The notes beneath the pieces were generated by a model. It saw only the letters and a program-made list of their open reading frames with translations. It did no database searches and was not told where the DNA came from. Of a DNA stretch of 64,000 nucleotides, positions 1 through 64,000 are shown in pieces; within the stretch, counting starts at the first letter, position 1, and each line of letters starts with the position of its first letter. Source of the stretch: Pycnopodia helianthoides (taxonomy: Eukaryota; Echinodermata; Asteroidea; Forcipulatida; Asteriidae); contig CM063263.1 in assembly GCA_032158295.1 (NCBI GenBank), positions 11,976,974 to 12,040,973 on the forward strand, given 5' to 3'. The translations under genes and the position numbers were made by a program.

Positions 1-42
1 CGCGGTTCTCCCTGTTCCGCCGTTGTGCTGCCTGTGAGCCAT
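1..42 (-). CDS. Copy C: first coding exon of a third paralogue (partial)
   Basis: The start codon is at 42-40 on the minus strand, and the frame opens MAHRQHNG exactly as in exon 1 of copy A. The 50 or so bases upstream of the ATG also match the same place in copy A (36953-37001). Compared with copy A the visible coding part lacks 4 bases between about positions 8 and 20, which would shift the frame. The exon runs off the window at position 1, so the rest of this gene must lie to the left. Confidence 0.7.
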   Translation of the reverse strand, partial: MAHRQHNGGTGRTA

Positions 43-1544
43 CTACACACAACTATTGGGATGAGAGTGTTTTCCCTGAACAATGTTAACTACGGTGGCC
101 CACAACTGTCACGGCAAAACCAAAAGCATGTGGGTTAAAGGTCGAAAGGAGTCGCGGTGATTCATGGGTTAGGTTATCAATAAATGTATGCACAGGGAAG
201 AGTGAAATCATACATGTGGCCGTTTGCAAGCAAATCATGCGATGAGACCAACTGTAACCACAAAAAACCTTTTTGACGGTATAAGATAATACGCACCATA
301 GTAGAAAGTTTGAATGGACAAGCAGAGAAAAAAGTCCAACCGGTTCGCACTCAAGATGTTCAAAAAGCGTCGGGTTTTGAGATAATAATTATGAGAAAAT
401 TCTCCAAAGGTCGTGCGAGAATTCTGTATCGAAAAGCAAGCCTTCAAAAACGTTTGAGGCGTCATGTGCAGTTCTTTATAGAAGGGGAAAGGAAGAGGGC
501 AAAACACAAGAAAATCAGGTTTAAGTGGGGGAGGGGGGAGGGGGCGCCTGAGGGAGGGCGTGGGAAGGAAGGAAGGAAGGAGACAGAGCAGTGCCCAATA
601 AATATTCCGCGAATTAGTGATTGTCACAGTGCGGGAAATTGGAAACAAATTCCGGTGGAATAAGCCAGCCGGAAAGATAAATAGGCAGAGAGTGGTTTAT
701 GCAGATGAACACTGCATGGTTTTGGTATGGTCTCTGGGAATTTTAAACCATCCCAAGACTGTTTGGATGTTGTTTCGGTAGGAGACAATGGTCTCTGGCT
801 TAGGAAAAGTCAAACGGCAATGGTTAATACAGACCTTTTCTTTGATGTATGCATGTAATTTCACAGAAGAAGGGGGGGGGGGGGTTGGTTTGTTGGTTTT
901 GGTTAAATAAAGGGGAGAAAGAAGAGAAGACTTACTAAAAATAACTTTTTCCGGTGATAATATTATGTAGAGCCACTTTTGTTTGTACCTTTAATGGAAG
1001 GGCTCAGAACATATTCTGTGCGTTTTATAAGCTGCACTTCATCAGTCACCATTTTGGCTTTTGTATCCTTTTTTATGCAAGTTTTAGAGATTAGTATTTG
1101 TCGTTTGTTTATAGCTTACGTAATCTCGTCTTGATACAAGCCCTGATCTCTTCTTTCATTTTGTGTACCCGATTGTGTTCCTGTAGTAATTCAAGCAGGA
1201 ATTGCAAGTTCTGTTCTTCCATTTTTTTGTAAAGTAAGTTTTCGGCCCGAGACAATTTATCTGGGGAAGTCGACACCGTACTTTCACATTGTGGACATCC
1301 TAAGATAAAAAGGAAGACGACATATTCAAACTAATGGGTGGCACTTCCAGAGGTCCGTAGGAATGCGCGGGAGTTGAGAGGTGTGTGGCCTTTTTTGTAA
1401 AAAAAAATATATATATACTCGATTACAAAATAAACTCGATAGCGAGCATCCGTAGATAATTTTACAGGTAGAGTTTTGCTTGTTCATCAAGGAACTGGCA
1501 GAGTCAGAGTGGAGGGGTGCTGGGCTGCATCGACGCAGCAGACC

Positions 1545-1739
1545 AGGGCTCAATTTCATAGAGCTGCTTAAGCAGCAAATATTGCTTATAAGTTTTCTGC
1601 TAAACAAAAATAAGCAGGATACCAGTCACAAATAGTACGTGTGGAATGCTATTTTGGCTGGTAATCTTATTCTGGTAAGCATATTTTTATTGTGCTTAGC
1701 CACTTTTTGTGCTTAAGCAGCTCTATGAAATTGGGCCCT
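1545..1739. mobile_element. MITE, GGGCCCAATTTCATAG family (insertion absent from copy B spacer)
   Basis: Inverted ends: AGGGCTCAATTTCATAGAGC on the left, GCTCTATGAAATTGGGCCC on the right. The matching site at about 37612 reads GCAGACCTGAAAACGG without the element, giving an empty site. Typical non-autonomous DNA transposon length of about 195 bp; no coding capacity. Confidence 0.8.
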
Positions 1740-2009
1740 GAATACGGCAGGCGCATCGCTGGGCAGGTGAAATAAATAATTACAGAAATTGCTCGGTTCG
1801 CCACATTTTATTCAAACGATTTCCCCCCTGATATCATAGCAAGCGAAAATGCAACCAGCAAATACCTCCATTGTCTGTTGGCAAATACCATGGTACCATG
1901 GAGGTAGAAATGGCACACAAAAGGAACACACAACCCATGGCTTGTGGATCGGCTGTATTGTTGCTTCAACATTATCATGCAAAATAATTTCCCCCCGGGG
2001 GTTCAAAAA

Positions 2010-2552
2010 TTCAAAAAAGTGAAAAATATTGATGCTTCATTTAACACCTTTCTCGAATTCATTTAATGTGTACCCTGTTCCATTACGAACATGTATAGAT
2101 GACACAAATTTCAAAAGTGAAAAATATTGATGCTTCATTTAACACCTTTTCGGATATTCATTTAATGGTAACCTGTTTCCATTACGAACATGTATAGATG
2201 ACAAAAATTTCAAAAAGTGAAAAATATTGATGCTTCATTTAACACCTTTCTCGGATATTCATTTAATGTGTAACCTGTTTCCATTACGAACATGTATAGA
2301 TGACACAAATTTCAAAAGTGAAAAATATTGATGCTTCATTTAACACCTTTTTCGGATATTCATTTAATGTGTAACCTGTTTCCATTACGAACATGTATAG
2401 ATGACAAAAATTTCAAAAAGTGAAAAATATTGATGCTTCATTTAACACCTTTCTCGAATATTCATTTAATGTGTAACCTGTTTCCATTACGAACATGTAT
2501 AGATGACAAAAATTTCGAAAAGTGAAAAATATTGATGCTTCATTTAACACCA
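2010..2552. repeat. Tandem repeat, about 101-bp unit, roughly 5.4 copies
   Basis: Each unit contains GAAAAATATTGATGCTTCAT, CATTTAATG and ACGAACATGTATAGATGAC. Units start near 2010, 2110, 2209, 2311, 2411 and 2514. The matching part of the other spacer (about 37940-38010) has a single diverged unit, so the array expanded only on this side. Confidence 0.92.
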
Positions 2553-4854
2553 GATTTGTAAAATATCGGTTTGTAAAATATACACAAGGTTTAGGCCTGT
2601 TAAAGTTATTATCTTTTGTTTCGACGAATCAAGATCATTTAAACTGGTAATTTTAACTGATTTTGTAGTAAATATTGGGCGTTGTGCGATTGTAACAAGT
2701 CAGTTCTATTCAATAACACACATCAATTACAAGGGCGGGTAAGGATTTTAGTGTCAGAGGTTTTATTGGTAAACCCGTAATTTGTTTGGTTATTGCTCTT
2801 AGTTTTTAGTTTTTCTTTAATGATTCTATCAGCATAATTAGTTGTATTTAAAAAAAAAATCAACTGTAATGTTATGAGCATACTTGATAAAGCAAAATTC
2901 CAGTTCATGGACAATACAAAAACAAAACAAATTAATTGAATTTTAATGTTATGAGCATGCTTGACAAAGCAAATTCACATTATATGGGGAAAAATGAATT
3001 GAATTGGAACGAGTAAATTAATGTTTTTTGATCGGCTAAAAAGTTTACGACTCGATGTTTGAAAACGGCGAAAGCATAGTAAGTCTTCTCCCTTCTATAA
3101 TTAATTCGCCTGGGCAGTTTACAATTGGTAAATCGCACCGGGTGAATTAGAAATCCGCGACTTTCGTTTTAGTCATGTTCTGAATTCGCACCCGTTAAAA
3201 AAAAATACACTTCCTTGCTCCAACGACCGGTATGAGCTTTAACGTTCACAGGTTTATTCCGTGTAATTTTTAATAATAGTTGGATTACCACGGTAGTGTG
3301 GATATACTGGTCTTTGACAATAACCAATGTTGTCCACGTGAAATCTCGAAGAACGATGAAACTTCAGATGTAGAGAAACAGAGAATAAAAACTTACTCTT
3401 AACAGTTTACTCTTTCTTTGGTGCGTCGATATCCGAGTGTTCCAAAAGAACCGTCAATTTAATCACAAATTCAATTGGTGCTCAATAATGCACACACTTT
3501 GGAAAGGTTCGCGTTTCCTCCCTAACTCATGTGTAAGTTTATCATATGTGGGTCGACCAAAGTGGCAAGAAAGCTCAACCATGTGCCTGGCGATCAGTCC
3601 GTTATGAAGTTGTTCCTTGTTACGTCTTCATATACAGTCCAGTTAATTTACCCCTTGAAAAAACCCGTCATGTTCGACGGAGTCTGCAGGTGATTATACA
3701 GTTCGTTTCGTACGTAAAAAGTCTAATTTTGTGTCATTGGATTTTCAATACAAATATCAAGCTATTGTTGAAAGTGCGGGTTGATCCTCTCGGTAGCTGC
3801 AATGATGTATGGGAAAGTGGTTGGTGAACAATCCAGTTCTCCATGCTTGGTCGAACCTGGTTGCATCTAGCCGAGCTAGACTTGAATAAACTTCAACGTT
3901 GTTTGTTCCTTTTGTTAATATTTGAACTTTGCTTACCATTGGCACCATTCAAAACTATTCACCTCTACACTGTTCGCGCAGACAGGGGCACGGGGGGAGG
4001 CAAATTCCCCCCAGTAATTTGTTTTGCCCCCCCCCCTCCAGTTTTTTCCCCGATGGCGGAAATTTAGTTTAATCCCAAACAAATGCACCCAATTTGTTAC
4101 AATGTTGTTTGCGCTGTAAATAATAAACTCAATTTCATCCATCATAATTAGCTGGCACCATAAAAAAAAGCCCAATACACTTTCCATCTCCGGCAATGTT
4201 AATAAAATGTGGATTTATTTATCTGTACAAGCTTGGAAACTTGCTATAAATTGAAATGCATTGTCTGCCCCAAACCCTAAGCAGCCATTGTACACGCAGT
4301 TCGCACAACACGTCAGTTGGAACCAACATCAATAACGTCCACATTCCAAAAGGAACAAGTCGTTATGGCACTGATACAACTTACACAAGTCTTTAGAAAT
4401 GTCATTTACAAATGACTTAGCAAAGCTGTATTGTCTCTCAGGAATGCGATAGACTGTTGAAAAAAACCTGTAAACTGTTGAAAGCGCAAAAGCTTGCGAG
4501 TGCGAAGCCTATGCGGCGTGGGGTCTGGGGCCCGCAGGAGGGCCCTGGAGATTTTTTGAAGTACATTCTCTGTGATGCACATTAGGGCTTCTTGTGGTCT
4601 GTTAAGAGAAATTAATTTTTTAATTCCTACATGTTTTTAAAGTTAACTTTGTTTCCAAACAACGGTTTAAGACTGCATGAAATGAATGCCTAGAACAATT
4701 AGTGTAAAAATAAACTGCAGTTTATACGTACACGTAGGCCCTAGAAAGCAAAGTCTTTTTTTTTTCTTTTTTTTTTACTTGATGTTTATCTTGGGTTTTA
4801 AAAGTCCAACTCTGCAATCTGGGGCGTTATTCTTAGTCAACAACCGTCAAAGAC

Positions 4855-5055
4855 AGTGCGAAGATATTTGCAAAGATATTTGCGACATCGCAAATATTTG
4901 CAAAGATATTGCGACATCGCAAAAATTTGCAAAGATATTTGCGACATCGCAGATATTGCAAAGATTTGCAACATTGCAAATATTTGCAAACATCGCAAAT
5001 ATTTGCAAAGATATTTGCGACATCGCAAATATTTGCAAAGATATTTGCGATGTGC
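4855..5055. repeat. Short tandem repeat of a GATATTTGCGACATCGCAAA unit
   Basis: Degenerate repetition of GCAAATATTTGCAAAGATAT and GCGACATC elements, partly self-complementary. It creates long open frames in several phases on both strands, none meaningful. Absent from the other spacer at about 41750. Confidence 0.9.
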
Positions 5056-6293
5056 GATGTCCCTTCAGGGCAACCAATACTGCGCGCACGTAATTGGTTT
5101 CTACTGGGTACTTATAACTCCACTGCAAATTAGACTTGTTACCAGTCCATCCATTGTCGAAGGTTTTAGCGCAAACCAAATCTTTCGCGACCGTGCTCTA
5201 TGTCCTACCCCTCCCCCCTATTTTCTCATCGGATTTATACGATTCACACGGGTCAACTTTGGGGGCCCCAAAAAACGGATTTCCGGTAAAAAAAAAAAAA
5301 AAAAAAACTATTAAAAAACGGAGGAATCACATTGTTCAACGCTGAGTCAGAGTGATTTTAGAGCACTGACATTCTAATACAATATTTAATTCGTAAAACC
5401 TATAAAGAAAGCTGCAGACGACTTTCAAACATACGTGAATCTTAAAACAACAGTCTAAACGTGCCCGAACAAATTTTGTTTAAAGTAAATTACTAAAACT
5501 ATTGATCTTACAATGGTGGAAGTAAAAAATATTGAATGTTAGCATTGCTTGTAATCAATAAAAAAAATAAGCCATGTTGAATCTGAAGGAAAACAAAATT
5601 CACGTGTAATTAAAAAACCGACATAAGCACACGTCAGTCTAGTACAATCTATGGTACAATCCACCACCAACTTGTATTCTGTAGACATCGTGCAGCCATT
5701 CTTAAACCAGCTGTATGTGATAAACAGTTCGTCGTCGTCCCGCCGTGAGTGTAGCGCAGGCAACACGGAACATGACAATAGTTAGGGGATAGTAGCTACG
5801 GGTACAGACTAAAACCCTTGTAAAACAAAACAAAATTAATGGTCTGGCTCCCTACCCCTCCCACGAGCTCCGAGTTCAAGCCCCCCCCCCGGTTTGTCTC
5901 TCTGGCCTCATGAGACACGGCACCAGCTGAAAGTTAACATTCCCCCGGCTCCCCACAAGAATGCGCCGTAAAACACGCCTCCGTTGCACGGACTCTCTGA
6001 ATGCGATTCTTTCATTCGATTTTTCATCACTATACAACATGTAACCATAATCAGAATACATAGCCTTTTGTGTCAAATACTAATGAATAATTTCTAAAAA
6101 GAAAACTTTACACTTGGTTCAGTCATTTACTTTTACGGCTGGAAGTAAAACTAACTCTGAAGATCACACGATTTATACGATAAATCACGTGACCCATGTT
6201 TTATTTTAAATGCTCGAAAACGGCCAAATTTGATGGTTTCCTTTAGGAACCATTTTTGTCCATTCCGGATAGACTTTTGGAGTCATGTTTTAG

Positions 6294-6299
6294 TTTATT
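6294..6299 (-). terminator. Candidate polyadenylation signal, copy A
   Basis: AATAAA on the minus strand about 280 bases after the stop codon of copy A. At the matching place copy B reads AATAGA, so if used it is specific to copy A. Not confirmed by transcript data. Confidence 0.35.
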
Positions 6300-6577
6300 T
6301 TGAAGCCCAAAGAGCTCAACGAAGCCGGTGTGTCCCTTAAATTTCATGACACACTCTTTCAAGCGCTTTTTATAGCCCCAAATCGCCCAAACCAAGGCAA
6401 CGTTTCCCTGTACAGTTCTATCCGTTTATGTTGGCAGTCTGGACCTGGACTTTCACAATGTCTCAGATTTCAGCCAATGACACAATCCCAAGTTAGTTCA
6501 TTGATCCCAATAGGTGCATAATTAATAATTCCAATCCAATCCATATTAATCCCTGATAATCTTCGGCAGTATTTGCC

Positions 6578-6730
6578 CTAATTTGAATCCAAATGCCACT
6601 TTTGAAACCAGACAAAACATCTGGTGCGTATCAAGTAAAAGATTAGCTCAAACACTTCCAGGACTGTGATAAAAGAGAAGCCGATATAAAGTCCGATTGT
6701 TCCTCCCACATCACCAAAGAGACTTGTGCC
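6578..6730 (-). CDS. Copy A exon 28: TM2, selectivity filter and stop, intact
   Basis: 51 codons. [20 protein letters not shown], then [14 protein letters not shown] and a short basic tail ending HLDSN and TAG. The family consensus is (L)GGxxGLFxGxSxLSxxExxE. The filter triplet is Gly-Phe-Ser where most relatives have Gly-Ala-Ser or Gly-Ser-Ser. The C-tail is only about 15 residues and has no PPxY motif. Acceptor TTCTTTTAG. Confidence 0.94.
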   Translation of the reverse strand, partial: GTSLFGDVGGTIGLYIGFSFITVLEVFELIFYLIRTRCFVWFQKWHLDSN

Positions 6731-6807
6731 CTAAAAGAACATAGAGAAAAAAAGGGAGGTAATGGAAAATGGATGTCAGTCACTTTGTGAGGTCGCCATT
6801 TAGTACC

Positions 6808-7575
6808 ACGGTCACTTCGTACCTTGGTCACTTTGCACCTTGGTCACTTCGTACCTTGGTTATTTTGCACCTTGGTCATTTTGTACCTTGGTCACTTGGT
6901 CCCTACTTCTTTGTACCTTGGTCATTTTGTACCTTGGTCATTTTGTACCTTGGTCACTTTGCACCTTGGTCATTTTGTACCTTGGTCACTTGGTCCCTAC
7001 TTCTTTGTACCTTGGTCATTTTGTACCTTGGTCATTTTGTACCTTGGGCACTTTGTACCTTGGTCACTTCGTACCTTGGTTATTTTGTACTTTGGTCACT
7101 TTGCACCTTGGTCATTTTGTACCTTGGTCACTTGGTCCCTACTTCTTTGTACCTTGGTCATTTTGTACCTTGGTCATTTTGTACCTTTTTTACTTTGTAC
7201 CTTGATCATTTTGCACCTTGGTCACTTTGTACCTTGGTCACTTTGTACATTGGTCACTTTGTACCTTAGTCACTTTGTACCTTGGTCACTTTGTACCTTG
7301 ATCATTTTGTACCTTTGTCACTCTGTACCTTGGTCACTCTGTACCTTGGTCACTCTGTACCTTGGTCACTTTGTACCTTGGTCATGTTGTACCTTGGTCA
7401 CTTTGTACCTTGGTCATTTTGTACCTTGGTAACTTTGTACCTTGGTCATTTTGTACCTTGGTCACTTTGTACCTTGATCATTTTGTACCTTGGTCACTTT
7501 GTACCTTGGTCACTTTGACCTTGATCATTTTGTACCTTGGTCACTTCGCATCTTGGTCATTTTGTACCTTGGTCA
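6808..7575. repeat. Minisatellite, 16-17 bp unit (CTTTGTACCTTGGTCA), last intron of copy A
   Basis: Dozens of units of TTTGTACCTTGGTCACT with T/C and C/A variants. It is open in all plus frames and encodes a meaningless [13 protein letters not shown] repeat, so those frames should not be called genes. It lies between exon 27 and the TM2 exon. Copy B has only about 130 bp of the same repeat. Confidence 0.95.
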
Positions 7576-7910
7576 CTTCGTATTGTCAGCCGAGTTAGTT
7601 CGTACCTTCCCTACTTCTGTACTGCAATGCTGTTGTGCACTCAACCTTACCTCCAAAGTCTACATTACAAAGCTAGGGAGGCAGCACATCATAAGTTGTT
7701 GCACTCAATTCCGATTCGTTCACTAACCAATCGTGCTATGAGTTTTGTGAAATGTGCGCGTGCTACACACAAAATGTATGACTGTGTGTTCCGAATTGCC
7801 GAATTTGTTTTTATATTTTAAAGCAAAACAGAATATTAAATTTGTATCTTGAATTTTGTATCATACTTAGTAGATGTTTTAAAGCAAAACACAACATCAA
7901 ATTTACTTAC

Positions 7911-7986
7911 AGAGTAAGCTTCAATTTCTCGTGTCTCTTGATAATTAAGTTCCTCATAGAACACCTTCAGTCGAACCAGGTTTCGG
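7911..7986 (-). CDS. Copy A exon 27: pre-TM2 strand (VFYEELNY)
   Basis: Phase 2 to 0. [20 protein letters not shown], then IEAYS. L-x-V-x-Y/F-x-E-L-N-Y is the conserved wrist strand leading into TM2 in DEG/ENaC proteins. Acceptor ATATGCACAG, donor GTAAGTAA. Confidence 0.9.
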
Positions 7987-8021
7987 CTGTGCATATTAGG
8001 ATGAGAAGATTGTTAGTTTAA

Positions 8022-8310
8022 TAGATACCAGGCAATCTCGTCAGGATACCAGGCAATCTCGTCAGGATACCAGGCAATCTCGGCAGTCTAGATGGTAAGA
8101 CAATATTATTTGGTATGGCAAATATATATTTCTAAATATCATCTAGAATGGCAAAGGTCGTGGGTTTGAATTCCACCCGAGTAATATGCCTCTGGATTGT
8201 TAGCTTAATAGAAACCGGGCAATCTCGGTGGGCTACCAGGCAATCTTGGCAGTTTAGTTGGTAAGACTTCTGCTCTAGAATGGCAAAGGTTGTGGATTCG
8301 AATCCCACTG
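8022..8310 (+). repeat. CAGGCAATCTCG repeats with two tRNA-like units, copy A intron 26
   Basis: Three or so 21-bp units (GATACCAGGCAATCTCGTCAG) followed by two tRNA-like sequences with a B-box-like GGTTTGAATTCC or GATTCGAATCCC and CCCGAGTAA ends. The first unit has an internal insertion. Copy B carries four cleaner units at 43807-44288. Confidence 0.8.
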
Positions 8311-8533
8311 AGTAAAAAAAATGTCTGGTTTTTCTTCCACAGAACTTGGAGAAGTACTGAGTATACAGTGCTTTACATACATCGGTGAAAGGGTAGAACC
8401 AAATAATATTGTAAGTATTACTGGTATAATGACATTCCCAATAATTCCAACGAAATATACCGTTTAAAAAAATTCACATTTGTAAATTTATAGACCCTCT
8501 TATGTTTAGATTGTCATCTGCTTTAATCGTTAC

Positions 8534-8604
8534 CTGATATCACTTGCTGTTCGGATTTTCTTCGTTCCGTCATTGATAAAGTGAATGTTTCGCAGAAGAT
8601 GCGG
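8534..8604 (-). CDS. Copy A exon 26: DEG/ENaC lower palm
   Basis: Phase 0 to 2. [20 protein letters not shown]. Position and phase place it between the WPS segment and the pre-TM2 strand, where the family has a variable helix. Acceptor TTTTTTCAG, donor GTAACGAT. Confidence 0.82.
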
Positions 8605-9008
8605 CTGAAAAAATTGGGCAAAGAGGATATAAAAACAACAATGCAGGGATGAGATTTGAGGTATGTGAACATTCCTGAAAAAATTGCTTCTTGGCCTGGG
8701 CTCCCTCCTTATTCTATACCCAGAACATCTCAGATGTTACAATTCAGGTTTACAGACTCTGTGCATCAGTACAAAACTACAGGTTTGGGCACAATGTGGA
8801 CTATTTCTTTCTTCCTTTGGTGGTTGCTTTACTTCTTTCAAGAAAATTTGAAGGCTCAAGGAGATTTTAAGAAAATCTTGAAATCAGGAAAAATATGTAG
8901 CACACCATGCTAAATCAATCACAAGAACCCTCTCTGCCCTTACAGGTACCCATTTATCCCTGGGTGAAGAGAAGCAATTATAGTCAAGTGTCTTGCTCAA
9001 GGACACAA

Positions 9009-9100
9009 GTGTCATGACCGGGATTCAAACCCACATCCTGATGACTTAGCCACCAGAACTCGATACTTATTCACTAAAACCGCTCGGCCATGACACGCTA
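9009..9100 (-). repeat. tRNA-Ser-like SINE head, copy A
   Basis: On the minus strand reads like a class II tRNA start (CATGGCCGAGCGG) through to GGGTTTGAATCCCGG. Part of a SINE whose body (8925-9010) includes GTCCTTGAGCAAGACACTTG. The matching copy B element is 45262-45353. Confidence 0.75.
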
Positions 9101-9230
9101 CATGCTCAAAACAGGGCATTTGAATAATTTGATATCAGCTGAACTTTTCCAAATGTTTTGATACAATTCTTTCAAAATGGCTGTGATTTAACAAAGTATA
9201 AAATTAAAAAAACTGAGATTGTAAGCCTAC

Positions 9231-9288
9231 CATAAAAGATGTTGATGGCCAAACTGTCTGTGACACAGCGTACTCGTACAGACGATCC
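9231..9288 (-). CDS. Copy A exon 25: DEG/ENaC WPS segment
   Basis: Phase 2 to 0. [20 protein letters not shown]. The Y-x(n)-S-x(n)-WPS motif is diagnostic of DEG/ENaC channels just after the cysteine cluster. Donor GTAGGCTT. Confidence 0.9.
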
Positions 9289-9947
9289 CTGGATAAAAAA
9301 AAACCCTAAATTATAGCAAATATTTAACACTTAATATTTAAAGCACATGTATAACATTTGTAATTGTCAAAGACACGTATCTGCACTTTATGTAACCCAA
9401 CATATACATGAAATAACAAACTTGTGAAAGTTTAAGCTCAATCGGTAGTCTGAGTCACAAGAAAATAGTGAAAAACCCTATCATATGTTTTCACTGTTTT
9501 CAAACATCGGGTTTTAGACACGTGAGCAATAAAGACTAGTTGTTTTACTCATTTCCTACAAACTTGTGAAACAAGGGAAGTTTTCAAAAGTTCAGCATTT
9601 CAAGCAAAACTAATTCAAGGGAAGTTTTCCACCATGACCTTCTTTATACCATGTACGTTATGTGCAAATCTGTGAACAACTATACTTTCATTCTTACCAA
9701 TGTTGTTGGTTTGTTGGTCTGTTTACTTTTTCCCTTCTCATTATAAAGCCATTACTTTTTAAAATTGTGATAGACAACCTTTACAACTTTGCTTTGTTAT
9801 TTTCAAAATCAAGTTTTCACTTTGAAATCAGAATTTCTAATTCATCGATCTAATTTTACTGAAGCAGTTTACTGAAGGCGCTATTTCATTTGGTCAACAA
9901 TATTAGAACAGGATTTAATTTTTAACTTTGATAATTGCTCTACTTAC

Positions 9948-10020
9948 TCGCACTGCTGTTCACAAGAACAGTTCAGCAAAAAGTTAACATGGAGATAGTT
10001 TATCATCTGCTTGCATAGAT
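9948..10020 (-). CDS. Copy A exon 24: DEG/ENaC NCSCEQQC segment
   Basis: Phase 1 to 2. [20 protein letters not shown], then EQQCE. C-x-CxxxC cluster matches the family's CxCxxxC before the wrist. Acceptor TTCATTTAG, donor GTAAGTAG. Too short to be found by open-frame length; supported by phase and motif. Confidence 0.88.
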
Positions 10021-10162
10021 CTAAATGAAAAAACGAGCAAAATTGTTTTTAAAATAGTTGCCATACAAAAGGTTGTCTGTCCCTTATACACATGTTTCGC
10101 TTTAGACTGTTTAACCTTAACTGATTTTCCCACTACTTTTGGTTCTGTGTTTGTACAGGTAC

Positions 10163-10640
10163 TTCAAGACCTAGAAAGACCCAGTCGGCTCAGAGCAGAA
10201 AGAACTTATAAGACCAAGAAAGACCAAGTCAACTCAGAGCAGAAAGAACTTATAAGACCTAGAAAGACCCAGTCGGCTCAGAGCAGAAAGAACTTATAAG
10301 ACCTAGAAAGACCCAGTCAACTCAGAGCAGAAAGGACTTATAAGATCTAGAAAGACCCAGTCAACTCAGAGCAGAAAGAACTTATAAGACCTAGAAAGAC
10401 CCAGTCAACTCAGAGCAGAAAGAACTTATAAGACCTAGAAAGACCCAGTCAACTCAGAGCAGAAAGAACTTATAAGACCTAGAAAGACCCAGTCAACTCA
10501 GAGCAGAAAGAACTTATAAGACCTAGAAAGACCCAGTCAACTCAGAGCAGAAAATACTTATAAAACCTAGAAGAGTTTTGCTCTGTGTGCTCAGAGCAGA
10601 ATGGACTTATAAGACCTAGAAAGACCCCGTTGGCTAGAAA
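10163..10640. repeat. Tandem repeat, 44-bp unit, about 10 copies, copy A intron 23
   Basis: Unit contains GACCTAGAAAGACCCAGTCA and GAGCAGAAAGAACTTATAA. Copies at the ends are more diverged than those in the middle. No trace of the array in copy B at about 46300, where instead GTGTTTGTGAAAACAAACAC is found. Confidence 0.93.
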
Positions 10641-10789
10641 AGAAAAGAATGAGCTTTAGACAATGGAAATATTAAAATATATCAGCATATGCCGACAGTG
10701 GCCCTCACTGCAGAGTTGTTACAAGTCACATTGGTACAAATTTTAAAATATGTTTCGACTTTGCATTTTACGATTTACACATTACTCAC

Positions 10790-10895
10790 CTTGCTTGGTA
10801 TCCAAAATTTTACATCGGTTCCCGTCTACTTCGATGGAGTCTGAACAGTTGCAGATTTCTTTGACCTTCTGAAGGTAGCAGACTCGCAAACAGCG
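10790..10895 (-). CDS. Copy A exon 23: DEG/ENaC cysteine-rich palm segment
   Basis: Phase 0 to 1. [20 protein letters not shown] and [12 protein letters not shown]. The CLRxCxQ...CxC pattern is the conserved disulfide ladder of DEG/ENaC ectodomains. Acceptor TTCTTGAAG, donor GTGAGTAA. Intact. Confidence 0.92.
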
Positions 10896-11244
10896 CTTCA
10901 AGAAACAAGACAAACCACAGTTTCCAGTTATAAATGCCAACTTACTTTGATTACCTCTATACATCCAGCAGCTCACTACAGATTTGATTAAAGTGGTCAA
11001 ATACAAGAGATGTAATGATAAATTATATCAAGTAATAAACAAACATTTTATCTCTCTTTATCTCTCTCTCTCTCTAGTCGACCAAGGTCGGAATCATGTT
11101 GAGAATTAAGAGATTTGCCCATTTTTGTCTATCTGTCATTAAGATTGGAAGATCAGTTGGAAGCAACCCGCTGTCCCTGGCAGCTACATCTGTACAGCCG
11201 AGCTTTTGTCTTCCCCTATTTCTCCTTCCATGTTTTGGTGATCA

Positions 11245-11486
11245 GGGCCCAATTTCATAGAGCTGCTAAGCACGAAAATATGCTCAGCATGAAATTTCTT
11301 CCTTGATAAAAACAGGATTACCAACCAAATTTCCATTTGTTGCATATTGCTTGTTAATGGTATTCAGCTGTTGTTTGCTTATCCTGAAAATCACGTGGAA
11401 ATTTGGCTGGTAATCCTGTTTTTATCGAGGCAAAAATTTCATGCTAAGCAAATTTTTGTGCTAAGCAACTCTATGAAATTGGGCCC
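11245..11486. mobile_element. MITE, GGGCCCAATTTCATAG family, copy A intron 22
   Basis: Perfect-looking inverted ends GGGCCCAATTTCATAGAG and CTCTATGAAATTGGGCCC around about 240 bp, with further internal palindromy (GATTACCAACCAAATTTCC versus GGAAATTTGGCTGGTAATC). No coding capacity. Not seen in the copy B intron. Confidence 0.85.
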
Positions 11487-11985
11487 AGGTGATAAGCTGA
11501 GAGACATGTTCTTTTGATGTTTCTGTACGAGCGCCCTGCTAGTCTCAGACGACGCTATTGTATTTCAGTGGGTACATGTGAAGACACTTTGATGTCCTTA
11601 AAGTGCAACAGAAAAACCCCATAAAGAAGTTTCTTTATTTTAATGGTCAATGCCTTGATTGAATTTTGCTTATTATAAGCAACATTGGACTTTTATTTCA
11701 GGCTTGGGGTATTCAGGCGACTCAGTTTTGGTTCATTGCCATTCACTTCAGTATTTCTCATAATGTTGACTCCAGTGTACATTTTAAGCATTTCCGTAGA
11801 AGTTTTGTGTAGCACCCGTCAAGTTTCTTCTCCAGGTCCCTTGTGATAGTCCATGTATCCAAGTTTTTATACATGTGGATTAATGACAAGTATAACGAAG
11901 TTGGACCTGCATCTTTATCGCAGTATTTTTTCCATTTATCTTTTTCTTCGCTTTCTGAACAGTATCTTTAAGTTAACTAACACAC

Positions 11986-12102
11986 CTGTCTATTGTAGCT
12001 TGTGGTCTCCACTTTAACAATCTTTCCGTCTACAATCTCTGAGACAGTTGCATTTGGTAATTGGCATTCTCCATACGGCATTGGTTTGCGGCTTATCAAA
12101 TT
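11986..12102 (-). CDS. Copy A exon 22: DEG/ENaC PYGEC segment
   Basis: Phase 0 to 0, 39 codons. [20 protein letters not shown], ending TTSYNRQ. P-x-PYGxC is a family landmark just before the cysteine-rich palm region. Sequon NAT. Donor GTGTGTTA. Intact. Confidence 0.92.
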
Positions 12103-12668
12103 CTGTGAATAAAAGAAACCAGCGGACACTTTACCGGATACTGTCAGAAAGGTGCAACAATAACAATAATAAAACACTTAATATCGCACCCGATGCCCAA
12201 AGACCTTATGAGCACTTTCCACAAAAAGAATTAAGCACAAATCAAAAATATTCTACAAGTCACGGGCACAAAAGTTACAAAAAATCTATAACAGAGGAAA
12301 CAAGTATTTAAAGATTCTATGAATCGGACTACTGTTTTCAAGTTTAAACCATAAAAAAAGATATGCACATATTAACCTAAAAAGCAAGGTTTTTTCCAAA
12401 ATTTATTGCAGATTTAGGCCTATATCGTAAACAAATTAAAAAACTAAAAATAGGGGTGAAACCCAACCACTAAAAGGGAACGTAGAAATGATTTATGCAT
12501 GAATCGTTTCTCAGATTCAAATGCTTTGGGGTGAACATTTTTAAACAGCTGCAGTGCTTCTCTTAAGGTAATTAAGTTTTTGAGTATTGACCATTCTTTG
12601 ACACCTTCAAGTTTGTAGCCGATTTAAATGATGGATTCTACTGAGATATTAGCTATTATTTTTCTTAC

Positions 12669-12832
12669 AAATTTGAGGCCGATGGAGGTGGCCGTGCCCG
12701 GTGAGATGTTGATACCCCGATCAGCTGGTGCAGGGGTGATGTCGTTGTTTGTGATAGCTACCCGGACACCAACCTCTTGACCATACAGACTAATGTATTC
12801 ATCCTCCTCAGTGTTTAAGGTCAGAGTAAGAC
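12669..12832 (-). CDS. Copy A exon 21: DEG/ENaC palm core
   Basis: Enters phase 1, leaves phase 0. [53 protein letters not shown]. It matches the family pattern of a beta strand, GVRV with a hydrophobic pair, P-x-P, and PGxxTSI before the next strand. Donor GTAAGAAA. Intact. Confidence 0.93.
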
Positions 12833-12892
12833 CTGCAAGGTAAGATAGACAATATAGATACATGGTTTTTTTATAAAGAAATCACACATTGT

Positions 12893-13215
12893 GGTGTATC
12901 GTGTCAGAGCAGTTAAGAGCACTGGACTCGAGCTCTGGTGTTGTAACAGCATCCAGGAAGAAGAGACAAGCAACTTGTGTCCTTGAGCGAGATACTTCAC
13001 CATAATTGCTTTGTCACTCGGATGGGACATTAAGCCGTAAGTCCCATTTACTAGGATTGGTAGTGGATGTAAAAGAACCCAGAACACTTATCGTGGAAGA
13101 GTAGGGGTTCACCTCGGTGTTTGTGTTTCACTTAGCAAGCACCCTTGTTGTTTACAGGTCCTCACGCTTGTTAGCTAAAGTGAGTAAGTTCACAACGAGG
13201 CAGCCTTGGTTTCAT
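12893..13215 (+). repeat. tRNA-Ser-like SINE with long body, copy A
   Basis: Starts CGTGTCAGAGCAGTTAAGAG and GGACTCGAGCTCTGG, then a body with TTGCTTTGTCACTCGGATGG and GAACCCAGAACACTTATCG, seen many times in the window. Shared with copy B at 47865-48175, so this insertion predates the duplication. Confidence 0.75.
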
Positions 13216-13808
13216 CACCAGAAATACATAATATCAAATAACGTTTTCCAAGCTACATGCAGATCAAGGCGCTTTACAACATTATCCCTGTTCATCGGGC
13301 ATATTTTGACCATTCCTCAAACCTTCTCAACTCCCTTGGGAGCATACAACCTCAAGCTGCTTATATCAGCGCCAAGGGGTTAAACTAGCACATATACTGT
13401 TTTCATATACAATACTGTTTCAGCCCTCGCAGGTTCCCATTTCTACACCTTGGTTAAGAGAAGCAATTTATGGTTATGCGAATTGCTCAAGGAAACAAGT
13501 GCCATGACCAGGATTCGAAGCCACACCCCAATGACTTTGCCATCAGAACTTGAGTATGATTTACTGAATCGCTTGGCCACACACTCTCTAGTATACTGCC
13601 TCGGCCCAATCTAACAGAGAAGTTTATCATTTAATTTTTACCATGTAATCATGAAAGAGAGAAATTTAGACAAACAAACTCGAGAGAATCCACTACAGCA
13701 ATTGATCGACACACTCATTATATTAACATGAAAATTATGAAAAACCTCCATATAAATTTTTTCAAAGATTGTCGGAAAGGGATACAAACATCTTTCAGAG
13801 AGACTCAC

Positions 13809-13918
13809 CGGACTGCTCGCCAGTCTGTGATGCATTTCTTCCTTTGCTTCCATTTGCCGCCTTATTAAAGGTGTAGCAATTACCATATTTGTCATCCTGT
13901 ATTTGTAAGAAACTATCA
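13809..13918 (-). CDS. Copy A exon 20: DEG/ENaC YGNCYTFN motif
   Basis: Enters phase 2, leaves phase 1. [19 protein letters not shown], containing the family hallmark YGNCYTFN. The acceptor CTGTTTCCAG was chosen over an internal ACAG because it has the better pyrimidine tract and gives the usual spacing from the preceding cysteine. Sequon NAS near the end. Confidence 0.92.
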
Positions 13919-14743
13919 CTGGAAACAGAAATAATTATACAGAATAAAATTAACAGAGTTCTTCGACCCCCAAATCAAAATAAATGAAGAACGCAGCCAT
14001 GTAATGAGTCCGAATAAAAAATTTATTGATTGATTGATTTATTCAAATCTGCGGACAATAAACAAATTTGAATCGGAGTTGCCCAGGGTACTAAACAAGT
14101 TTAAAAAACAGTAATTTGTTGATAAGCATTATTGGTATTTTGTATCTTGAAAAGCGCTTCGAGACTATCTGTGTGAAGCGCTATATAAAAGCAGTGTATT
14201 ATTATTATTATTATTAATCAAAAAGATGTGACTTCCAAAAACCATTGTCATGAAATTCAAAAAGAAATGAAAAGAATACTACATGTATATTTAATGCAAA
14301 TTTAACATCTATTAAAATGACTGGCAACTTATGAAACACATTGATACACAAAGTGATACATCATTTGTGAAAACTTGATCAAACACCCCCAGAGACAGTT
14401 GTACAGCTCTATCTCTCTCTTTTTTCTTACAATCCACCAGGATTTTACGAAGGGTACATCCAATGCTTTCCAGTACTAGACAGACCACTCCTGTCTCTCT
14501 CCACACGGCAAACTTGCAGTATAATTACACGTACATGTAGCTCAATAATTTATACAACGGTGATGTTCTTGCACAGGAATAACAAACAAAATGTCCTCAC
14601 CCTGCAGAGTTGAACATTCTCGGCAGTGTTGACCTAGAAAGCAAATAAGTATTTCATACAAACACACCACAGAACGGAACAAAACAAGCAAACCATTTTA
14701 TGTGACCGTGTTTTTTTTTAACCGCAAGGTGAAGACTACATAC

Positions 14744-15047
14744 TTGTTATCAAGGCAGTCGATCCCGTTGAAGCTGCACTGCAACACAAAATCCTTCAGT
14801 TGATGCCCGAACTTTGCAATCTCAGGTTTGGAGAGCTTCAAAACCTCGCTCAAATCGCTATAGTCCGGCAGCTCACTGAAAGTGATGAAGCGGCCCCAAT
14901 CGGCAGGGTCCTCGCTCAACACCCGACTGAACGGCCGATAGATGTAAAAGTTGTCTTTGAAATTGCTCAGAAATTCCTCCTCATTTTCACTGGGGATGAA
15001 CTGCATGAAAGGGTCCTTCCATGTTTCGTTTGAAAAGGGTCCGGCAA
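14744..15047 (-). CDS. Copy A exon 19: DEG/ENaC ectodomain, return to channel scaffold
   Basis: Enters phase 1, leaves phase 2. Opens [13 protein letters not shown] with an N-glycosylation sequon (NET), then an acidic stretch and [20 protein letters not shown], a close match to the DEG/ENaC segment GHxxxDFILxCxFxGxxC. This marks the right boundary of the cassette. Donor GTATGTAG. Intact. Confidence 0.93.
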
Positions 15048-15742
15048 CTAGAAAAATAAAGCGAAGATTTTAAAGTGGATTGTCTCCAACTAAGATTCCG
15101 CCTCTAACCATGTTTTGTCAGAGACTACAAAGTATCCATGTTACAAAATGAGAGTTCAGATGACTATTTCCCAAAGTAAGTTTTGTGTAGCTAAAATGAT
15201 AAGCGATTTGGGCGGTTGGGTTGGCATAGTGGTATCTGTCCTCGCCTTCCACCTCCGGGACCCCAGTTCGAATCCCGCCGAGGGCACTATGTGTATTAAG
15301 TTTTTAGTCCCTTCCTGATAGCGTAGAAAAATGTAGAGACCCATTTTTCTCGGAATGATGTCATCAGATGTTTTGGATGATGACAAATTTTACACTGGAA
15401 TGGCAATTAACACCATTTTAACGTGAGGTTAGAGATTTGTAATGTTCCCCCCCCCCCACTCAAGCGAGGACTAGATCCATTGGAAAATTAGTACATCACA
15501 AAATTGAAAGAATAATAATACTTTACATTTATACCGAGCTTAATACTATCTTTCTAAACGCTACAGTATTTAGCATGGAAGGTATGTGGAGCTACGTTTT
15601 GAAGTATGAGACCTTTTTCCTTTACGATAAGTGCACTGGGTTCTTTTACATGCATTACACAACACACGGGACCTACAGCTTTACGACCCATCCAAAGGAC
15701 GAAGCAATAATTGTTAAGTGTCTGGCTTAAGGACACAAGGTG

Positions 15743-15832
15743 TCACGACTGGGACTCGAACCCACACTCTAGTGATCAGAAACACCAGAGCTTGAGTCCG
15801 GTGTTCTTATCCGCTCGGCCACGACGCGCCTT
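15743..15832 (-). repeat. tRNA-Ser-like SINE head, copy A intron 18
   Basis: Minus strand: GCGTCGTGGCCGAGCGGATA through GGGTTCGAGTCCCAGTCGTG. The anticodon-loop position reads CTCAAGC here, while other copies read CTCGAGC. Equivalent in copy B at 49960-50042. Confidence 0.75.
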
Positions 15833-15871
15833 TGGGTCATTTACCTTCCTCTTTAAGGTAGTCATACTCAC

Positions 15872-16003
15872 CAATACTCGAACTGAAACAATCCTTTATT
15901 CTCTCATCTTCAAAATCTGGACAGTCCTTAATGGTGTCACACGCCTTTTCAGACTTGTAGCATTTACCATTATTACACTGCATGTAGCCCTCAGGACACG
16001 TCT
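15872..16003 (-). CDS. Copy A exon 18: LDLa repeat 9
   Basis: Phase 1 to 1, 44 codons. [38 protein letters not shown]: LDLa spacing with an FEDE acidic site. Last module of the inserted cassette; the next exon returns to the channel scaffold in the same phase. Intact. Confidence 0.92.
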
Positions 16004-16507
16004 CTGCACAAACAAAACATATCTTTTATAATTCAGTTTGCAGTAACACTATGTAAATACAAGCTTTGAGGCATTTCATGGCGAGGTATCAGTGTATAAT
16101 TGGTTTGCCGGTAACACCATGTGTATATATCTACTTTGCTGTGTAGATTATGTTCTTTAGAGAACTTGACTTGCTATCTGTTCTACTGCCTGGGAGTAGA
16201 TTTTCAGAATTTGGGAGACTTCTCAGTTCAGAAAAGAACCGTCCTGCTTATTAACTTATCAAACCAGGGGCACAGTGGTGAGAGCGAGCGCTTTACGCAC
16301 TAGCCACCAAAGTAATGTATTTTGGTTGAAATGAACCAATAAATTAATTCCCATTCTCTAGTTTTCAATAAAGCCATACAGCCAACCATAGAAACATTTC
16401 ATCAAATGAAGTGGTGGGAGGGTACCATTCAATCTATAACTGCCGTACAGCCAGTGACTACACCCAAGTTTACGATACAACCTGGGAAGCAGCAGCAGAG
16501 GGACCAC

Positions 16508-16898
16508 CTTAAAGACACAGGACACCTTTGGCTATTGTCAAAGACCAGTCTTCTCACTTGGTGTGTCTCAACATATGCACAAAATAACAAACCTGTGAAA
16601 ATTTGAACTCAATTGGTCGTCGAAGTTGCGAGGTAATAATGGAAGAAAAAACACCCTTTGTCACACAAAGTTGTGTGTTTTCAGATGCTTGATTTCGAGA
16701 CCTCACGCGCGAGGTCTCAAAATCAGTTCAAATATTTTACTGAGAAACTACTTCTTTCTCAAAAACTACATTACTTCAGAGGGAGCCGTATCTCACAATG
16801 TTTTATACTATCAACAGCTCTCCATTGCTGGTTACCAAGTAAGTTTTTATGCTAACAATTATTTTGAGTAATTACCAATAGTGTCCAGTGTTTTGTAA
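16508..16898. mobile_element. MITE with GGACACTATTGG-type ends, copy A intron 17
   Basis: Ends GGACACCTTTGGCTATTG and CCAATAGTGTCC are inverted. The interior has GAGACCTCACGCGCGAGGTC, a self-complementary hairpin, and GAAACTACTTCTTTCTC. Related partial copies at about 9373-9600, 23640-23940, 41986-42322, 45620-45860 and 56270-56550. No coding capacity. Confidence 0.75.
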
Positions 16899-17057
16899 CT
16901 TGAAAATTTGAACTATCAGTGCCATTTTGTAAATAGGAAATGTGACAATTAAAGACAGCTGCATTGTAAATGCTCTTTTAATGATCACAAACATGTCATC
17001 AAGAAGGTTGTCACTGAACATAAAGGAATATAAAGCCTCATTTTATTTTTCACTAAC

Positions 17058-17183
17058 CAGACTCCTCGTTGCAGAACCTTTCATCTGTTCCTCCAGGGCA
17101 GTTCGCGTAAACACCATCACATTCTTGATAAGGGTATATGCAGACTGATGAATTTCGACAAGCCTTCATTGTTGATATACACT
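17058..17183 (-). CDS. Copy A exon 17: LDLa repeat 8
   Basis: Phase 1 to 1. [37 protein letters not shown]: six cysteines in LDLa order with a GGTDE acidic end. One codon longer than copy B. Acceptor TTTTGAATAG, donor GTTAGTGA. Confidence 0.88.
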
Positions 17184-17274
17184 CTATTCAAAACAAACCT
17201 TTCTTATCTTGTGATCTTTCTTTTTCATTCAATATTTTTAAACAATTCAATCCTTCCTTGGCCCTTAATAAGAG

Positions 17275-17942
17275 GTGCTCAAGGCGAGGGCTCAAGGCGA
17301 GGGCTCAGGCGATGGCTCAAAGCGAGGGCTCAAGGCAAGGGCTCAAGGCGAGGGCTCAAGGTGAGTGCTCAAGGTGAGGGCTCAAATTGAGGGCTCAAGA
17401 TGAGGGCTCAAGGTGAGGGCTCAAGGTGAGGACTCGAGGTGAGGGCTCAAGGTGAGGACTCGAGGTGAGGGCTCGAGGCGAGGGTTCAATGCGAGGGCTC
17501 AAGGCGAGGGCTCAAGGTGAGGGCTCAAGGCCAGGGCTCAGGCGATGGCTCAAAGCGAGGGCTCAAGGCAAGGGCTCAAGGCGAGGGCTCAAGGTGAGTG
17601 CTCAAGGTGAGGGCTCAAATTGAGGGCTCAAGATGAGGGCTCAAGGTGAGGGCTCAAGGTGAGGACTCGAGGTGAGGGCTCGAGGCGAGGGTTCAATGCG
17701 AGGGCTCAAGGTGAGGGCTCAAGGTGAAGACTCAAGGTGAGGGCTCAAGGCAAGGGCTCAAGGTGAGGGCTCAAGGTGAGGGCTCAAGGTGAGGGCCCAA
17801 GGTGAGGGCTTAAGGTGAGGGCTCAAGGCGAGGGCTCAAGGCGAGGGCTCAAGGCGAGGGCTCAAGGCGAGGGCTCAAGGCAAGGGCTCAAGGTGAGGGC
17901 TCAAGGTGAGGGCTCAAGGCGAGGGCTCAAGGCGAGGGCTAA
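17275..17942. repeat. Minisatellite, 13-bp unit (GAGGGCTCAAGGT/C), copy A intron 16
   Basis: About 50 units of GAGGGCTCAAGGT with C/T, GAGGACTCGAGGT and CAAGGGCTCAAGG variants. A block of about 233 bp (17312 on) recurs at about 17545, so higher-order duplication occurred. Copy B has only three or four units at 51053-51105. Open frames here are artefacts. Confidence 0.95.
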
Positions 17943-18475
17943 AATTAATAAAAAAGGGAAAGTGTTTTGTTTACCTTTCTCATGTTTAATAATACACTTC
18001 TGTTACAGTACCCTGTTTTTAATCTTGTATCTTTGTATTTGTGTGCTGTTGCCCTGGTTTTAATAATAGTCTGCAAGGAAACAGCACCATAGTGCTTAAA
18101 AATGTATTGTTAAGCACGGCACAAATGTCCATAGGTTCCTCCTATCAGGGTGTTTGAGTGTGAAACCAGGCTTCTTCTCACCCATACACTCTTGCTTTGC
18201 CGAGATGTTGAACAAAGAGCCATTAACAACAGCTTTACTGCATCTCTTCGGAACTCCTTGCTTGGTGCATGTTTCCCTCCACCCTACATTCATGACTATT
18301 TTAAGAGGAATATCAATTCCTACCTTCAGCTCCCCCGAGTCATGTTTATCTGAAATGTTTTCTTGTTGCCCCTTACCAAGGGTGGGGTTAGCCTTGTTTG
18401 GGGCAAACTTGAATAAAAAAAAAAAGGTATTCCCTATCCCCTCAAATTGTTTTGGTTTAAGAATTGTGGACTTAC

Positions 18476-18596
18476 TGACTGTGCTGTCCTCACATTTCAG
18501 CTCTAACTCATCACTACCATCTTCACAGTCTGGGTAATTATTGCAGGTTTGCCAATGAGGAATACGTTCTCCGCTTTGAACACAAGAACTCATTTT
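18476..18596 (-). CDS. Copy A exon 16: LDLa-like repeat 7, frame-shifted
   Basis: Same module as copy B exon 16 but with one extra base near 18579 that breaks the frame after ENEFLC, plus an in-frame 3-base deletion in DELELKC. The LDLa end ([12 protein letters not shown]) is still readable in the shifted frame. Donor GTAAGTCC. Confidence 0.82.
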
Positions 18597-18952
18597 CTGA
18601 AAGTCAAAACATCAAGATAACCAAATCAAGCCTGACTAGTGATACTTCACTTCTCTTTCTTGAGCAATGTATGTTTTATCTTTTAGTTAGGCTGTTTTGC
18701 CATGAAAAGCCTTGAAATGAACCAATAGAAGTGTTCAATTTCCTCATACAGGTGCCCTTTACCAAGGAGAGAATGCGTTAGTTCCCCTATTCCACCTTTC
18801 TTGTATGCATATGTTGTTTAACTTTTCCTACCGGTTGTGGCAATTCCTGCTTGTCTCTTCTTCCTTGATGCTGTTACAAATGCAAAAAAGAAAAAGTATT
18901 TAAAACCCTGTATGAAATTTTAATACTATAGTTATAGAAGGGAATCACTCAT

Positions 18953-19047
18953 CAAGTGTCACAATCGGGACTCGAACCCACACTCTGCTGATCAGAAACA
19001 CCAGAGCCCGAGTCCAGCGCACTTGACCGCTCGGCCACGACACGCCA
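18953..19047 (-). repeat. tRNA-Ser-like SINE head, copy A intron 15
   Basis: Minus strand: GTCGTGGCCGAGCGGTCAAG, GGACTCGGGCTCTGG, then GGGTTCGAGTCCCGATTGTG. Class II-like long variable arm. Same insertion in copy B at 52393-52487. Confidence 0.78.
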
Positions 19048-19149
19048 CGAAAATAGTTCATGACACACCACTAAAATAGTTCATGGAGTAATAAACCACA
19101 ATGGAAACTAACTGGGTTAATTTAAAACAATTTGGGGTTGAACAAAGAA

Positions 19150-19840
19150 AAAATGGCTGGAGTGGGATTTGAGCCAACGAACTCCGAATTAATGTGCCGG
19201 CGCTCTACCAACTGAGCTTTCTACAGTAGCCATATGTTAGCGGTCTCCCTATTTTGTAAAAAAAATCTTTGTTCAGGGGTGAGAGTCAGAAGCCAGGCAA
19301 CAGTAACAGCCGTGTAGCCAGGGATCACACCCAAGTTTTCGATACAGCCTGGGAAGCGGCAGCCAGGGGATCACCTAATCAGGGGTTCAAATCCCGCTCT
19401 AGTCAATTTTTCTGTATATACTACACTCAGCCGGAAGCGCCAACCTCACCTACGCAAGAAACGCCAACGAAAATAGTTCATGACACACCACAACATTACT
19501 TCATCAAGTAATCAACCACAAGGGAAACTAACTGGGTAAATTTAAAATAACTTGGGGTTGAACAAAGAAAAATGGCTAGAGCGAGATTTGAACCAACAAA
19601 CTCCGAATTAACGTGCCGGCGCTTTCTACACTAGCCGTATGTTGGCGGTCTCCCTATTTTGTCAATATCTCTGATCGGGGGTGCGGGTCAGAAGTCATAC
19701 AACCTTAAACTGCCGCATAGCCTGGGATCACGCCCAAGTATATGACACAACCTGGGAAGCTGCAGCCAGGGGATCACCTCAAGGGGTTCGAATCCTGCTC
19801 TAGTCAATTTTCCTATGTTCAACCCCAACTCGTCCTTTTA
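19150..19840 (-). repeat. Two degenerate tRNA-Asn-like repeat units, copy A intron 15
   Basis: Two units of the family seen at 25457-26477, with tRNA-like segments near 19153-19225 and 19575-19640 and the conserved flank GCGGTCTCCCTATTTTGT. Both tRNA-like parts are damaged. Copy B has one unit at about 52585-52830. Confidence 0.75.
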
Positions 19841-19881
19841 TTTTTTTTTTTAATACACTCAGCCGGAAGCGCCAACCTCAC

Positions 19882-19987
19882 CTACGCAAGAAACGCCAAC
19901 ATCCATACTGTGACCAAGACCCTCTGATGCACTGACGACACGATAGTAACAGTCCACAAGGAATAATTCATGTCCAGTACACTTCAA
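19882..19987 (-). CDS. Copy A exon 15: SRCR domain, C-terminal part
   Basis: [20 protein letters not shown], then [10 protein letters not shown], completing the SRCR fold started in exon 14 (VFLSE joined to LKC aligns with the family's IWLDDVxC). The seventh canonical cysteine is absent, matching the absent second one. Enters phase 0, leaves phase 1; donor GTGAGGTT. Confidence 0.9.
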
Positions 19988-21421
19988 CTTTTTGAAAAAA
20001 CAGAGAGACAGAAAAAAAGGGTTTTGAGAAAAATTTTCCTGAAGTAATACTGAATGTACAATTTGTAAATCCAAGGTATTTATATTGGTGAAATCTCACC
20101 AAGCTTATTTGAATGACAGATAACTTTATCAAGACGAAGATAAGTTCTTGAAAAGAGCTGAGACAAACAGTAACAAAACCAGCCACAAGGTCACATTCAG
20201 TTTTCTGATGCACTGTGTAGACTTCTCTAATGATGTATAGATTGTACAAATCCATTGCATGGTTCTTGAGTAATGATTTTTTCACATAACAAATTTTTTT
20301 TAAATTTATTTCAACACCTGATGATGTCATTCTGACGGCATGAAAGCGTTGTCTGCTACTAGTACAGTGCTAACTATGTGCGAGGTTTTTAGGTTTTGTG
20401 AACTTTGGAAGTGTCTTTGTTTGCCGTCAAAAATTCTCACAGTGGCCCTTTGCTTTGATTTGTCGCAGAGTGCTTTAAATGCATGACCATTAATTTGATA
20501 CAGCGCCGCAATGCATGTACTATAAACAGGCTTCGTCGGACTTTGGGCCTTGTGATTAGTGGAGCAGAACAGCCCGCCACAGTGTTTTTGCATTTCACAC
20601 AGTTTAAATGCGGGTTAACACAAACGTGGACTTTAATGTCAGATTTTGACCAGAAGTTAAGGTCAAATTGGTATCATCTCTGTGCACAAGATTAAGGAGT
20701 TCAAGGACCTACAGCCTGATGTAAAAATGTTGATCTAAGTATAAGTACTTCTTGAGATATGAATTTTGACATTTTTAACTTCCGTTTTGAACCGGAAGTC
20801 TAGGTCAAATGGGGCCACTCTTTGTGTAGCGTTTGTTAAGTTGTAGAAGACCTCTCCGATGATATATTGATTGTAGAAATTCATTGCCTGGTTCATGTCT
20901 TATGATATTTTCAAATATTAAACTTATATTTAATGTAACTCGACACCTGATTTTGTCATCATAACGTTACTAAAGTAGTTTTATCTCCTATCTAACTACA
21001 TGTGGAGTTTCAACTTCATATGAGCTTGGGAAGGGTGCTTTTGTTTGCAGACAATCTACGGGGAGAAGAAGAAGTATTAAGAATGAAAAAAAAACAGAAC
21101 AAAAACAAGAGCTGTTCCTTGTGAACACCTAATGAATCCCTCTACAAAAATGTTCAGATCGTCTTTTTCGAAATGTGATGCCATTGAAGTTTTTTGGATT
21201 TTGACATCAAGCAGAGTGGCATTTTAAATCATTTTAACCAGCGATTAGGGACTTGTAACTTTTTTTCAACATTTTCATAAGGACTCTATCTATTGGAAAA
21301 TGAGTGGAACACAAAACTGACTTTGACCTTTGAGCCCCTCTTTAACAAATTGTCTGCAAGATCAAGAACAAAATAAATACTCTATAATCTAATTGCAAGT
21401 GGATCCCTTTCAAAGGATTAC

Positions 21422-21630
21422 CTCGGACAAAAAGACACCACCTGAGCTTGGTGTGAAGCTGGTAGTCGTACTTGCTACCCCTGAGAAGCCCAGCTGGTTG
21501 CACACCACTTTTGCATCTTCTATTGTCCAATCGGCATCGGAGATGGTGCCCCATGTTCCATTGTGCTGTACCTCTACTCTACCCTCAGACGTACTTGCCC
21601 CGCCCACCAATCGGACAGGCAAATCCACAC
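21422..21630 (-). CDS. Copy A exon 14: SRCR domain, N-terminal part
   Basis: [46 protein letters not shown]: a scavenger receptor cysteine-rich domain. The usual Cys of WGTVC is Ser here. Enters phase 1, leaves phase 0; the domain is split by an intron and completed by exon 15. Intact. Confidence 0.93.
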
Positions 21631-21950
21631 CTACAACAATAAAAAATACAGGCGTTGACAGTGAGTTTGCCTGGCAGTCAACTTTGGTAACACCTGCGGG
21701 CAACCAGGTCCAACTTTTTCAAATGAGCAAAGATACTGACAAAATATCCCAGTCAATGGGGGACTTTTGGGACGCTAGGTGGCAGCAGACTTACCAGGTA
21801 AATCCATTGTTCTCGGCATCAAGCGCATGCTTAGAACTACGCAAACAATGGAATTTTACCCGTTAAGTCTGCTGCCATCTAGCATTCAAAAGTCTCTCAT
21901 TAAATCAATCCATGACTAAACTGGCATTCGCATAAAATGTTTTATCTTAC

Positions 21951-22219
21951 CGTCGTGACAAGTTGAAGTCGGCTGTCCAACAGTACATAACTCCCAGTCA
22001 TCGGCGGTTGATGCTCCTTCCACAAAACACCAAGCACCTGCCCTCAAACCTCCGGGGTTACGGCAGGTTGATCCATGTAATTCAGGATAAACATCGCTAG
22101 TGAACCCAGCATTAACTGCTACGACCGTGGTCCAATTCGTGCATGATGCGAGCTTGATGTGATCCTGACATTACCGCGGTAATCTTGGGCATTTGGAGCT
22201 ATGTAGCACTCGTGGGTAA
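21951..22219 (-). CDS. Copy A exon 13: kringle domain, frame-shifted
   Basis: Whole kringle on a single exon: [36 protein letters not shown]. One base is missing at about 22149-22151 (relative to copy B), just before the second kringle cysteine, so the frame breaks in the middle and resumes visible kringle motifs in another frame. Acceptor TTTAAAG, donor GTAAGATA. Confidence 0.85.
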
Positions 22220-22306
22220 CTTTAAAAAGAAAAAGAGAGTGACGACAAGGAATTAATTTTATTTGATTAATTGTGTCCGTGTGAGTAGGTATATACATCT
22301 TGCCAT

Positions 22307-22610
22307 GTCGTGGTCGAGTTCGGACTCAAGCTCTGGTGTTTCTGATCAGCTGAGTGTGGGTTTGTGTCCGCGGTTGTGTCCTTAAGCAAGATACTTTACT
22401 ATAATTGCTTTGTCCTTTGGATGGGACATTGAGCCAAAGGTCCCGTGTACCAGGAATGGTAGTGCACGTAAAAGCACCCAGAACACTTATCGTGGGCGAG
22501 TAGGGGTGCATAGCAAGCATTCTTGTTAACAAGACTCCTCAGGCTTGCGAGCTACAGTGATTAAGTTCACTCATGAGGCATCCTTGTTTTCATTACCAGA
22601 AATGTATAAT
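22307..22610 (+). repeat. tRNA-Ser-like SINE with long body, copy A intron 12
   Basis: CATGTCGTGGTCGAGTTCGG, CTCAAGCTCTGGTGTTTCTG, then the shared SINE body with TTGCTTTGTCCTTTGGATGG. Same place in copy B (54603-54925), so older than the duplication. Confidence 0.78.
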
Positions 22611-22946
22611 AATATTAATATAAATCAAACCGGTACCTATAACAAAAGGGACAATAGGGTCCCCAGCTGGGTGAAAGTCCCCAATTGGAAAGTGTGCACA
22701 AATCCAATGGAAGCTGGTGCCAAAAAGTGAAAGCAAATGCAAAAGCAAAAAGCAGAATGTGAACAACTACCTTCTGTCTCTTTATTTTTATTTTATGTTA
22801 TTTTTTTTCTTGAAGCCTTCACCTCTTGCAGCTGTTACCTCAAGTGGCCCTTTGGCCTTGGGTAGGACAATTTTTCATATAAAAAAAAAAGGGGGGGGGG
22901 AAAAACTAATATTAAAATCGAGCGGAGCCATTTTTCTCCCACGTAC

Positions 22947-23081
22947 CTGCACAGGGTTCAGGGAAGCCGTTCATGTTGCTGCAAATGACATTGCCACTAC
23001 AAGCATAGACCTGAAAGTCCCCACTCACGTAATCAGGCACGGTGGGCACAAAATTGTTGAAGCAAGCCAAATAGTCAAACT
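22947..23081 (-). CDS. Copy A exon 12: unrecognised cysteine module, second half
   Basis: Phase 1 to 1, 45 codons. [39 protein letters not shown]. Four cysteines. The [10 protein letters not shown] core parallels [10 protein letters not shown] of exon 11. No family assignment from sight. Donor GTACGTGG. Confidence 0.8.
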
Positions 23082-24000
23082 CTGAAAATCAATTGATAAA
23101 ACTGCCATATAATACAAACTACAAGTACATGTAAGTGCAAGCTATAAAGGCTATTGACATCATTATTAAACTTTTCAAGGGGCACTGTCGTCGTGATCAT
23201 AGTCTGCTTGTGGCTGGACATGGAAACATGAACTTTCACCCAGTTACTTTGACCATCACATTTGACCGCTTTGACCGTCACATCACAAACAACTGGGTCA
23301 GAGTTAAGAATTTAATGTCTGGCCACAGACTGGCTGCGATCATGACGCCAGTGCCCCCTTCATAAGAGAGAATGAACGAATGAAGGAATAGATTTTTAAA
23401 GCTTTCCGAGTACAAATACAACAATATTTTTACTTTGTTAAGAAATCAATCAAGATTCAGTGCCCAATTATCTTACATGCAGAAGCGTCTTTGATAGATA
23501 AAATGGTAAAGCAATTAGGTTCACAACTAATAAGCTTTGATTTAGAAAAATAAAATCCATATATTGACCAATCATTTACATGTTATACTGTGTTAGACTA
23601 AAGGTTGAAGGTATTATACAGGATTGTATTGGTAGAATTGACAAAAAAAATAGTCGCAGACAGTGTTCAATTTTTGTGTGATCAACCATACATATAAAAT
23701 ACCAAACATGTGAAAATTTGGGCTTAATCCATTGTGGGAGTCAAGAGAAAATAGTGAGAAACGATGCACAATTTTATTTGTAACAACCAAAATCAGCTGT
23801 TGCGTTCTTTTAAGTTTTCCGATACAGTTTTCTCGACTATGACTTCATTTCAGAGGGATATATTTCACAGAAAAAAATGGTTCTGGAATGAACTTCATAA
23901 TCAGTAAGCTTCAGGACTAAAATTAAACAATGATGTTTTTTATCCTTACCAATCCTGTATAATACCTTTGAGGCCAGAGTGAAAGGTCAAAAATACTTAC

Positions 24001-24120
24001 TTGTGGTATCAATGGTGTTAAAGCCCAGACTTTGATTTGCTGAAATTGATCCACTACATACGAGTTGCTGGGATGAGGTAAATGAATCACTAGACTCTAC
24101 ATAATTTAAGAGTAGGCATG
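24001..24120 (-). CDS. Copy A exon 11: unrecognised cysteine module, first half
   Basis: Phase 1 to 1, 40 codons, good splice sites (CCCAG / GTAAGTAT). Reads TCLLLNYVESSDSF and [16 protein letters not shown]. Only two cysteines. I do not recognise a named domain. The CSG-S/N-x core resembles the core of exon 12, suggesting the two exons are diverged repeats or halves of one fold. Conserved in length and frame in copy B, so it is a real exon. Confidence 0.75.
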
Positions 24121-24592
24121 CTGGGAATACAATAAAACAGATTGTACATAGTTTTACTGTTAAGGAATTGTATTTGTTGTTCTTTAAGATTAAAGGGGCA
24201 CTGTCGTCGAGATCATAGTCTGCTTGTGGATGGACATGGAAACATGAACTCTCACCCAGTTACTACAAGCGCATGTTGACCATCACATCACAAACAAAAG
24301 CTTTAAAGGGCACCGTCGTTTTTTTAATGCAGTAACTGTGTGAGAGTTCAGAATTTAATGTCTGGCCACAGACTCGCTGTGATCACGATGACATTGCCCC
24401 ATTGAATCCTTTTTAAGTATTGCAGTCATCAAAATTTATAAAAAAGAAAAGAAATAATAAGAAAGTGTTCTTTACGATAAATGTTCGTAGACATTTAATC
24501 AAAGTAAAGGACAATCAAAACAAACAAAAACATTTTTTACATTTATAGTTGTCAATAAAATTTATAAAATAGAACATTTTTCTTCAGGGCCT

Positions 24593-24783
24593 AATTTCAT
24601 AAAGCTGCTTTAGCAGAAATTATTGCTTAACAATTTTCTGCTAAGCAGAAATCAGCAGGATACCAGTCACAAATTGTACATGTGACCTGGTAGTTTGGGC
24701 GGTAACCTTATTCTGGTAAGCATTAGTTTGTAGTGCCTAGCTACTTTTTGTGCTTTTAAAGCAGCTCTTTGAAATTGGGCCCA
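24593..24783. mobile_element. MITE, GGGCCCAATTTCATAG family, copy A intron 10
   Basis: Ends GGGCCTAATTTCATAAAGC and GCTCTTTGAAATTGGGCCC. Shared with copy B at about 57200-57485, where a second element is nested in it. Confidence 0.82.
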
Positions 24784-24860
24784 GGTTGCTCAGATGACCT
24801 CCCCCCCCCCCCCCCCCCCCCCCCGCAACCAACAGTGTGATTATTTTTGTCAATGCTTAC

Positions 24861-24995
24861 TGCAGTTTTGTTCATCATCCGCTTCCAAGCAATCGTTTTC
24901 CAAGTCACAAAGGTAGAATTCATAGATGCATTGCCAACCGTTGCCACACAGCCACTGACCATCCACACACTGCGTTTTCCCATACTGAGTGTCAT
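24861..24995 (-). CDS. Copy A exon 10: LDLa repeat 6
   Basis: Phase 1 to 1, 45 codons. [38 protein letters not shown]: six cysteines with an EADDE acidic end. Acceptor CTGATCCAG, donor GTAAGCATT. Last LDLa before the unrecognised cysteine module. Confidence 0.92.
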
Positions 24996-25019
24996 CTGGA
25001 TCAGTAATTGTAAACAGTT

Positions 25020-26560
25020 GAAATATCAAATAATAAACCACAAGGGAAACTGACCTGGGTAGATTTAATTAATTTTGGGTTCAACAAAGAAAAGTTGACT
25101 AGAGCAGGATTTGAACCAACGACCTCCGGATTAACGTGCTGGCGCTCTACCAACTGATCTATCTCGCACTATGTTGGTGGTCTCCCTATTTTATCAATAT
25201 CTTTGTTCGAAGCCATACATCCTTAAGCTACCGTTTAGCCAGGGAACAAACCCAAGTTTATGATACAACCTGGGAAGCGGCAGTTAATAACGGATCCTCG
25301 AACAAAAATGTAGAGACCCATTTTTTGTCAGAATGTCATCAGATGTTTTTGAATGTTGACAAATTTTTGCACTGGAAGGGTATCGAATACAATGGCAATT
25401 CACACCATTTTAACGTGAGGTTAGAGACTTAGTATGGGGTTGAACAAAGAAAAATTGACTAGAGCGGGATTTGAACCAACGACCTCCGGATTAACGTACC
25501 GGCGCTCTACCAACTGAGCTATCTAGCCCTATATTGGCGGTCTCCCTATTTTGTCAATATCTTTGTTCGGGGGTGCCAGTCAGAAGCCATACAACCGTTA
25601 ACTGCCGTGTAGCCAGGGATCACACCCAAGTTTACGATACAACCTGGGAAGCAGCAGCCACGGGATCACCTTGAGGGGATGCGACTTTTTAAATTTAATT
25701 GTCAAGTAATAAACCACAAGGGAAACTGACTGGGTAAATTACAAATAGTATGGGGTTGAACAAAGAAAAATTGACTAGAGCGGGATTTGAACCAACGACC
25801 TCCGGATTAACGTACCGGCGCTCTACCAACTGAGCTATCTAGCCCTATATTGGCGGTCTCCCTATTTTGTCAATATCTTTGTTCGGGGGTGCCAGTCAGA
25901 AGCCATGCAACCGTTAACTGCCGTGTAGCCAGGGATCACACCCAAGTTTACGATACAACCTGGGAAGCAGCAGCCACGGGATCACCTTGAGGGGATGCGA
26001 CTTTTTAAATTTAATTGTCAAGTAATAAACCACAAGGGAAACTGACTGGGTAAATTACAAATAGTATGGGGTTGAACAAAGAAAAATTGACTAGAGCGGG
26101 ATTTGAACCAACGACCTCCGGATTAACGTACCGGCGCTCTACCAACTGAGCTATCTAGCCCTATATTGGCGGTCTCCCTATTTTGTCATATATCTTTGTT
26201 CGGGGGTGCCAGTCAGAAGCCATACAACCGTTAACTGCCGTGTAGCCAGGGATCACACCCAAGTTTACGATACAACCTGGGAAGCAGCAGCCACGGGATC
26301 ACCTTGAGGGGATGCGACTTTTTAAATTTAATTGTCAAGTAATAAACCACAAGGGAAACTGACTGGGTAAATTACAAATAGTATGGGGTTGAACAAAGAA
26401 AAATTGACTAGAGCGGGATTTGAACCAACGACCTCCGGATTAACGTACCGGCGCTCTACCAACTGAGCTATCTAGCCCTATATTGGCGGTCTCCCTATTT
26501 TGTCAATATCTTTGTTCGGGGGTGCCAGTCAGAAGCCATACAACCGTTAACTGCCGGTGT
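25020..26560 (-). repeat. Tandem array of about 316-bp units each holding a tRNA-Asn-like sequence, copy A intron 9
   Basis: A degenerate first unit (about 25020-25270) is followed by four near-identical tRNA-like segments at 25457-25528, 25773-25844, 26089-26160 and 26406-26477. Spacing is 316 to 317 bp and the spacers are identical or nearly so (CGGTCTCCCTATTTTGTCAA, GGGTGCCAGTCAGAAGCC, CAAGTTTACGATACAACCTG). Copy B has one unit at about 58020-58280. The very low divergence implies recent expansion or conversion, or an assembly collapse or expansion. Confidence 0.93.
26406..26477 (-). tRNA. tRNA-Asn(GTT)-like sequence, probable pseudogene (representative of four identical copies)
   Basis: Minus strand folds as a cloverleaf. 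Acceptor GGCTAGA pairs with TCTAGTC and the D-stem GCTC with GAGC. The anticodon loop ACGTTAA centres on GTT, and the T-arm is GTTGG/CCCGC around TTCAAAT. Against function: position 33 is C instead of U, the anticodon stem has a T-T mismatch and the T stem one mismatch. The same 72-nt sequence is at 25457, 25773 and 26089. More likely the internal promoter of a SINE or satellite than a working tRNA gene. Confidence 0.45.
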
Positions 26561-26661
26561 TAGAGACTTGTAACTTTTTCCCAACTCACGCGAGGACTAA
26601 ATTTATTAGGAAAATAAATATTTGTTTAATTTTCAAAAATTGGGGGCAGGATTGTTGTTAC

Positions 26662-26793
26662 CTCTGCCACACAAACTGGCCTCTTCATCGCTGTTATTTT
26701 CACAGTCCGATGCACTGTCACATACCCAATCTTCGTATATACAAGAACCATCACCACAGTCAAACATGTCCCCTGTACATGCTGGTGCCGATG
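26662..26793 (-). CDS. Copy A exon 9: LDLa repeat 5
   Basis: Phase 1 to 1, 44 codons. [35 protein letters not shown], then a final cysteine in SLCGR: LDLa spacing and NNSDE acidic motif. The donor is GTAACAAC, which is weaker than consensus and identical in copy B. Confidence 0.92.
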
Positions 26794-27347
26794 CTTCAAA
26801 CACAAGGAGATAAATAAAATTAATTTTACAAAACAAGCAAGCAAAAGTGAAACCCAAATTGTACATTTGTACAAATTTGTCATGTTTGTGTGTAAACTCC
26901 AGGCTTGCCCAGATGTATTTTCCTGTTTGCCCCCCAAAAACATGTTTAGCGTACCCGCCTGCTTCGTTTTTAGAGGCTGCCTCCTTTTTCTTTTTTTTTC
27001 AAAAGGATACATTTTAACGATCTCTTGCATAAAAAATTAATTTTAAATTAAATAAAATCATATTTTTTAGACTTTAGCACACCAAATAAAACACACAGAA
27101 AAAAGCTGGCAAAACATCTTGAAAAAAAAGTTTGGCCAGTTGTCTTGAAAAATGTGTCGGGCGGCCATTTTTGAAAGTGAAAAAAAAAGTTAATACAATT
27201 TTTTTCTTAAAGGCCCTCCTCCTTCCTTTTTTCAAAAAGGCAGAACGCTGAACATGTTTTTTTATATTTTTTATTTTGCCTAATTCCTAGTCTAGTATCC
27301 ATTCTCCCAGTTAGAGGGTGTTAAACCATGGAGGAAGGAATAAACAC

Positions 27348-27697
27348 AGTCTTAGTCATGTTCCCTGTATCCAATACCAGTAACGAATGCTAATATCCAT
27401 TAATCCATTACAATAAAATGGAACCAGACTATTTTTGTTTTTTCTTCCAGAGCCTCGGTTTGGTTAGCCACCCTCTTGGTCATGTTCCCTGTATCTAATA
27501 ACAGTAACAAACACTAATATCTATAAAAATCAAATGGCACCAGACTATTTTTGTTTCTTCTTCCAGCCTCGGTTTGGTTAGCCACCCTCTTGGTCATGTT
27601 CCCTGTATCTAATAACAGTAACAAACACTAATATCCATAAAAATCAAATGGCACCAGACTATTTTTGTTTCTTCTTCCAGAGCCTCGGTTTGGTTAC
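27348..27697. repeat. Three tandem copies of an about 115-bp unit upstream of exon 8 side, copy A intron 8
   Basis: Unit contains TTGGTCATGTTCCCTGTATC and ACCAGACTATTTTTGTTTC and CCTCGGTTTGGTTA. Copy B has a single unit at 59125-59240. The lower, exon-proximal unit runs into ACAATGATTTGG as in copy B. Confidence 0.88.
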
Positions 27698-27770
27698 AAT
27701 GATTTGGATTGGATTAAAAATCAAGATGGCCACGCTAAAGGTCTAAGGGGAAAGAAGGAGCGTGGCTTAC

Positions 27771-27929
27771 TTGAGGGAGCCATGTTTGCTGCGCAAGCCT
27801 CCTCAGTCTCATCTTCGCCTGCACGGCAGTCATTGTCTTTGTCACACACAAAGGCCAAAGGTATACACCTAGTGCCATATACATTGTTGGTGTCGCACTG
27901 GAACCCGCCTGTACAACTCTCATCAAAAT
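27771..27929 (-). CDS. Copy A exon 8: LDLa repeat 4
   Basis: Phase 1 to 1, 53 codons. [41 protein letters not shown]: six cysteines in LDLa order with a longer first loop and a GEDE acidic end. Acceptor TCTTGCAG, donor GTAAGCCA. Intact. Confidence 0.93.
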
Positions 27930-28316
27930 CTGCAAGACAAATTTGCGGAATAAATTTAAAGAATGGATAATGTCAAGTCCCTCCAAGTTTATAGTGAGTG
28001 GTGACGCTGGGGGGGGGGGGGGGTAGGGGAAATTTTCCCAACAGAGGATACAACATGGTGAATGCAGCATCAAATTTGACATTCACTTTAACTTTATACA
28101 CCTTTTCACTATTCAGGAAACAGAGGCAAGTCTGAGATTGCATCTCAGAAGGGGAAGGACAATATTTTCATATCACAAAGGGAACTTCTAGTTGAAGAAT
28201 CTTCCAAGACTGTGGGAATGTTTTGGAAGGAGCACCAAGCTCGAGAACTGAAGCAGATGGGGTCATGGCCTCTGTGACCATCATGTAAATCCAGACACAT
28301 GGAGGACGAACAGGGG

Positions 28317-28660
28317 TAAGGTAGCATAGCGGAAAGGAGTAGTGGTCTTCAGATGTCTTTTAATATTCTATCATTATTATTATTATATATTTCGGGTAAT
28401 GAAACCAAGGATGCCTCATAAGTGAACTTAATCACTGCATCTCGCAAGTATGAGGAAACCTGTAAACAAGGGTGCTTTGCTATGTGAACCAGAAACACCA
28501 GGGTTACCCCTCACCCTTCAACAATAAGTGTTCTGGGTTCTTTTACGTGCACTACCAATAAGGTAGCATAGCGGAAAGGAGTAGTGGTCTTCAGATGTCT
28601 TTAGATATTCTATCATTATCATTATTATATATTTTGGGTAATGAGGAAACCTGTAATTAA
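28317..28660. repeat. Two direct repeats of AAGGTAGCATAGCGGAAAGG, copy A intron 7
   Basis: About 85 bp starting GGTAGCATAGCGGAAAGGAG and running through a TATT-rich tract to GGGTAATGA occurs at about 28317 and 28559. SINE-body fragments lie between. Part of a 1.4-kb block (about 28133-29522) missing from copy B. Confidence 0.7.
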
Positions 28661-28673
28661 GGGTGCTTGCTAA

Positions 28674-29524
28674 AGGCCTTTTTACACCACAAAAAATCTC
28701 CGTATTGGACACCGATACGATCCGTGTAATGTGCACTGACCTTTTCACACTACAACTTTTCAACACGGTTTCGACACGGTGTAAACCAACCCTGCCCGGG
28801 AGGTGGGTAGATAAATCTCTATCCGTGTCGAAGATTCCAACACGGATCGAAAGCCTTAGTGTGAACACCGAGTTTGCGTCGCCATCCGCACGCTGCAGTT
28901 GTCCAGCGCGTAAAGAAAAGCCGCATACAAAAAGTAGCCGCGTACATAAAAAGTAGCCGCGTATTATAAAAAAGACAGACGGAGGACGTTTGGAGGACGT
29001 TTTCCGCTACTAGATTCATTACTGTAATCACAAACACAAGTCGATCACGTGCCATCAAAGCCCGCTCCGACCTTCGAAAAATGCCGTTGAAGCTTTATTT
29101 TCCGTTTTCGAGTCGTTTTTGTCCTTATAATTTTAAAGTACGTGTACATGGCGGAAATACAAACCTCAGGAGGAGCCGCCATGTTAGCAATTGAGATAAA
29201 CCGCGGAGATGACGCGAAGTGGACGTGACGCGCGGTAAAGCGTTTATGTGCGTCAGTACGCACTTCTACGCGCCACTACGCAACCACTACACGCAACTCG
29301 CGCCGCGACGCGTCCTGCTTCGATCCGTGTAAGACCTTGCAGTGTGAAACGGTCGCACAATGTCCGGATTGAAAGTTACAGGTGTAACCCAAAAGCTGAT
29401 TTCGCGCAGAGCTAGTGTGAAAGCGAAGCAGTTTGTATCCGTGTTGAAATTTTACCGAACCAACACAGACCTTATCCGGATAAGCTTCGACACGGATCGA
29501 AGGTCAATAGTGTGAAAAGGCCTT
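28674..29524. mobile_element. Non-autonomous TIR element, about 850 bp, copy A intron 7
   Basis: Left end AAGGCCTTTTTACACC and right end GTGTGAAAAGGCCTT are inverted. Subterminal regions are rich in ATCCGTGT, CGACACGG and similar short words in both orientations. The centre (about 29030-29330) is CpG-rich. No transposase-like frame. The whole block is absent from copy B at about 59670. Confidence 0.65.
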
Positions 29525-29775
29525 ATGTGAACCAGAAACATGGGGTTAACCCCTACTCTTCCACGATAAGTGTTCTGGGTTCTTTTACATGCCCAACCAA
29601 TCCTAGTGCACAGGACTTACAGTTTAATGTCCCATCCGAAGGACAAAGCAATTATTGTTGAGTACCTTACTCGAGGACACAAGTGCCACAACCGAGACTG
29701 GATCACCCACACTCCGCTGATCAGAAACACCAGAGCTCGAGTCTGGGGTCCAAACCGCTTGACCACAACACCGTC
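29523..29775 (-). repeat. tRNA-Ser-like SINE, copy A intron 7
   Basis: Minus strand carries GACTCGAGCTCTGGTGTTTC and the common body (CTTTGTCCTTCGGATGGGAC). Also in copy B at 59672-59925. Confidence 0.72.
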
Positions 29776-29802
29776 TTTAACAATGGGGCAAAAAAATCTT
29801 AC

Positions 29803-29910
29803 CACAGTCGGTTTCATCACTGCCATCAATGCAATCCGGACTGTTGTTACATCGCTTTGTTTTAGGAATACATCCTCCTTTTGTGCATTGGAACTCAGAA
29901 TCCTTGCATT
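29803..29910 (-). CDS. Copy A exon 7: LDLa repeat 3
   Basis: Phase 1 to 1, 36 codons. [36 protein letters not shown]: a textbook LDLa repeat with six cysteines and the DGSDE calcium motif. Donor GTAAGATT. Confidence 0.95.
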
Positions 29911-30361
29911 CTGTGTGTAAAAGTACAGATGGCAATATTATACAAATATTGAACGCATAGGAGTACATTGTTGCAGAATATTATCACAAGGTGAAATCGG
30001 TACTAGTCTATTAGGCCAAGCCGAGTGAAATGGAAAAGCCATAATTCACCGAGTGATTATATTCTGCCATAATCCACGAACGAAATGCATTCCTTGTTTT
30101 ATATAATTAACCAAGACCGTGGTGTTTGCGTGTCCACACACAATGTTTGTAATGAATAAACATAGAGGGCACTGTGTAATTGTATTCCCCGGATCCAGAT
30201 CCAAAGGCACCCTCGCATGCCTGCTTCTCGAACACGTTGTAGCCCCTTCCTTCGCAATTCAGCTTCTCAGCTGCTAGTAAGGATGATTAGCCTCCCAAAT
30301 TATTATAATTAATATAATACACAGGACTTTCATTGATTGGTTTGGGTGGATGTGTACTTAC

Positions 30362-30487
30362 GGCACCCTGTCTCATCGTCCTGATCGTAGCAATCATTTT
30401 TACGGTTGCATTTGAGGGTCTTGCTAATGCAGAATCCAGAGGCACTACCATTATTACATTTGAACTCAGTCGCCTCATCACAGCTTT
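30362..30487 (-). CDS. Copy A exon 6: LDLa repeat 2
   Basis: Phase 1 to 1, 42 codons. Reads [33 protein letters not shown]: six cysteines in LDLa order with an acidic DQDDE calcium site. Intact, and same length as in copy B. Confidence 0.93.
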
Positions 30488-31086
30488 CTGTTTAAAAGAA
30501 AAAAATCAAAATATAAAAAAGAAGATTTTATACATGTATACATATGAAATGTATTATAAAATGAAATATCGCCTAACTCACAAGGCCAAACGGCCATTTC
30601 AAGGTGAGGGCTACTGCTGGTGTCAAATACCAGAAAATGCTGAAGAACAGAGAGAAAGTCCGACTGTTTCTTATTCGATTTCTCATGACATTTTTGGTCC
30701 ATTTTAATGATTCAAAGTTGCTCTCATAATGGCATTTAAATTTTTTTTCAAATACTTCACATTATTAACAAGAACCTGTGACATTTGTAGATATTTGTGT
30801 TAGTAAACTCACAGGCAGTGCCACCCTAAACCACGTGTTTACACCTCATGAACTTTTGATCAGATAAGAAAGATTGTTGCGAAAACTGCTCTTTCCCAAA
30901 CCAGTAAGTACCGACCTTAGTTTGTCCATGGTTTGTCTTAGGCAAACTCAGGTCTGCTTTTCATGGGTGATTCACATCTGTAATTTGAAGTATTTTTTAG
31001 CATCCTCTCTAAAGCTGCTTTGTACTTCTTCAGACTGTTCTTTGCTAGTCGTCTTTTGAGATTGCCGAGATGAGGAAGTTACTAAC

Positions 31087-31205
31087 CATAAGTACAGGAA
31101 GCCTCATCGCTGAAGTCTCCACAATGGTTGATTCCATCACAGAGTAAGAACCTCTTCACGCACAATGATTGGACGCACAGCTGAAATCGTCCTTTAAGCA
31201 AGGTG
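31087..31205 (-). CDS. Copy A exon 5: LDLa repeat 1, frame-shifted
   Basis: Same module as copy B exon 5 but one base shorter at about 31164-31171. The frame opens [13 protein letters not shown] and then hits TGA a few codons on. The rest still shows the LDLa pattern (LCDG, DFSDE) in the shifted frame, so the lesion is recent or a sequencing artefact. Donor is GTTAGTAA. Confidence 0.85.
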
Positions 31206-31872
31206 CTTCATTAATGTGGCAAAATAGAAATTGGTTAAACTCACCCAGTAAATGGGCTTAATTCATCAAAAATATTGTATAAGTACAATATCAGTGTCTT
31301 CAGCAGTTTTTGTGAAAGACGTTGTTCCTTACCACTCTAATATTGCAATTCCCCGTATCCAAACACTAAAATTATTAACGCCTCCTGTTTCAACCCTAGC
31401 AGAGTCTTTTTCAAAGGCTAAATTACAACAATAACAACAACTTAAGAATGTCTTGCACCAAGACTATGTTTTCAGTAACCAGTCACCTTAGGCAAGTGTC
31501 AATCTGATAGCATCTAAAAAATGAACAACAGAGCACCAGACTCACATTGTAAGTGCAAAGAAGTTTGCACCTCCAGTACACGTTGAACCATTTTCACCTG
31601 GTTTTGTTCACAAACTCAGCCATGGAGCTTTCTTTCTATTGTTACCCCTAAATTTTGGACAAAACTGCCGTGTGCAAATCAGGGAAGCGGTAGGTGTCTA
31701 CTGCCACCTTTAAGCACCATCTCAAAACTCACATAGTTCCCGGCTTACGATCTCTTGTTTTAATGTTTGTTCTTCTTTTCTTGTTGTTTTATTTCTGTTG
31801 TTGATTGTGAGGCGCTGTGTTCTTTGCTCTGTATTATTAAATTACAGTCGTTGTGTAACCTTTTCGACTTAC

Positions 31873-32008
31873 CATAATAAGGCAGTGTTTGTCCCTTGTC
31901 TATTATTAGGGCCTCTTTGTATCTGGACAAGGCAAGGGCAGAATGGCGAATCTTATTGGTATTGCAAAGCGTGACAGCTGGGAACCTCAGTTCTGATCTT
32001 GTTACTAT
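31873..32008 (-). CDS. Copy A exon 4: palm strand 1 (FPAVTLCN)
   Basis: Reads [19 protein letters not shown] and continues [22 protein letters not shown] is the canonical post-TM1 DEG/ENaC motif (usually PAVTICN). Enters phase 0, leaves phase 1 with donor GTAAGTCG. The inserted LDLa cassette begins at the following intron, so this exon is the left boundary of the insertion in the channel scaffold. Confidence 0.9.
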
Positions 32009-32840
32009 CTTGATCTAGAATAGAGTCAGATATAAACAGGTGATTTAGCCACGGTCAAAAACACTGAAAATGCATACACAATGTCAATATTTGCATCTTG
32101 CACTAAGGGACATTTCGTACAACAATCAGGGAGATATTCAGAATCACATTCAACATAACAGGGACAAAGTTTCCATAATCAGGAAGACTGTGAAATTTGT
32201 TTATCAGAACATGGAAAGATTGCTTTATTTTCCGGGGACTTTCTGCAGAATCAGGAAGAGTTGGCAGCTCTGTATGTACCTGTAAAACTTACATAGATCT
32301 ACCCTATTCCAGGGACTTGTTTGGTTGCAACCCCCCTGTGGTACGTTGTCAGCACATGCCTTAACTAAGCTTTTTCCATATGTTAAGAGGGTTTGTTTTG
32401 CATTATTTCAACAATTTTTTTCTAGGTGTGTTGAGTAGTGTCCGAGTAGTGCCTGGATTAATCTAACCTAAATTGTTTGCTCAGTTAGTTAAGTTTTACA
32501 GTTTGGTTACATCCACCATTGACAAGAGACCTACGGATTCTGTACACAAAGGATGCTGGCAGAGTTTTGTCCTGCCCCCTCCTAACCAAATCACTGACCT
32601 CTGTTGATTGACACCCACTCTAGGACATGTGGCATGCTCCAGCTCAGGATATCGTAGCCGACAAGTGTGTACGATGTGGTTAAGACAATGGGAATATTAA
32701 AATATGTCCGCACATGCTGACAGCAGCCCTCACTGCTGCGTTAATATTGAAGGGAGAGTGAGTTGAACCCCTACAACATGGAAGTGTTACTGGCACCCCC
32801 GAACAAAGATATTGACAAAATAGGGAGACCGCCAACATAG

Positions 32841-32912
32841 GGCTAGATAGCTCAGTTGGTAGAGCGCCGGTACGTTAATCCCGAGGTCGTTGGTTCAAAT
32901 CCCGCTCTAGTC
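32841..32912 (+). repeat. Dispersed tRNA-Asn-like unit, plus strand, copy A intron 3
   Basis: Same 72-nt tRNA-like sequence as the intron 9 array but in the opposite orientation, with GGCTAGATAGCTCAGTTGG and the CAATTTTTCTTTGTTCAACC tail. A small change (ATCCCGAGG for ATCCGGAGG) separates it from the array copies. Absent from copy B. Confidence 0.8.
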
Positions 32913-33365
32913 AATTTTTCTTTGTTCAACCCCAAACCTTCAGAAAAAAAAAGAAACAAAAACACATACATATGTACATGCAGCGTTCTCCAACATGTGA
33001 AAAAAAGCTTGGCGCACCACCGAGCTTTCTGTGTCACATGTCACACTTAAGATGTGGCCAGCAAATTTTAAAATCTGTCAGCCACGTTTTCTTCCCCCCC
33101 ATTTTTTCAAGATCAATGCATTTCAGAGTTCAAATGCAATCTTTGAAACCTTTGCTCAAAGAAGTCAGGAAGAAGTGGCCATCAGCTCAGAGTGCATCAC
33201 CATGACCACAGAGCATGTACAATCAAAAGTTGTCCGGGCCCTTAGGCAGGCCCCAAACCCGACGCCGTTAAAGGCTTTGTGCTTTGCGCTCACCAATTTT
33301 AATATTAATAACGAATATCAAAAATTTAGTCTGACGTAATTATTACACTCCCCTGTGAAACTAAC

Positions 33366-33767
33366 CTCAACAGAAACAGGATACATGTAAAACATCTTGA
33401 TCAAGATACTGGCCTGCCATAAAGAAGATGGTTAATGGCTGCCAAGAAAATGAGCGTCCACAACAAACGTCCAAGGACAGATGTGGCTTTGAATATATTT
33501 GGCAAGCCATGAGCTGATGAGACGTCCGTTGCAAAGGTCTTGACTGTCTTGTACACACTCTCATTTTGTGGAGGCTTTGGTTCACCATCGTCCATTGGCC
33601 AAGTGCGTCTATCCCGGTCAAAGTGGGGTGACGATATCACAGCTGGATACCCCCCATAATCTTTTTCATCCCGATGTCGGCGCCGTTGGTCATCGTATTG
33701 TCTGGGTCGATGCTGAGGCCTTTCTTGGCCATAGTAAGACTTCGGCTCTCTGTCCCACATCTCATGT
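33366..33767 (-). CDS. Copy A exon 3: HG motif and TM1, frame-shifted
   Basis: Encodes a charged cytoplasmic stretch rich in Arg, Asp and Tyr, then the DEG/ENaC signature [10 protein letters not shown] with the conserved His-Gly gating pair, then TM1 ([13 protein letters not shown]). Directly after LAAI a net +2 insertion at about 33420-33432 relative to copy B changes the frame and gives a stop shortly after. The last bases again match the MYPVSVE coding of copy B but out of frame. Donor is GTTAGT, weaker than GTGAGT in copy B. Confidence 0.85.
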
Positions 33768-34423
33768 CTGCCAAACAGAATTTGTAAGATACTCATAAAC
33801 TGAATTTGAGTATCAAAATATTGGGCTTGTTTTACACATTCACATACCTGAAATGCAACCTTAACTATTTGACACATATCGTCAAGTCTGCAGCAACTTC
33901 CCTTCGAAAGTATACCCTGTTTGCATGCAAAACTAGTGACACAATTTTGTTTGCTGTGAGCTGTGTTTGAACTGAACACAGTTAAACAGTTTTTTAACTG
34001 AACTGAGAGATGACCTCTCCTCAACAGTCATTTTAGGAGCCTATTGGTAGCGATCATCCACCAGAGATTATTGCGGTTTTGCCGCCTTAGCAATCTGGAA
34101 TTTTTCTCCATGCTCAAGGTTAGCGTGCCTTTTGGTTCGCATACATGGAAACTGGCACAGTAAGCACAAAATCCGCCGTTAAGCATTTCATATGAAATTT
34201 TGCCCTAAAGACCAGTCAAAATTCTCTCCAAGTGGTCTAGTGGACTATTGAAAAGCATCCCTATTTTATATGAAATATGGACTTAGTGAAAACAGCTGGC
34301 GGACTAGTGAAATGACAAGCTCACTGGTCCTGCTGGCCAGTCACTGAACAAGTTAAGGGCAAACCCTTCATGCATGTGGATAGTTTTGTACGGGTTTATG
34401 GAGAACTTGGGGGTTTGTAGTAC

Positions 34424-34538
34424 CTGTCATAAGGCCTGTTGTTAGAGCTGCTGTCGCTATCCAGCCACACTGACCTGGCTTCTTGGTTGAAAGCCATAGG
34501 CCTCCCAGCCCTTGGTGAATAGGAAAGTCCATCTCGGT
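34424..34538 (-). CDS. Copy A exon 2: cytoplasmic segment
   Basis: Acceptor TTAACAG, donor GTACTACA; enters phase 1, leaves phase 2. It reads DRDGLSYSPRAGRPMAFNQ and then a serine/asparagine-rich stretch. It is low in hydrophobics and has no known domain. The phases join exon 1 to exon 3 exactly, which is the main support. An in-frame Met (GRPM) could serve as an alternative start if transcription begins inside intron 1. Confidence 0.65.
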
Positions 34539-35124
34539 CTGTTAATATCCAGAGAAAATACAAACATTGAAACAATGGTGAAAGTCTTGATTTGATGTTC
34601 AGAACCCACCTGCTTTTGTTCAGTGTTAGAAGTTAAAGGCTTGAACCAGGCCTGAGTCTCGACTATTGAGTGGTGATATCCTTATTCAGTTCCGCTATTA
34701 CGTTTTCAGCTATATTTACTTTTTAGTTTGATTTTAGGATGGTGCACAAACCAGAAGTGCACAGTCACAGGCAAAGTGCATCATCATATTCATAAGAAGA
34801 TTAAGGAATAAAGTGAAGAAAAAGTGGCCCCAAGACAAACAAGATCTTAAGGTTAAATGGCCCCTACAAAACACTCAAATAATTACTTTGTCTCTTGACT
34901 AGAGACAAGCTAATACTAAATAGTAGTAATAATATTAATAAATGAGCTCTGCCTCTGACTAGCCCTGGGGCACTATAGTGTGGCACAGGACGCCAGTCTC
35001 TGTTACGAATTTACTGTACTAACTACACTGTTCTGACAACTCAACTCATCTTAAGACGAATCTTAACGCTAAAGCATTCAGGTTCGTCTTTTAAAAGCAT
35101 GTTAAGATGAGCTGTCAGTATCAC

Positions 35125-35737
35125 TGTTGGGCGCGATCGGTCAATCTGCACGATCAATCGTGCAGATTGATCGCGCTGCGCTATTGAAAGATCTATTGGT
35201 CGCGCAGCAATCGGTCGATTGCGCAACAATCGGTCGATCGCGCAACAATCTTTCGATCGCGCAACAATCGGTCGATCACGCAACAATCGGTCGACCGCGC
35301 AACAAACATGCGCGATCGAACGATTGTGCAGGATTAGTTTGGCGCGATCGACCGATTGTGCAGGAATGGTTTTGCGTGATCGGCCGATTGGGTTAGGATG
35401 GTTAGGGTTAGGGTAGGCTTAGGGTTCCTTCCTCCATGGTTAGGGTTAGGGTTAGGGTTAGGGCACGATCGTTCATTCCTGCGCAATCGGTTGATTGCAC
35501 AAAGATGTTCATTGCACGATCGACCGATTGTTGCGCGAACGACCGATTGTTGCGCGATCGACCGATTGTTGCGTGATCGACCGATTGTTGCGCGATCGAC
35601 CGATTGTTGCGCGATCGACCGATTGTTGCGCGATCGACCGTTTGTTGCACGATCGACCGATTGCTGCGCATCCAATAGATCTTACAATAGCGCAGCGCGA
35701 TCGGTTGATCGCACAGATTGACCGATCGCGCCCAACA
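35125..35737. mobile_element. Foldback element with telomere-like core, copy A intron 1
   Basis: Ends TGTTGGGCGCGATCGGTCAA and, inverted, TTGACCGATCGCGCCCAACA. Flanked by a 4-base direct repeat TCAC (35121-35124 and 35738-35741). Each arm of roughly 250 bp is built of 19-bp units (CGATCGCGCAACAATCGGT on the left, the complement on the right). The centre (35390-35463) carries several TTAGGG runs. No coding capacity; the open frames are repeat artefacts. A 613-bp foldback or MITE-like element. Confidence 0.8.
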
Positions 35738-36098
35738 TCACCATCTGACCATCATGATCATGATCATAGTGATTTGTATTGTGACATCACACTTTACTTA
35801 ACAATTAGGATTGATACACACTTAAGTTTAATTTTTGCTCTTTGTTGAATCGGCCCGAGGGGCTGGTTTAGTAGTCTAGTACTATAGTTAGTCTCTGAAC
35901 ACCACTTGGCAACTGTTTTCTAGTAAAAGTAACGTTAAAAGTATAGTAACAACAACAGTGTTGTCCAGTTTTCGGACAGTTTGACATGTTTGAGTTCTCC
36001 ACGTACCGTTCATTCCCGTAATTTGCCATTTTATGAGGGTTTAGACCTTTGACTCTGAAATTGGTTGCCCCAATGTAGACTGGACCATATTGGACTTA

Positions 36099-36190
36099 CC
36101 TAACAGACTCCACCACGACTGCAAACACAACAAGTTCTCAAAGGCAGGCGCGTCGGAAAGTTCGTCTGCACCGCCACCATTTATTTACTT
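36099..36190 (-). promoter_or_regulatory. Possible alternative first exon in copy A intron 1
   Basis: A minus-strand stretch with a perfect donor (TTAG followed by GTAAGTCC at 36099), preceded by CpG-bearing sequence around 36100-36240 that includes GGGCGCACC. It has an ATG near 36178 whose frame stops at the donor. If spliced to exon 2 it would act as a 5' UTR exon, with translation from the Met in exon 2. Low confidence; no known motif. Confidence 0.25.
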
Positions 36191-36855
36191 TTACAAAACT
36201 TTGTCAGACAACAACAGTAGAGGGCGCGCTTAGGTGCGCCCGGGAGCGAATTTTTTTTCCCCAAACTTTTTATTTTTTTCCTTTTTTTAATATTTTATTT
36301 CTTTCCAACATCCGCATTCCGATCGAAAAAAAAAAAAATCAAAATCATAACAAAAAAGGGTCATCATAACAAGTGAGGGCGCTGTTTGGGTCTTGTGACG
36401 TGTTATGCAAGGGGGTTTGTTAATAGTTGACTCCTGTAGATAGCACGAGTCTGTCACCAATGGCGTGCTGTACCAGCCCGGCCTAGCAGACGCTTTTTAC
36501 TCCTGAAAGACATTGTTGGGCTACTAGTTGGTTGAGGATGAGGCCTGGAACCTCCATTATGGTTGAAGACTATAAAATTGTTCGTATAAGCTTTACATTG
36601 TAAATCGGATGTGGCTTTGAGTCACTTGACAGACGAATTGATTATTACACAATTCTCATTGTAAACACTTTCATCACTGTCAATGTGGCATAATGGGTAT
36701 GTTTTATTTGGGATTGGGGGGGGGGGGGCAAGCAGGGTGAAGAAAAAAGTTGTTCTGGGCTTTTGAACTTCACGATGACATTTTGAAAGCCGTTACGATG
36801 AATTATTTTCTCTTTGTGAAACATGTCATGGGTGAAACAACTTGAGCAATCTTAC

Positions 36856-36952
36856 CTGATATAACACCATCGTCGTTGTAATGCCGATGTTTACTACGCA
36901 TCCCATTGCGGTTCCTCCTCCCCGTTCGGCCGTTGTGCTGCCTGTGAGCCAT
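36856..36952 (-). CDS. Copy A exon 1: N-terminal cytoplasmic segment with start codon
   Basis: Encodes residues 1 to 32, starting MAHRQHNGRTGRRNRNGM, then a donor GTAAGATTG; ends in phase 1. It is basic and polar with no signal peptide, as expected for the cytoplasmic end of an ENaC subunit. The start was chosen because this ATG is conserved in copy C and the upstream bases end in TGTGTGTAG, which could also be a splice acceptor placing the 5' UTR in a separate exon. A downstream in-frame Met lies at residue 18. Confidence 0.65.
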
Positions 36953-39900
36953 CTACACACAACTATTGGGGTGAGAGTGTTTTCCGTAAATAATGTTAAC
37001 ACTTGTCATCGTACAATAATCAGGGATGTACGGAGCTCTGGAAGTGCCATCCAACATGTTGAGATCCTGAGATAATTGACTGCAGGATGGTGACATCATA
37101 AACGTAAGCTAACGACATCCTGAGCTAGGGATGACGACTTCCTTGAAAGTAGAATGCCGTCTTCCAGATTCATTTCATCTTGAGATGACGACAATCTGAA
37201 AGTAGGATGTTGTCTTCCACAGATAACTTATCTCGGGTTCTTGACATTTTCGGGTGTCATCATCCAAGATGAATTATCTCGGGAAGTCGACACTCTACGT
37301 TCAGGATGTCGACGGCCCGAGAAAATTTATCTGTGGACGGTCGACACCGTACTTTCGACATTATCGACATCCTAAGATAACAAGGAAGGCGACATCTTTT
37401 CTAACTAATGGGTGGCACTTCCAGAGTTCCGTAGGATTGCGAGGGAGTTAGTGGGATGTGTGGTATTTTTTGGTAAAATAAAACTTAAACTCGAATACAA
37501 AATGAAATCGATAGCGAGCATTTATAGAGATTGTTACAGGTCGAGTTTTGCTTATCATCAGAGAACTGGCATAATCAGAGTGGAGGGGTGCTGGGTTGCA
37601 TCGACGCAGCAGACCTGAAAACGGCAGGTGAAATAAATATTTACAGAAATTGCTCGGTTCGCCACTTTTTATTCAAAGGATTTTCCCCCTGATATCATAG
37701 CATGCGAAAATGCAACCAGCAACAGCAACCAGCAAATACCTCCATTGTTTGTTGGCAAATACCGTGGTACCACGGAGGTAGAAATGGCACACAAAAGGAA
37801 CACACAGCCTCGTGGGTTGTGGAGCGTGCTGTTGTTGCTTCAACATTATCATGCAAAATAATTTTTTCCCCGGATTCTATGCTCCTGATAGATTATATGT
37901 GCACTTGGCTCCATTTTCTCGGATTAGACATTTCACGTGTTTACCCGTTTCAGTTACGAACATTACTTGACCAACATTTTTAAAAGTGAATGTTTTCTTT
38001 CATTTAACACCAGGTTTGTAAAATATCGGTGACACATAGGTTAGCCCTATTCAAGTTATTATCTTTTATTTCGGCGAATCGAGATCATTTAAAGCACATG
38101 TGCAACATTGGTAATTTTACTGATTTTGTAGTAAATATTGGGCGTTGTGCGATTGTAACAAGTCAGTTCTATTCAATAACACACATCCATTACAAGGGCG
38201 GGTAAGGATTTTAGTGTCAGGGGTTTTCTTGGTAAACCCATAGTTTATTTTGTTTTTTTATGGAGTGATTTTTTTGTTAATGCTGTTAGTTTTTCTTTAG
38301 TGCAATAATTAGTCAAATTCTATCAGCATAATTAGTTGTATTAAAAAAAAAAAATAATACAAATACAACTGTAAGGTTATGAGCATACTTGATAAACAAA
38401 ATTCCAGTTCATGGACAATACAAAAATAAAACAAACTAATTGAATTTTAATGTTATGAGCATGCTTGACAAAGCAAATTCACATTATATGGGGGAAAATG
38501 AATCGAATTGAAACGAGTAAATTAACGTTTTTTGATCGACTAAAAAGTCTACGACTCGATGTTTGAAAACGGCGAGAGCATAATAAGTTTACCCCCCTTC
38601 TATCACTAATTCGCCTGGACAATTTACAAAAATCGCCCGGGTGAATTATAAATCCGAGACTTTCGTTTTTGTCATGTTCTGAATTCACACCCGTTCAAAA
38701 AAATATACTTCCTTGTACGGTAGTGTGGATATACTGGTTTTTGACAATAACCAATGTTGTCCACGTGAAATCTCGAAGTACAATGAAACTTCAGCTATAG
38801 AGAAACAAAGAATAAAAACTTACCCTTAACAGTTTACTCTTTCTTTGGTGTTTCGATATCCGAGTGTTCCAAAAGAACCGTCAATGTAATCACAATTTCA
38901 ATTGGTGCTCAATAATGCATACACTTTGGAAAAGTTCGCGTTTCCTGGCAAAATTGGAGTTTCAAAATTCTTCCCTAACTTTGTGTAAGTTTATCATAAT
39001 TGTTATGTGGGTCGACCAAAGTGGCAAGAAAGCTCATACCATGTGCCTGGCGATCAGTCTGTTATGAAGTTGTTCCTTGTTACGTCTTCATATACAGTCC
39101 AATTAATTTATCCCTTGAAAAAAACCGTCATGTTCGACGGAGTCTGCAGGTGATTATACAGTTCGTTTATAGCTACAAAAGTCTAAACTTTGTGCCATTG
39201 GATTTTCAATACAAATATCAAGCTATTGTTGAAAGTGCGGGTTGATCCTCTCGGTAGCTGCAATGATGTATGGGAAAGTGGTTGGTGAACAATCCAGTTC
39301 TCCATGCTTGGTCGAACCTGGTTGCATCTGGCCGAGCTAGACTTGAATAAACTTCAACGTTATTTGTTCCTTTTGTAAATATCTGAACTTTGCTTACAAT
39401 TGGCACAATTCAAAACTATTCACCTCTACACGGTTCGCGTAGGCGACATGCCACGCAGAAACCAACGAAGCAATCCACGAAACAAGTCACATATTTCTGG
39501 GGAATGTCTTATTTTTGTTTAAATAGACTGCTTTGTCCACCCACATTAATTCTGGGCCGTGCACCCCAGGTGCTCCCATGAAAAAAAAAACAGATACATT
39601 GTTGTGCCCCCTAAAATGAGAACATGATTCCACCGAATAAATATCCTGTCTGCGCCGAGGCTGTGTTATTGATCACCAGTTTTCAATGTTCTTCATGCAA
39701 TGAGTCTACCACTGTATGACATCAATATGCATCTAATCACAAACTGCTAGATGTAAAGCTTAATTTTTGAACCGCGTATAGTCTTGCATAAAATATAAAT
39801 TTGCATGATTCTTGGGGCAACACTGAGTTGGATCAGTCAAAGTTAAATTAGCTTGAACTCTGTGCTATAAACCAGCTTGAAAGATGACGAAGGTTGCGAC

Positions 39901-40856
39901 ACCACTTTTATATTATATTGTACTATTGGTATATTTTATTCACATTATCACATTGTAACCCAAAGGTCAAATTGCATGATAATTTACAACATTAAAAACA
40001 TCATCAGTATGCGAATAAAATAGGTCTCAGATAGTTCGCAGGCATTGCAATGGTCTACCTTGCAGTGCTGTTGACCAATCAGCGCCGTCGTTTCACGTTT
40101 ACTGGCGGTTTGTGTATTTTTGAAATAGCTTGAAATACAATTAAAGATATCTAGAAGTGATTAAACGAAACTCAGATACCTCAAAACGACCTAATCTTTA
40201 ATACATTATAAGATATCTTCAAATCAAACAGCCTATATGCATGTCACAATGCGCATGATTGGCGCGCAAAGGACTCTGGGTGAAATCTGAGTTCAAACAA
40301 CACAGGCAACCATCATGGCGCGCTGATTAGCAATGCGGTACACAACTATAAAATCTGTCATTAGTTACATGTAAACTACAGCATGGCGTCCATCTTGACA
40401 GCTTGTGTACTCGTTTTCCCAATATGCATTGCAGTATATTTTAAAGATGGCGCTGTGCATAGAGACTATTCAAAATCGGTGCAAATGAAGTTTAAAATAC
40501 ATTATAGAACAATCATTCAGTCATTTAATTTCATTTCGAGATAACTTAGAAATCAGAGTTAAGTTTAGAGATAGGCCTACCCAACATCTTAACGACATTG
40601 AAAAACACAAACTTTACGAGAACATGTAAATCTTATGAGACACGATGGGGAAAAAACTTCTTGCAAGTTCGTGTTTTTTTATGCATATAAATAAACAGTG
40701 CTATTGCGAATGCTAAAGGAAATACTTATTACAAGGTATATGTATACCTGACAAACAATTTATACAAAAATATACAACTCTCTTCAGTATACGTCAACGG
40801 TGAATTGCTAATTCAACCAGACAACCTTGCCGCATTTTATTGCAAACATACATGTT

Positions 40857-41275
40857 AAGGGCAAGGTATACCTTTGGTTCTTGGAACCATTCGATTTTTA
40901 AAATCCTATATAAAATGTAGACATCTACAATAAGACTAACCTGTGAACATTTCATTTCAAAAGGTGGTTGCGGGTATTGTTTTATTGATAGATATCGCCG
41001 AATATCTGAAGCGATTAGGTCCACGTACGCACGAAGAATAATCCGTAATTGGAATATACAATCTGAGAAACGTTTTTCAGATTGAAATGTTTTTTGAAAT
41101 GTCTCTAAAATCACATTCCCGTTAGAAGGGAATCGTTTCTCAACATGTTATATTATACGTGATCAACAGCTGCAGTGCTTCTTACCATGGAGGTAGAATT
41201 CTACCTCCACGTTCTTACCAAACTATTTTTTTCTCTCTGGCCGCTAGTTTTGGGAGTAATTACCAAAGGTATACC
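40857..41275. mobile_element. MITE-like element with GGTATACCTTTGG ends
   Basis: Left AGGTATACCTTTGGTTC and right ACCAAAGGTATACC are inverted. No homologue at the matching place left of copy A. A 106-codon minus frame inside it has no recognisable domain. Confidence 0.6.
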
Positions 41276-41985
41276 CTCTCTTTAATTCAGTACACTATGG
41301 TTTACTATTAAAGAGACCCATACACAACATTTTCTATGACGTCATTCCCACCATCAGTATACACTAGGCATTCTTCCGATCACATTACAGAATCCTCTGA
41401 ACCGGTTAACTGTACCAGTCATGTGGAACACCTATGCAATGGTATTATGGCTCATAGAGCAATGTGGTTTCCATCCCTTGTCACTTTTTGGTTCGTCGAT
41501 TCTAGGGGAAAAAGTTGCAACTTGACAACGCCCCAACGGCCATTTTCACTCCACAAAATGGCCGGCCATACTATTTCGCAAAGTTAAAGGAAAACCACGC
41601 GATTTCGAGGCATATTTGTGTGGATTATTGTATTCTATACTTTTAAAACATCTTTCTAACCATATGCATTTGATAACAAACGGTTACAAACGCTTTTTAT
41701 AGACCAACTCGCCCGATCCAAGGCAACGTTACCTTTAACTCCACTGCAAATTAAACTTGTTACCAGTCCAACCATTGTCTTATCGCAAACCAAATCTATC
41801 GCGACCGCGCTCTATGGTTCTACCCTCCTATTTTCTCACCGCGGATTTACACGATTCACACGGGTCAACTTTTGGGACCCCAACAAACGGAATTCCGGTA
41901 AAAAAAAACCCGGAGGAATCACATTGTTCAACGCCGAGTCAGAGTGATTCTAGAGCACTGACATTTATATCATACAATATTTAAA

Positions 41986-42322
41986 GGCCCTGTACACTAT
42001 TGGTAAGATCAAAAAACACAATTGTTCACAGATTCACACATAACTTACATGATTTAAAGAAAGTAATGGTAGAAAGGGTTCCTTAAAATATTTCTGCCTA
42101 AAATGCTATCGTTTCTGAGAAACGAGTAAAACAGTAGTAATTATCGCGCGCGATATTTTGAAAAAACAGAAAACACATAAGATCTCTTTTCACTATTTTC
42201 TCGTGACCTCGATGACCAATTGAGCTCAAACTTTCACAGGTTTGTTTGTTCATGCATATGTTTCATCACACAAAATATGGACACTGATTTTGAGCTGTTA
42301 CCAAAAGTGTACAATACCTATT
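41986..42322. mobile_element. MITE with GTACACTATTGG ends, insertion specific to this spacer
   Basis: Ends CCTGTACACTATTGGTAA and TTACCAAAAGTGTACA are inverted. The left spacer at about 5385-5400 reads through without it, giving an empty site. The interior resembles the family at 16508 (TTTCTGAGAAACGAGTAAAAC, CTCAAACTTTCACAGG). Confidence 0.75.
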
Positions 42323-42954
42323 AAGAAAGCTGCAGACAACTTTCAAACATACGTGAATCTTAAAACAAATTTTGTTTAAAGTTATTTACTAAAACTATTT
42401 GATCTACAATGGTGGAAGTAAAAAATATTGAATAAGCCATGTTAAATCTGACGACAAAAAACACATCCAACAAATCACAAAATCCGCCAGTCATTTACTT
42501 TATACGGCTGGAAGTAAAACGAACTCCGAAGATCACACGATTTATCTGAACCACATCTTGGTTCAGATTAAACATGTGACCCATGTTTGTTGAAAAATGC
42601 TCGAAAACGGCAAAATTTGATGGTTTCCTTTAAGAACCATTCTTGTCAATTCCGGATAGACCTTTGGAGTCATGTTTTAGTCTATTTTGAAGCCCAAAGA
42701 GCCCAACGAAGCCGGTGTGTCCCTTAAATTTAATAACACACTCTTTCAAGCGCTTTGTATAGCCCAAATCGCCCGATCCAAGGCACATTTCCCCGTACAT
42801 TTCAATCCGCTTATGTTGGCAGCCTGGACCTGGACTTTCACAATGTCTCAGATTTCAGCCAATGATACAATCCCAAATTAGTTCATTGATCCCAATCGGT
42901 GATAATTAATAATTCCAATCCAATAATCCCCGATAATCTCCGGCAGTATTTGTC

Positions 42955-43106
42955 CTAATTTGAATCCACATGCCACTTTTGAAACCAGACAAAACATCTG
43001 GTGCGTATCAAGTAAAAGATTAGCTCAAACACTTCCAGGATTGTGATAAAAGAGAAGCCGATATAAAGTCCGATTGTTCCTCCACATCACCAAAGAGACT
43101 TGTGCC
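42955..43106 (-). CDS. Copy B exon 28: TM2 exon with 1-base deletion
   Basis: Homologous to copy A exon 28 over its full length, but GTGGGAGGA reads GTGGAGGA near 43080. The frame leaves the channel sequence after LFGDV and ends at a nearby stop, so the G-x-S filter and most of TM2 are lost. The original frame can still be seen downstream to HVDSN and TAG. Either a truncating mutation or an assembly error. Confidence 0.85.
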
Positions 43107-46100
43107 CTAAAAAACAGAGAAAAAAGGGAGGTACATGTAAATGGATGTCAGTCACTTGGTGAGGTTGCCATTTAGTACCTTGGTCACTTCGTACCTTGGT
43201 CATTTTGTACCTTGTTCACTTTGTAACTTGGTCATTTTGTACCTTGGTCACTTCGCATCTTGGTCATTTTGTACCTTGGTCACTTCATACCGTCAGCCAA
43301 GTTAGTTCTTACCTTCCCTACTTCTGTACTGCAATGCTGTTGCGCCCTCAACCTTACCTCAACCTTACCTCCAAAGGCTACATTACAAAGCTAGTTGTTG
43401 CACTCAATTCCGATTTGTTCACTAACCAATCGTGCAATGAGTTTTGTGAAATGTGCGCATGCTGCACGCAAAACGTATTACACCGTGTTCCGAATTTCCA
43501 AATTTTGTATCATATTTTAAAGCAAAACAGATATCAAATTTGTATCTTATATTTAATAGATGTTTTAAAGCAAAGCACAATATCAAATTTACTTACAGAG
43601 TAAGCCTCAATTTCTCGTGTCTCTTGATAATTAAGTTCCTCATAGAACACCTTCAGTCGAACCAGGTTTCGGCTGTGCATATTAAGATGAGAATATTGTT
43701 AGTTTAATAGATACCAGGCAATCTCGTCAGGATACCGGGCAATCTCGTCAGGATACCAGGCAATCTCGTCAGGATACCAGGCAATCTCGTCAGGATACCA
43801 GGCAATCTCGGCGGTCTAGTTGGTAAGGCATCGCTTTAGAATGGCAAAGGTCGTAGGTTTGAATCCCACCCGAGTAATATGTTTCTGGATTGTTAGTTTA
43901 ATATAAACCGGGCAATCTCGGTGGGCTACCAGGCAATCTCGGCGGTCTAGATGGTAAGGCATAGCTTTAGAATGGCAAAGGTCGTAGGTTTGAATCCCAC
44001 CCGAGTAATATGTTTCTGGATTGTTAGTTTAATAGATACCGGGCAATCTCGTCAGGATACCGGGCAATCTCGTCAGGATACCGGGCAATCTCGGCGGTCT
44101 AGATGGTAAGATATCGCTTTAGAATGGCAAAGGTCGTAGGTTTGAATCCCACCCGAGTAATTTGTTTCTGGATTGTTAGTTTAATATAAACCGGGCAATC
44201 TCGGTGGGCTACCAGGCAATCTCGGCGGTCTAGTTGGTAAGGCATCGCTTTAGAATGGCAAAGGTCGTAGGTTTGAATCCCACCCGAGTAATAATAATGT
44301 CTATTTTTTTTCCACAGAACATGGAGAAGTACTGAGTATACAGTGATTTACATACATCGGTGAAAGGGTAGAACCAAATAATATTGTAAGTATTACTGGT
44401 ATAATGACATTCCCAATAATTCCAAACAAAAGATACCGTAAAAAAAAATTCACATTTGTAAATTTAAAGACCATCTTATGTTTAGATTGTCATCTGTTTT
44501 AATCGTTACCTGATTTCACTTGCTGTTCGGATTTTCTTTGTTCCTTCATTGATAAAGTGAATGTTTCGCAGAAGATGCGGCTGAAAAAAATTGAGCAAAG
44601 AGAATTAAAAAAACAACAATGCAGGGATGACAAATGTGAACATTCCTGATAAAAAAAAGAATTCTTGGCTTGGGTTTGCCCCTTATTCTAGACCCTGAAC
44701 ACCCCATTTGATACATTTCAGGTATACTGACTCTGCGCATCACCAGAAATACAGGTTTGGACACAATGTGGACTATTTCTTTCTCCCTTTGGTGATTGCT
44801 TTTTGCTTTTTTTCAAGAAAATTTGAAGGCTCGAGGAGATTTTAAGAAAATCCTGAAATCAGGAAAAATCATGAGAAATCACACAAGCCTGATGATTCTC
44901 AACATTAGGTCTTTGACTTTCTTAACCCATCAGAAGTGTGGTGTGTCATGGACGAGTGGTCTAGTTCACTGGGCCCAAGCTCTGGTATTGTCAGCAGCTG
45001 AGTGGGGGTTTCGAATGACACTTGTGCCCTTGAAAAACATAACAATAGTGGCTTCTTACAAAGTGTCCAACATTACCCCTGGAGTGGTCACTTGCCCCTA
45101 TTTCATTCCTTAAACCATCTCAGCTTCCTGAAAAGTATACAGCCAAATGTGAAGAGCACCGAGCTAAATCAATCACAAGAACTCTCTCTGCCCTTACAGG
45201 TACCCATTTGTCCCTGAGTGAAGAGACGCAATTATAGTCAAGTGTCTTGCTCAAGGACACACGTGTCATGACCGGGATTCGAACCCACATCCTGATGACT
45301 TGGCCACCAGATGGACTTGATATCTCTTCACTAAACCGCTCGGCCATGACACGACACATGCTCAAAACTTGGCATTTGATATCAGCTGAACTTTTCCAAA
45401 TGTTTTGATACGATCTTTCAAAACGGGTGTGGTTTAACAAAGTATTTAAAAAAAATTCCTTTTGAGATAAGAAGCTTACCCTAAAAGATTTTGATGGCCA
45501 AACTGTCTGTGATACAGCATACTCATACAGACGATCCCTGGATAAAAAAACCAAACCCAAAATTATAGCAAATATCCCTTGTGGTTCATTACTTGACATT
45601 TAATATTTAAAGCACATGTATAACACTGGTAATTGTCAAAGACCAGTATCTGCACTTTATTTGACCCAACATATACATGAAATAACAAACTTGTGAAAGT
45701 TTAAGCTCAATCTGTAATCGGAGTCACAAGAAAATAGTGAAAAACCCTGCAATATGTTTTCACTGTTTTCAAACATCGGGTTTTAGACACGCGCGATATA
45801 GACTCATTGTTTTACTCGTTTTCTAAAAACTATTTCAAGGGAAATTTTCCAAAATGACTATCTTAACACCATGTAAGTTATGTGCAAATCTGTGAACGTT
45901 TTTATTTTCAATCTTACAAATGTTGTGCACACCCTTTAAACTTCAAGAGGAAAGTCTGTCTTTTAATTAATTTTCCTTTTCTTTCTGTTTACTTTTTCCC
46001 TTCCATTATTTTGTTAAATTTTGATAGACAACCTCGACAAATTCGTGTTGTTATTTTTCAATAGTAAATTTTCACTTTTGAATTCAAAATTTATAATTCA

Positions 46101-49100
46101 AACACTCTAACTTTACTGAAGCAGTTCAATCACAGGCGCTATTTCATTTGGTCAACAATATTTGAACAGGAATTATTTATTAACTTTGCTAATTGTTATA
46201 CTTACTCGCACTGCTGTTCACAAGAACAGTTGAGCAAATAGTTAACATGGAGATAGTTTATCATCTGCTTGCATAGATCTAAATGAAAAACAAGCAAAAA
46301 TTATTTTTAAACTAGAAAGTAGTGTTTGTGAAAACAAACACTAGGTGTTCTGGTATCGCTGGGGTCAGTGTTGTATCAACGCGTGAGCTATTTCATTAAG
46401 TTGAAGTTTGGTGCTGAAACTGTTTTGTTGTGTGCCTAACAAGCCACACACTTTCATGACTTTAGCAAAAGTCAAAAAAATCACACGAGTTTGCATTTTA
46501 CGACTTACACACTACTCACCTTGCTTAGTATCCAAAATTTTACATCGGTTCCCGTCTACTTCCATGGAGTCTGAACAGTTGCAGATTTCTTGGACCTTCT
46601 GAAGGTAGCAGACTCGCAGACAGCGCTTCAACAAACAAGACAAACAACAGTTTCCAGTTATAAATGCCAACTTACTTTGATCACCTCTATAAATCCAGCA
46701 GCTCACTAGAGATTTGATGAAAGTGGTCAAATACAAGAGATGTAATGATAAATTATATCCTTAAATTATATTCCCTTGTGACTGTCCATGTATCCGAGTT
46801 TTCATACATGTGGATGAATGACAAATATAGTGACATTGGACCTGCATCTTTATCGCCGTATTTTTGTTTCACTTATCTTTTTCTTCGCTTTCTGAACAGT
46901 AACTTTCAAGTTAACTAACACACCTGTCTATTGTAGCTTGTGGTCTCCACTTTAACAATCTTTCCTTCTACAATCTCTGAGACAGTTGCATTGGGTACTT
47001 GGCATTCTCCATACGGCATTGGTTTGCGGCTTATCACATTCTGAGGATAAAAGAAACCAGCGGACACTTTACCGGATACTGTCAGAAAGGTGCAACAATA
47101 ATAATAATAATAAAACACTTACTATCACCAAGTACTTTACGCAAAAAGAAGGACAAATTAAAAATATTCCACAATTCACAGGGACAAAAATTGAAGAAGA
47201 TATCAAAATAGGGGCAACAAGTATTTAAAGATTCTAAGAATCTGACTATTGTTTTCAAGTTTAAACTATAAAAAAACGATATGCACATATTAACCTTAAA
47301 AAGCAAGGTTTTTTTCCAAAATTTATTGAAGAGTTAGGGGTGAAACTCAGCCACTAAAAGGGAACAAATTTGTGACGTAGAAATGATTTGTGCATGAATC
47401 GTTTCTCAGATTCAAATGCTTTGGGGTGAAAAATTATTCAAACTATGTTACTTCAAAGGGAATCCTTTCTCAAAATAGTTTTTACTATCAACAGCTGCAG
47501 TGCTTCTCACCAAGTTAGTTTCCAAGGTCACTAAGTTTTTTAGTATTTACCAATCTATGACACCTTCAAGTAAGCTTGTAGCCGATTTAAATGATGGATT
47601 CTACTGAGATATTAGCTATTATTTTTCTTACAAGTTTGAGGCCGATGGAGGTGTCCGTGCCCGGTGAGATGTTGATACCCTGATCAGCTGGTGCAGGGGT
47701 GATGTCGTTGTTTGTGATGGCTACCCGGACACCAACGTCTTGACCATACAGACTAATGTATTCATCCTCCTCAGTGTTTAAGGTCAGAGTAAGACCTGCA
47801 AGGTAAGATAGACAATATAGATACATGGTTCTTTTATAAAGAAATCACACATTGTGGTTTATCGTGTCAGAGCAGTTAAGAGCACTGGACTCGAGCTCTG
47901 GTGTTGTAACAGCATCAAGGAAGAAGAGACAAGCAACTTGTGTCCTTGAGCGAGATACTTTACCATAATTGCTTTGTCATTCAAATTGGACATTAAGCCG
48001 TAGGTCCCATGTACTAGGATTGGTAGTGTATGTAAAAGAACCCAGAACACTTATCGTGGAAGAGTAGGGGTTCACCTCGGTGTTTCTGTTTCACTTAGCA
48101 AGCACCTTCATTGTTTACAGGTTTCCTCGGGCTTGTGAGCTAAGGTGAGTAAGTAAGTTCACAATGAGGCAGCCCTGGTTTCATCACCAAAAATACATAA
48201 TATCAATAATAACGTCTTACAAGCTACATGCAGATCAAGGCGCTTTACAACAGTATAATCCCTGTTCATCAGGCATATTGAGACCATCCCTCAAACTTTC
48301 TCAACTCCCTTGGGAGCATACAACCTCAAGCTGCTTATATCAGCGCCAAGGGGTTAAACTAACACAATACTGTTTCAGCCCTCGCAGGTTCCCATTTCTA
48401 CTCCTGGGTTAAGAGAAGTAGTTTATGGTTATGTGACTTGATCAAGGAAACAAGTGCCATGACCAGGATTCGAAGCCACACCCCAATGTCTTGACCATCT
48501 CAACTTGAGTCTGACTTGCTGAATCGCTTGGCCACGACACTCTCTAGTATACTGCCTTGGCCCAATCTAAAAGAGAAGTTTATCATTTAATTTTTACCAT
48601 GTAATCATGAAAGAAAGAAATTTAGACAAACGAATTCAAAAGAATCCACTCCAGCAGTTGATCGACACACTCATCATGTTAATATGAAATTTACGAAAAA
48701 CATCAATAGAATTTTGACAAAGATTGTCGGAAAGGGATAACAACATCTTTCAGGGAGACTCACCGGACTGCTCACCAGTCTGTGATGCATTTCTTCCTTT
48801 GTTTCCATTTGCCGCCTTATTAAAGGTGTAGCAATTACCATATTTGTCATCCTGTATTTGTAAGAAACTATCGCTGGAAACAGAAATCATTATAAAGAAT
48901 AAAATTAACAGATGTCTTTGACCACCAAATCAAAATAAATGAAGAACACAGCCATGTAATGGGTCTGGACAGACATTTATTGATTGATTGATTGATTGAT
49001 CGGACAATAAACAATTTTGGATCGGAGTTGTCCTGGGTAGTACACGAGTTTCTTGCACAGGAATAACAAACAAAATGTCCTCACCCTGCAGTATTGAACA

Positions 49101-52100
49101 ATCTCACTAGTGTTGACCTAGTAAGCAAATAAGTATTTCATAAAAACACACCACAGAACGGAACAAAACAAGCAAACCATTTTATGTGACGGTGTTTTTT
49201 TAACCGCAAGGTGAAGACTACATACTTGTTATCAAGGCAGTCAATCCCATTGAAGCTGCACTGCAATACAAAATCCCTCAGTTGATGCCCGAACTTTGCA
49301 ATCTCAGGTTTGGAGAGCTTCAAAATCTCCCTCAAATCGCTATAGTCCGGCAGCTCACTGAAGGTGATGAAGCGGTGCCAATCGGCAGGGTCCTCGCTCA
49401 ACACCCGACTGAACGGCCGATAGATGTAAAAGTTGTCTTTGAAATCGCTCAGAAATTCCTCCTGATTTTCAACGTGGATGAAGTGCATGAAAGGGTCCTT
49501 CCATGTTTCGTTTAAAAAAGGTCCAGCAACTAGAAAAATAAAGCGAAGGTTTCAGAGTGGATTGTCTCCAACTAAGATCCTGCCTCTAACCATATTTTGT
49601 TAAAGACTACATTGTATCAATGTTACAAAATAAGAGTTCAGATGGCTATTTCCCAAAGTAAGTTTTCTGTTGCTAAAATGACACCCGATTTGGGCGGTTG
49701 GGTTGGCGTAGTGTTATCTTTCCTCGCCTTCCACCTCAGGGACCCCAGTTCGAATCCCCCCCGGAGGCACTATGTAGATTGGGTTTTCAGTCCCTTCCTG
49801 ATTGTGTGTAACTTCCTCCCCCATACAAAAAAATGTAGAAACCCATTTTTTCTTCAGAATGATGTCATCATATTATGTTTTCGATGTTATAAATTTTGCA
49901 CTGGAATGGCAATTTACAGCATTTTAACGTGAGGTAAGAGACTTGAAATTTTTTCTTGACTGGGACTCGAACCCACATTCTCCTGATCAGAAACACCAGA
50001 GCGTGAGTCCGGTGTTCTTATCCGCTCGGCCACGACGCGCCATTGGGTCATTTACCTTCCTCTTGAAGGTAGTCATACTCACCAATACTCGAACTGAAAC
50101 AATCCTCTATTCTCTCATCTTCAAAATTTGGACAGTCCCGAATGGTGTCACACGCCTTTTCAGACTTGTAGCATTTACCATTATTACACTGCATGTAGCC
50201 CTCAGGACACGTCTCTGCACATAGGAACACAATCAAAACATATTTTTTATATTTCAGTTCGCAGTAACACTATGTTTATATATGAGTTTTGAGCCATTGC
50301 ATGGCGAGGTATCAATGCATATTTGGTAAGCGGTAACACCATTATATCTGCTTTGCTGTGTAGATTATGTTCTTTTTCATTTTCTAATCAAACCAATTAT
50401 GTAACCTAATTGAGAATATCAAGTAATTAACCAGGAGGGACACTGACTGGGTAAATAAATAAACATTTACTAGAGCAGGACTTGAACCTGCAACCTCCAA
50501 ACCAACATGCTGGCGCTCTACCAACTGATCTAATTAGCTCTAATGTTGGCGGTCTCTCTATTTATTTATTTATTTATTTATTTTGGTTTTTTTGGGGGGG
50601 TACCATTCAATCTAAAACTGCCACAAAATTCTCTGAGCCCTTTTTGTAACTTGAAAATTTGAACTATCAGTGCCATTTTGAACACAGGAAATGTGACAAT
50701 TAAAGACAGCTGCATTGTAAATGCTCTTTTAATGATCACAAACATGTCAAGAAGGTTGTCACTGAACATAAGAGTATAAAGCCTCATTTTATTTTTCACT
50801 AACCAGTCTTCTCGTTGCAGAACCTTTCATCTGTTCCTAGGGGGCAGTCCAAGTATTCATCACATTCTTGATAAGGGTATATGCAGACTGTGGAATTTCG
50901 ACAAGCCTTCATTGTTGATATACACTCTATTCAAAACAAACCACTCTTGGTTAAGTTATTTCAAGCCAATGGCTGTCGTTATTATCTTGTATTCTTTCTT
51001 TTTCATTCAATATTTTTAAACAATTCAACCCTTGCTTGGCCCTTAAGAGGTGCTCAAGGTGAGGGCTCAAGGTGAGGGCCCAAGGTGAGGGCTTAAGGTG
51101 AAGGATTAATTTAATTCAAGACGGAAAGTAAAAAAGTAAAGTTTGTTACTTTCTGTTAGTTTCCTTTCCATATCTATTTTGTTTACCTTTCTCATGTTTA
51201 ATAATATACTTCTGTTACAGTACCCTGTTTTTAATTTTGTATCTTTGTATTTTGTGCTGTTGCCCTGGTTTCAATTAATAGTCTGCACCATAGCGCTTAA
51301 AAATGTGTTGTTCAGCACGGCACAAATGTCCATAGGTTCCTCCCATCAGGGTGTTTGAGCGTGAAACCAGGCTTTCTGCTTCTTCTCACCCATACACTTT
51401 GCCGAGATGTTGAACAAAGAGCCATTCCAACAGCTTCACTCCAGGTCCTGCATCTCTTCGGAACTCCTTGCCCGGTGCATGTTTCCCTCCATCCTCCATC
51501 CTACAATCAATTCCTACCTTCAGCTCCCCCGAGTTATTTTCATCTGAAATGTTTTCTTCTTGTTGCCCCTTACCAAGGGTGGCTTTAGCCTTGTTTGGGG
51601 CAAACTTGAATTAAAAAAAAAAGGTATTCCCTATCCCCTCAAATTATTTTGGTTTAACAATTGTGGACTTACTGACTGTGCTGTCCTCACATTTCAGCTC
51701 AAAGTACTCGTCACTACCATCTTCACAGTCTGGGTAATTATTGCAGGTTTGCCAATGAGGAATACGCTCTCCGCTTTGACACAAGAACTCATCTTCTGAA
51801 AGTAAAAACATCAAGATAACCAAATCAGGCCTGATAACTTCACAGAGATAATTGCCTCTGTCGCCCCTGGTCATTGCCTTGGTGCCCCTTTGGCCCTTCC
51901 AAGGCAAAACAGCCCAAATTTGTTTTTTTTTTATGAAAGATCATTTCTGGGTAAATTGAGGGTGCTTCTTTCATTTCTGAAAGTTTCAAATTACAGTGTT
52001 ATGGTTTTGAATATAGCATGTCCTATATATTGGCCTCTTTTTACACTTTCTCCCTATTTTTTGTTTAATGGTAAACAGCTTATCTCTGTCTTGAGTCTTG

Positions 52101-55100
52101 TACTTTCTATCTTTTAGTTAGGCTGTTTTGCCATGAAAGGGCCGCCTTGAAATGAACCAAGAGAAATGTTCAATTTCCTCATTGAGGTGCCTTTCACCAA
52201 GGAGAGAATGCCTTAGTTCCCCTATTCCACCTTTCTTGTATGCATATGTTGTTTAACTTTTCTTACCGGCTGTGGCAATTCCTGCTTGTCTCTTCTTCCT
52301 TGATGCTGTTACAATTGAAAAAAAGAAAAAGTATTTAAAACCCTGTATGAAATTTTAATACTATAGTTATAGAAGGGAATCACTCATCAAGTGTCACAAT
52401 CGGGACTCGAACCCACACTCTGCTGATCAGAAACACCAGAGCTCGAGTCCAGCGCACTTGACCGCTCGGCCACGACACGCCACAAAAATAGTTCATGACA
52501 CACCACAACATTAGTTCATCAAGTAATCAACCACAAGGAAACTAACTGGGTAAATTTAAAATAATTTGGAGTTGAACAAAGAAAAATGGCTAGAGCGAGA
52601 TTTGAACCAACAAACTCCGAATTAACGTGCCGGCGCTTTCTACAGTAGCCGTATGTTGGCGGTCTCCCTATTTTGTCAATATCTCTGATCAGGGGTGCCG
52701 GTCAGAGGTCATACAACCTTAAACTGCCGTATAGCCTGGGATCACACCCAAGTATATGACACAACCTGGGAAGCTGCAGCCAGGGGATCACCTAAAGGGG
52801 TTCGAATCCTGCTCTAGTCAATTTTCCTTTGTTCAACCCCAACTCGTCCTTTTTATTTTTTGTTAATACACTCAGCCGGAGGCGCCAACCTCACCTACGC
52901 AAGAAACGCCAACATCCATGCTGTGGCCAAGACCCTCTGATGCACTGACGACACGATAGTAACAGTCCACAAGGAATAATTCATGTTCAGTACACTTCAA
53001 CTTTTGGAGAAAAAAACAGAGGGACACAAAAAAAAAGGTTTTGAGAAAAGTTTTACTGATGTTATACTGAATGCACAATTTGTAAACCCAAGGTATTTTG
53101 GTGAAATCTCACCAAGCTTATTTAAATGACGGGTAACTGTATCAAGGCAAGGATAAGTTCTTGAAAGGTGCGTAGTGACCGCTGACCAACAGATGAGACA
53201 TACAGTAACAAAACAATCCACAAGGTCACATTCACTTTTCTGATGCACTCATTTTCCAAACGTGGGGAACATTTTTCAAGTCTCTAAAACCTCACATTAA
53301 AATGATGTAAAATGCCATTTTATTTGATACTCTTTCAGAATGGAATTTGACATCAATGAACATCAAAAACACATTGGTCTATACATTCCAAAGAGGAATT
53401 TCTGTGCAAGTCAAATGTCAAATCCAATGTTGTTTCGATTGAATATCAACATTATTAAGGAAAGAACTTAAAATAATTCCTTGTACAAAATTGTAAAGAC
53501 CATCTTTTTGAAATGTGACGTCAACAATTGTTTGTGGATTATTATTGGACACAAAACTGCACTTAAAGGATATCAAACGATTTGGGACTTGTAACTTTTG
53601 TTTCACCATTGTCATAAGGACTCTTTTGGAAAATGAGTGGATCACAAAACTGACTTTGACCTTGGAGCCCCTCTTTAACAAATTGTCTGCAAGATCAAGA
53701 ACAAAATAAATACTCTATATTCTAATTGCAAGTGGATTCCTTTCAAAGGATTACCTCGGACAAAAAGACACCACCTGAACTTGGTGTGAAGCTGGTAGTC
53801 GTACTTGCTACCCCTGAGAAGCCCAGCTGGTTGCACACCACTTTTGCATCTTCTATTGTCCAATCGGCATCGGAGATGGTGCCCCATGTTCCATTGTGCT
53901 GTACCTCCACTCTACCCTCAGACGTACTTGCCCCGCCCACCAATCGGACAGGCAAATCCACACCTACAACAATAAAAAATACAGGCGTTGACAGTGAGTA
54001 AGCCCCGGCAAGCAACTGTGGTAACACCCGTGGGCAACCAGGTCCAACTTATTCAAATGAGCAAAGATACTGACAAAATATCACAGTCAATAGGGCGTTT
54101 TGGTGGCAGCAGACTTACATGTACCAGGTAAATCCAGGTAAACAATGGACATTTACCTGGTATGTCTGCTGCCTTCTAGCGTTCAAAAGTCTCCCATTAA
54201 ATAAATCCATGACTAACCTGGCATTTGCATAAAATGGTTTATCTTACCGTCGTGACAAGCTGTAGTCGGCTGTCCGACGTTACATAACTCCCAGTCATCG
54301 GCGGTTGATGCTCCTTCCACAAAACACCAAGCACCTGCCCTCAAACCTCCGGGGTTACGGCAGGTTGATCCATGTAATTCAGGATAAACATCGCTAGTGA
54401 ACCCAGCATTAACTGCTACGACCGTGGTCCAATTCGTGCATGATGCAGAGCTTGATGTGATCCTGACATTACCGCGGTAATCTTGGGCATTTGGAGCTAT
54501 GTAGCACTCGTGGGTAACTTTAAAAAAGAAAAAGAGAGTGACGACAAGGAACTAATTTTATTTGATTAATTGTGTCCGTGTGAGTAGGTATATACATCTT
54601 GCCATGTCGTGGTCGAGTCGGACTCAAGCTCTGGTGTTTCTGATCAGCTGAGTGTGGGTTTGTGTCCCGCGGTTGTGTCCTTAAGCAAGATACTTTACTA
54701 TAATTGCTTTGTCCTTTGGATGGGACATTGAGCCAAAGGTCCCGTGTACTAGGAATGGTAGTGCACGTAAAAGAACCGCGAACACTTATCATGGGTGCTG
54801 AGTAGGGGTGTACCCCTGTGTTTCTGATTCACATAGCAAGCATCCTAATGTTAACAAGATTCCTCAGGCTTGCGAGCTACAGTGACTAGGTTCACTTATG
54901 AGGCATCCTTGTTTTCATTACCAGAAATATATCAATCAAACCGGGACCTATAACAAAGTAGGGTCCCCAGTTGGGTGACAGTCCCCAATTGGAAAGTTCA
55001 TACAAATCCAATGGGAGCTGGTGCCAAAAAGTGGAAGCAAAAGCAAAAAGAAGAATGTGAACAACTACCTTCTCTCTCTTCATTTTTATTTTGTTTTATT

Positions 55101-58100
55101 TTTTTCTTGAAGCCTTCACCTCGAGTGGCCCTTTGGACAATTTTTCATAACAAAAATAAAGGAAAAAAAAAATAAATAAAATTGAGCGGAGCCATTTTTC
55201 TCCCACGTACCTGCACAGGGTTCAGGGAAGTCGTTCATGTTGCTGCAAATGACATTGCCACTACAAACATAGAACTGAAAGTCCCCACTCACGTAATTAG
55301 GCACGGTGGGCACAAAATTGTTGAAGCAAGTCAACGACTCAAACTCTGAAAATCAATTGATAAAATTGCCATATAATACAAACTACAAGTACATGTAAGT
55401 GCAAGCTATAAAGGCTAATGACATCATTATTAAACTTTTCAAGGGGCACTGTCATTGTGATTATAGTCTGCTTGTGGCTTAGTCTTGATTGGCGACGTTC
55501 ATTTTGTTTAATGTAGTGCGATGTGGCAACACGAATTACCGTCCGCAACACGAATTATTGGAGAAGAGATATATCCCACGAACATCTGGATCATTCGATC
55601 CAGATTTATAGACTTGCCCAGTCCTTCTGAGTCAGCCTCCCAAACAGTCAATGTAGCGCCCTCTACCGGTGGCTAATACAAAAAACAGCATCGCCAATCA
55701 AGACTACTTGTGGCTGGACATCCCAGTTACTTGACCGTCATATTTGACCGCTTGACCGTCACATCACAAACAACAGCTTTAGAGGGCGCCGTCATAATTA
55801 TCTCGCCCGCATGTGCAGTAACTGGGTGAGAGCTCAGAATTGAATGTCTGGCCACAGACTCGCTGCAATCACGACGCCAGTGCCCCTTTCATGTGAGAGA
55901 ATGAAAGGAAGAGATTTTTTAATAATAATGGTATTTTTAAAGGTATTTCTTCGTCTTTTAAGAGATTTCATTTCAATCCTCAATCTTTCAATAAACAAAG
56001 GTAAAAATCAGCTTTCTGAGTAAAAATACAGCAATATTTTTTACTTTGTTCAGCTCTTTCTTCTTATAAGAAATCAATCAAGATTTAGTGCCCAATTATC
56101 TTACATGCAGAAGCGTCTTTGATAGATAAAATGGTAAAGCAATTTAGTTTACAACTAATAAGCTTTGATTTAGAAAATAAAATCCATATATTGACCAATC
56201 ATTTACTTGTTTAATGTGTTAGACTAAAGGTTAAAGGTATTATACAGGATTGGTAGAATTGACAAAATAGTCGCAGACAGTGTTCATGTTTTGTGTGATC
56301 AACCATACATATAAAATAATAAACCTGTGAAAATTTGGACTTAATCCATTGTGGGAGTCAAGAGAAAATAGTGAGAAACGATGCACTTCATTTGTAACAA
56401 CCAAAATCAGCTGTTGCGTTCTTTTATGTTTTCCGATACAGTTTTCTCGACTATGACTTCATTTCAGAGGGACATAATTCACAGAAAAAAATGGTTCTGG
56501 TATGAACTTCATAATCAGTAAGCTTCAAGACTAAAATTAAACAATGATGTTTTTTATTCTTACCAATCCTGTATAATACCTTTGAGGCCAGAGTGAAATG
56601 TCCGAAATACTTACTTGTGTTATCGATGGTGTTAAAGCCCTGACTTTGATTTGCTGAAATTGATCCACTACATACGAGTTTCTGGGACGAGATAATCGAA
56701 TCACTAATCTCTGCATTCTTAAAGAGTGTGCATGCTGGGAATGCAATAAAAAAGATTGTACATAGTTTTACTGTTCAGGAATTGTATTTGTTGTTCTTTA
56801 AGATTAAAGGGACACTGTCGTCGTGATCATAGTCTGCTTGTGTTGCGTGGACAAGGAAACATGAACTCTCACACAGTTACTAAGCGCGGGCGTGTTGACC
56901 GTCATATCACAAACAAAAGCTTTAAAGGGCACCGTCGTTTTTTTAATGCAGTAACTGTGTGAGAGTTCAGAATTTAATGTCTGGCCACAGACTCGCTGTG
57001 ATCACGATGACATTACCCCATTAATCCTTTTTAAGTATTGCAGTCATCAAAAGTTTAAAAAAGAAAAGAAATAGAAAGAATGTGTTTTTTTATGATAAAT
57101 GTTCGTATACAAAAAGAAAAGGACAATCACAACAAACAAAAACATTTTGAACATTTACAGTTTTCAATAAAATTTATAAAATAGAACATTTTTTCTTCAG
57201 GGCCTAATTTCATAGAGCTGCTTGAGCAGAAAATAGTGCTGAACAATTTTCTGCTAAGCAGAAATCAGTAGGATACCAGTCACAAATTGTACATGTGACC
57301 TGGGGTCGATTTCACAAAACTCTTCCTAACTTCTCTTAGCATTGCCTAGGACTAGTCCTAAGTTAGGAAGAGTTTTGTGAAATCGACCCCTAGTAGTTTG
57401 GCAGGTAACTTTATTCTGGTAAGCATAAGTTTTTAGTGCCAAGCTACTTTTTGTGCTTTTAAAGCAGCTCTATGAAATTGGGCCCAGGTTGCTCAGATGA
57501 CCTCCCCCCCCCCCCGGCAACCAACAGTGTGATTATTTTGTCAATGCTTACTGCAGTTTTGTTCATCATCCGCTTCCAAGCAATCGACGTTCAAGTCACA
57601 AAGGAAATCTTCATAGATGCATTGCCAACCGTTGCCACACAGCCACTGACCGTCCTCACACCGTGTTTTCCCATACTGCATGTCATCTGGATCAGTAAAT
57701 GTAAACAGTTGAAATATCAAATAATAAACCACAAGGGAAACTGACCTGGGTAGTAAGAAGTAACTATAACTATAAATAGTAGTAGTAAACTTGCGGGTAA
57801 CAACCATGTGTAAAATCTCTTTTGGGAGGAGTGTTGGCTCTGAGAAGAGCCGGTTTGGTCTCGACGTTTCGAACAGTATACTCTGCTCGTCTTCAGGAGA
57901 ATTGAGCCAACACTCCTCCCAAAAGAGATTTTACACATGGTTGTTTCCGCAAGTTTATAGTTATAGTTACTTCTTACTTTCAACACCATGCAAAGCTTCA
58001 AACACCACTGACCTGGGTAGATTTGAATTCATTTTGGGTTGAACAAAGAAAAATTGACTAGAGCAGGACTTGAACCAACAACCTCCGGATTAACGTGCCA

Positions 58101-61100
58101 GCTCTCTACCAACTGAGCTATCTTGCCCTATGTTGGCAATCTCCCTATTTTGTCAATACCTTTGATTAAGGTACCAGTAAGAAGCCATACAACCGTAAAC
58201 TGCCGCTTAGCCAGGGAACAAACCCAAGTTTACTATACAACCTGGGAAGCGGCAGCAAGGGGATCACCTTAATAACGGGGTGCAACTTTTTCACATCAAA
58301 TATCAAGTGTACAAACAGTTGAGTTGCAGGGGGTGTGTGTGTGTCACCACCGACAACACCTGAGTCAGCGTACCACAGTACCATGTATTGGTTTACATAG
58401 TACCATGTATCGGTTTACAAGGTGCTGCACTGGAAGGGTATCGAATACAATGGCAATTTACACCATTTTAACTTGAGGTTAGAGACTTGTAACTTTTTCC
58501 CCCACTCACGCGAGGACTACATCTATTGGAAAATAAATATTTGTTTAATTTTCAAAAATTGGGGGCAGGATTGTTGTTACCTCTGCCACACAAAGTGGCG
58601 TCTTCATCGCTGTTATTTTCACAGTCCGATGCACCGTCACATACCCAATCTTTGTATATACAAGAACCATCACCACAGTCAAACATGTCCCCTGCACATG
58701 CTGGCGCTGGTGCTTCAAACACAAGGAGAGAACAAAATTAATCTTAGAAAACATGCAAGCAAAAGTGAAACCCAAATTGTACCTTTTATTCCGAGGAAAA
58801 AGACTTAAGGAGGTATTGTGTGTTGTTCGAGCAAGCTGTCATGTCTCGTCATTAGAGATGTAAAGGTAGAGTCAGAGATTGGTAAATACTTCAAATGTAA
58901 AAACTAACTTTGGTGAAAAGCACTGCAGCTGTTGATAGTATAAACTATTTTGAGAAAGGGTTCTCTTCGAAGTAATATGGTTTCTTTGGTGAGAGACAAA
59001 GATCGGAAAGAGATAAGTGGCTCTCTTGGCCTTTTGTCATGTTTGTGTGTAAACTCCAGGCTTGCCCAGATGTATTTTCCTGTTAAACGTAGTCTAGTAT
59101 CCAATCTCCCAGTGAGTCGGATGATTGCCACCCTCTTGGTCATGTTCCCTGTATCCAACAACAGTAACAAATGCTAATATCCACAAAAATCAAATGGAAC
59201 CAGACAATTTTTGTTTCTTCTTCCAGCCTCGGTTTGGTTACAATGATTTGAATTGGATTAAAAATCAAGATGGCCACACTAAAGGTCTAAGGGGAAAGAA
59301 GGAGCGTGGCTTACTCGAGGGAGCCATGTTTGCTGCGCAAGCCTCCTCAGTCTCATCTTCGCCTGCACGGCAGTCATTGTCTTTGTCACACACAAAGGCC
59401 AAAGGTATACACCTAGTGCCATATACACTGTTGGTTTCGCACTGGAACCCGCCTGTACAACTCTCATCAAAATCTGCAAGACAAATTTGCGGAATAAATT
59501 TAAAGCATGCATAATGTCAAGTCCCTCCAAGTTTATAGTGAGTGGTGACGCTGGGGGGGGGGGGAGGGGGAATTTTCCCAGCAGAGGATACAACATGGTG
59601 AATGCAGCATCAAATTTGACATTTACTTTAACTTTATACACCTTTTCACTATTCAGGAAACAGAGGCAAGGCCTTATGTGAACCAGAAACATGGGGTTAA
59701 CCCCTACTCTTCCACGATAAGTGTTCTGGGTTTTTTTACATGCCCAACCAATCCTAGTGCACAGGACTTACAGTTTAATGTCCCATCCGAAGGACAAAGC
59801 AATTATTGTTGAGTACCTTACTCAAGGACACAAGCGCCACAACCGAGACTGGATCACCCACACTCCGCTGATCAGAAACACCAGAGCTCGAGTCTGGGGT
59901 CCAAACCGCTTGACCACAACACCGTCTTTAACAATGGGGCAAAAAAATCTTACCACAGTCGGTTTCATCACTGCCATCAATGCAATCCGGACTGTTGTTA
60001 CATCGCTTTATTTTAGGAATACATCCTCCTTTTGTGCATTGGAACTCAGAAGCCTTGCATTCTGCGTTTAAAAGTAAAAACAGATGGCAATATTATACAA
60101 ATATTGAATGCATGGGAGTGCATTGTCGCAGAATAATTATTATCTTGAAGTGAAATCTGGACTAGTCTGTTTCACAAGGCCAAGCTGAGTGAAATGGAAA
60201 AGCCAGATTTCACCGAGTGATTATATTCTGCAAAAACACACAAACGAAATACATTTGTTGTTTTATATAATTAACCAAGACCGTGGTGTTTGCGTGATCA
60301 CACACAACGTTAGTAATGAATAAACATAGAGGGCGCTGTGTAATTGTGTTCCCCGGATCCAGATCCAAAGGCACCCTCGCATGCCTGCTTTTCGATCACG
60401 TTGTAGCCGTGTCCTTTCGCTATTCAGCTTCTCAGCTGCTAGTAAGGATGATTAGCCTCCCAAATTATTATAATTAATATAATACACAGGGCTTTAATTG
60501 ATTGGTTCGGGTGGATGTGTACTTACGGCACCCTGTCTCATCGTCCTGATCGTAGCAATCATTTTTACGGTTGCATTTGAGGGTCTTGCTAATGCAGAAT
60601 CCAGAGGCACTACCATTATTACATTTGAACTCAGTCGCCTCATCACAGCTTTCTGTTTAAAAGAGAAAAATCTAAATATAAAAAAGTAGTTTTTTTATAC
60701 ATGTATATATATATTTTTTTAAATGAAACATCGCCTAACTCACAAGGCCAGACAGCCACTTCAAGGTGAGGGCTACTGCTGGAGTCAAATACCAGAAATG
60801 CTGAAGAGCAGAGAGAAAGTCAAACTGTTTCTTATTCGATTTCTCATGATATTTTTGGTCCATTTTTATGATTCAATGTTGCTCTCATAGTAGCATTTAA
60901 CACTTTTTCCAAATACTTCACATCATAAACAAGAACCTGTGACATTTGTAGATATTTGTTTCAGAAAACTCACAGGCAGTGCCACCCTAAACCACGTGTT
61001 TACACCTCATGAACTTTTGATCAGATAAAAAAGATTGTGGCGAAAACTGCTCTTTCCCAAACCAGTGAGTACCGACCTTAGTTTGTACATGGTTTGTCTT

Positions 61101-63584
61101 AGGCAAACTCAGGTCTGCTTTTAATGGGTGATTCACGTCTGTAATTTTGAGTATTTTTTTAAGCATCCTCTCTCAGCTGCTTTCTACTTCTTCAGAATGT
61201 TCTTTGCAAGTCCTCTTTTGAGATTGCCGAGATGAGTAAGTTACTCACCATAAGTACACATCCCTTCATCGCTGAAGTCTCCACAGTGGTTGATTCCATC
61301 ACAGAGTAAGAACCTCTTCACGCACAGTGAGTTGGACGCACAGCTGAAATCGTCCTTTAAGCAAGGTGCTTCATTAATGTGGCAAAATAGAAATTGGTTA
61401 AACTCACCCAGTAAATGGGCTTAATTCATCAAAAATATTGGATGTACAATATCTGTGTTTTCAGCAGTTTTTGTGGAAGACGTTGTTCCTTACCACTCTA
61501 ATATTGCAATTCCCCCTATCCACACACTGTACACAAACCGTCAAACAATAGCGGGCACTGTTATGAAAACTTGAATTATTCCATCGAACAACTGGTTTGT
61601 GGCTTTGCTCGTTCCCAGCGCCTCATTTGAAGACCCTGGGATGGGCATTGGACTATTCCCCCGCAGACCTAGTAACCCCGATCACCTCTTCCTGTTTTTT
61701 GCAAAAGATTTGACTATCGATAATAATGTAGCTCTATCGTGTAAATCCATTGCAAGTGATTCTTGTCATTCTTTGCCTTGTACAATCGTTCCCATCATGC
61801 ATCACTACATCCTGAACAAGAATTTGTACAAGCTCATCAGCCCATCCCAGCGGTCTTGGATATGACAGAAGTTTGCGACAGCTACTTCTATTTTCTAATG
61901 TATTTTAGGAATGAAAACAAACTCAAGTCAAAGGGAAGGCTGGGGACAGTTCATTCTTTGTTGTTGCCCCGAAATTGTGGACCAAGCTGCCTTGTGCTAT
62001 CAGGGAAGCGGCATCTACTGCCACCTTCAAGCGCCAACTCAAAACTCACATAGTTCCCAGCTTACGATCTCTTGTTTTAATGTTTGTTCTTTTCTTGTGA
62101 GGCGCTGAGTTCTTTGCTCTGTATTATTAAATTACAGTCGTTGTGTAACCTTTTCGACTTACCATAATAAGGCAGTGTTTGTCCCTTGTCTATTATTAGG
62201 GCCTCTTTGTATCTGGACAAGGCAAGGGCAGAATGGCGAATCTTATTGGTATTGCAAAGCGTGACAGCTGGGAACCTCAGTTCTGATCTTGTTACTATCT
62301 TGATCTAGAATCGATTCAGATATAAACAGGTGATTTAGCCAAGGTCAAAAACACTGAAAATGCATACACGTTGTCAATATTTGCATCTTCATGCACTCAG
62401 GGAGATTTTGTTCAACAATAAGGGAGATATTTAGAATAACATTCACCAAAACATGGACAAAGTTTCCATACTCAGGGAGATTGTCAGAACTTGGAAAGAT
62501 GGGTTTAGTTTCGGGGAACTTTCTGCAGAATCAGGAAGAGTTGGTGGCTCTGCATATACATGTGCCTGTAAAACATACATAGATCTACCCTATTCCAGGG
62601 ACCTGTTTGGTTGCAACGCCCCTGTGGTACATTGTCAGTACATGCTTCTCAGCTTATTCCGTAGGTTAAGAGGGTTTGTTTTGCATTATTTCAACAATTT
62701 TTTTGAAATATGTCATCATGTGCTGACAGCGGCCCTCACTGCAGGGTTGATATTGGATGAGTGAGTACATAAATGGTATGGAAGTGTTACTTCAGAAAAA
62801 AAAAACTAAAACACATGTACTGCAGCGTTCTCCAACATGAAAAAAAAGCTTCGCGCACCACCATGCTTTCTGTGTCACCTGTCACACTTAAGATGTGGCC
62901 AGCAAATCTGTCAGCCACGTTTTCTTCCCCCACTTTTATTCAAGATCATGCATTTCAGACTTCAAATGCAATCTTGGAAACCTTCGCTCAAAGAAGTCAG
63001 GAAGAAGTGGCCATCAGCTCAGAGTGCATCACCATGACCACAGAGCATGTACAATCAAAAGTTGTCCGGGCCCTTAGGCAGGCCCCAAACCCGACGCCGT
63101 TAAAGGCTTTGTGCTTTGCGCTCACCAATTTTAATATTAATAACAAATATCAAAAAATTAGTCTGACGTAATTATTACACTCACCTCAACAGAAACAGGA
63201 TACATGTAAAATCTCTTGATCAAGATACTGGCCTGCCATACGAAGACGGTAATGGCTGCCAAGAAAATGAGCGTCCACAACAAACGTCCAAGGACAGATG
63301 TGGCTTTGAATATATTTGGCAAGCCATGAGCTGATGAGACGTCCGTTGCAAAGGTCTTGACTGTCTTGTACACACTCTCATTTTGTAAAGGCTTTGGTTC
63401 GCCATCGTCCTTTGGCCAAGTGCGTCTATCCCGGTCAAAGTGGGGTGACGATATCACAGCTGGATACCCCCCATAATCTTTTTCATCCCGATGGCGGCGC
63501 CGTTGGTCATCGTATTGTCTGGGCTTATGCTGAGGCCTTTCTTGGCCATAGTAAGACTTCGGCTCTCTGTCCCACATCTCATAT
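42955..63584 (-). CDS. Copy B: mosaic DEG/ENaC channel gene, coding exons 3-28 (5' end outside window)
   Basis: Second tandem paralogue with the same exon order and phases as copy A. Exons 3 to 27 are open in frame with consensus splice sites. They encode the cytoplasmic segment, TM1, nine LDLa repeats (one cysteine-poor), an unrecognised cysteine module, a kringle, an SRCR domain and the channel finger, palm and wrist segments. The final TM2 exon has a 1-base deletion relative to copy A (GGG to GG, near 43080), which replaces the selectivity filter with an unrelated frame and an early stop. Coding exons 1 and 2 should lie right of position 64000. Family knowledge predicts amiloride-sensitive or ligand-gated sodium permeation; that is not shown by sequence. 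If the deletion is a sequencing error, this is the better candidate for a working gene. Confidence 0.75.
43170..43300. repeat. Short version of the CTTGGTCACTT minisatellite, last intron of copy B
   Basis: Seven or eight units of the same 16-17 bp repeat as copy A 6808-7575. It marks the presumed pre-expansion state or a contraction. Confidence 0.9.
43597..43672 (-). CDS. Copy B exon 27: pre-TM2 strand (VFYEELNY)
   Basis: Residues 1250-1275. Protein identical in reading to copy A exon 27. Intact. Confidence 0.9.
43700..44290 (+). repeat. Array of four tRNA-like units with 21-bp linkers, copy B intron 26
   Basis: Four near-identical 68-bp units at 43807-43874, 43938-44005, 44090-44157 and 44221-44288. 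Each starts CTCGGCGGTCTAG (A-box-like) and contains GGTTTGAATCCCACC (B-box-like) and CCGAG that pairs with the 5' CTCGG. Linkers are 21-bp units of GATACCGGGCAATCTCGTCA. Probably tRNA pseudogenes or a tRNA-derived satellite. The presumed anticodon stem CTTT/AAAG has an 8-base loop, so function as a tRNA is unlikely. Confidence 0.8.
44510..44580 (-). CDS. Copy B exon 26: DEG/ENaC lower palm
   Basis: Residues 1227-1250. Same as copy A with INEGTKK and ASEI. Intact. Confidence 0.82.
45480..45537 (-). CDS. Copy B exon 25: DEG/ENaC WPS segment
   Basis: Residues 1207-1226. [20 protein letters not shown], donor GTAAGCTT. Intact. Confidence 0.9.
46206..46278 (-). CDS. Copy B exon 24: DEG/ENaC NCSCEQQC segment
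   Basis: Residues 1183-1207. Same segment as copy A with [13 protein letters not shown]. Acceptor and donor consensus, intact. Confidence 0.88.
46520..46625 (-). CDS. Copy B exon 23: DEG/ENaC cysteine-rich palm segment
   Basis: Residues 1148-1183. Same as copy A with [14 protein letters not shown]. Intact. Confidence 0.92.
46924..47040 (-). CDS. Copy B exon 22: DEG/ENaC PYGEC segment
   Basis: Residues 1109-1147. Same segment as copy A with [15 protein letters not shown]. Intact. Confidence 0.92.
47632..47795 (-). CDS. Copy B exon 21: DEG/ENaC palm core
   Basis: Residues 1054-1108. Same as copy A with few substitutions ([26 protein letters not shown]). Intact. Confidence 0.93.
48764..48873 (-). 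CDS. Copy B exon 20: DEG/ENaC YGNCYTFN motif
   Basis: Residues 1017-1054. Same as copy A with one Asn for Ser change (NGNKGRNAS). Intact. Confidence 0.92.
49226..49529 (-). CDS. Copy B exon 19: DEG/ENaC ectodomain, return to channel scaffold
   Basis: Residues 916-1017. Same module as copy A with [19 protein letters not shown]. Some replacement changes in the acidic stretch (for example HVENQEEF for PSENEEEF). Intact. Confidence 0.93.
50083..50214 (-). CDS. Copy B exon 18: LDLa repeat 9
   Basis: Residues 872-916. Same module as copy A with [18 protein letters not shown]. Acceptor CTATGTGCAG, donor GTGAGTAT. Intact. Confidence 0.92.
50465..50580 (-). repeat. Degenerate tRNA-Asn-like unit, copy B intron 17
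   Basis: CTAGAGCAGGACTTGAACC, GGCGCTCTACCAACTGATC and GTTGGCGGTCTC show the family, followed by a TTTA microsatellite. Not present at the matching site in copy A (about 16370). Confidence 0.65.
50804..50926 (-). CDS. Copy B exon 17: LDLa repeat 8
   Basis: Residues 831-872. [36 protein letters not shown]. Six cysteines, intact frame. Confidence 0.88.
51053..51105. repeat. Short GAGGGCTCAAGGT run, copy B intron 16
   Basis: Three to four 13-bp units corresponding to the 668-bp array of copy A. Flanks on both sides match copy A. Confidence 0.88.
51673..51795 (-). CDS. Copy B exon 16: LDLa-like repeat 7 (four cysteines)
   Basis: Residues 790-831, phase 1 to 1. [27 protein letters not shown], then LKC. 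Has the DGSDE calcium motif, but only four of six LDLa cysteines: the first and third are missing. In the LDLa fold these two are disulfide partners, so the loss is a matched pair. Confidence 0.85.
52895..53000 (-). CDS. Copy B exon 15: SRCR domain, C-terminal part
   Basis: Residues 755-790. [20 protein letters not shown] and DVGVSC. Intact; same cysteine pattern as copy A. Confidence 0.9.
53755..53963 (-). CDS. Copy B exon 14: SRCR domain, N-terminal part
   Basis: Residues 685-754. Almost identical protein to copy A exon 14, with the observed base changes mostly silent. Acceptor TTGTTGTAG, donor GTAATCCT. Confidence 0.93.
54248..54517 (-). CDS. Copy B exon 13: kringle domain
   Basis: Residues 595-685, 90 codons, phase 1 to 1. 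Six cysteines in kringle order: ECY, SCTNW, TCRNPGG, AWCF, WELC, ACHD, with the YRG and CRNP signatures typical of plasminogen-type kringles. Kringles bind lysine-containing or other protein ligands; the ligand here is unknown. Intact. Confidence 0.9.
55211..55345 (-). CDS. Copy B exon 12: unrecognised cysteine module, second half
   Basis: Residues 550-595. Same module: [39 protein letters not shown]. Intact and highly similar to copy A. Confidence 0.8.
56615..56734 (-). CDS. Copy B exon 11: unrecognised cysteine module, first half
   Basis: Residues 510-550. [14 protein letters not shown] and [16 protein letters not shown]. The first half differs from copy A at many residues while the [10 protein letters not shown] part is kept, which points to constraint on the second half. 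Intact frame and splice sites. Confidence 0.75.
57303..57390. mobile_element. Short palindromic MITE nested in an older MITE, copy B intron 10
   Basis: GGGGTCGATTTCACAAAACT and its inverse AGTTTTGTGAAATCGACCCC bound about 88 bp with a nearly perfect hairpin (CTTCCTAACTT versus AAGTTAGGAAG region). Copy A lacks it at about 24690. Confidence 0.85.
57552..57686 (-). CDS. Copy B exon 10: LDLa repeat 6
   Basis: Residues 465-510. [37 protein letters not shown]. Six cysteines, intact, same length as copy A. Confidence 0.92.
57754..58006. mobile_element. Inverted-repeat (foldback) insertion with 14-base target duplication, copy B intron 10
   Basis: ACTGACCTGGGTAG occurs at 57740-57753 and again at 58007-58020; copy A has it once at the matching site (about 25049). 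Between them, arms of about 85 bp (TAAGAAGTAACTATAACTAT and its inverse) flank a 50-bp centre at 57850-57900 containing a hammerhead-like motif on the minus strand. A non-palindromic 30-bp tail (CTTTCAACACCATGCAAAGC) follows. Confidence 0.75.
58030..58270 (-). repeat. Single tRNA-Asn-like repeat unit, copy B intron 9
   Basis: tRNA-like part at about 58057-58128 with several changes (AGGACTTGAACC, CAGCTCTCTACC) and the usual CTCCCTATTTTGTCAA flank. Counterpart of the 25020-26560 array in copy A. Confidence 0.78.
58581..58712 (-). CDS. Copy B exon 9: LDLa repeat 5
   Basis: Residues 421-465. Same module as copy A; small substitutions ([26 protein letters not shown]). Acceptor TTTGAAG, donor GTAACAAC. 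Intact. Confidence 0.92.
59315..59473 (-). CDS. Copy B exon 8: LDLa repeat 4
   Basis: Residues 368-421. Same module and length as copy A with six cysteines and the acidic GEDE site. Donor changes to GTAAGCCA after CTCGA. Intact. Confidence 0.93.
59954..60061 (-). CDS. Copy B exon 7: LDLa repeat 3
   Basis: Residues 332-368. Same LDLa repeat with [10 protein letters not shown]; differs from copy A at only a few codons (for example EASEF-type change near the acceptor). Intact frame. Confidence 0.94.
60527..60652 (-). CDS. Copy B exon 6: LDLa repeat 2
   Basis: Residues 290-332, identical in layout to copy A exon 6: six cysteines, DQDDE acidic site, acceptor TTTAAACAG and donor GTAAGTAC. Confidence 0.93.
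61249..61368 (-). CDS. Copy B exon 5: LDLa repeat 1
   Basis: Residues 250-290; phase 1 in and out. Contains six cysteines in LDLa spacing, including [25 protein letters not shown] and a final MC. The acidic DFSDE end is the usual calcium-binding signature. First module of the inserted cassette; acceptor ATTAATGAAG. Confidence 0.92.
62163..62298 (-). CDS. Copy B exon 4: palm strand 1 (FPAVTLCN)
   Basis: Residues 205-250. The same coding sequence as copy A with no coding difference seen. Enters phase 0, leaves phase 1. Acceptor is the AG in GATCAAG just upstream of ATAGTAAC; a less likely acceptor a few bases further in would lose the frame. Confidence 0.9.
63185..63584 (-). CDS. Copy B exon 3: HG motif and TM1, intact
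   Basis: Residues about 71 to 204 of the composite protein. A hydrophilic cytoplasmic region ([18 protein letters not shown] and on) leads into [10 protein letters not shown] with the His-Gly gating pair at about 157-158. TM1 spans roughly 168-188 ([20 protein letters not shown]), and the segment ends [10 protein letters not shown], the usual DEG/ENaC exit from TM1 into palm strand 1. Acceptor TTCGACAG, donor GTGAGTGTA; ends in phase 0. This exon alone places the gene in the DEG/ENaC family. Confidence 0.93.
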
Positions 63585-64000
63585 CTGTCGAACAGAATTT
63601 GTAAGATACTCATCAACTGAATTTTATAGCGCTGCTTAGCGGTAAGCAAATCTTCAAGCTTACTGTAGCAGAAGAAAATTGCTTAAGCGTAAGGGTATAT
63701 CGTAGGTTAGCAAGAAAATGGGGCAGCCAGCTTGCGCGTTCACTATGAATTTTGAGTTGTTACGTCATTCATTTTCATACAGCAAGCACTGGAAGGTAAG
63801 CATGCCTTTTCGTTCACCTACAGTTAGCAGCGTATGAAATTGGGCCCTAAAGACCAGTAAAAATTCTCTCCAACGGGTCTAGTGGACTAATTCAGTGTTG
63901 CATCCCTATTTTATATGAAATATGGACTTAGTGAAAACAGCTGGTGGACTAGTAAAATGACAAGCTAACTGGTCCTGCTGGCCAGTCACTGAAAAAGTTA
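63585..64000. other. Intron 2 of copy B and window edge
   Basis: No coding signal. Contains one end of the GGGCCC MITE family (GTATGAAATTGGGCCC at about 63834-63848) and sequence matching copy A intron 2 (AGACCAGTxAAAATTCTCTCC). Coding exons 1 and 2 of copy B are expected further right. Confidence 0.6.

What the first reader, a model, noticed from the sequence alone, without database searches (positions are those of the whole stretch)
6578..63584. A DEG/ENaC channel with an LDLa x9, kringle and SRCR cassette built into its ectodomain
Seen: one exon chain, in frame over 28 exons, joins HG motif and TM1, FPAVTLCN, LDLa/kringle/SRCR modules, [11 protein letters not shown], and a G-x-S TM2. The channel parts come before and after the modules, so this is one protein, not neighbouring genes. 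Known: DEG/ENaC ectodomains are usually 350 to 450 residues and are not known to me to carry LDLa, kringle or SRCR domains. Inference: a sodium channel whose gating may be tied to binding of lipoprotein-like, protease-like or microbial ligands. This is the strongest candidate here for an undescribed system.
Basis: partly seen in the sequence, partly recalled or inferred. Interest (0 to 1): 0.92.

Follow-up and report, generated by a model that had tools for sequence, protein, structure and literature searches.

The report
Starfish sodium-channel genes with receptor modules
Starfish carry ion channels of the epithelial-sodium-channel family whose outer part is swollen by a cassette of sticky receptor modules with a likely cutting site, and this stretch of DNA holds two damaged tandem copies of such a gene rather than one giant gene.

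Summary
The architecture is real; the coordinates are not one gene. The window holds two tandem minus-strand copies (B 63613-42955, A 33796-6578), each of 27 exons: a split DEG/ENaC (ASC) channel around nine LDLa modules, a small Cys-rich module, a kringle and an SRCR. A has four net frameshifts; B has one, before TM2. An intact third copy (C, 33 exons, 1584 aa, cassette doubled) lies left of the window; a diverged paralogue keeps the order 10.6 Mb away. Orthologues stand unnamed in Asterias, Acanthaster and Patiria. A furin-like R-X-K/R-R site follows the SRCR (or kringle) in 11 of 11 starfish proteins compared. The insert falls in the finger interval that holds vertebrate ENaC's protease-cut GRIP region. 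Brittle-star, crinoid, acorn-worm and amphioxus channels carry other modules there; on an insert-free tree the ambulacrarian ones form one clade (100/99). Best reading: a convertase-processed channel with a modular, ligand- or matrix-binding finger; gating is untested. Ten paper searches found no description. New variant of a known kind.

The parts
63185..63613 (-). Copy B exon 1: cytosolic N-terminus, HG motif, TM1 (conserved start Met near 63577)
   Evidence: Pfam ASC N half
62163..62304 (-). Copy B exon 2: RFPAVTLCN and start of finger; ends in phase 1
61249..61368 (-). Copy B LDLa1 exon (phase 1-1)
60527..60652 (-). Copy B LDLa2 exon
59954..60061 (-). Copy B LDLa3 exon
59315..59473 (-). 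Copy B LDLa4 exon
58581..58712 (-). Copy B LDLa5 exon
57552..57686 (-). Copy B LDLa6 exon
56615..56734 (-). Copy B X module, first exon (unclassified, Cys-rich)
55211..55345 (-). Copy B X module, second exon
54248..54517 (-). Copy B kringle exon
   Evidence: Pfam Kringle 43.4 bits against a cut-off of 34.3
53755..53963 (-). Copy B SRCR, first exon (phase 1-0)
52895..53000 (-). Copy B SRCR, second exon (phase 0-1)
52267..52305 (-). Copy B 39-nt exon with furin-like site RKKR
51673..51795 (-). Copy B LDLa7 exon (four Cys)
50804..50926 (-). Copy B LDLa8 exon
50083..50214 (-). Copy B LDLa9 exon
49226..49529 (-). Copy B first channel exon after the modules ([12 protein letters not shown] ... [12 protein letters not shown])
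48764..48873 (-). Copy B YGNCYTFN exon
47632..47795 (-). Copy B channel exon [16 protein letters not shown]
46924..47040 (-). Copy B channel exon [11 protein letters not shown]
46520..46625 (-). Copy B Cys-rich channel exon
46206..46278 (-). Copy B Cys-rich channel exon 2
45480..45537 (-). Copy B WPS exon
44510..44580 (-). Copy B channel exon after WPS
43597..43672 (-). Copy B channel exon VFYEELNY
42955..43106 (-). Copy B TM2 exon, net -1 frameshift near 43083
33366..33796 (-). Copy A exon 1 / TM1, net +2 frameshift
31873..32014 (-). Copy A exon 2
31087..31205 (-). Copy A LDLa1 exon, net -1 frameshift
30362..30487 (-). Copy A LDLa2 exon
29803..29910 (-). Copy A LDLa3 exon
27771..27929 (-). 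Copy A LDLa4 exon
26662..26793 (-). Copy A LDLa5 exon
24861..24995 (-). Copy A LDLa6 exon
24001..24120 (-). Copy A X module, first exon
22947..23081 (-). Copy A X module, second exon
21951..22219 (-). Copy A kringle exon, net -1 frameshift
21422..21630 (-). Copy A SRCR, first exon
19882..19987 (-). Copy A SRCR, second exon
18832..18870 (-). Copy A exon with RKKR
18476..18596 (-). Copy A LDLa7 exon, net -2 frameshift
17058..17183 (-). Copy A LDLa8 exon
15872..16003 (-). Copy A LDLa9 exon
14744..15047 (-). Copy A first channel exon after the modules
13809..13918 (-). Copy A YGNCYTFN exon
12669..12832 (-). Copy A channel exon TLTLN
11986..12102 (-). Copy A channel exon [11 protein letters not shown]
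10790..10895 (-). Copy A Cys-rich channel exon
9948..10020 (-). Copy A Cys-rich channel exon 2
9231..9288 (-). Copy A WPS exon
8534..8604 (-). Copy A channel exon after WPS
7911..7986 (-). Copy A channel exon VFYEELNY
6578..6730 (-). Copy A TM2 exon with G-F-S, open to its stop

Best explanation
Shown by computation: a tandem array of starfish genes codes for DEG/ENaC-type channel subunits in which a cassette of LDLa x6, a Cys-rich X module, kringle, SRCR, a furin-like site and LDLa x3 sits between the first palm strand/start of the finger and the rest of the ectodomain. Copy C is intact; copies B and A, in the window, are damaged as assembled. The same insertion point carries other modules in brittle star, crinoid, acorn worms and amphioxus.

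Inferred: the subunits assemble as a trimeric cation channel. The cassette occupies the place of the ENaC GRIP region, the finger segment whose cutting changes gating there. A proprotein convertase cuts once after the SRCR on the way to the surface, so the mature subunit has two chains: TM1 with six LDLa, X, kringle and SRCR; and LDLa7-9 with the rest of the channel and TM2. With one site, no inhibitory fragment need be released; instead the opened loop leaves two arms tied to the two sides of the finger, and binding or pull by a secreted or matrix ligand on these arms moves the finger and so the gate.
For: Intact 33-exon, 1584-aa chain in copy C, all GT-AG. Pfam ASC split around the modules. 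Order kept in D at about 40-60% identity per conserved exon and in starfish orthologues. Between copies C and B the channel core and kringle+SRCR evolve under constraint (dN/dS 0.43 and 0.43) while LDLa3-6+X change about four times faster at non-synonymous sites than the core (Fisher p 8e-15) at equal synonymous rate (p 0.61). R-X-K/R-R just after the SRCR, or after the kringle where there is no SRCR, in 11 of 11 starfish sequences, and the only such motif of the ectodomain in 10 of 11 (chance per linker 0.005-0.027); D has one too. Insert falls between gamma-ENaC residues ~110 and ~249, which hold the furin (138) and prostasin (181) sites; GRIP lies between finger helices alpha1 and alpha2. 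G-F-S in TM2 kept. Ambulacrarian modular channels one clade, 27 rows, 100/99.
Against: No transcript, protein or current was seen. A and B are both broken in the assembly, so of the array only C is shown open. The whole cassette and nearly every module exon could be skipped in frame. dN/dS above 1 in LDLa3-6+X (1.47) is not significant (p 0.23), and this group of exons was chosen after a first look at the data. ENaC activation needs two cuts; the starfish modular proteins show one site. P0025 has a second motif inside LDLa3. The fold prediction failed, so the place of the insert rests on sequence alignment alone.
Confidence: 0.55

Rival explanations
1. The main product is a plain channel: the cassette exons are skipped in most tissues, and the modular form is minor or a by-product.
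For: Exon 2 ends and the post-module channel exon begins in phase 1; all module exons are phase 1-1 except the two SRCR exons, which are so as a pair. P0005, named isoform X2 by its source, lacks LDLa2 that P0004 has.
Against: Module exons are conserved in order and sequence across starfish, kringle+SRCR with dN/dS 0.43 and LDLa1-2 with 0.07 between C and B; public gene models hold the full chain.
Confidence: 0.15
2. A receptor or scavenger protein that kept the channel parts as a membrane anchor and no longer conducts.
For: Size and number of modules; fast-changing LDLa3-6+X.
Against: Channel core constrained (dN/dS 0.43), TM2 G-F-S and the Cys pattern of the ASC ectodomain kept in all nine public starfish proteins aligned.
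Confidence: 0.15
3. A decaying array: copies are pseudogenes and nothing here acts.
For: Copy A has four net frameshifts and copy B one.
Against: Copy C is open over 33 exons; even A against B shows dN/dS 0.43 in the core, so any loss is recent, or some shifts are assembly errors.
Confidence: 0.08
4. The copies are an assembly artefact (both haplotypes laid in a row) or a gene-model fusion.
For: Tandem, similar copies; frameshifts as in error-prone assemblies.
Against: dS 0.064 (A-B) and 0.087 (C-B) over the exons scored; copy C differs by a doubled cassette; the architecture recurs in independent genomes, so fusion is excluded for the architecture, if not for the copy number.
Confidence: 0.07

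Closest known systems
Vertebrate ENaC alpha and gamma subunits with GRIP domain
   Same: ASC fold by Pfam; insert between the same flanks of the finger; convertase-type site inside the insert
   Different: GRIP is a small beta-strand segment with two cuts that free an inhibitory tract (passages); here 600-1060 residues (insert lengths: 615 to 1060) of receptor modules with one conserved site. Orthologue scores lie under NCBI's ENaC cut-off.
Plain ENaC-like channels of echinoderms and acorn worms (e.g. P0054, P0116, P0125)
   Same: Nearest relatives on the core tree; same insertion point; shared intron positions after the insert as far as tblastn ends show
   Different: Insert without Cys modules, often Gly/Ser-rich, with one or two furin-like sites
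Amphioxus and acorn-worm channels with F5/8C, kringle, PAN, CUB, TSP1 and LDLa (P0034, P0045, P0053)
   Same: Modules at the same insertion point
   Different: Other module sets; no furin-like motif in most of their inserts
Type II transmembrane serine proteases such as TMPRSS2 (LDLRA and SRCR; domain content from a reference title)
   Same: LDLa and SRCR in one membrane protein
   Different: No trypsin domain in copy C
LDL-receptor-related proteins (name given by sources to P0004, P0025, P0026)
   Same: LDLa arrays
   Different: No YWTD repeat (PF00058) in copy C at E 0.001; two channel halves instead

Membership tests
DEG/ENaC superfamily | ASC domain, both halves, above the curated cut-off | tested here: met
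   Copy C 243 bits, B pieces 163.6 and 73.5 bits, cut-off 23.6
DEG/ENaC superfamily | HG motif before TM1, FPAVTxCN after it, G-x-S in TM2 (motifs recalled) | tested here: met
   [18 protein letters not shown] (B) / FPAVTICN (C), GFS
DEG/ENaC superfamily | Trimer that conducts Na+, amiloride block | not testable with these tools
   No expression possible
ENaC proper (TIGR00859) | Score above NCBI's subfamily cut-off | tested here: not met
   Orthologue P0001 279.3 and P0005 268.6 bits against 428; window proteins themselves not scanned
ENaC alpha/gamma, GRIP type | Two convertase/protease sites flanking a released tract | tested here: not met
   One site at the SRCR exit in 11 of 11; a second motif, within LDLa3, only in P0025
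Nematode-type degenerin (TIGR00867) | Score above cut-off | tested here: not met
   207.2 and 262.1 bits against 598.45
ASIC | Proton gating, acidic pocket residues | not tested
   Not examined
LDL receptor / LRP | YWTD beta-propeller with EGF modules | tested here: not met
   Only ASC, LDLa, SRCR, Kringle found in copy C at E 0.001
Type II transmembrane serine protease | Trypsin domain | tested here: not met
   Absent in copy C
Ambulacrarian modular ASC clade (named here) | Core groups with other modular channels; insert at the same point | tested here: met
   27 rows, 100/99; cores end and resume at the same profile places

The most novel reading that the evidence does not exclude
The finger insertion point of DEG/ENaC channels was an exon-shuffling hot spot in early deuterostomes: one founding event made a family of channel-receptors whose finger arms (LDLa, SRCR, kringle, CUB, TSP1, PAN, HYR, F5/8C) sense secreted, matrix or microbial ligands, with proprotein-convertase processing as part of gating, so that protease-controlled DEG/ENaC gating is older than vertebrates.
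Probability: 0.3. Interest if true: 0.87.

Novelty: new variant of a known kind. Interest (0 to 1): 0.74.

Why it matters
It would join two protein worlds kept apart so far in what I could search: ligand-binding mosaic receptors and DEG/ENaC ion channels. It puts a large natural series of inserts at the very place where ENaC is controlled by proteases, so the question whether that place is a general control lever becomes testable by cloning intact starfish, acorn-worm or amphioxus members. Gene models are already in public databases under names such as 'LRP2-like' or 'uncharacterized', so the family is easily overlooked.

Tried and rejected
Rejected: one 57-kb gene (two copies); an extra exon near 60313-60417 (frames not kept between copies); gene-model fusion (the architecture recurs in other genomes). 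A starfish-only origin: the second search found modular relatives in other phyla and classes. A firm single origin that includes amphioxus: not shown; support 92/45 and 96/68, and a tree with all ambulacrarian modular and plain rows together is not rejected (p-AU 0.417). A single clade of all 11 starfish modular rows has only 58/15. Positive selection in LDLa3-6+X: not significant.

Full report
What is there. The window lies on contig C21 (13.26 Mb) of a 479-Mb genome. blastn of the right part of the window against the left shows two tandem copies of one region, and a tblastn of exon peptides over the window plus 60 kb to the left and 30 kb to the right finds three copies, all on the minus strand: B (63613-42955), A (33796-6578) and C, left of the window (C21:11974685-11940442), and no fourth in that stretch.

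Gene model. Each window copy has 27 exons: N-terminus with HG motif and TM1; RFPAVTLCN; LDLa1-6; two exons of a Cys-rich module that I call X and could not classify; kringle; SRCR in two exons; a 39-nt exon with RKKR; LDLa7-9; then ten channel exons to TM2 with G-F-S. All introns of the three models are GT-AG. Module exons are phase 1-1, the SRCR pair 1-0/0-1, and both exons that flank the cassette meet it in phase 1. Copy C has 33 exons and 1584 aa, with the six exons LDLa6, X, X, kringle, SRCR, SRCR doubled; the two cassette copies are 96.5-97.9% identical including introns.

State of the copies. B is open to the TM2 exon and has a net -1 frameshift there; A has net +2, -1, -1 and -2 in four exons. 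Whether these are real or assembly errors I cannot tell. Copy A's kringle is also missing from the genome-wide kringle list of 20 matches, which does hold the kringles of B, C (two) and D. Non-synonymous to synonymous rates, C against B: channel core 0.43, LDLa1-2 0.07, kringle+SRCR 0.43, LDLa7-9 0.62, LDLa3-6+X 1.47; A against B: 0.43, 0.00, 0.20, 0.65, 0.92 (TM2 exon left out; the grouping was made). The excess of change in LDLa3-6+X over the core is strong (p 8e-15), a value above 1 is not shown (p 0.23).

A diverged paralogue. At C21:1324166-1300694 matches to TM1, RFPAVT-like, six LDLa, kringle, SRCR, three LDLa and the channel exons through TM2 follow in the same order, at 47% (E1), 47% (E2), 56% (LDLa1), 41% (first channel exon), 61% and 59% (later ones) identity, with a furin-like stretch RLRRRR between SRCR and LDLa7 and the same phase-1 junction after exon 2. 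I made no full model of it.

Relatives. A search with a copy C protein (one cassette left out by mistake) gave 24 proteins at E 1e-10; the five with ASC are all starfish: Asterias rubens, Acanthaster planci (two), Patiria miniata (two); the rest match the LDLa arrays. A search with P0003 gave 94 at E 1e-12; by my count 44 bear ASC in the tool's precomputed domains, 42 of them with a further extracellular domain: nine starfish, then Amphiura, Anneissia, Saccoglossus, Ptychodera, Glandiceps, Branchiostoma and one ostracod. Scans of eight of them confirm LDLa, SRCR, HYR, kringle, PAN, CUB, TSP1 and F5/8C (in P0001 and P0005 Pfam does not report the kringle at E 0.01). A third search with a plain relative gave 133 at E 1e-20, 120 listed. 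Own profiles of the two core halves place the insert at the same point in nearly all modular proteins with both halves; in 147 proteins both halves were scored.

Tree. Cores only, insert left out, 75 rows: the 33 rows with ten or more Cys in the insert are one side of a branch, support 92/45, in 90% of 200 bootstrap trees; the 25 plain ambulacrarian channels beside them are 100/100. After taking out seven long rows, two of them modular: 31 rows, 96/68, 97%; the 27 ambulacrarian modular rows 100/99; starfish modular rows 58/15; grouping of all ambulacrarian modular and plain rows against amphioxus not rejected, p-AU 0.417. One origin within Ambulacraria is well supported; a shared origin with amphioxus is open. 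No vertebrate ENaC or ASIC was in the tree.

Insertion point. The N half matches gamma-ENaC to residue 110 and ASIC1 (4nyk) to 111; the C half starts at gamma 249, beta 231, ASIC1 165. The human gamma furin and prostasin sites, 138 and 181 (passage, PMC8791634), lie between. ENaC's GRIP region lies between finger helices alpha1 and alpha2 (passages, PMC6197857). Two plain paralogues in the same genome have no intron at the insertion point, and their later exon ends coincide with those of the modular genes as far as tblastn ends show.

Furin-like site. Over the whole ectodomain, R-X-K/R-R stands just after the SRCR, or after the kringle in P0004 and P0005 which have no SRCR, in 11 of 11 starfish sequences (nine public ones from three species, plus B and C); in ten it is the only one, P0025 has a further one inside LDLa3. 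An earlier count in a 67-residue window saw 9 of 11, because P0003 and P0025 have an extra LDLa there. Most other modular inserts (acorn worm, brittle star, amphioxus) show none, a few show one to three, so the site is a starfish feature of the modular channels. In plain relatives 23 of 43 Cys-poor inserts hold at least one motif against 0.7 expected by shuffling, and 9 of 43 a pair 8-40 residues apart against 0.0 (related sequences, not independent).

Function. The working model is given under Best explanation: channel and order shown; cleavage, trimer, ligand and gating inferred. PMC8791634 (passages) holds that sites for protease activation arose in vertebrate ENaC; the starfish sites and the paired sites of sea-urchin channels make a wider or parallel history worth testing.

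Literature. Ten searches were answered; none of the listings names a DEG/ENaC protein with LDLa, kringle or SRCR inside it. In the two surveys looked into by word, PMC9949801 and PMC10148893, the words kringle, LDL and scavenger do not occur. The library lacks most subscription papers.

Scores. Known fold, known modules, a new and repeated combination at a meaningful place: new variant of a known kind, interest 0.74.

Noticed in passing
P0125, P0127, P0128, P0129 (sea urchins), P0117, P0118, P0123 (starfish), P0054, P0119; found: Plain ENaC-like channels carry paired furin-like sites in the finger insert; in the four sea-urchin proteins P0125, P0127, P0128 and P0129 they flank a similar tract of about 20 residues (IPDP core), like the double cut of vertebrate alpha-ENaC. 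9 of 43 inserts have such a pair, 0.0 expected by shuffling.
   Followed up: partly
C21:11974685-11940442, left of the window (L009-L012): Copy C has a recent internal doubling of six exons (LDLa6, X, kringle, SRCR), 96.5-97.9% identical including introns.
   Followed up: yes
window 25430-26556: Tandem array of 316-bp units (3.6 copies, 99% matches) with four tRNA-Asn calls, inside the intron between LDLa5 and LDLa6 of copy A.
   Followed up: no
window 6810-7582, 17272-17940, 10166-10627: Long arrays of 16-, 13- and 44-bp units in introns of copy A; a shorter 16-bp array also lies in copy B (43169-43291).
   Followed up: no
C17:12961265-12998448 (L001-L005, L008): Cluster of ASC genes with little or no intron: two matches cover the whole ASC profile in one open frame.
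   Followed up: no
P0001 and P0027 (Asterias rubens): Both list a source record of the same length, 14,514,366 bases, so array orthologue and D orthologue probably share a chromosome in Asterias as they share C21 here.
   Followed up: no
L021 4783-5118: Plain starfish channel with a Gly/Ser-repeat insert that contains RKRR at the same insertion point.
   Followed up: partly
P0091 (ostracod Darwinula): The one protostome hit with ASC and LDLa; odd layout, N half only partly matched. May be independent or a faulty gene model.
   Followed up: no
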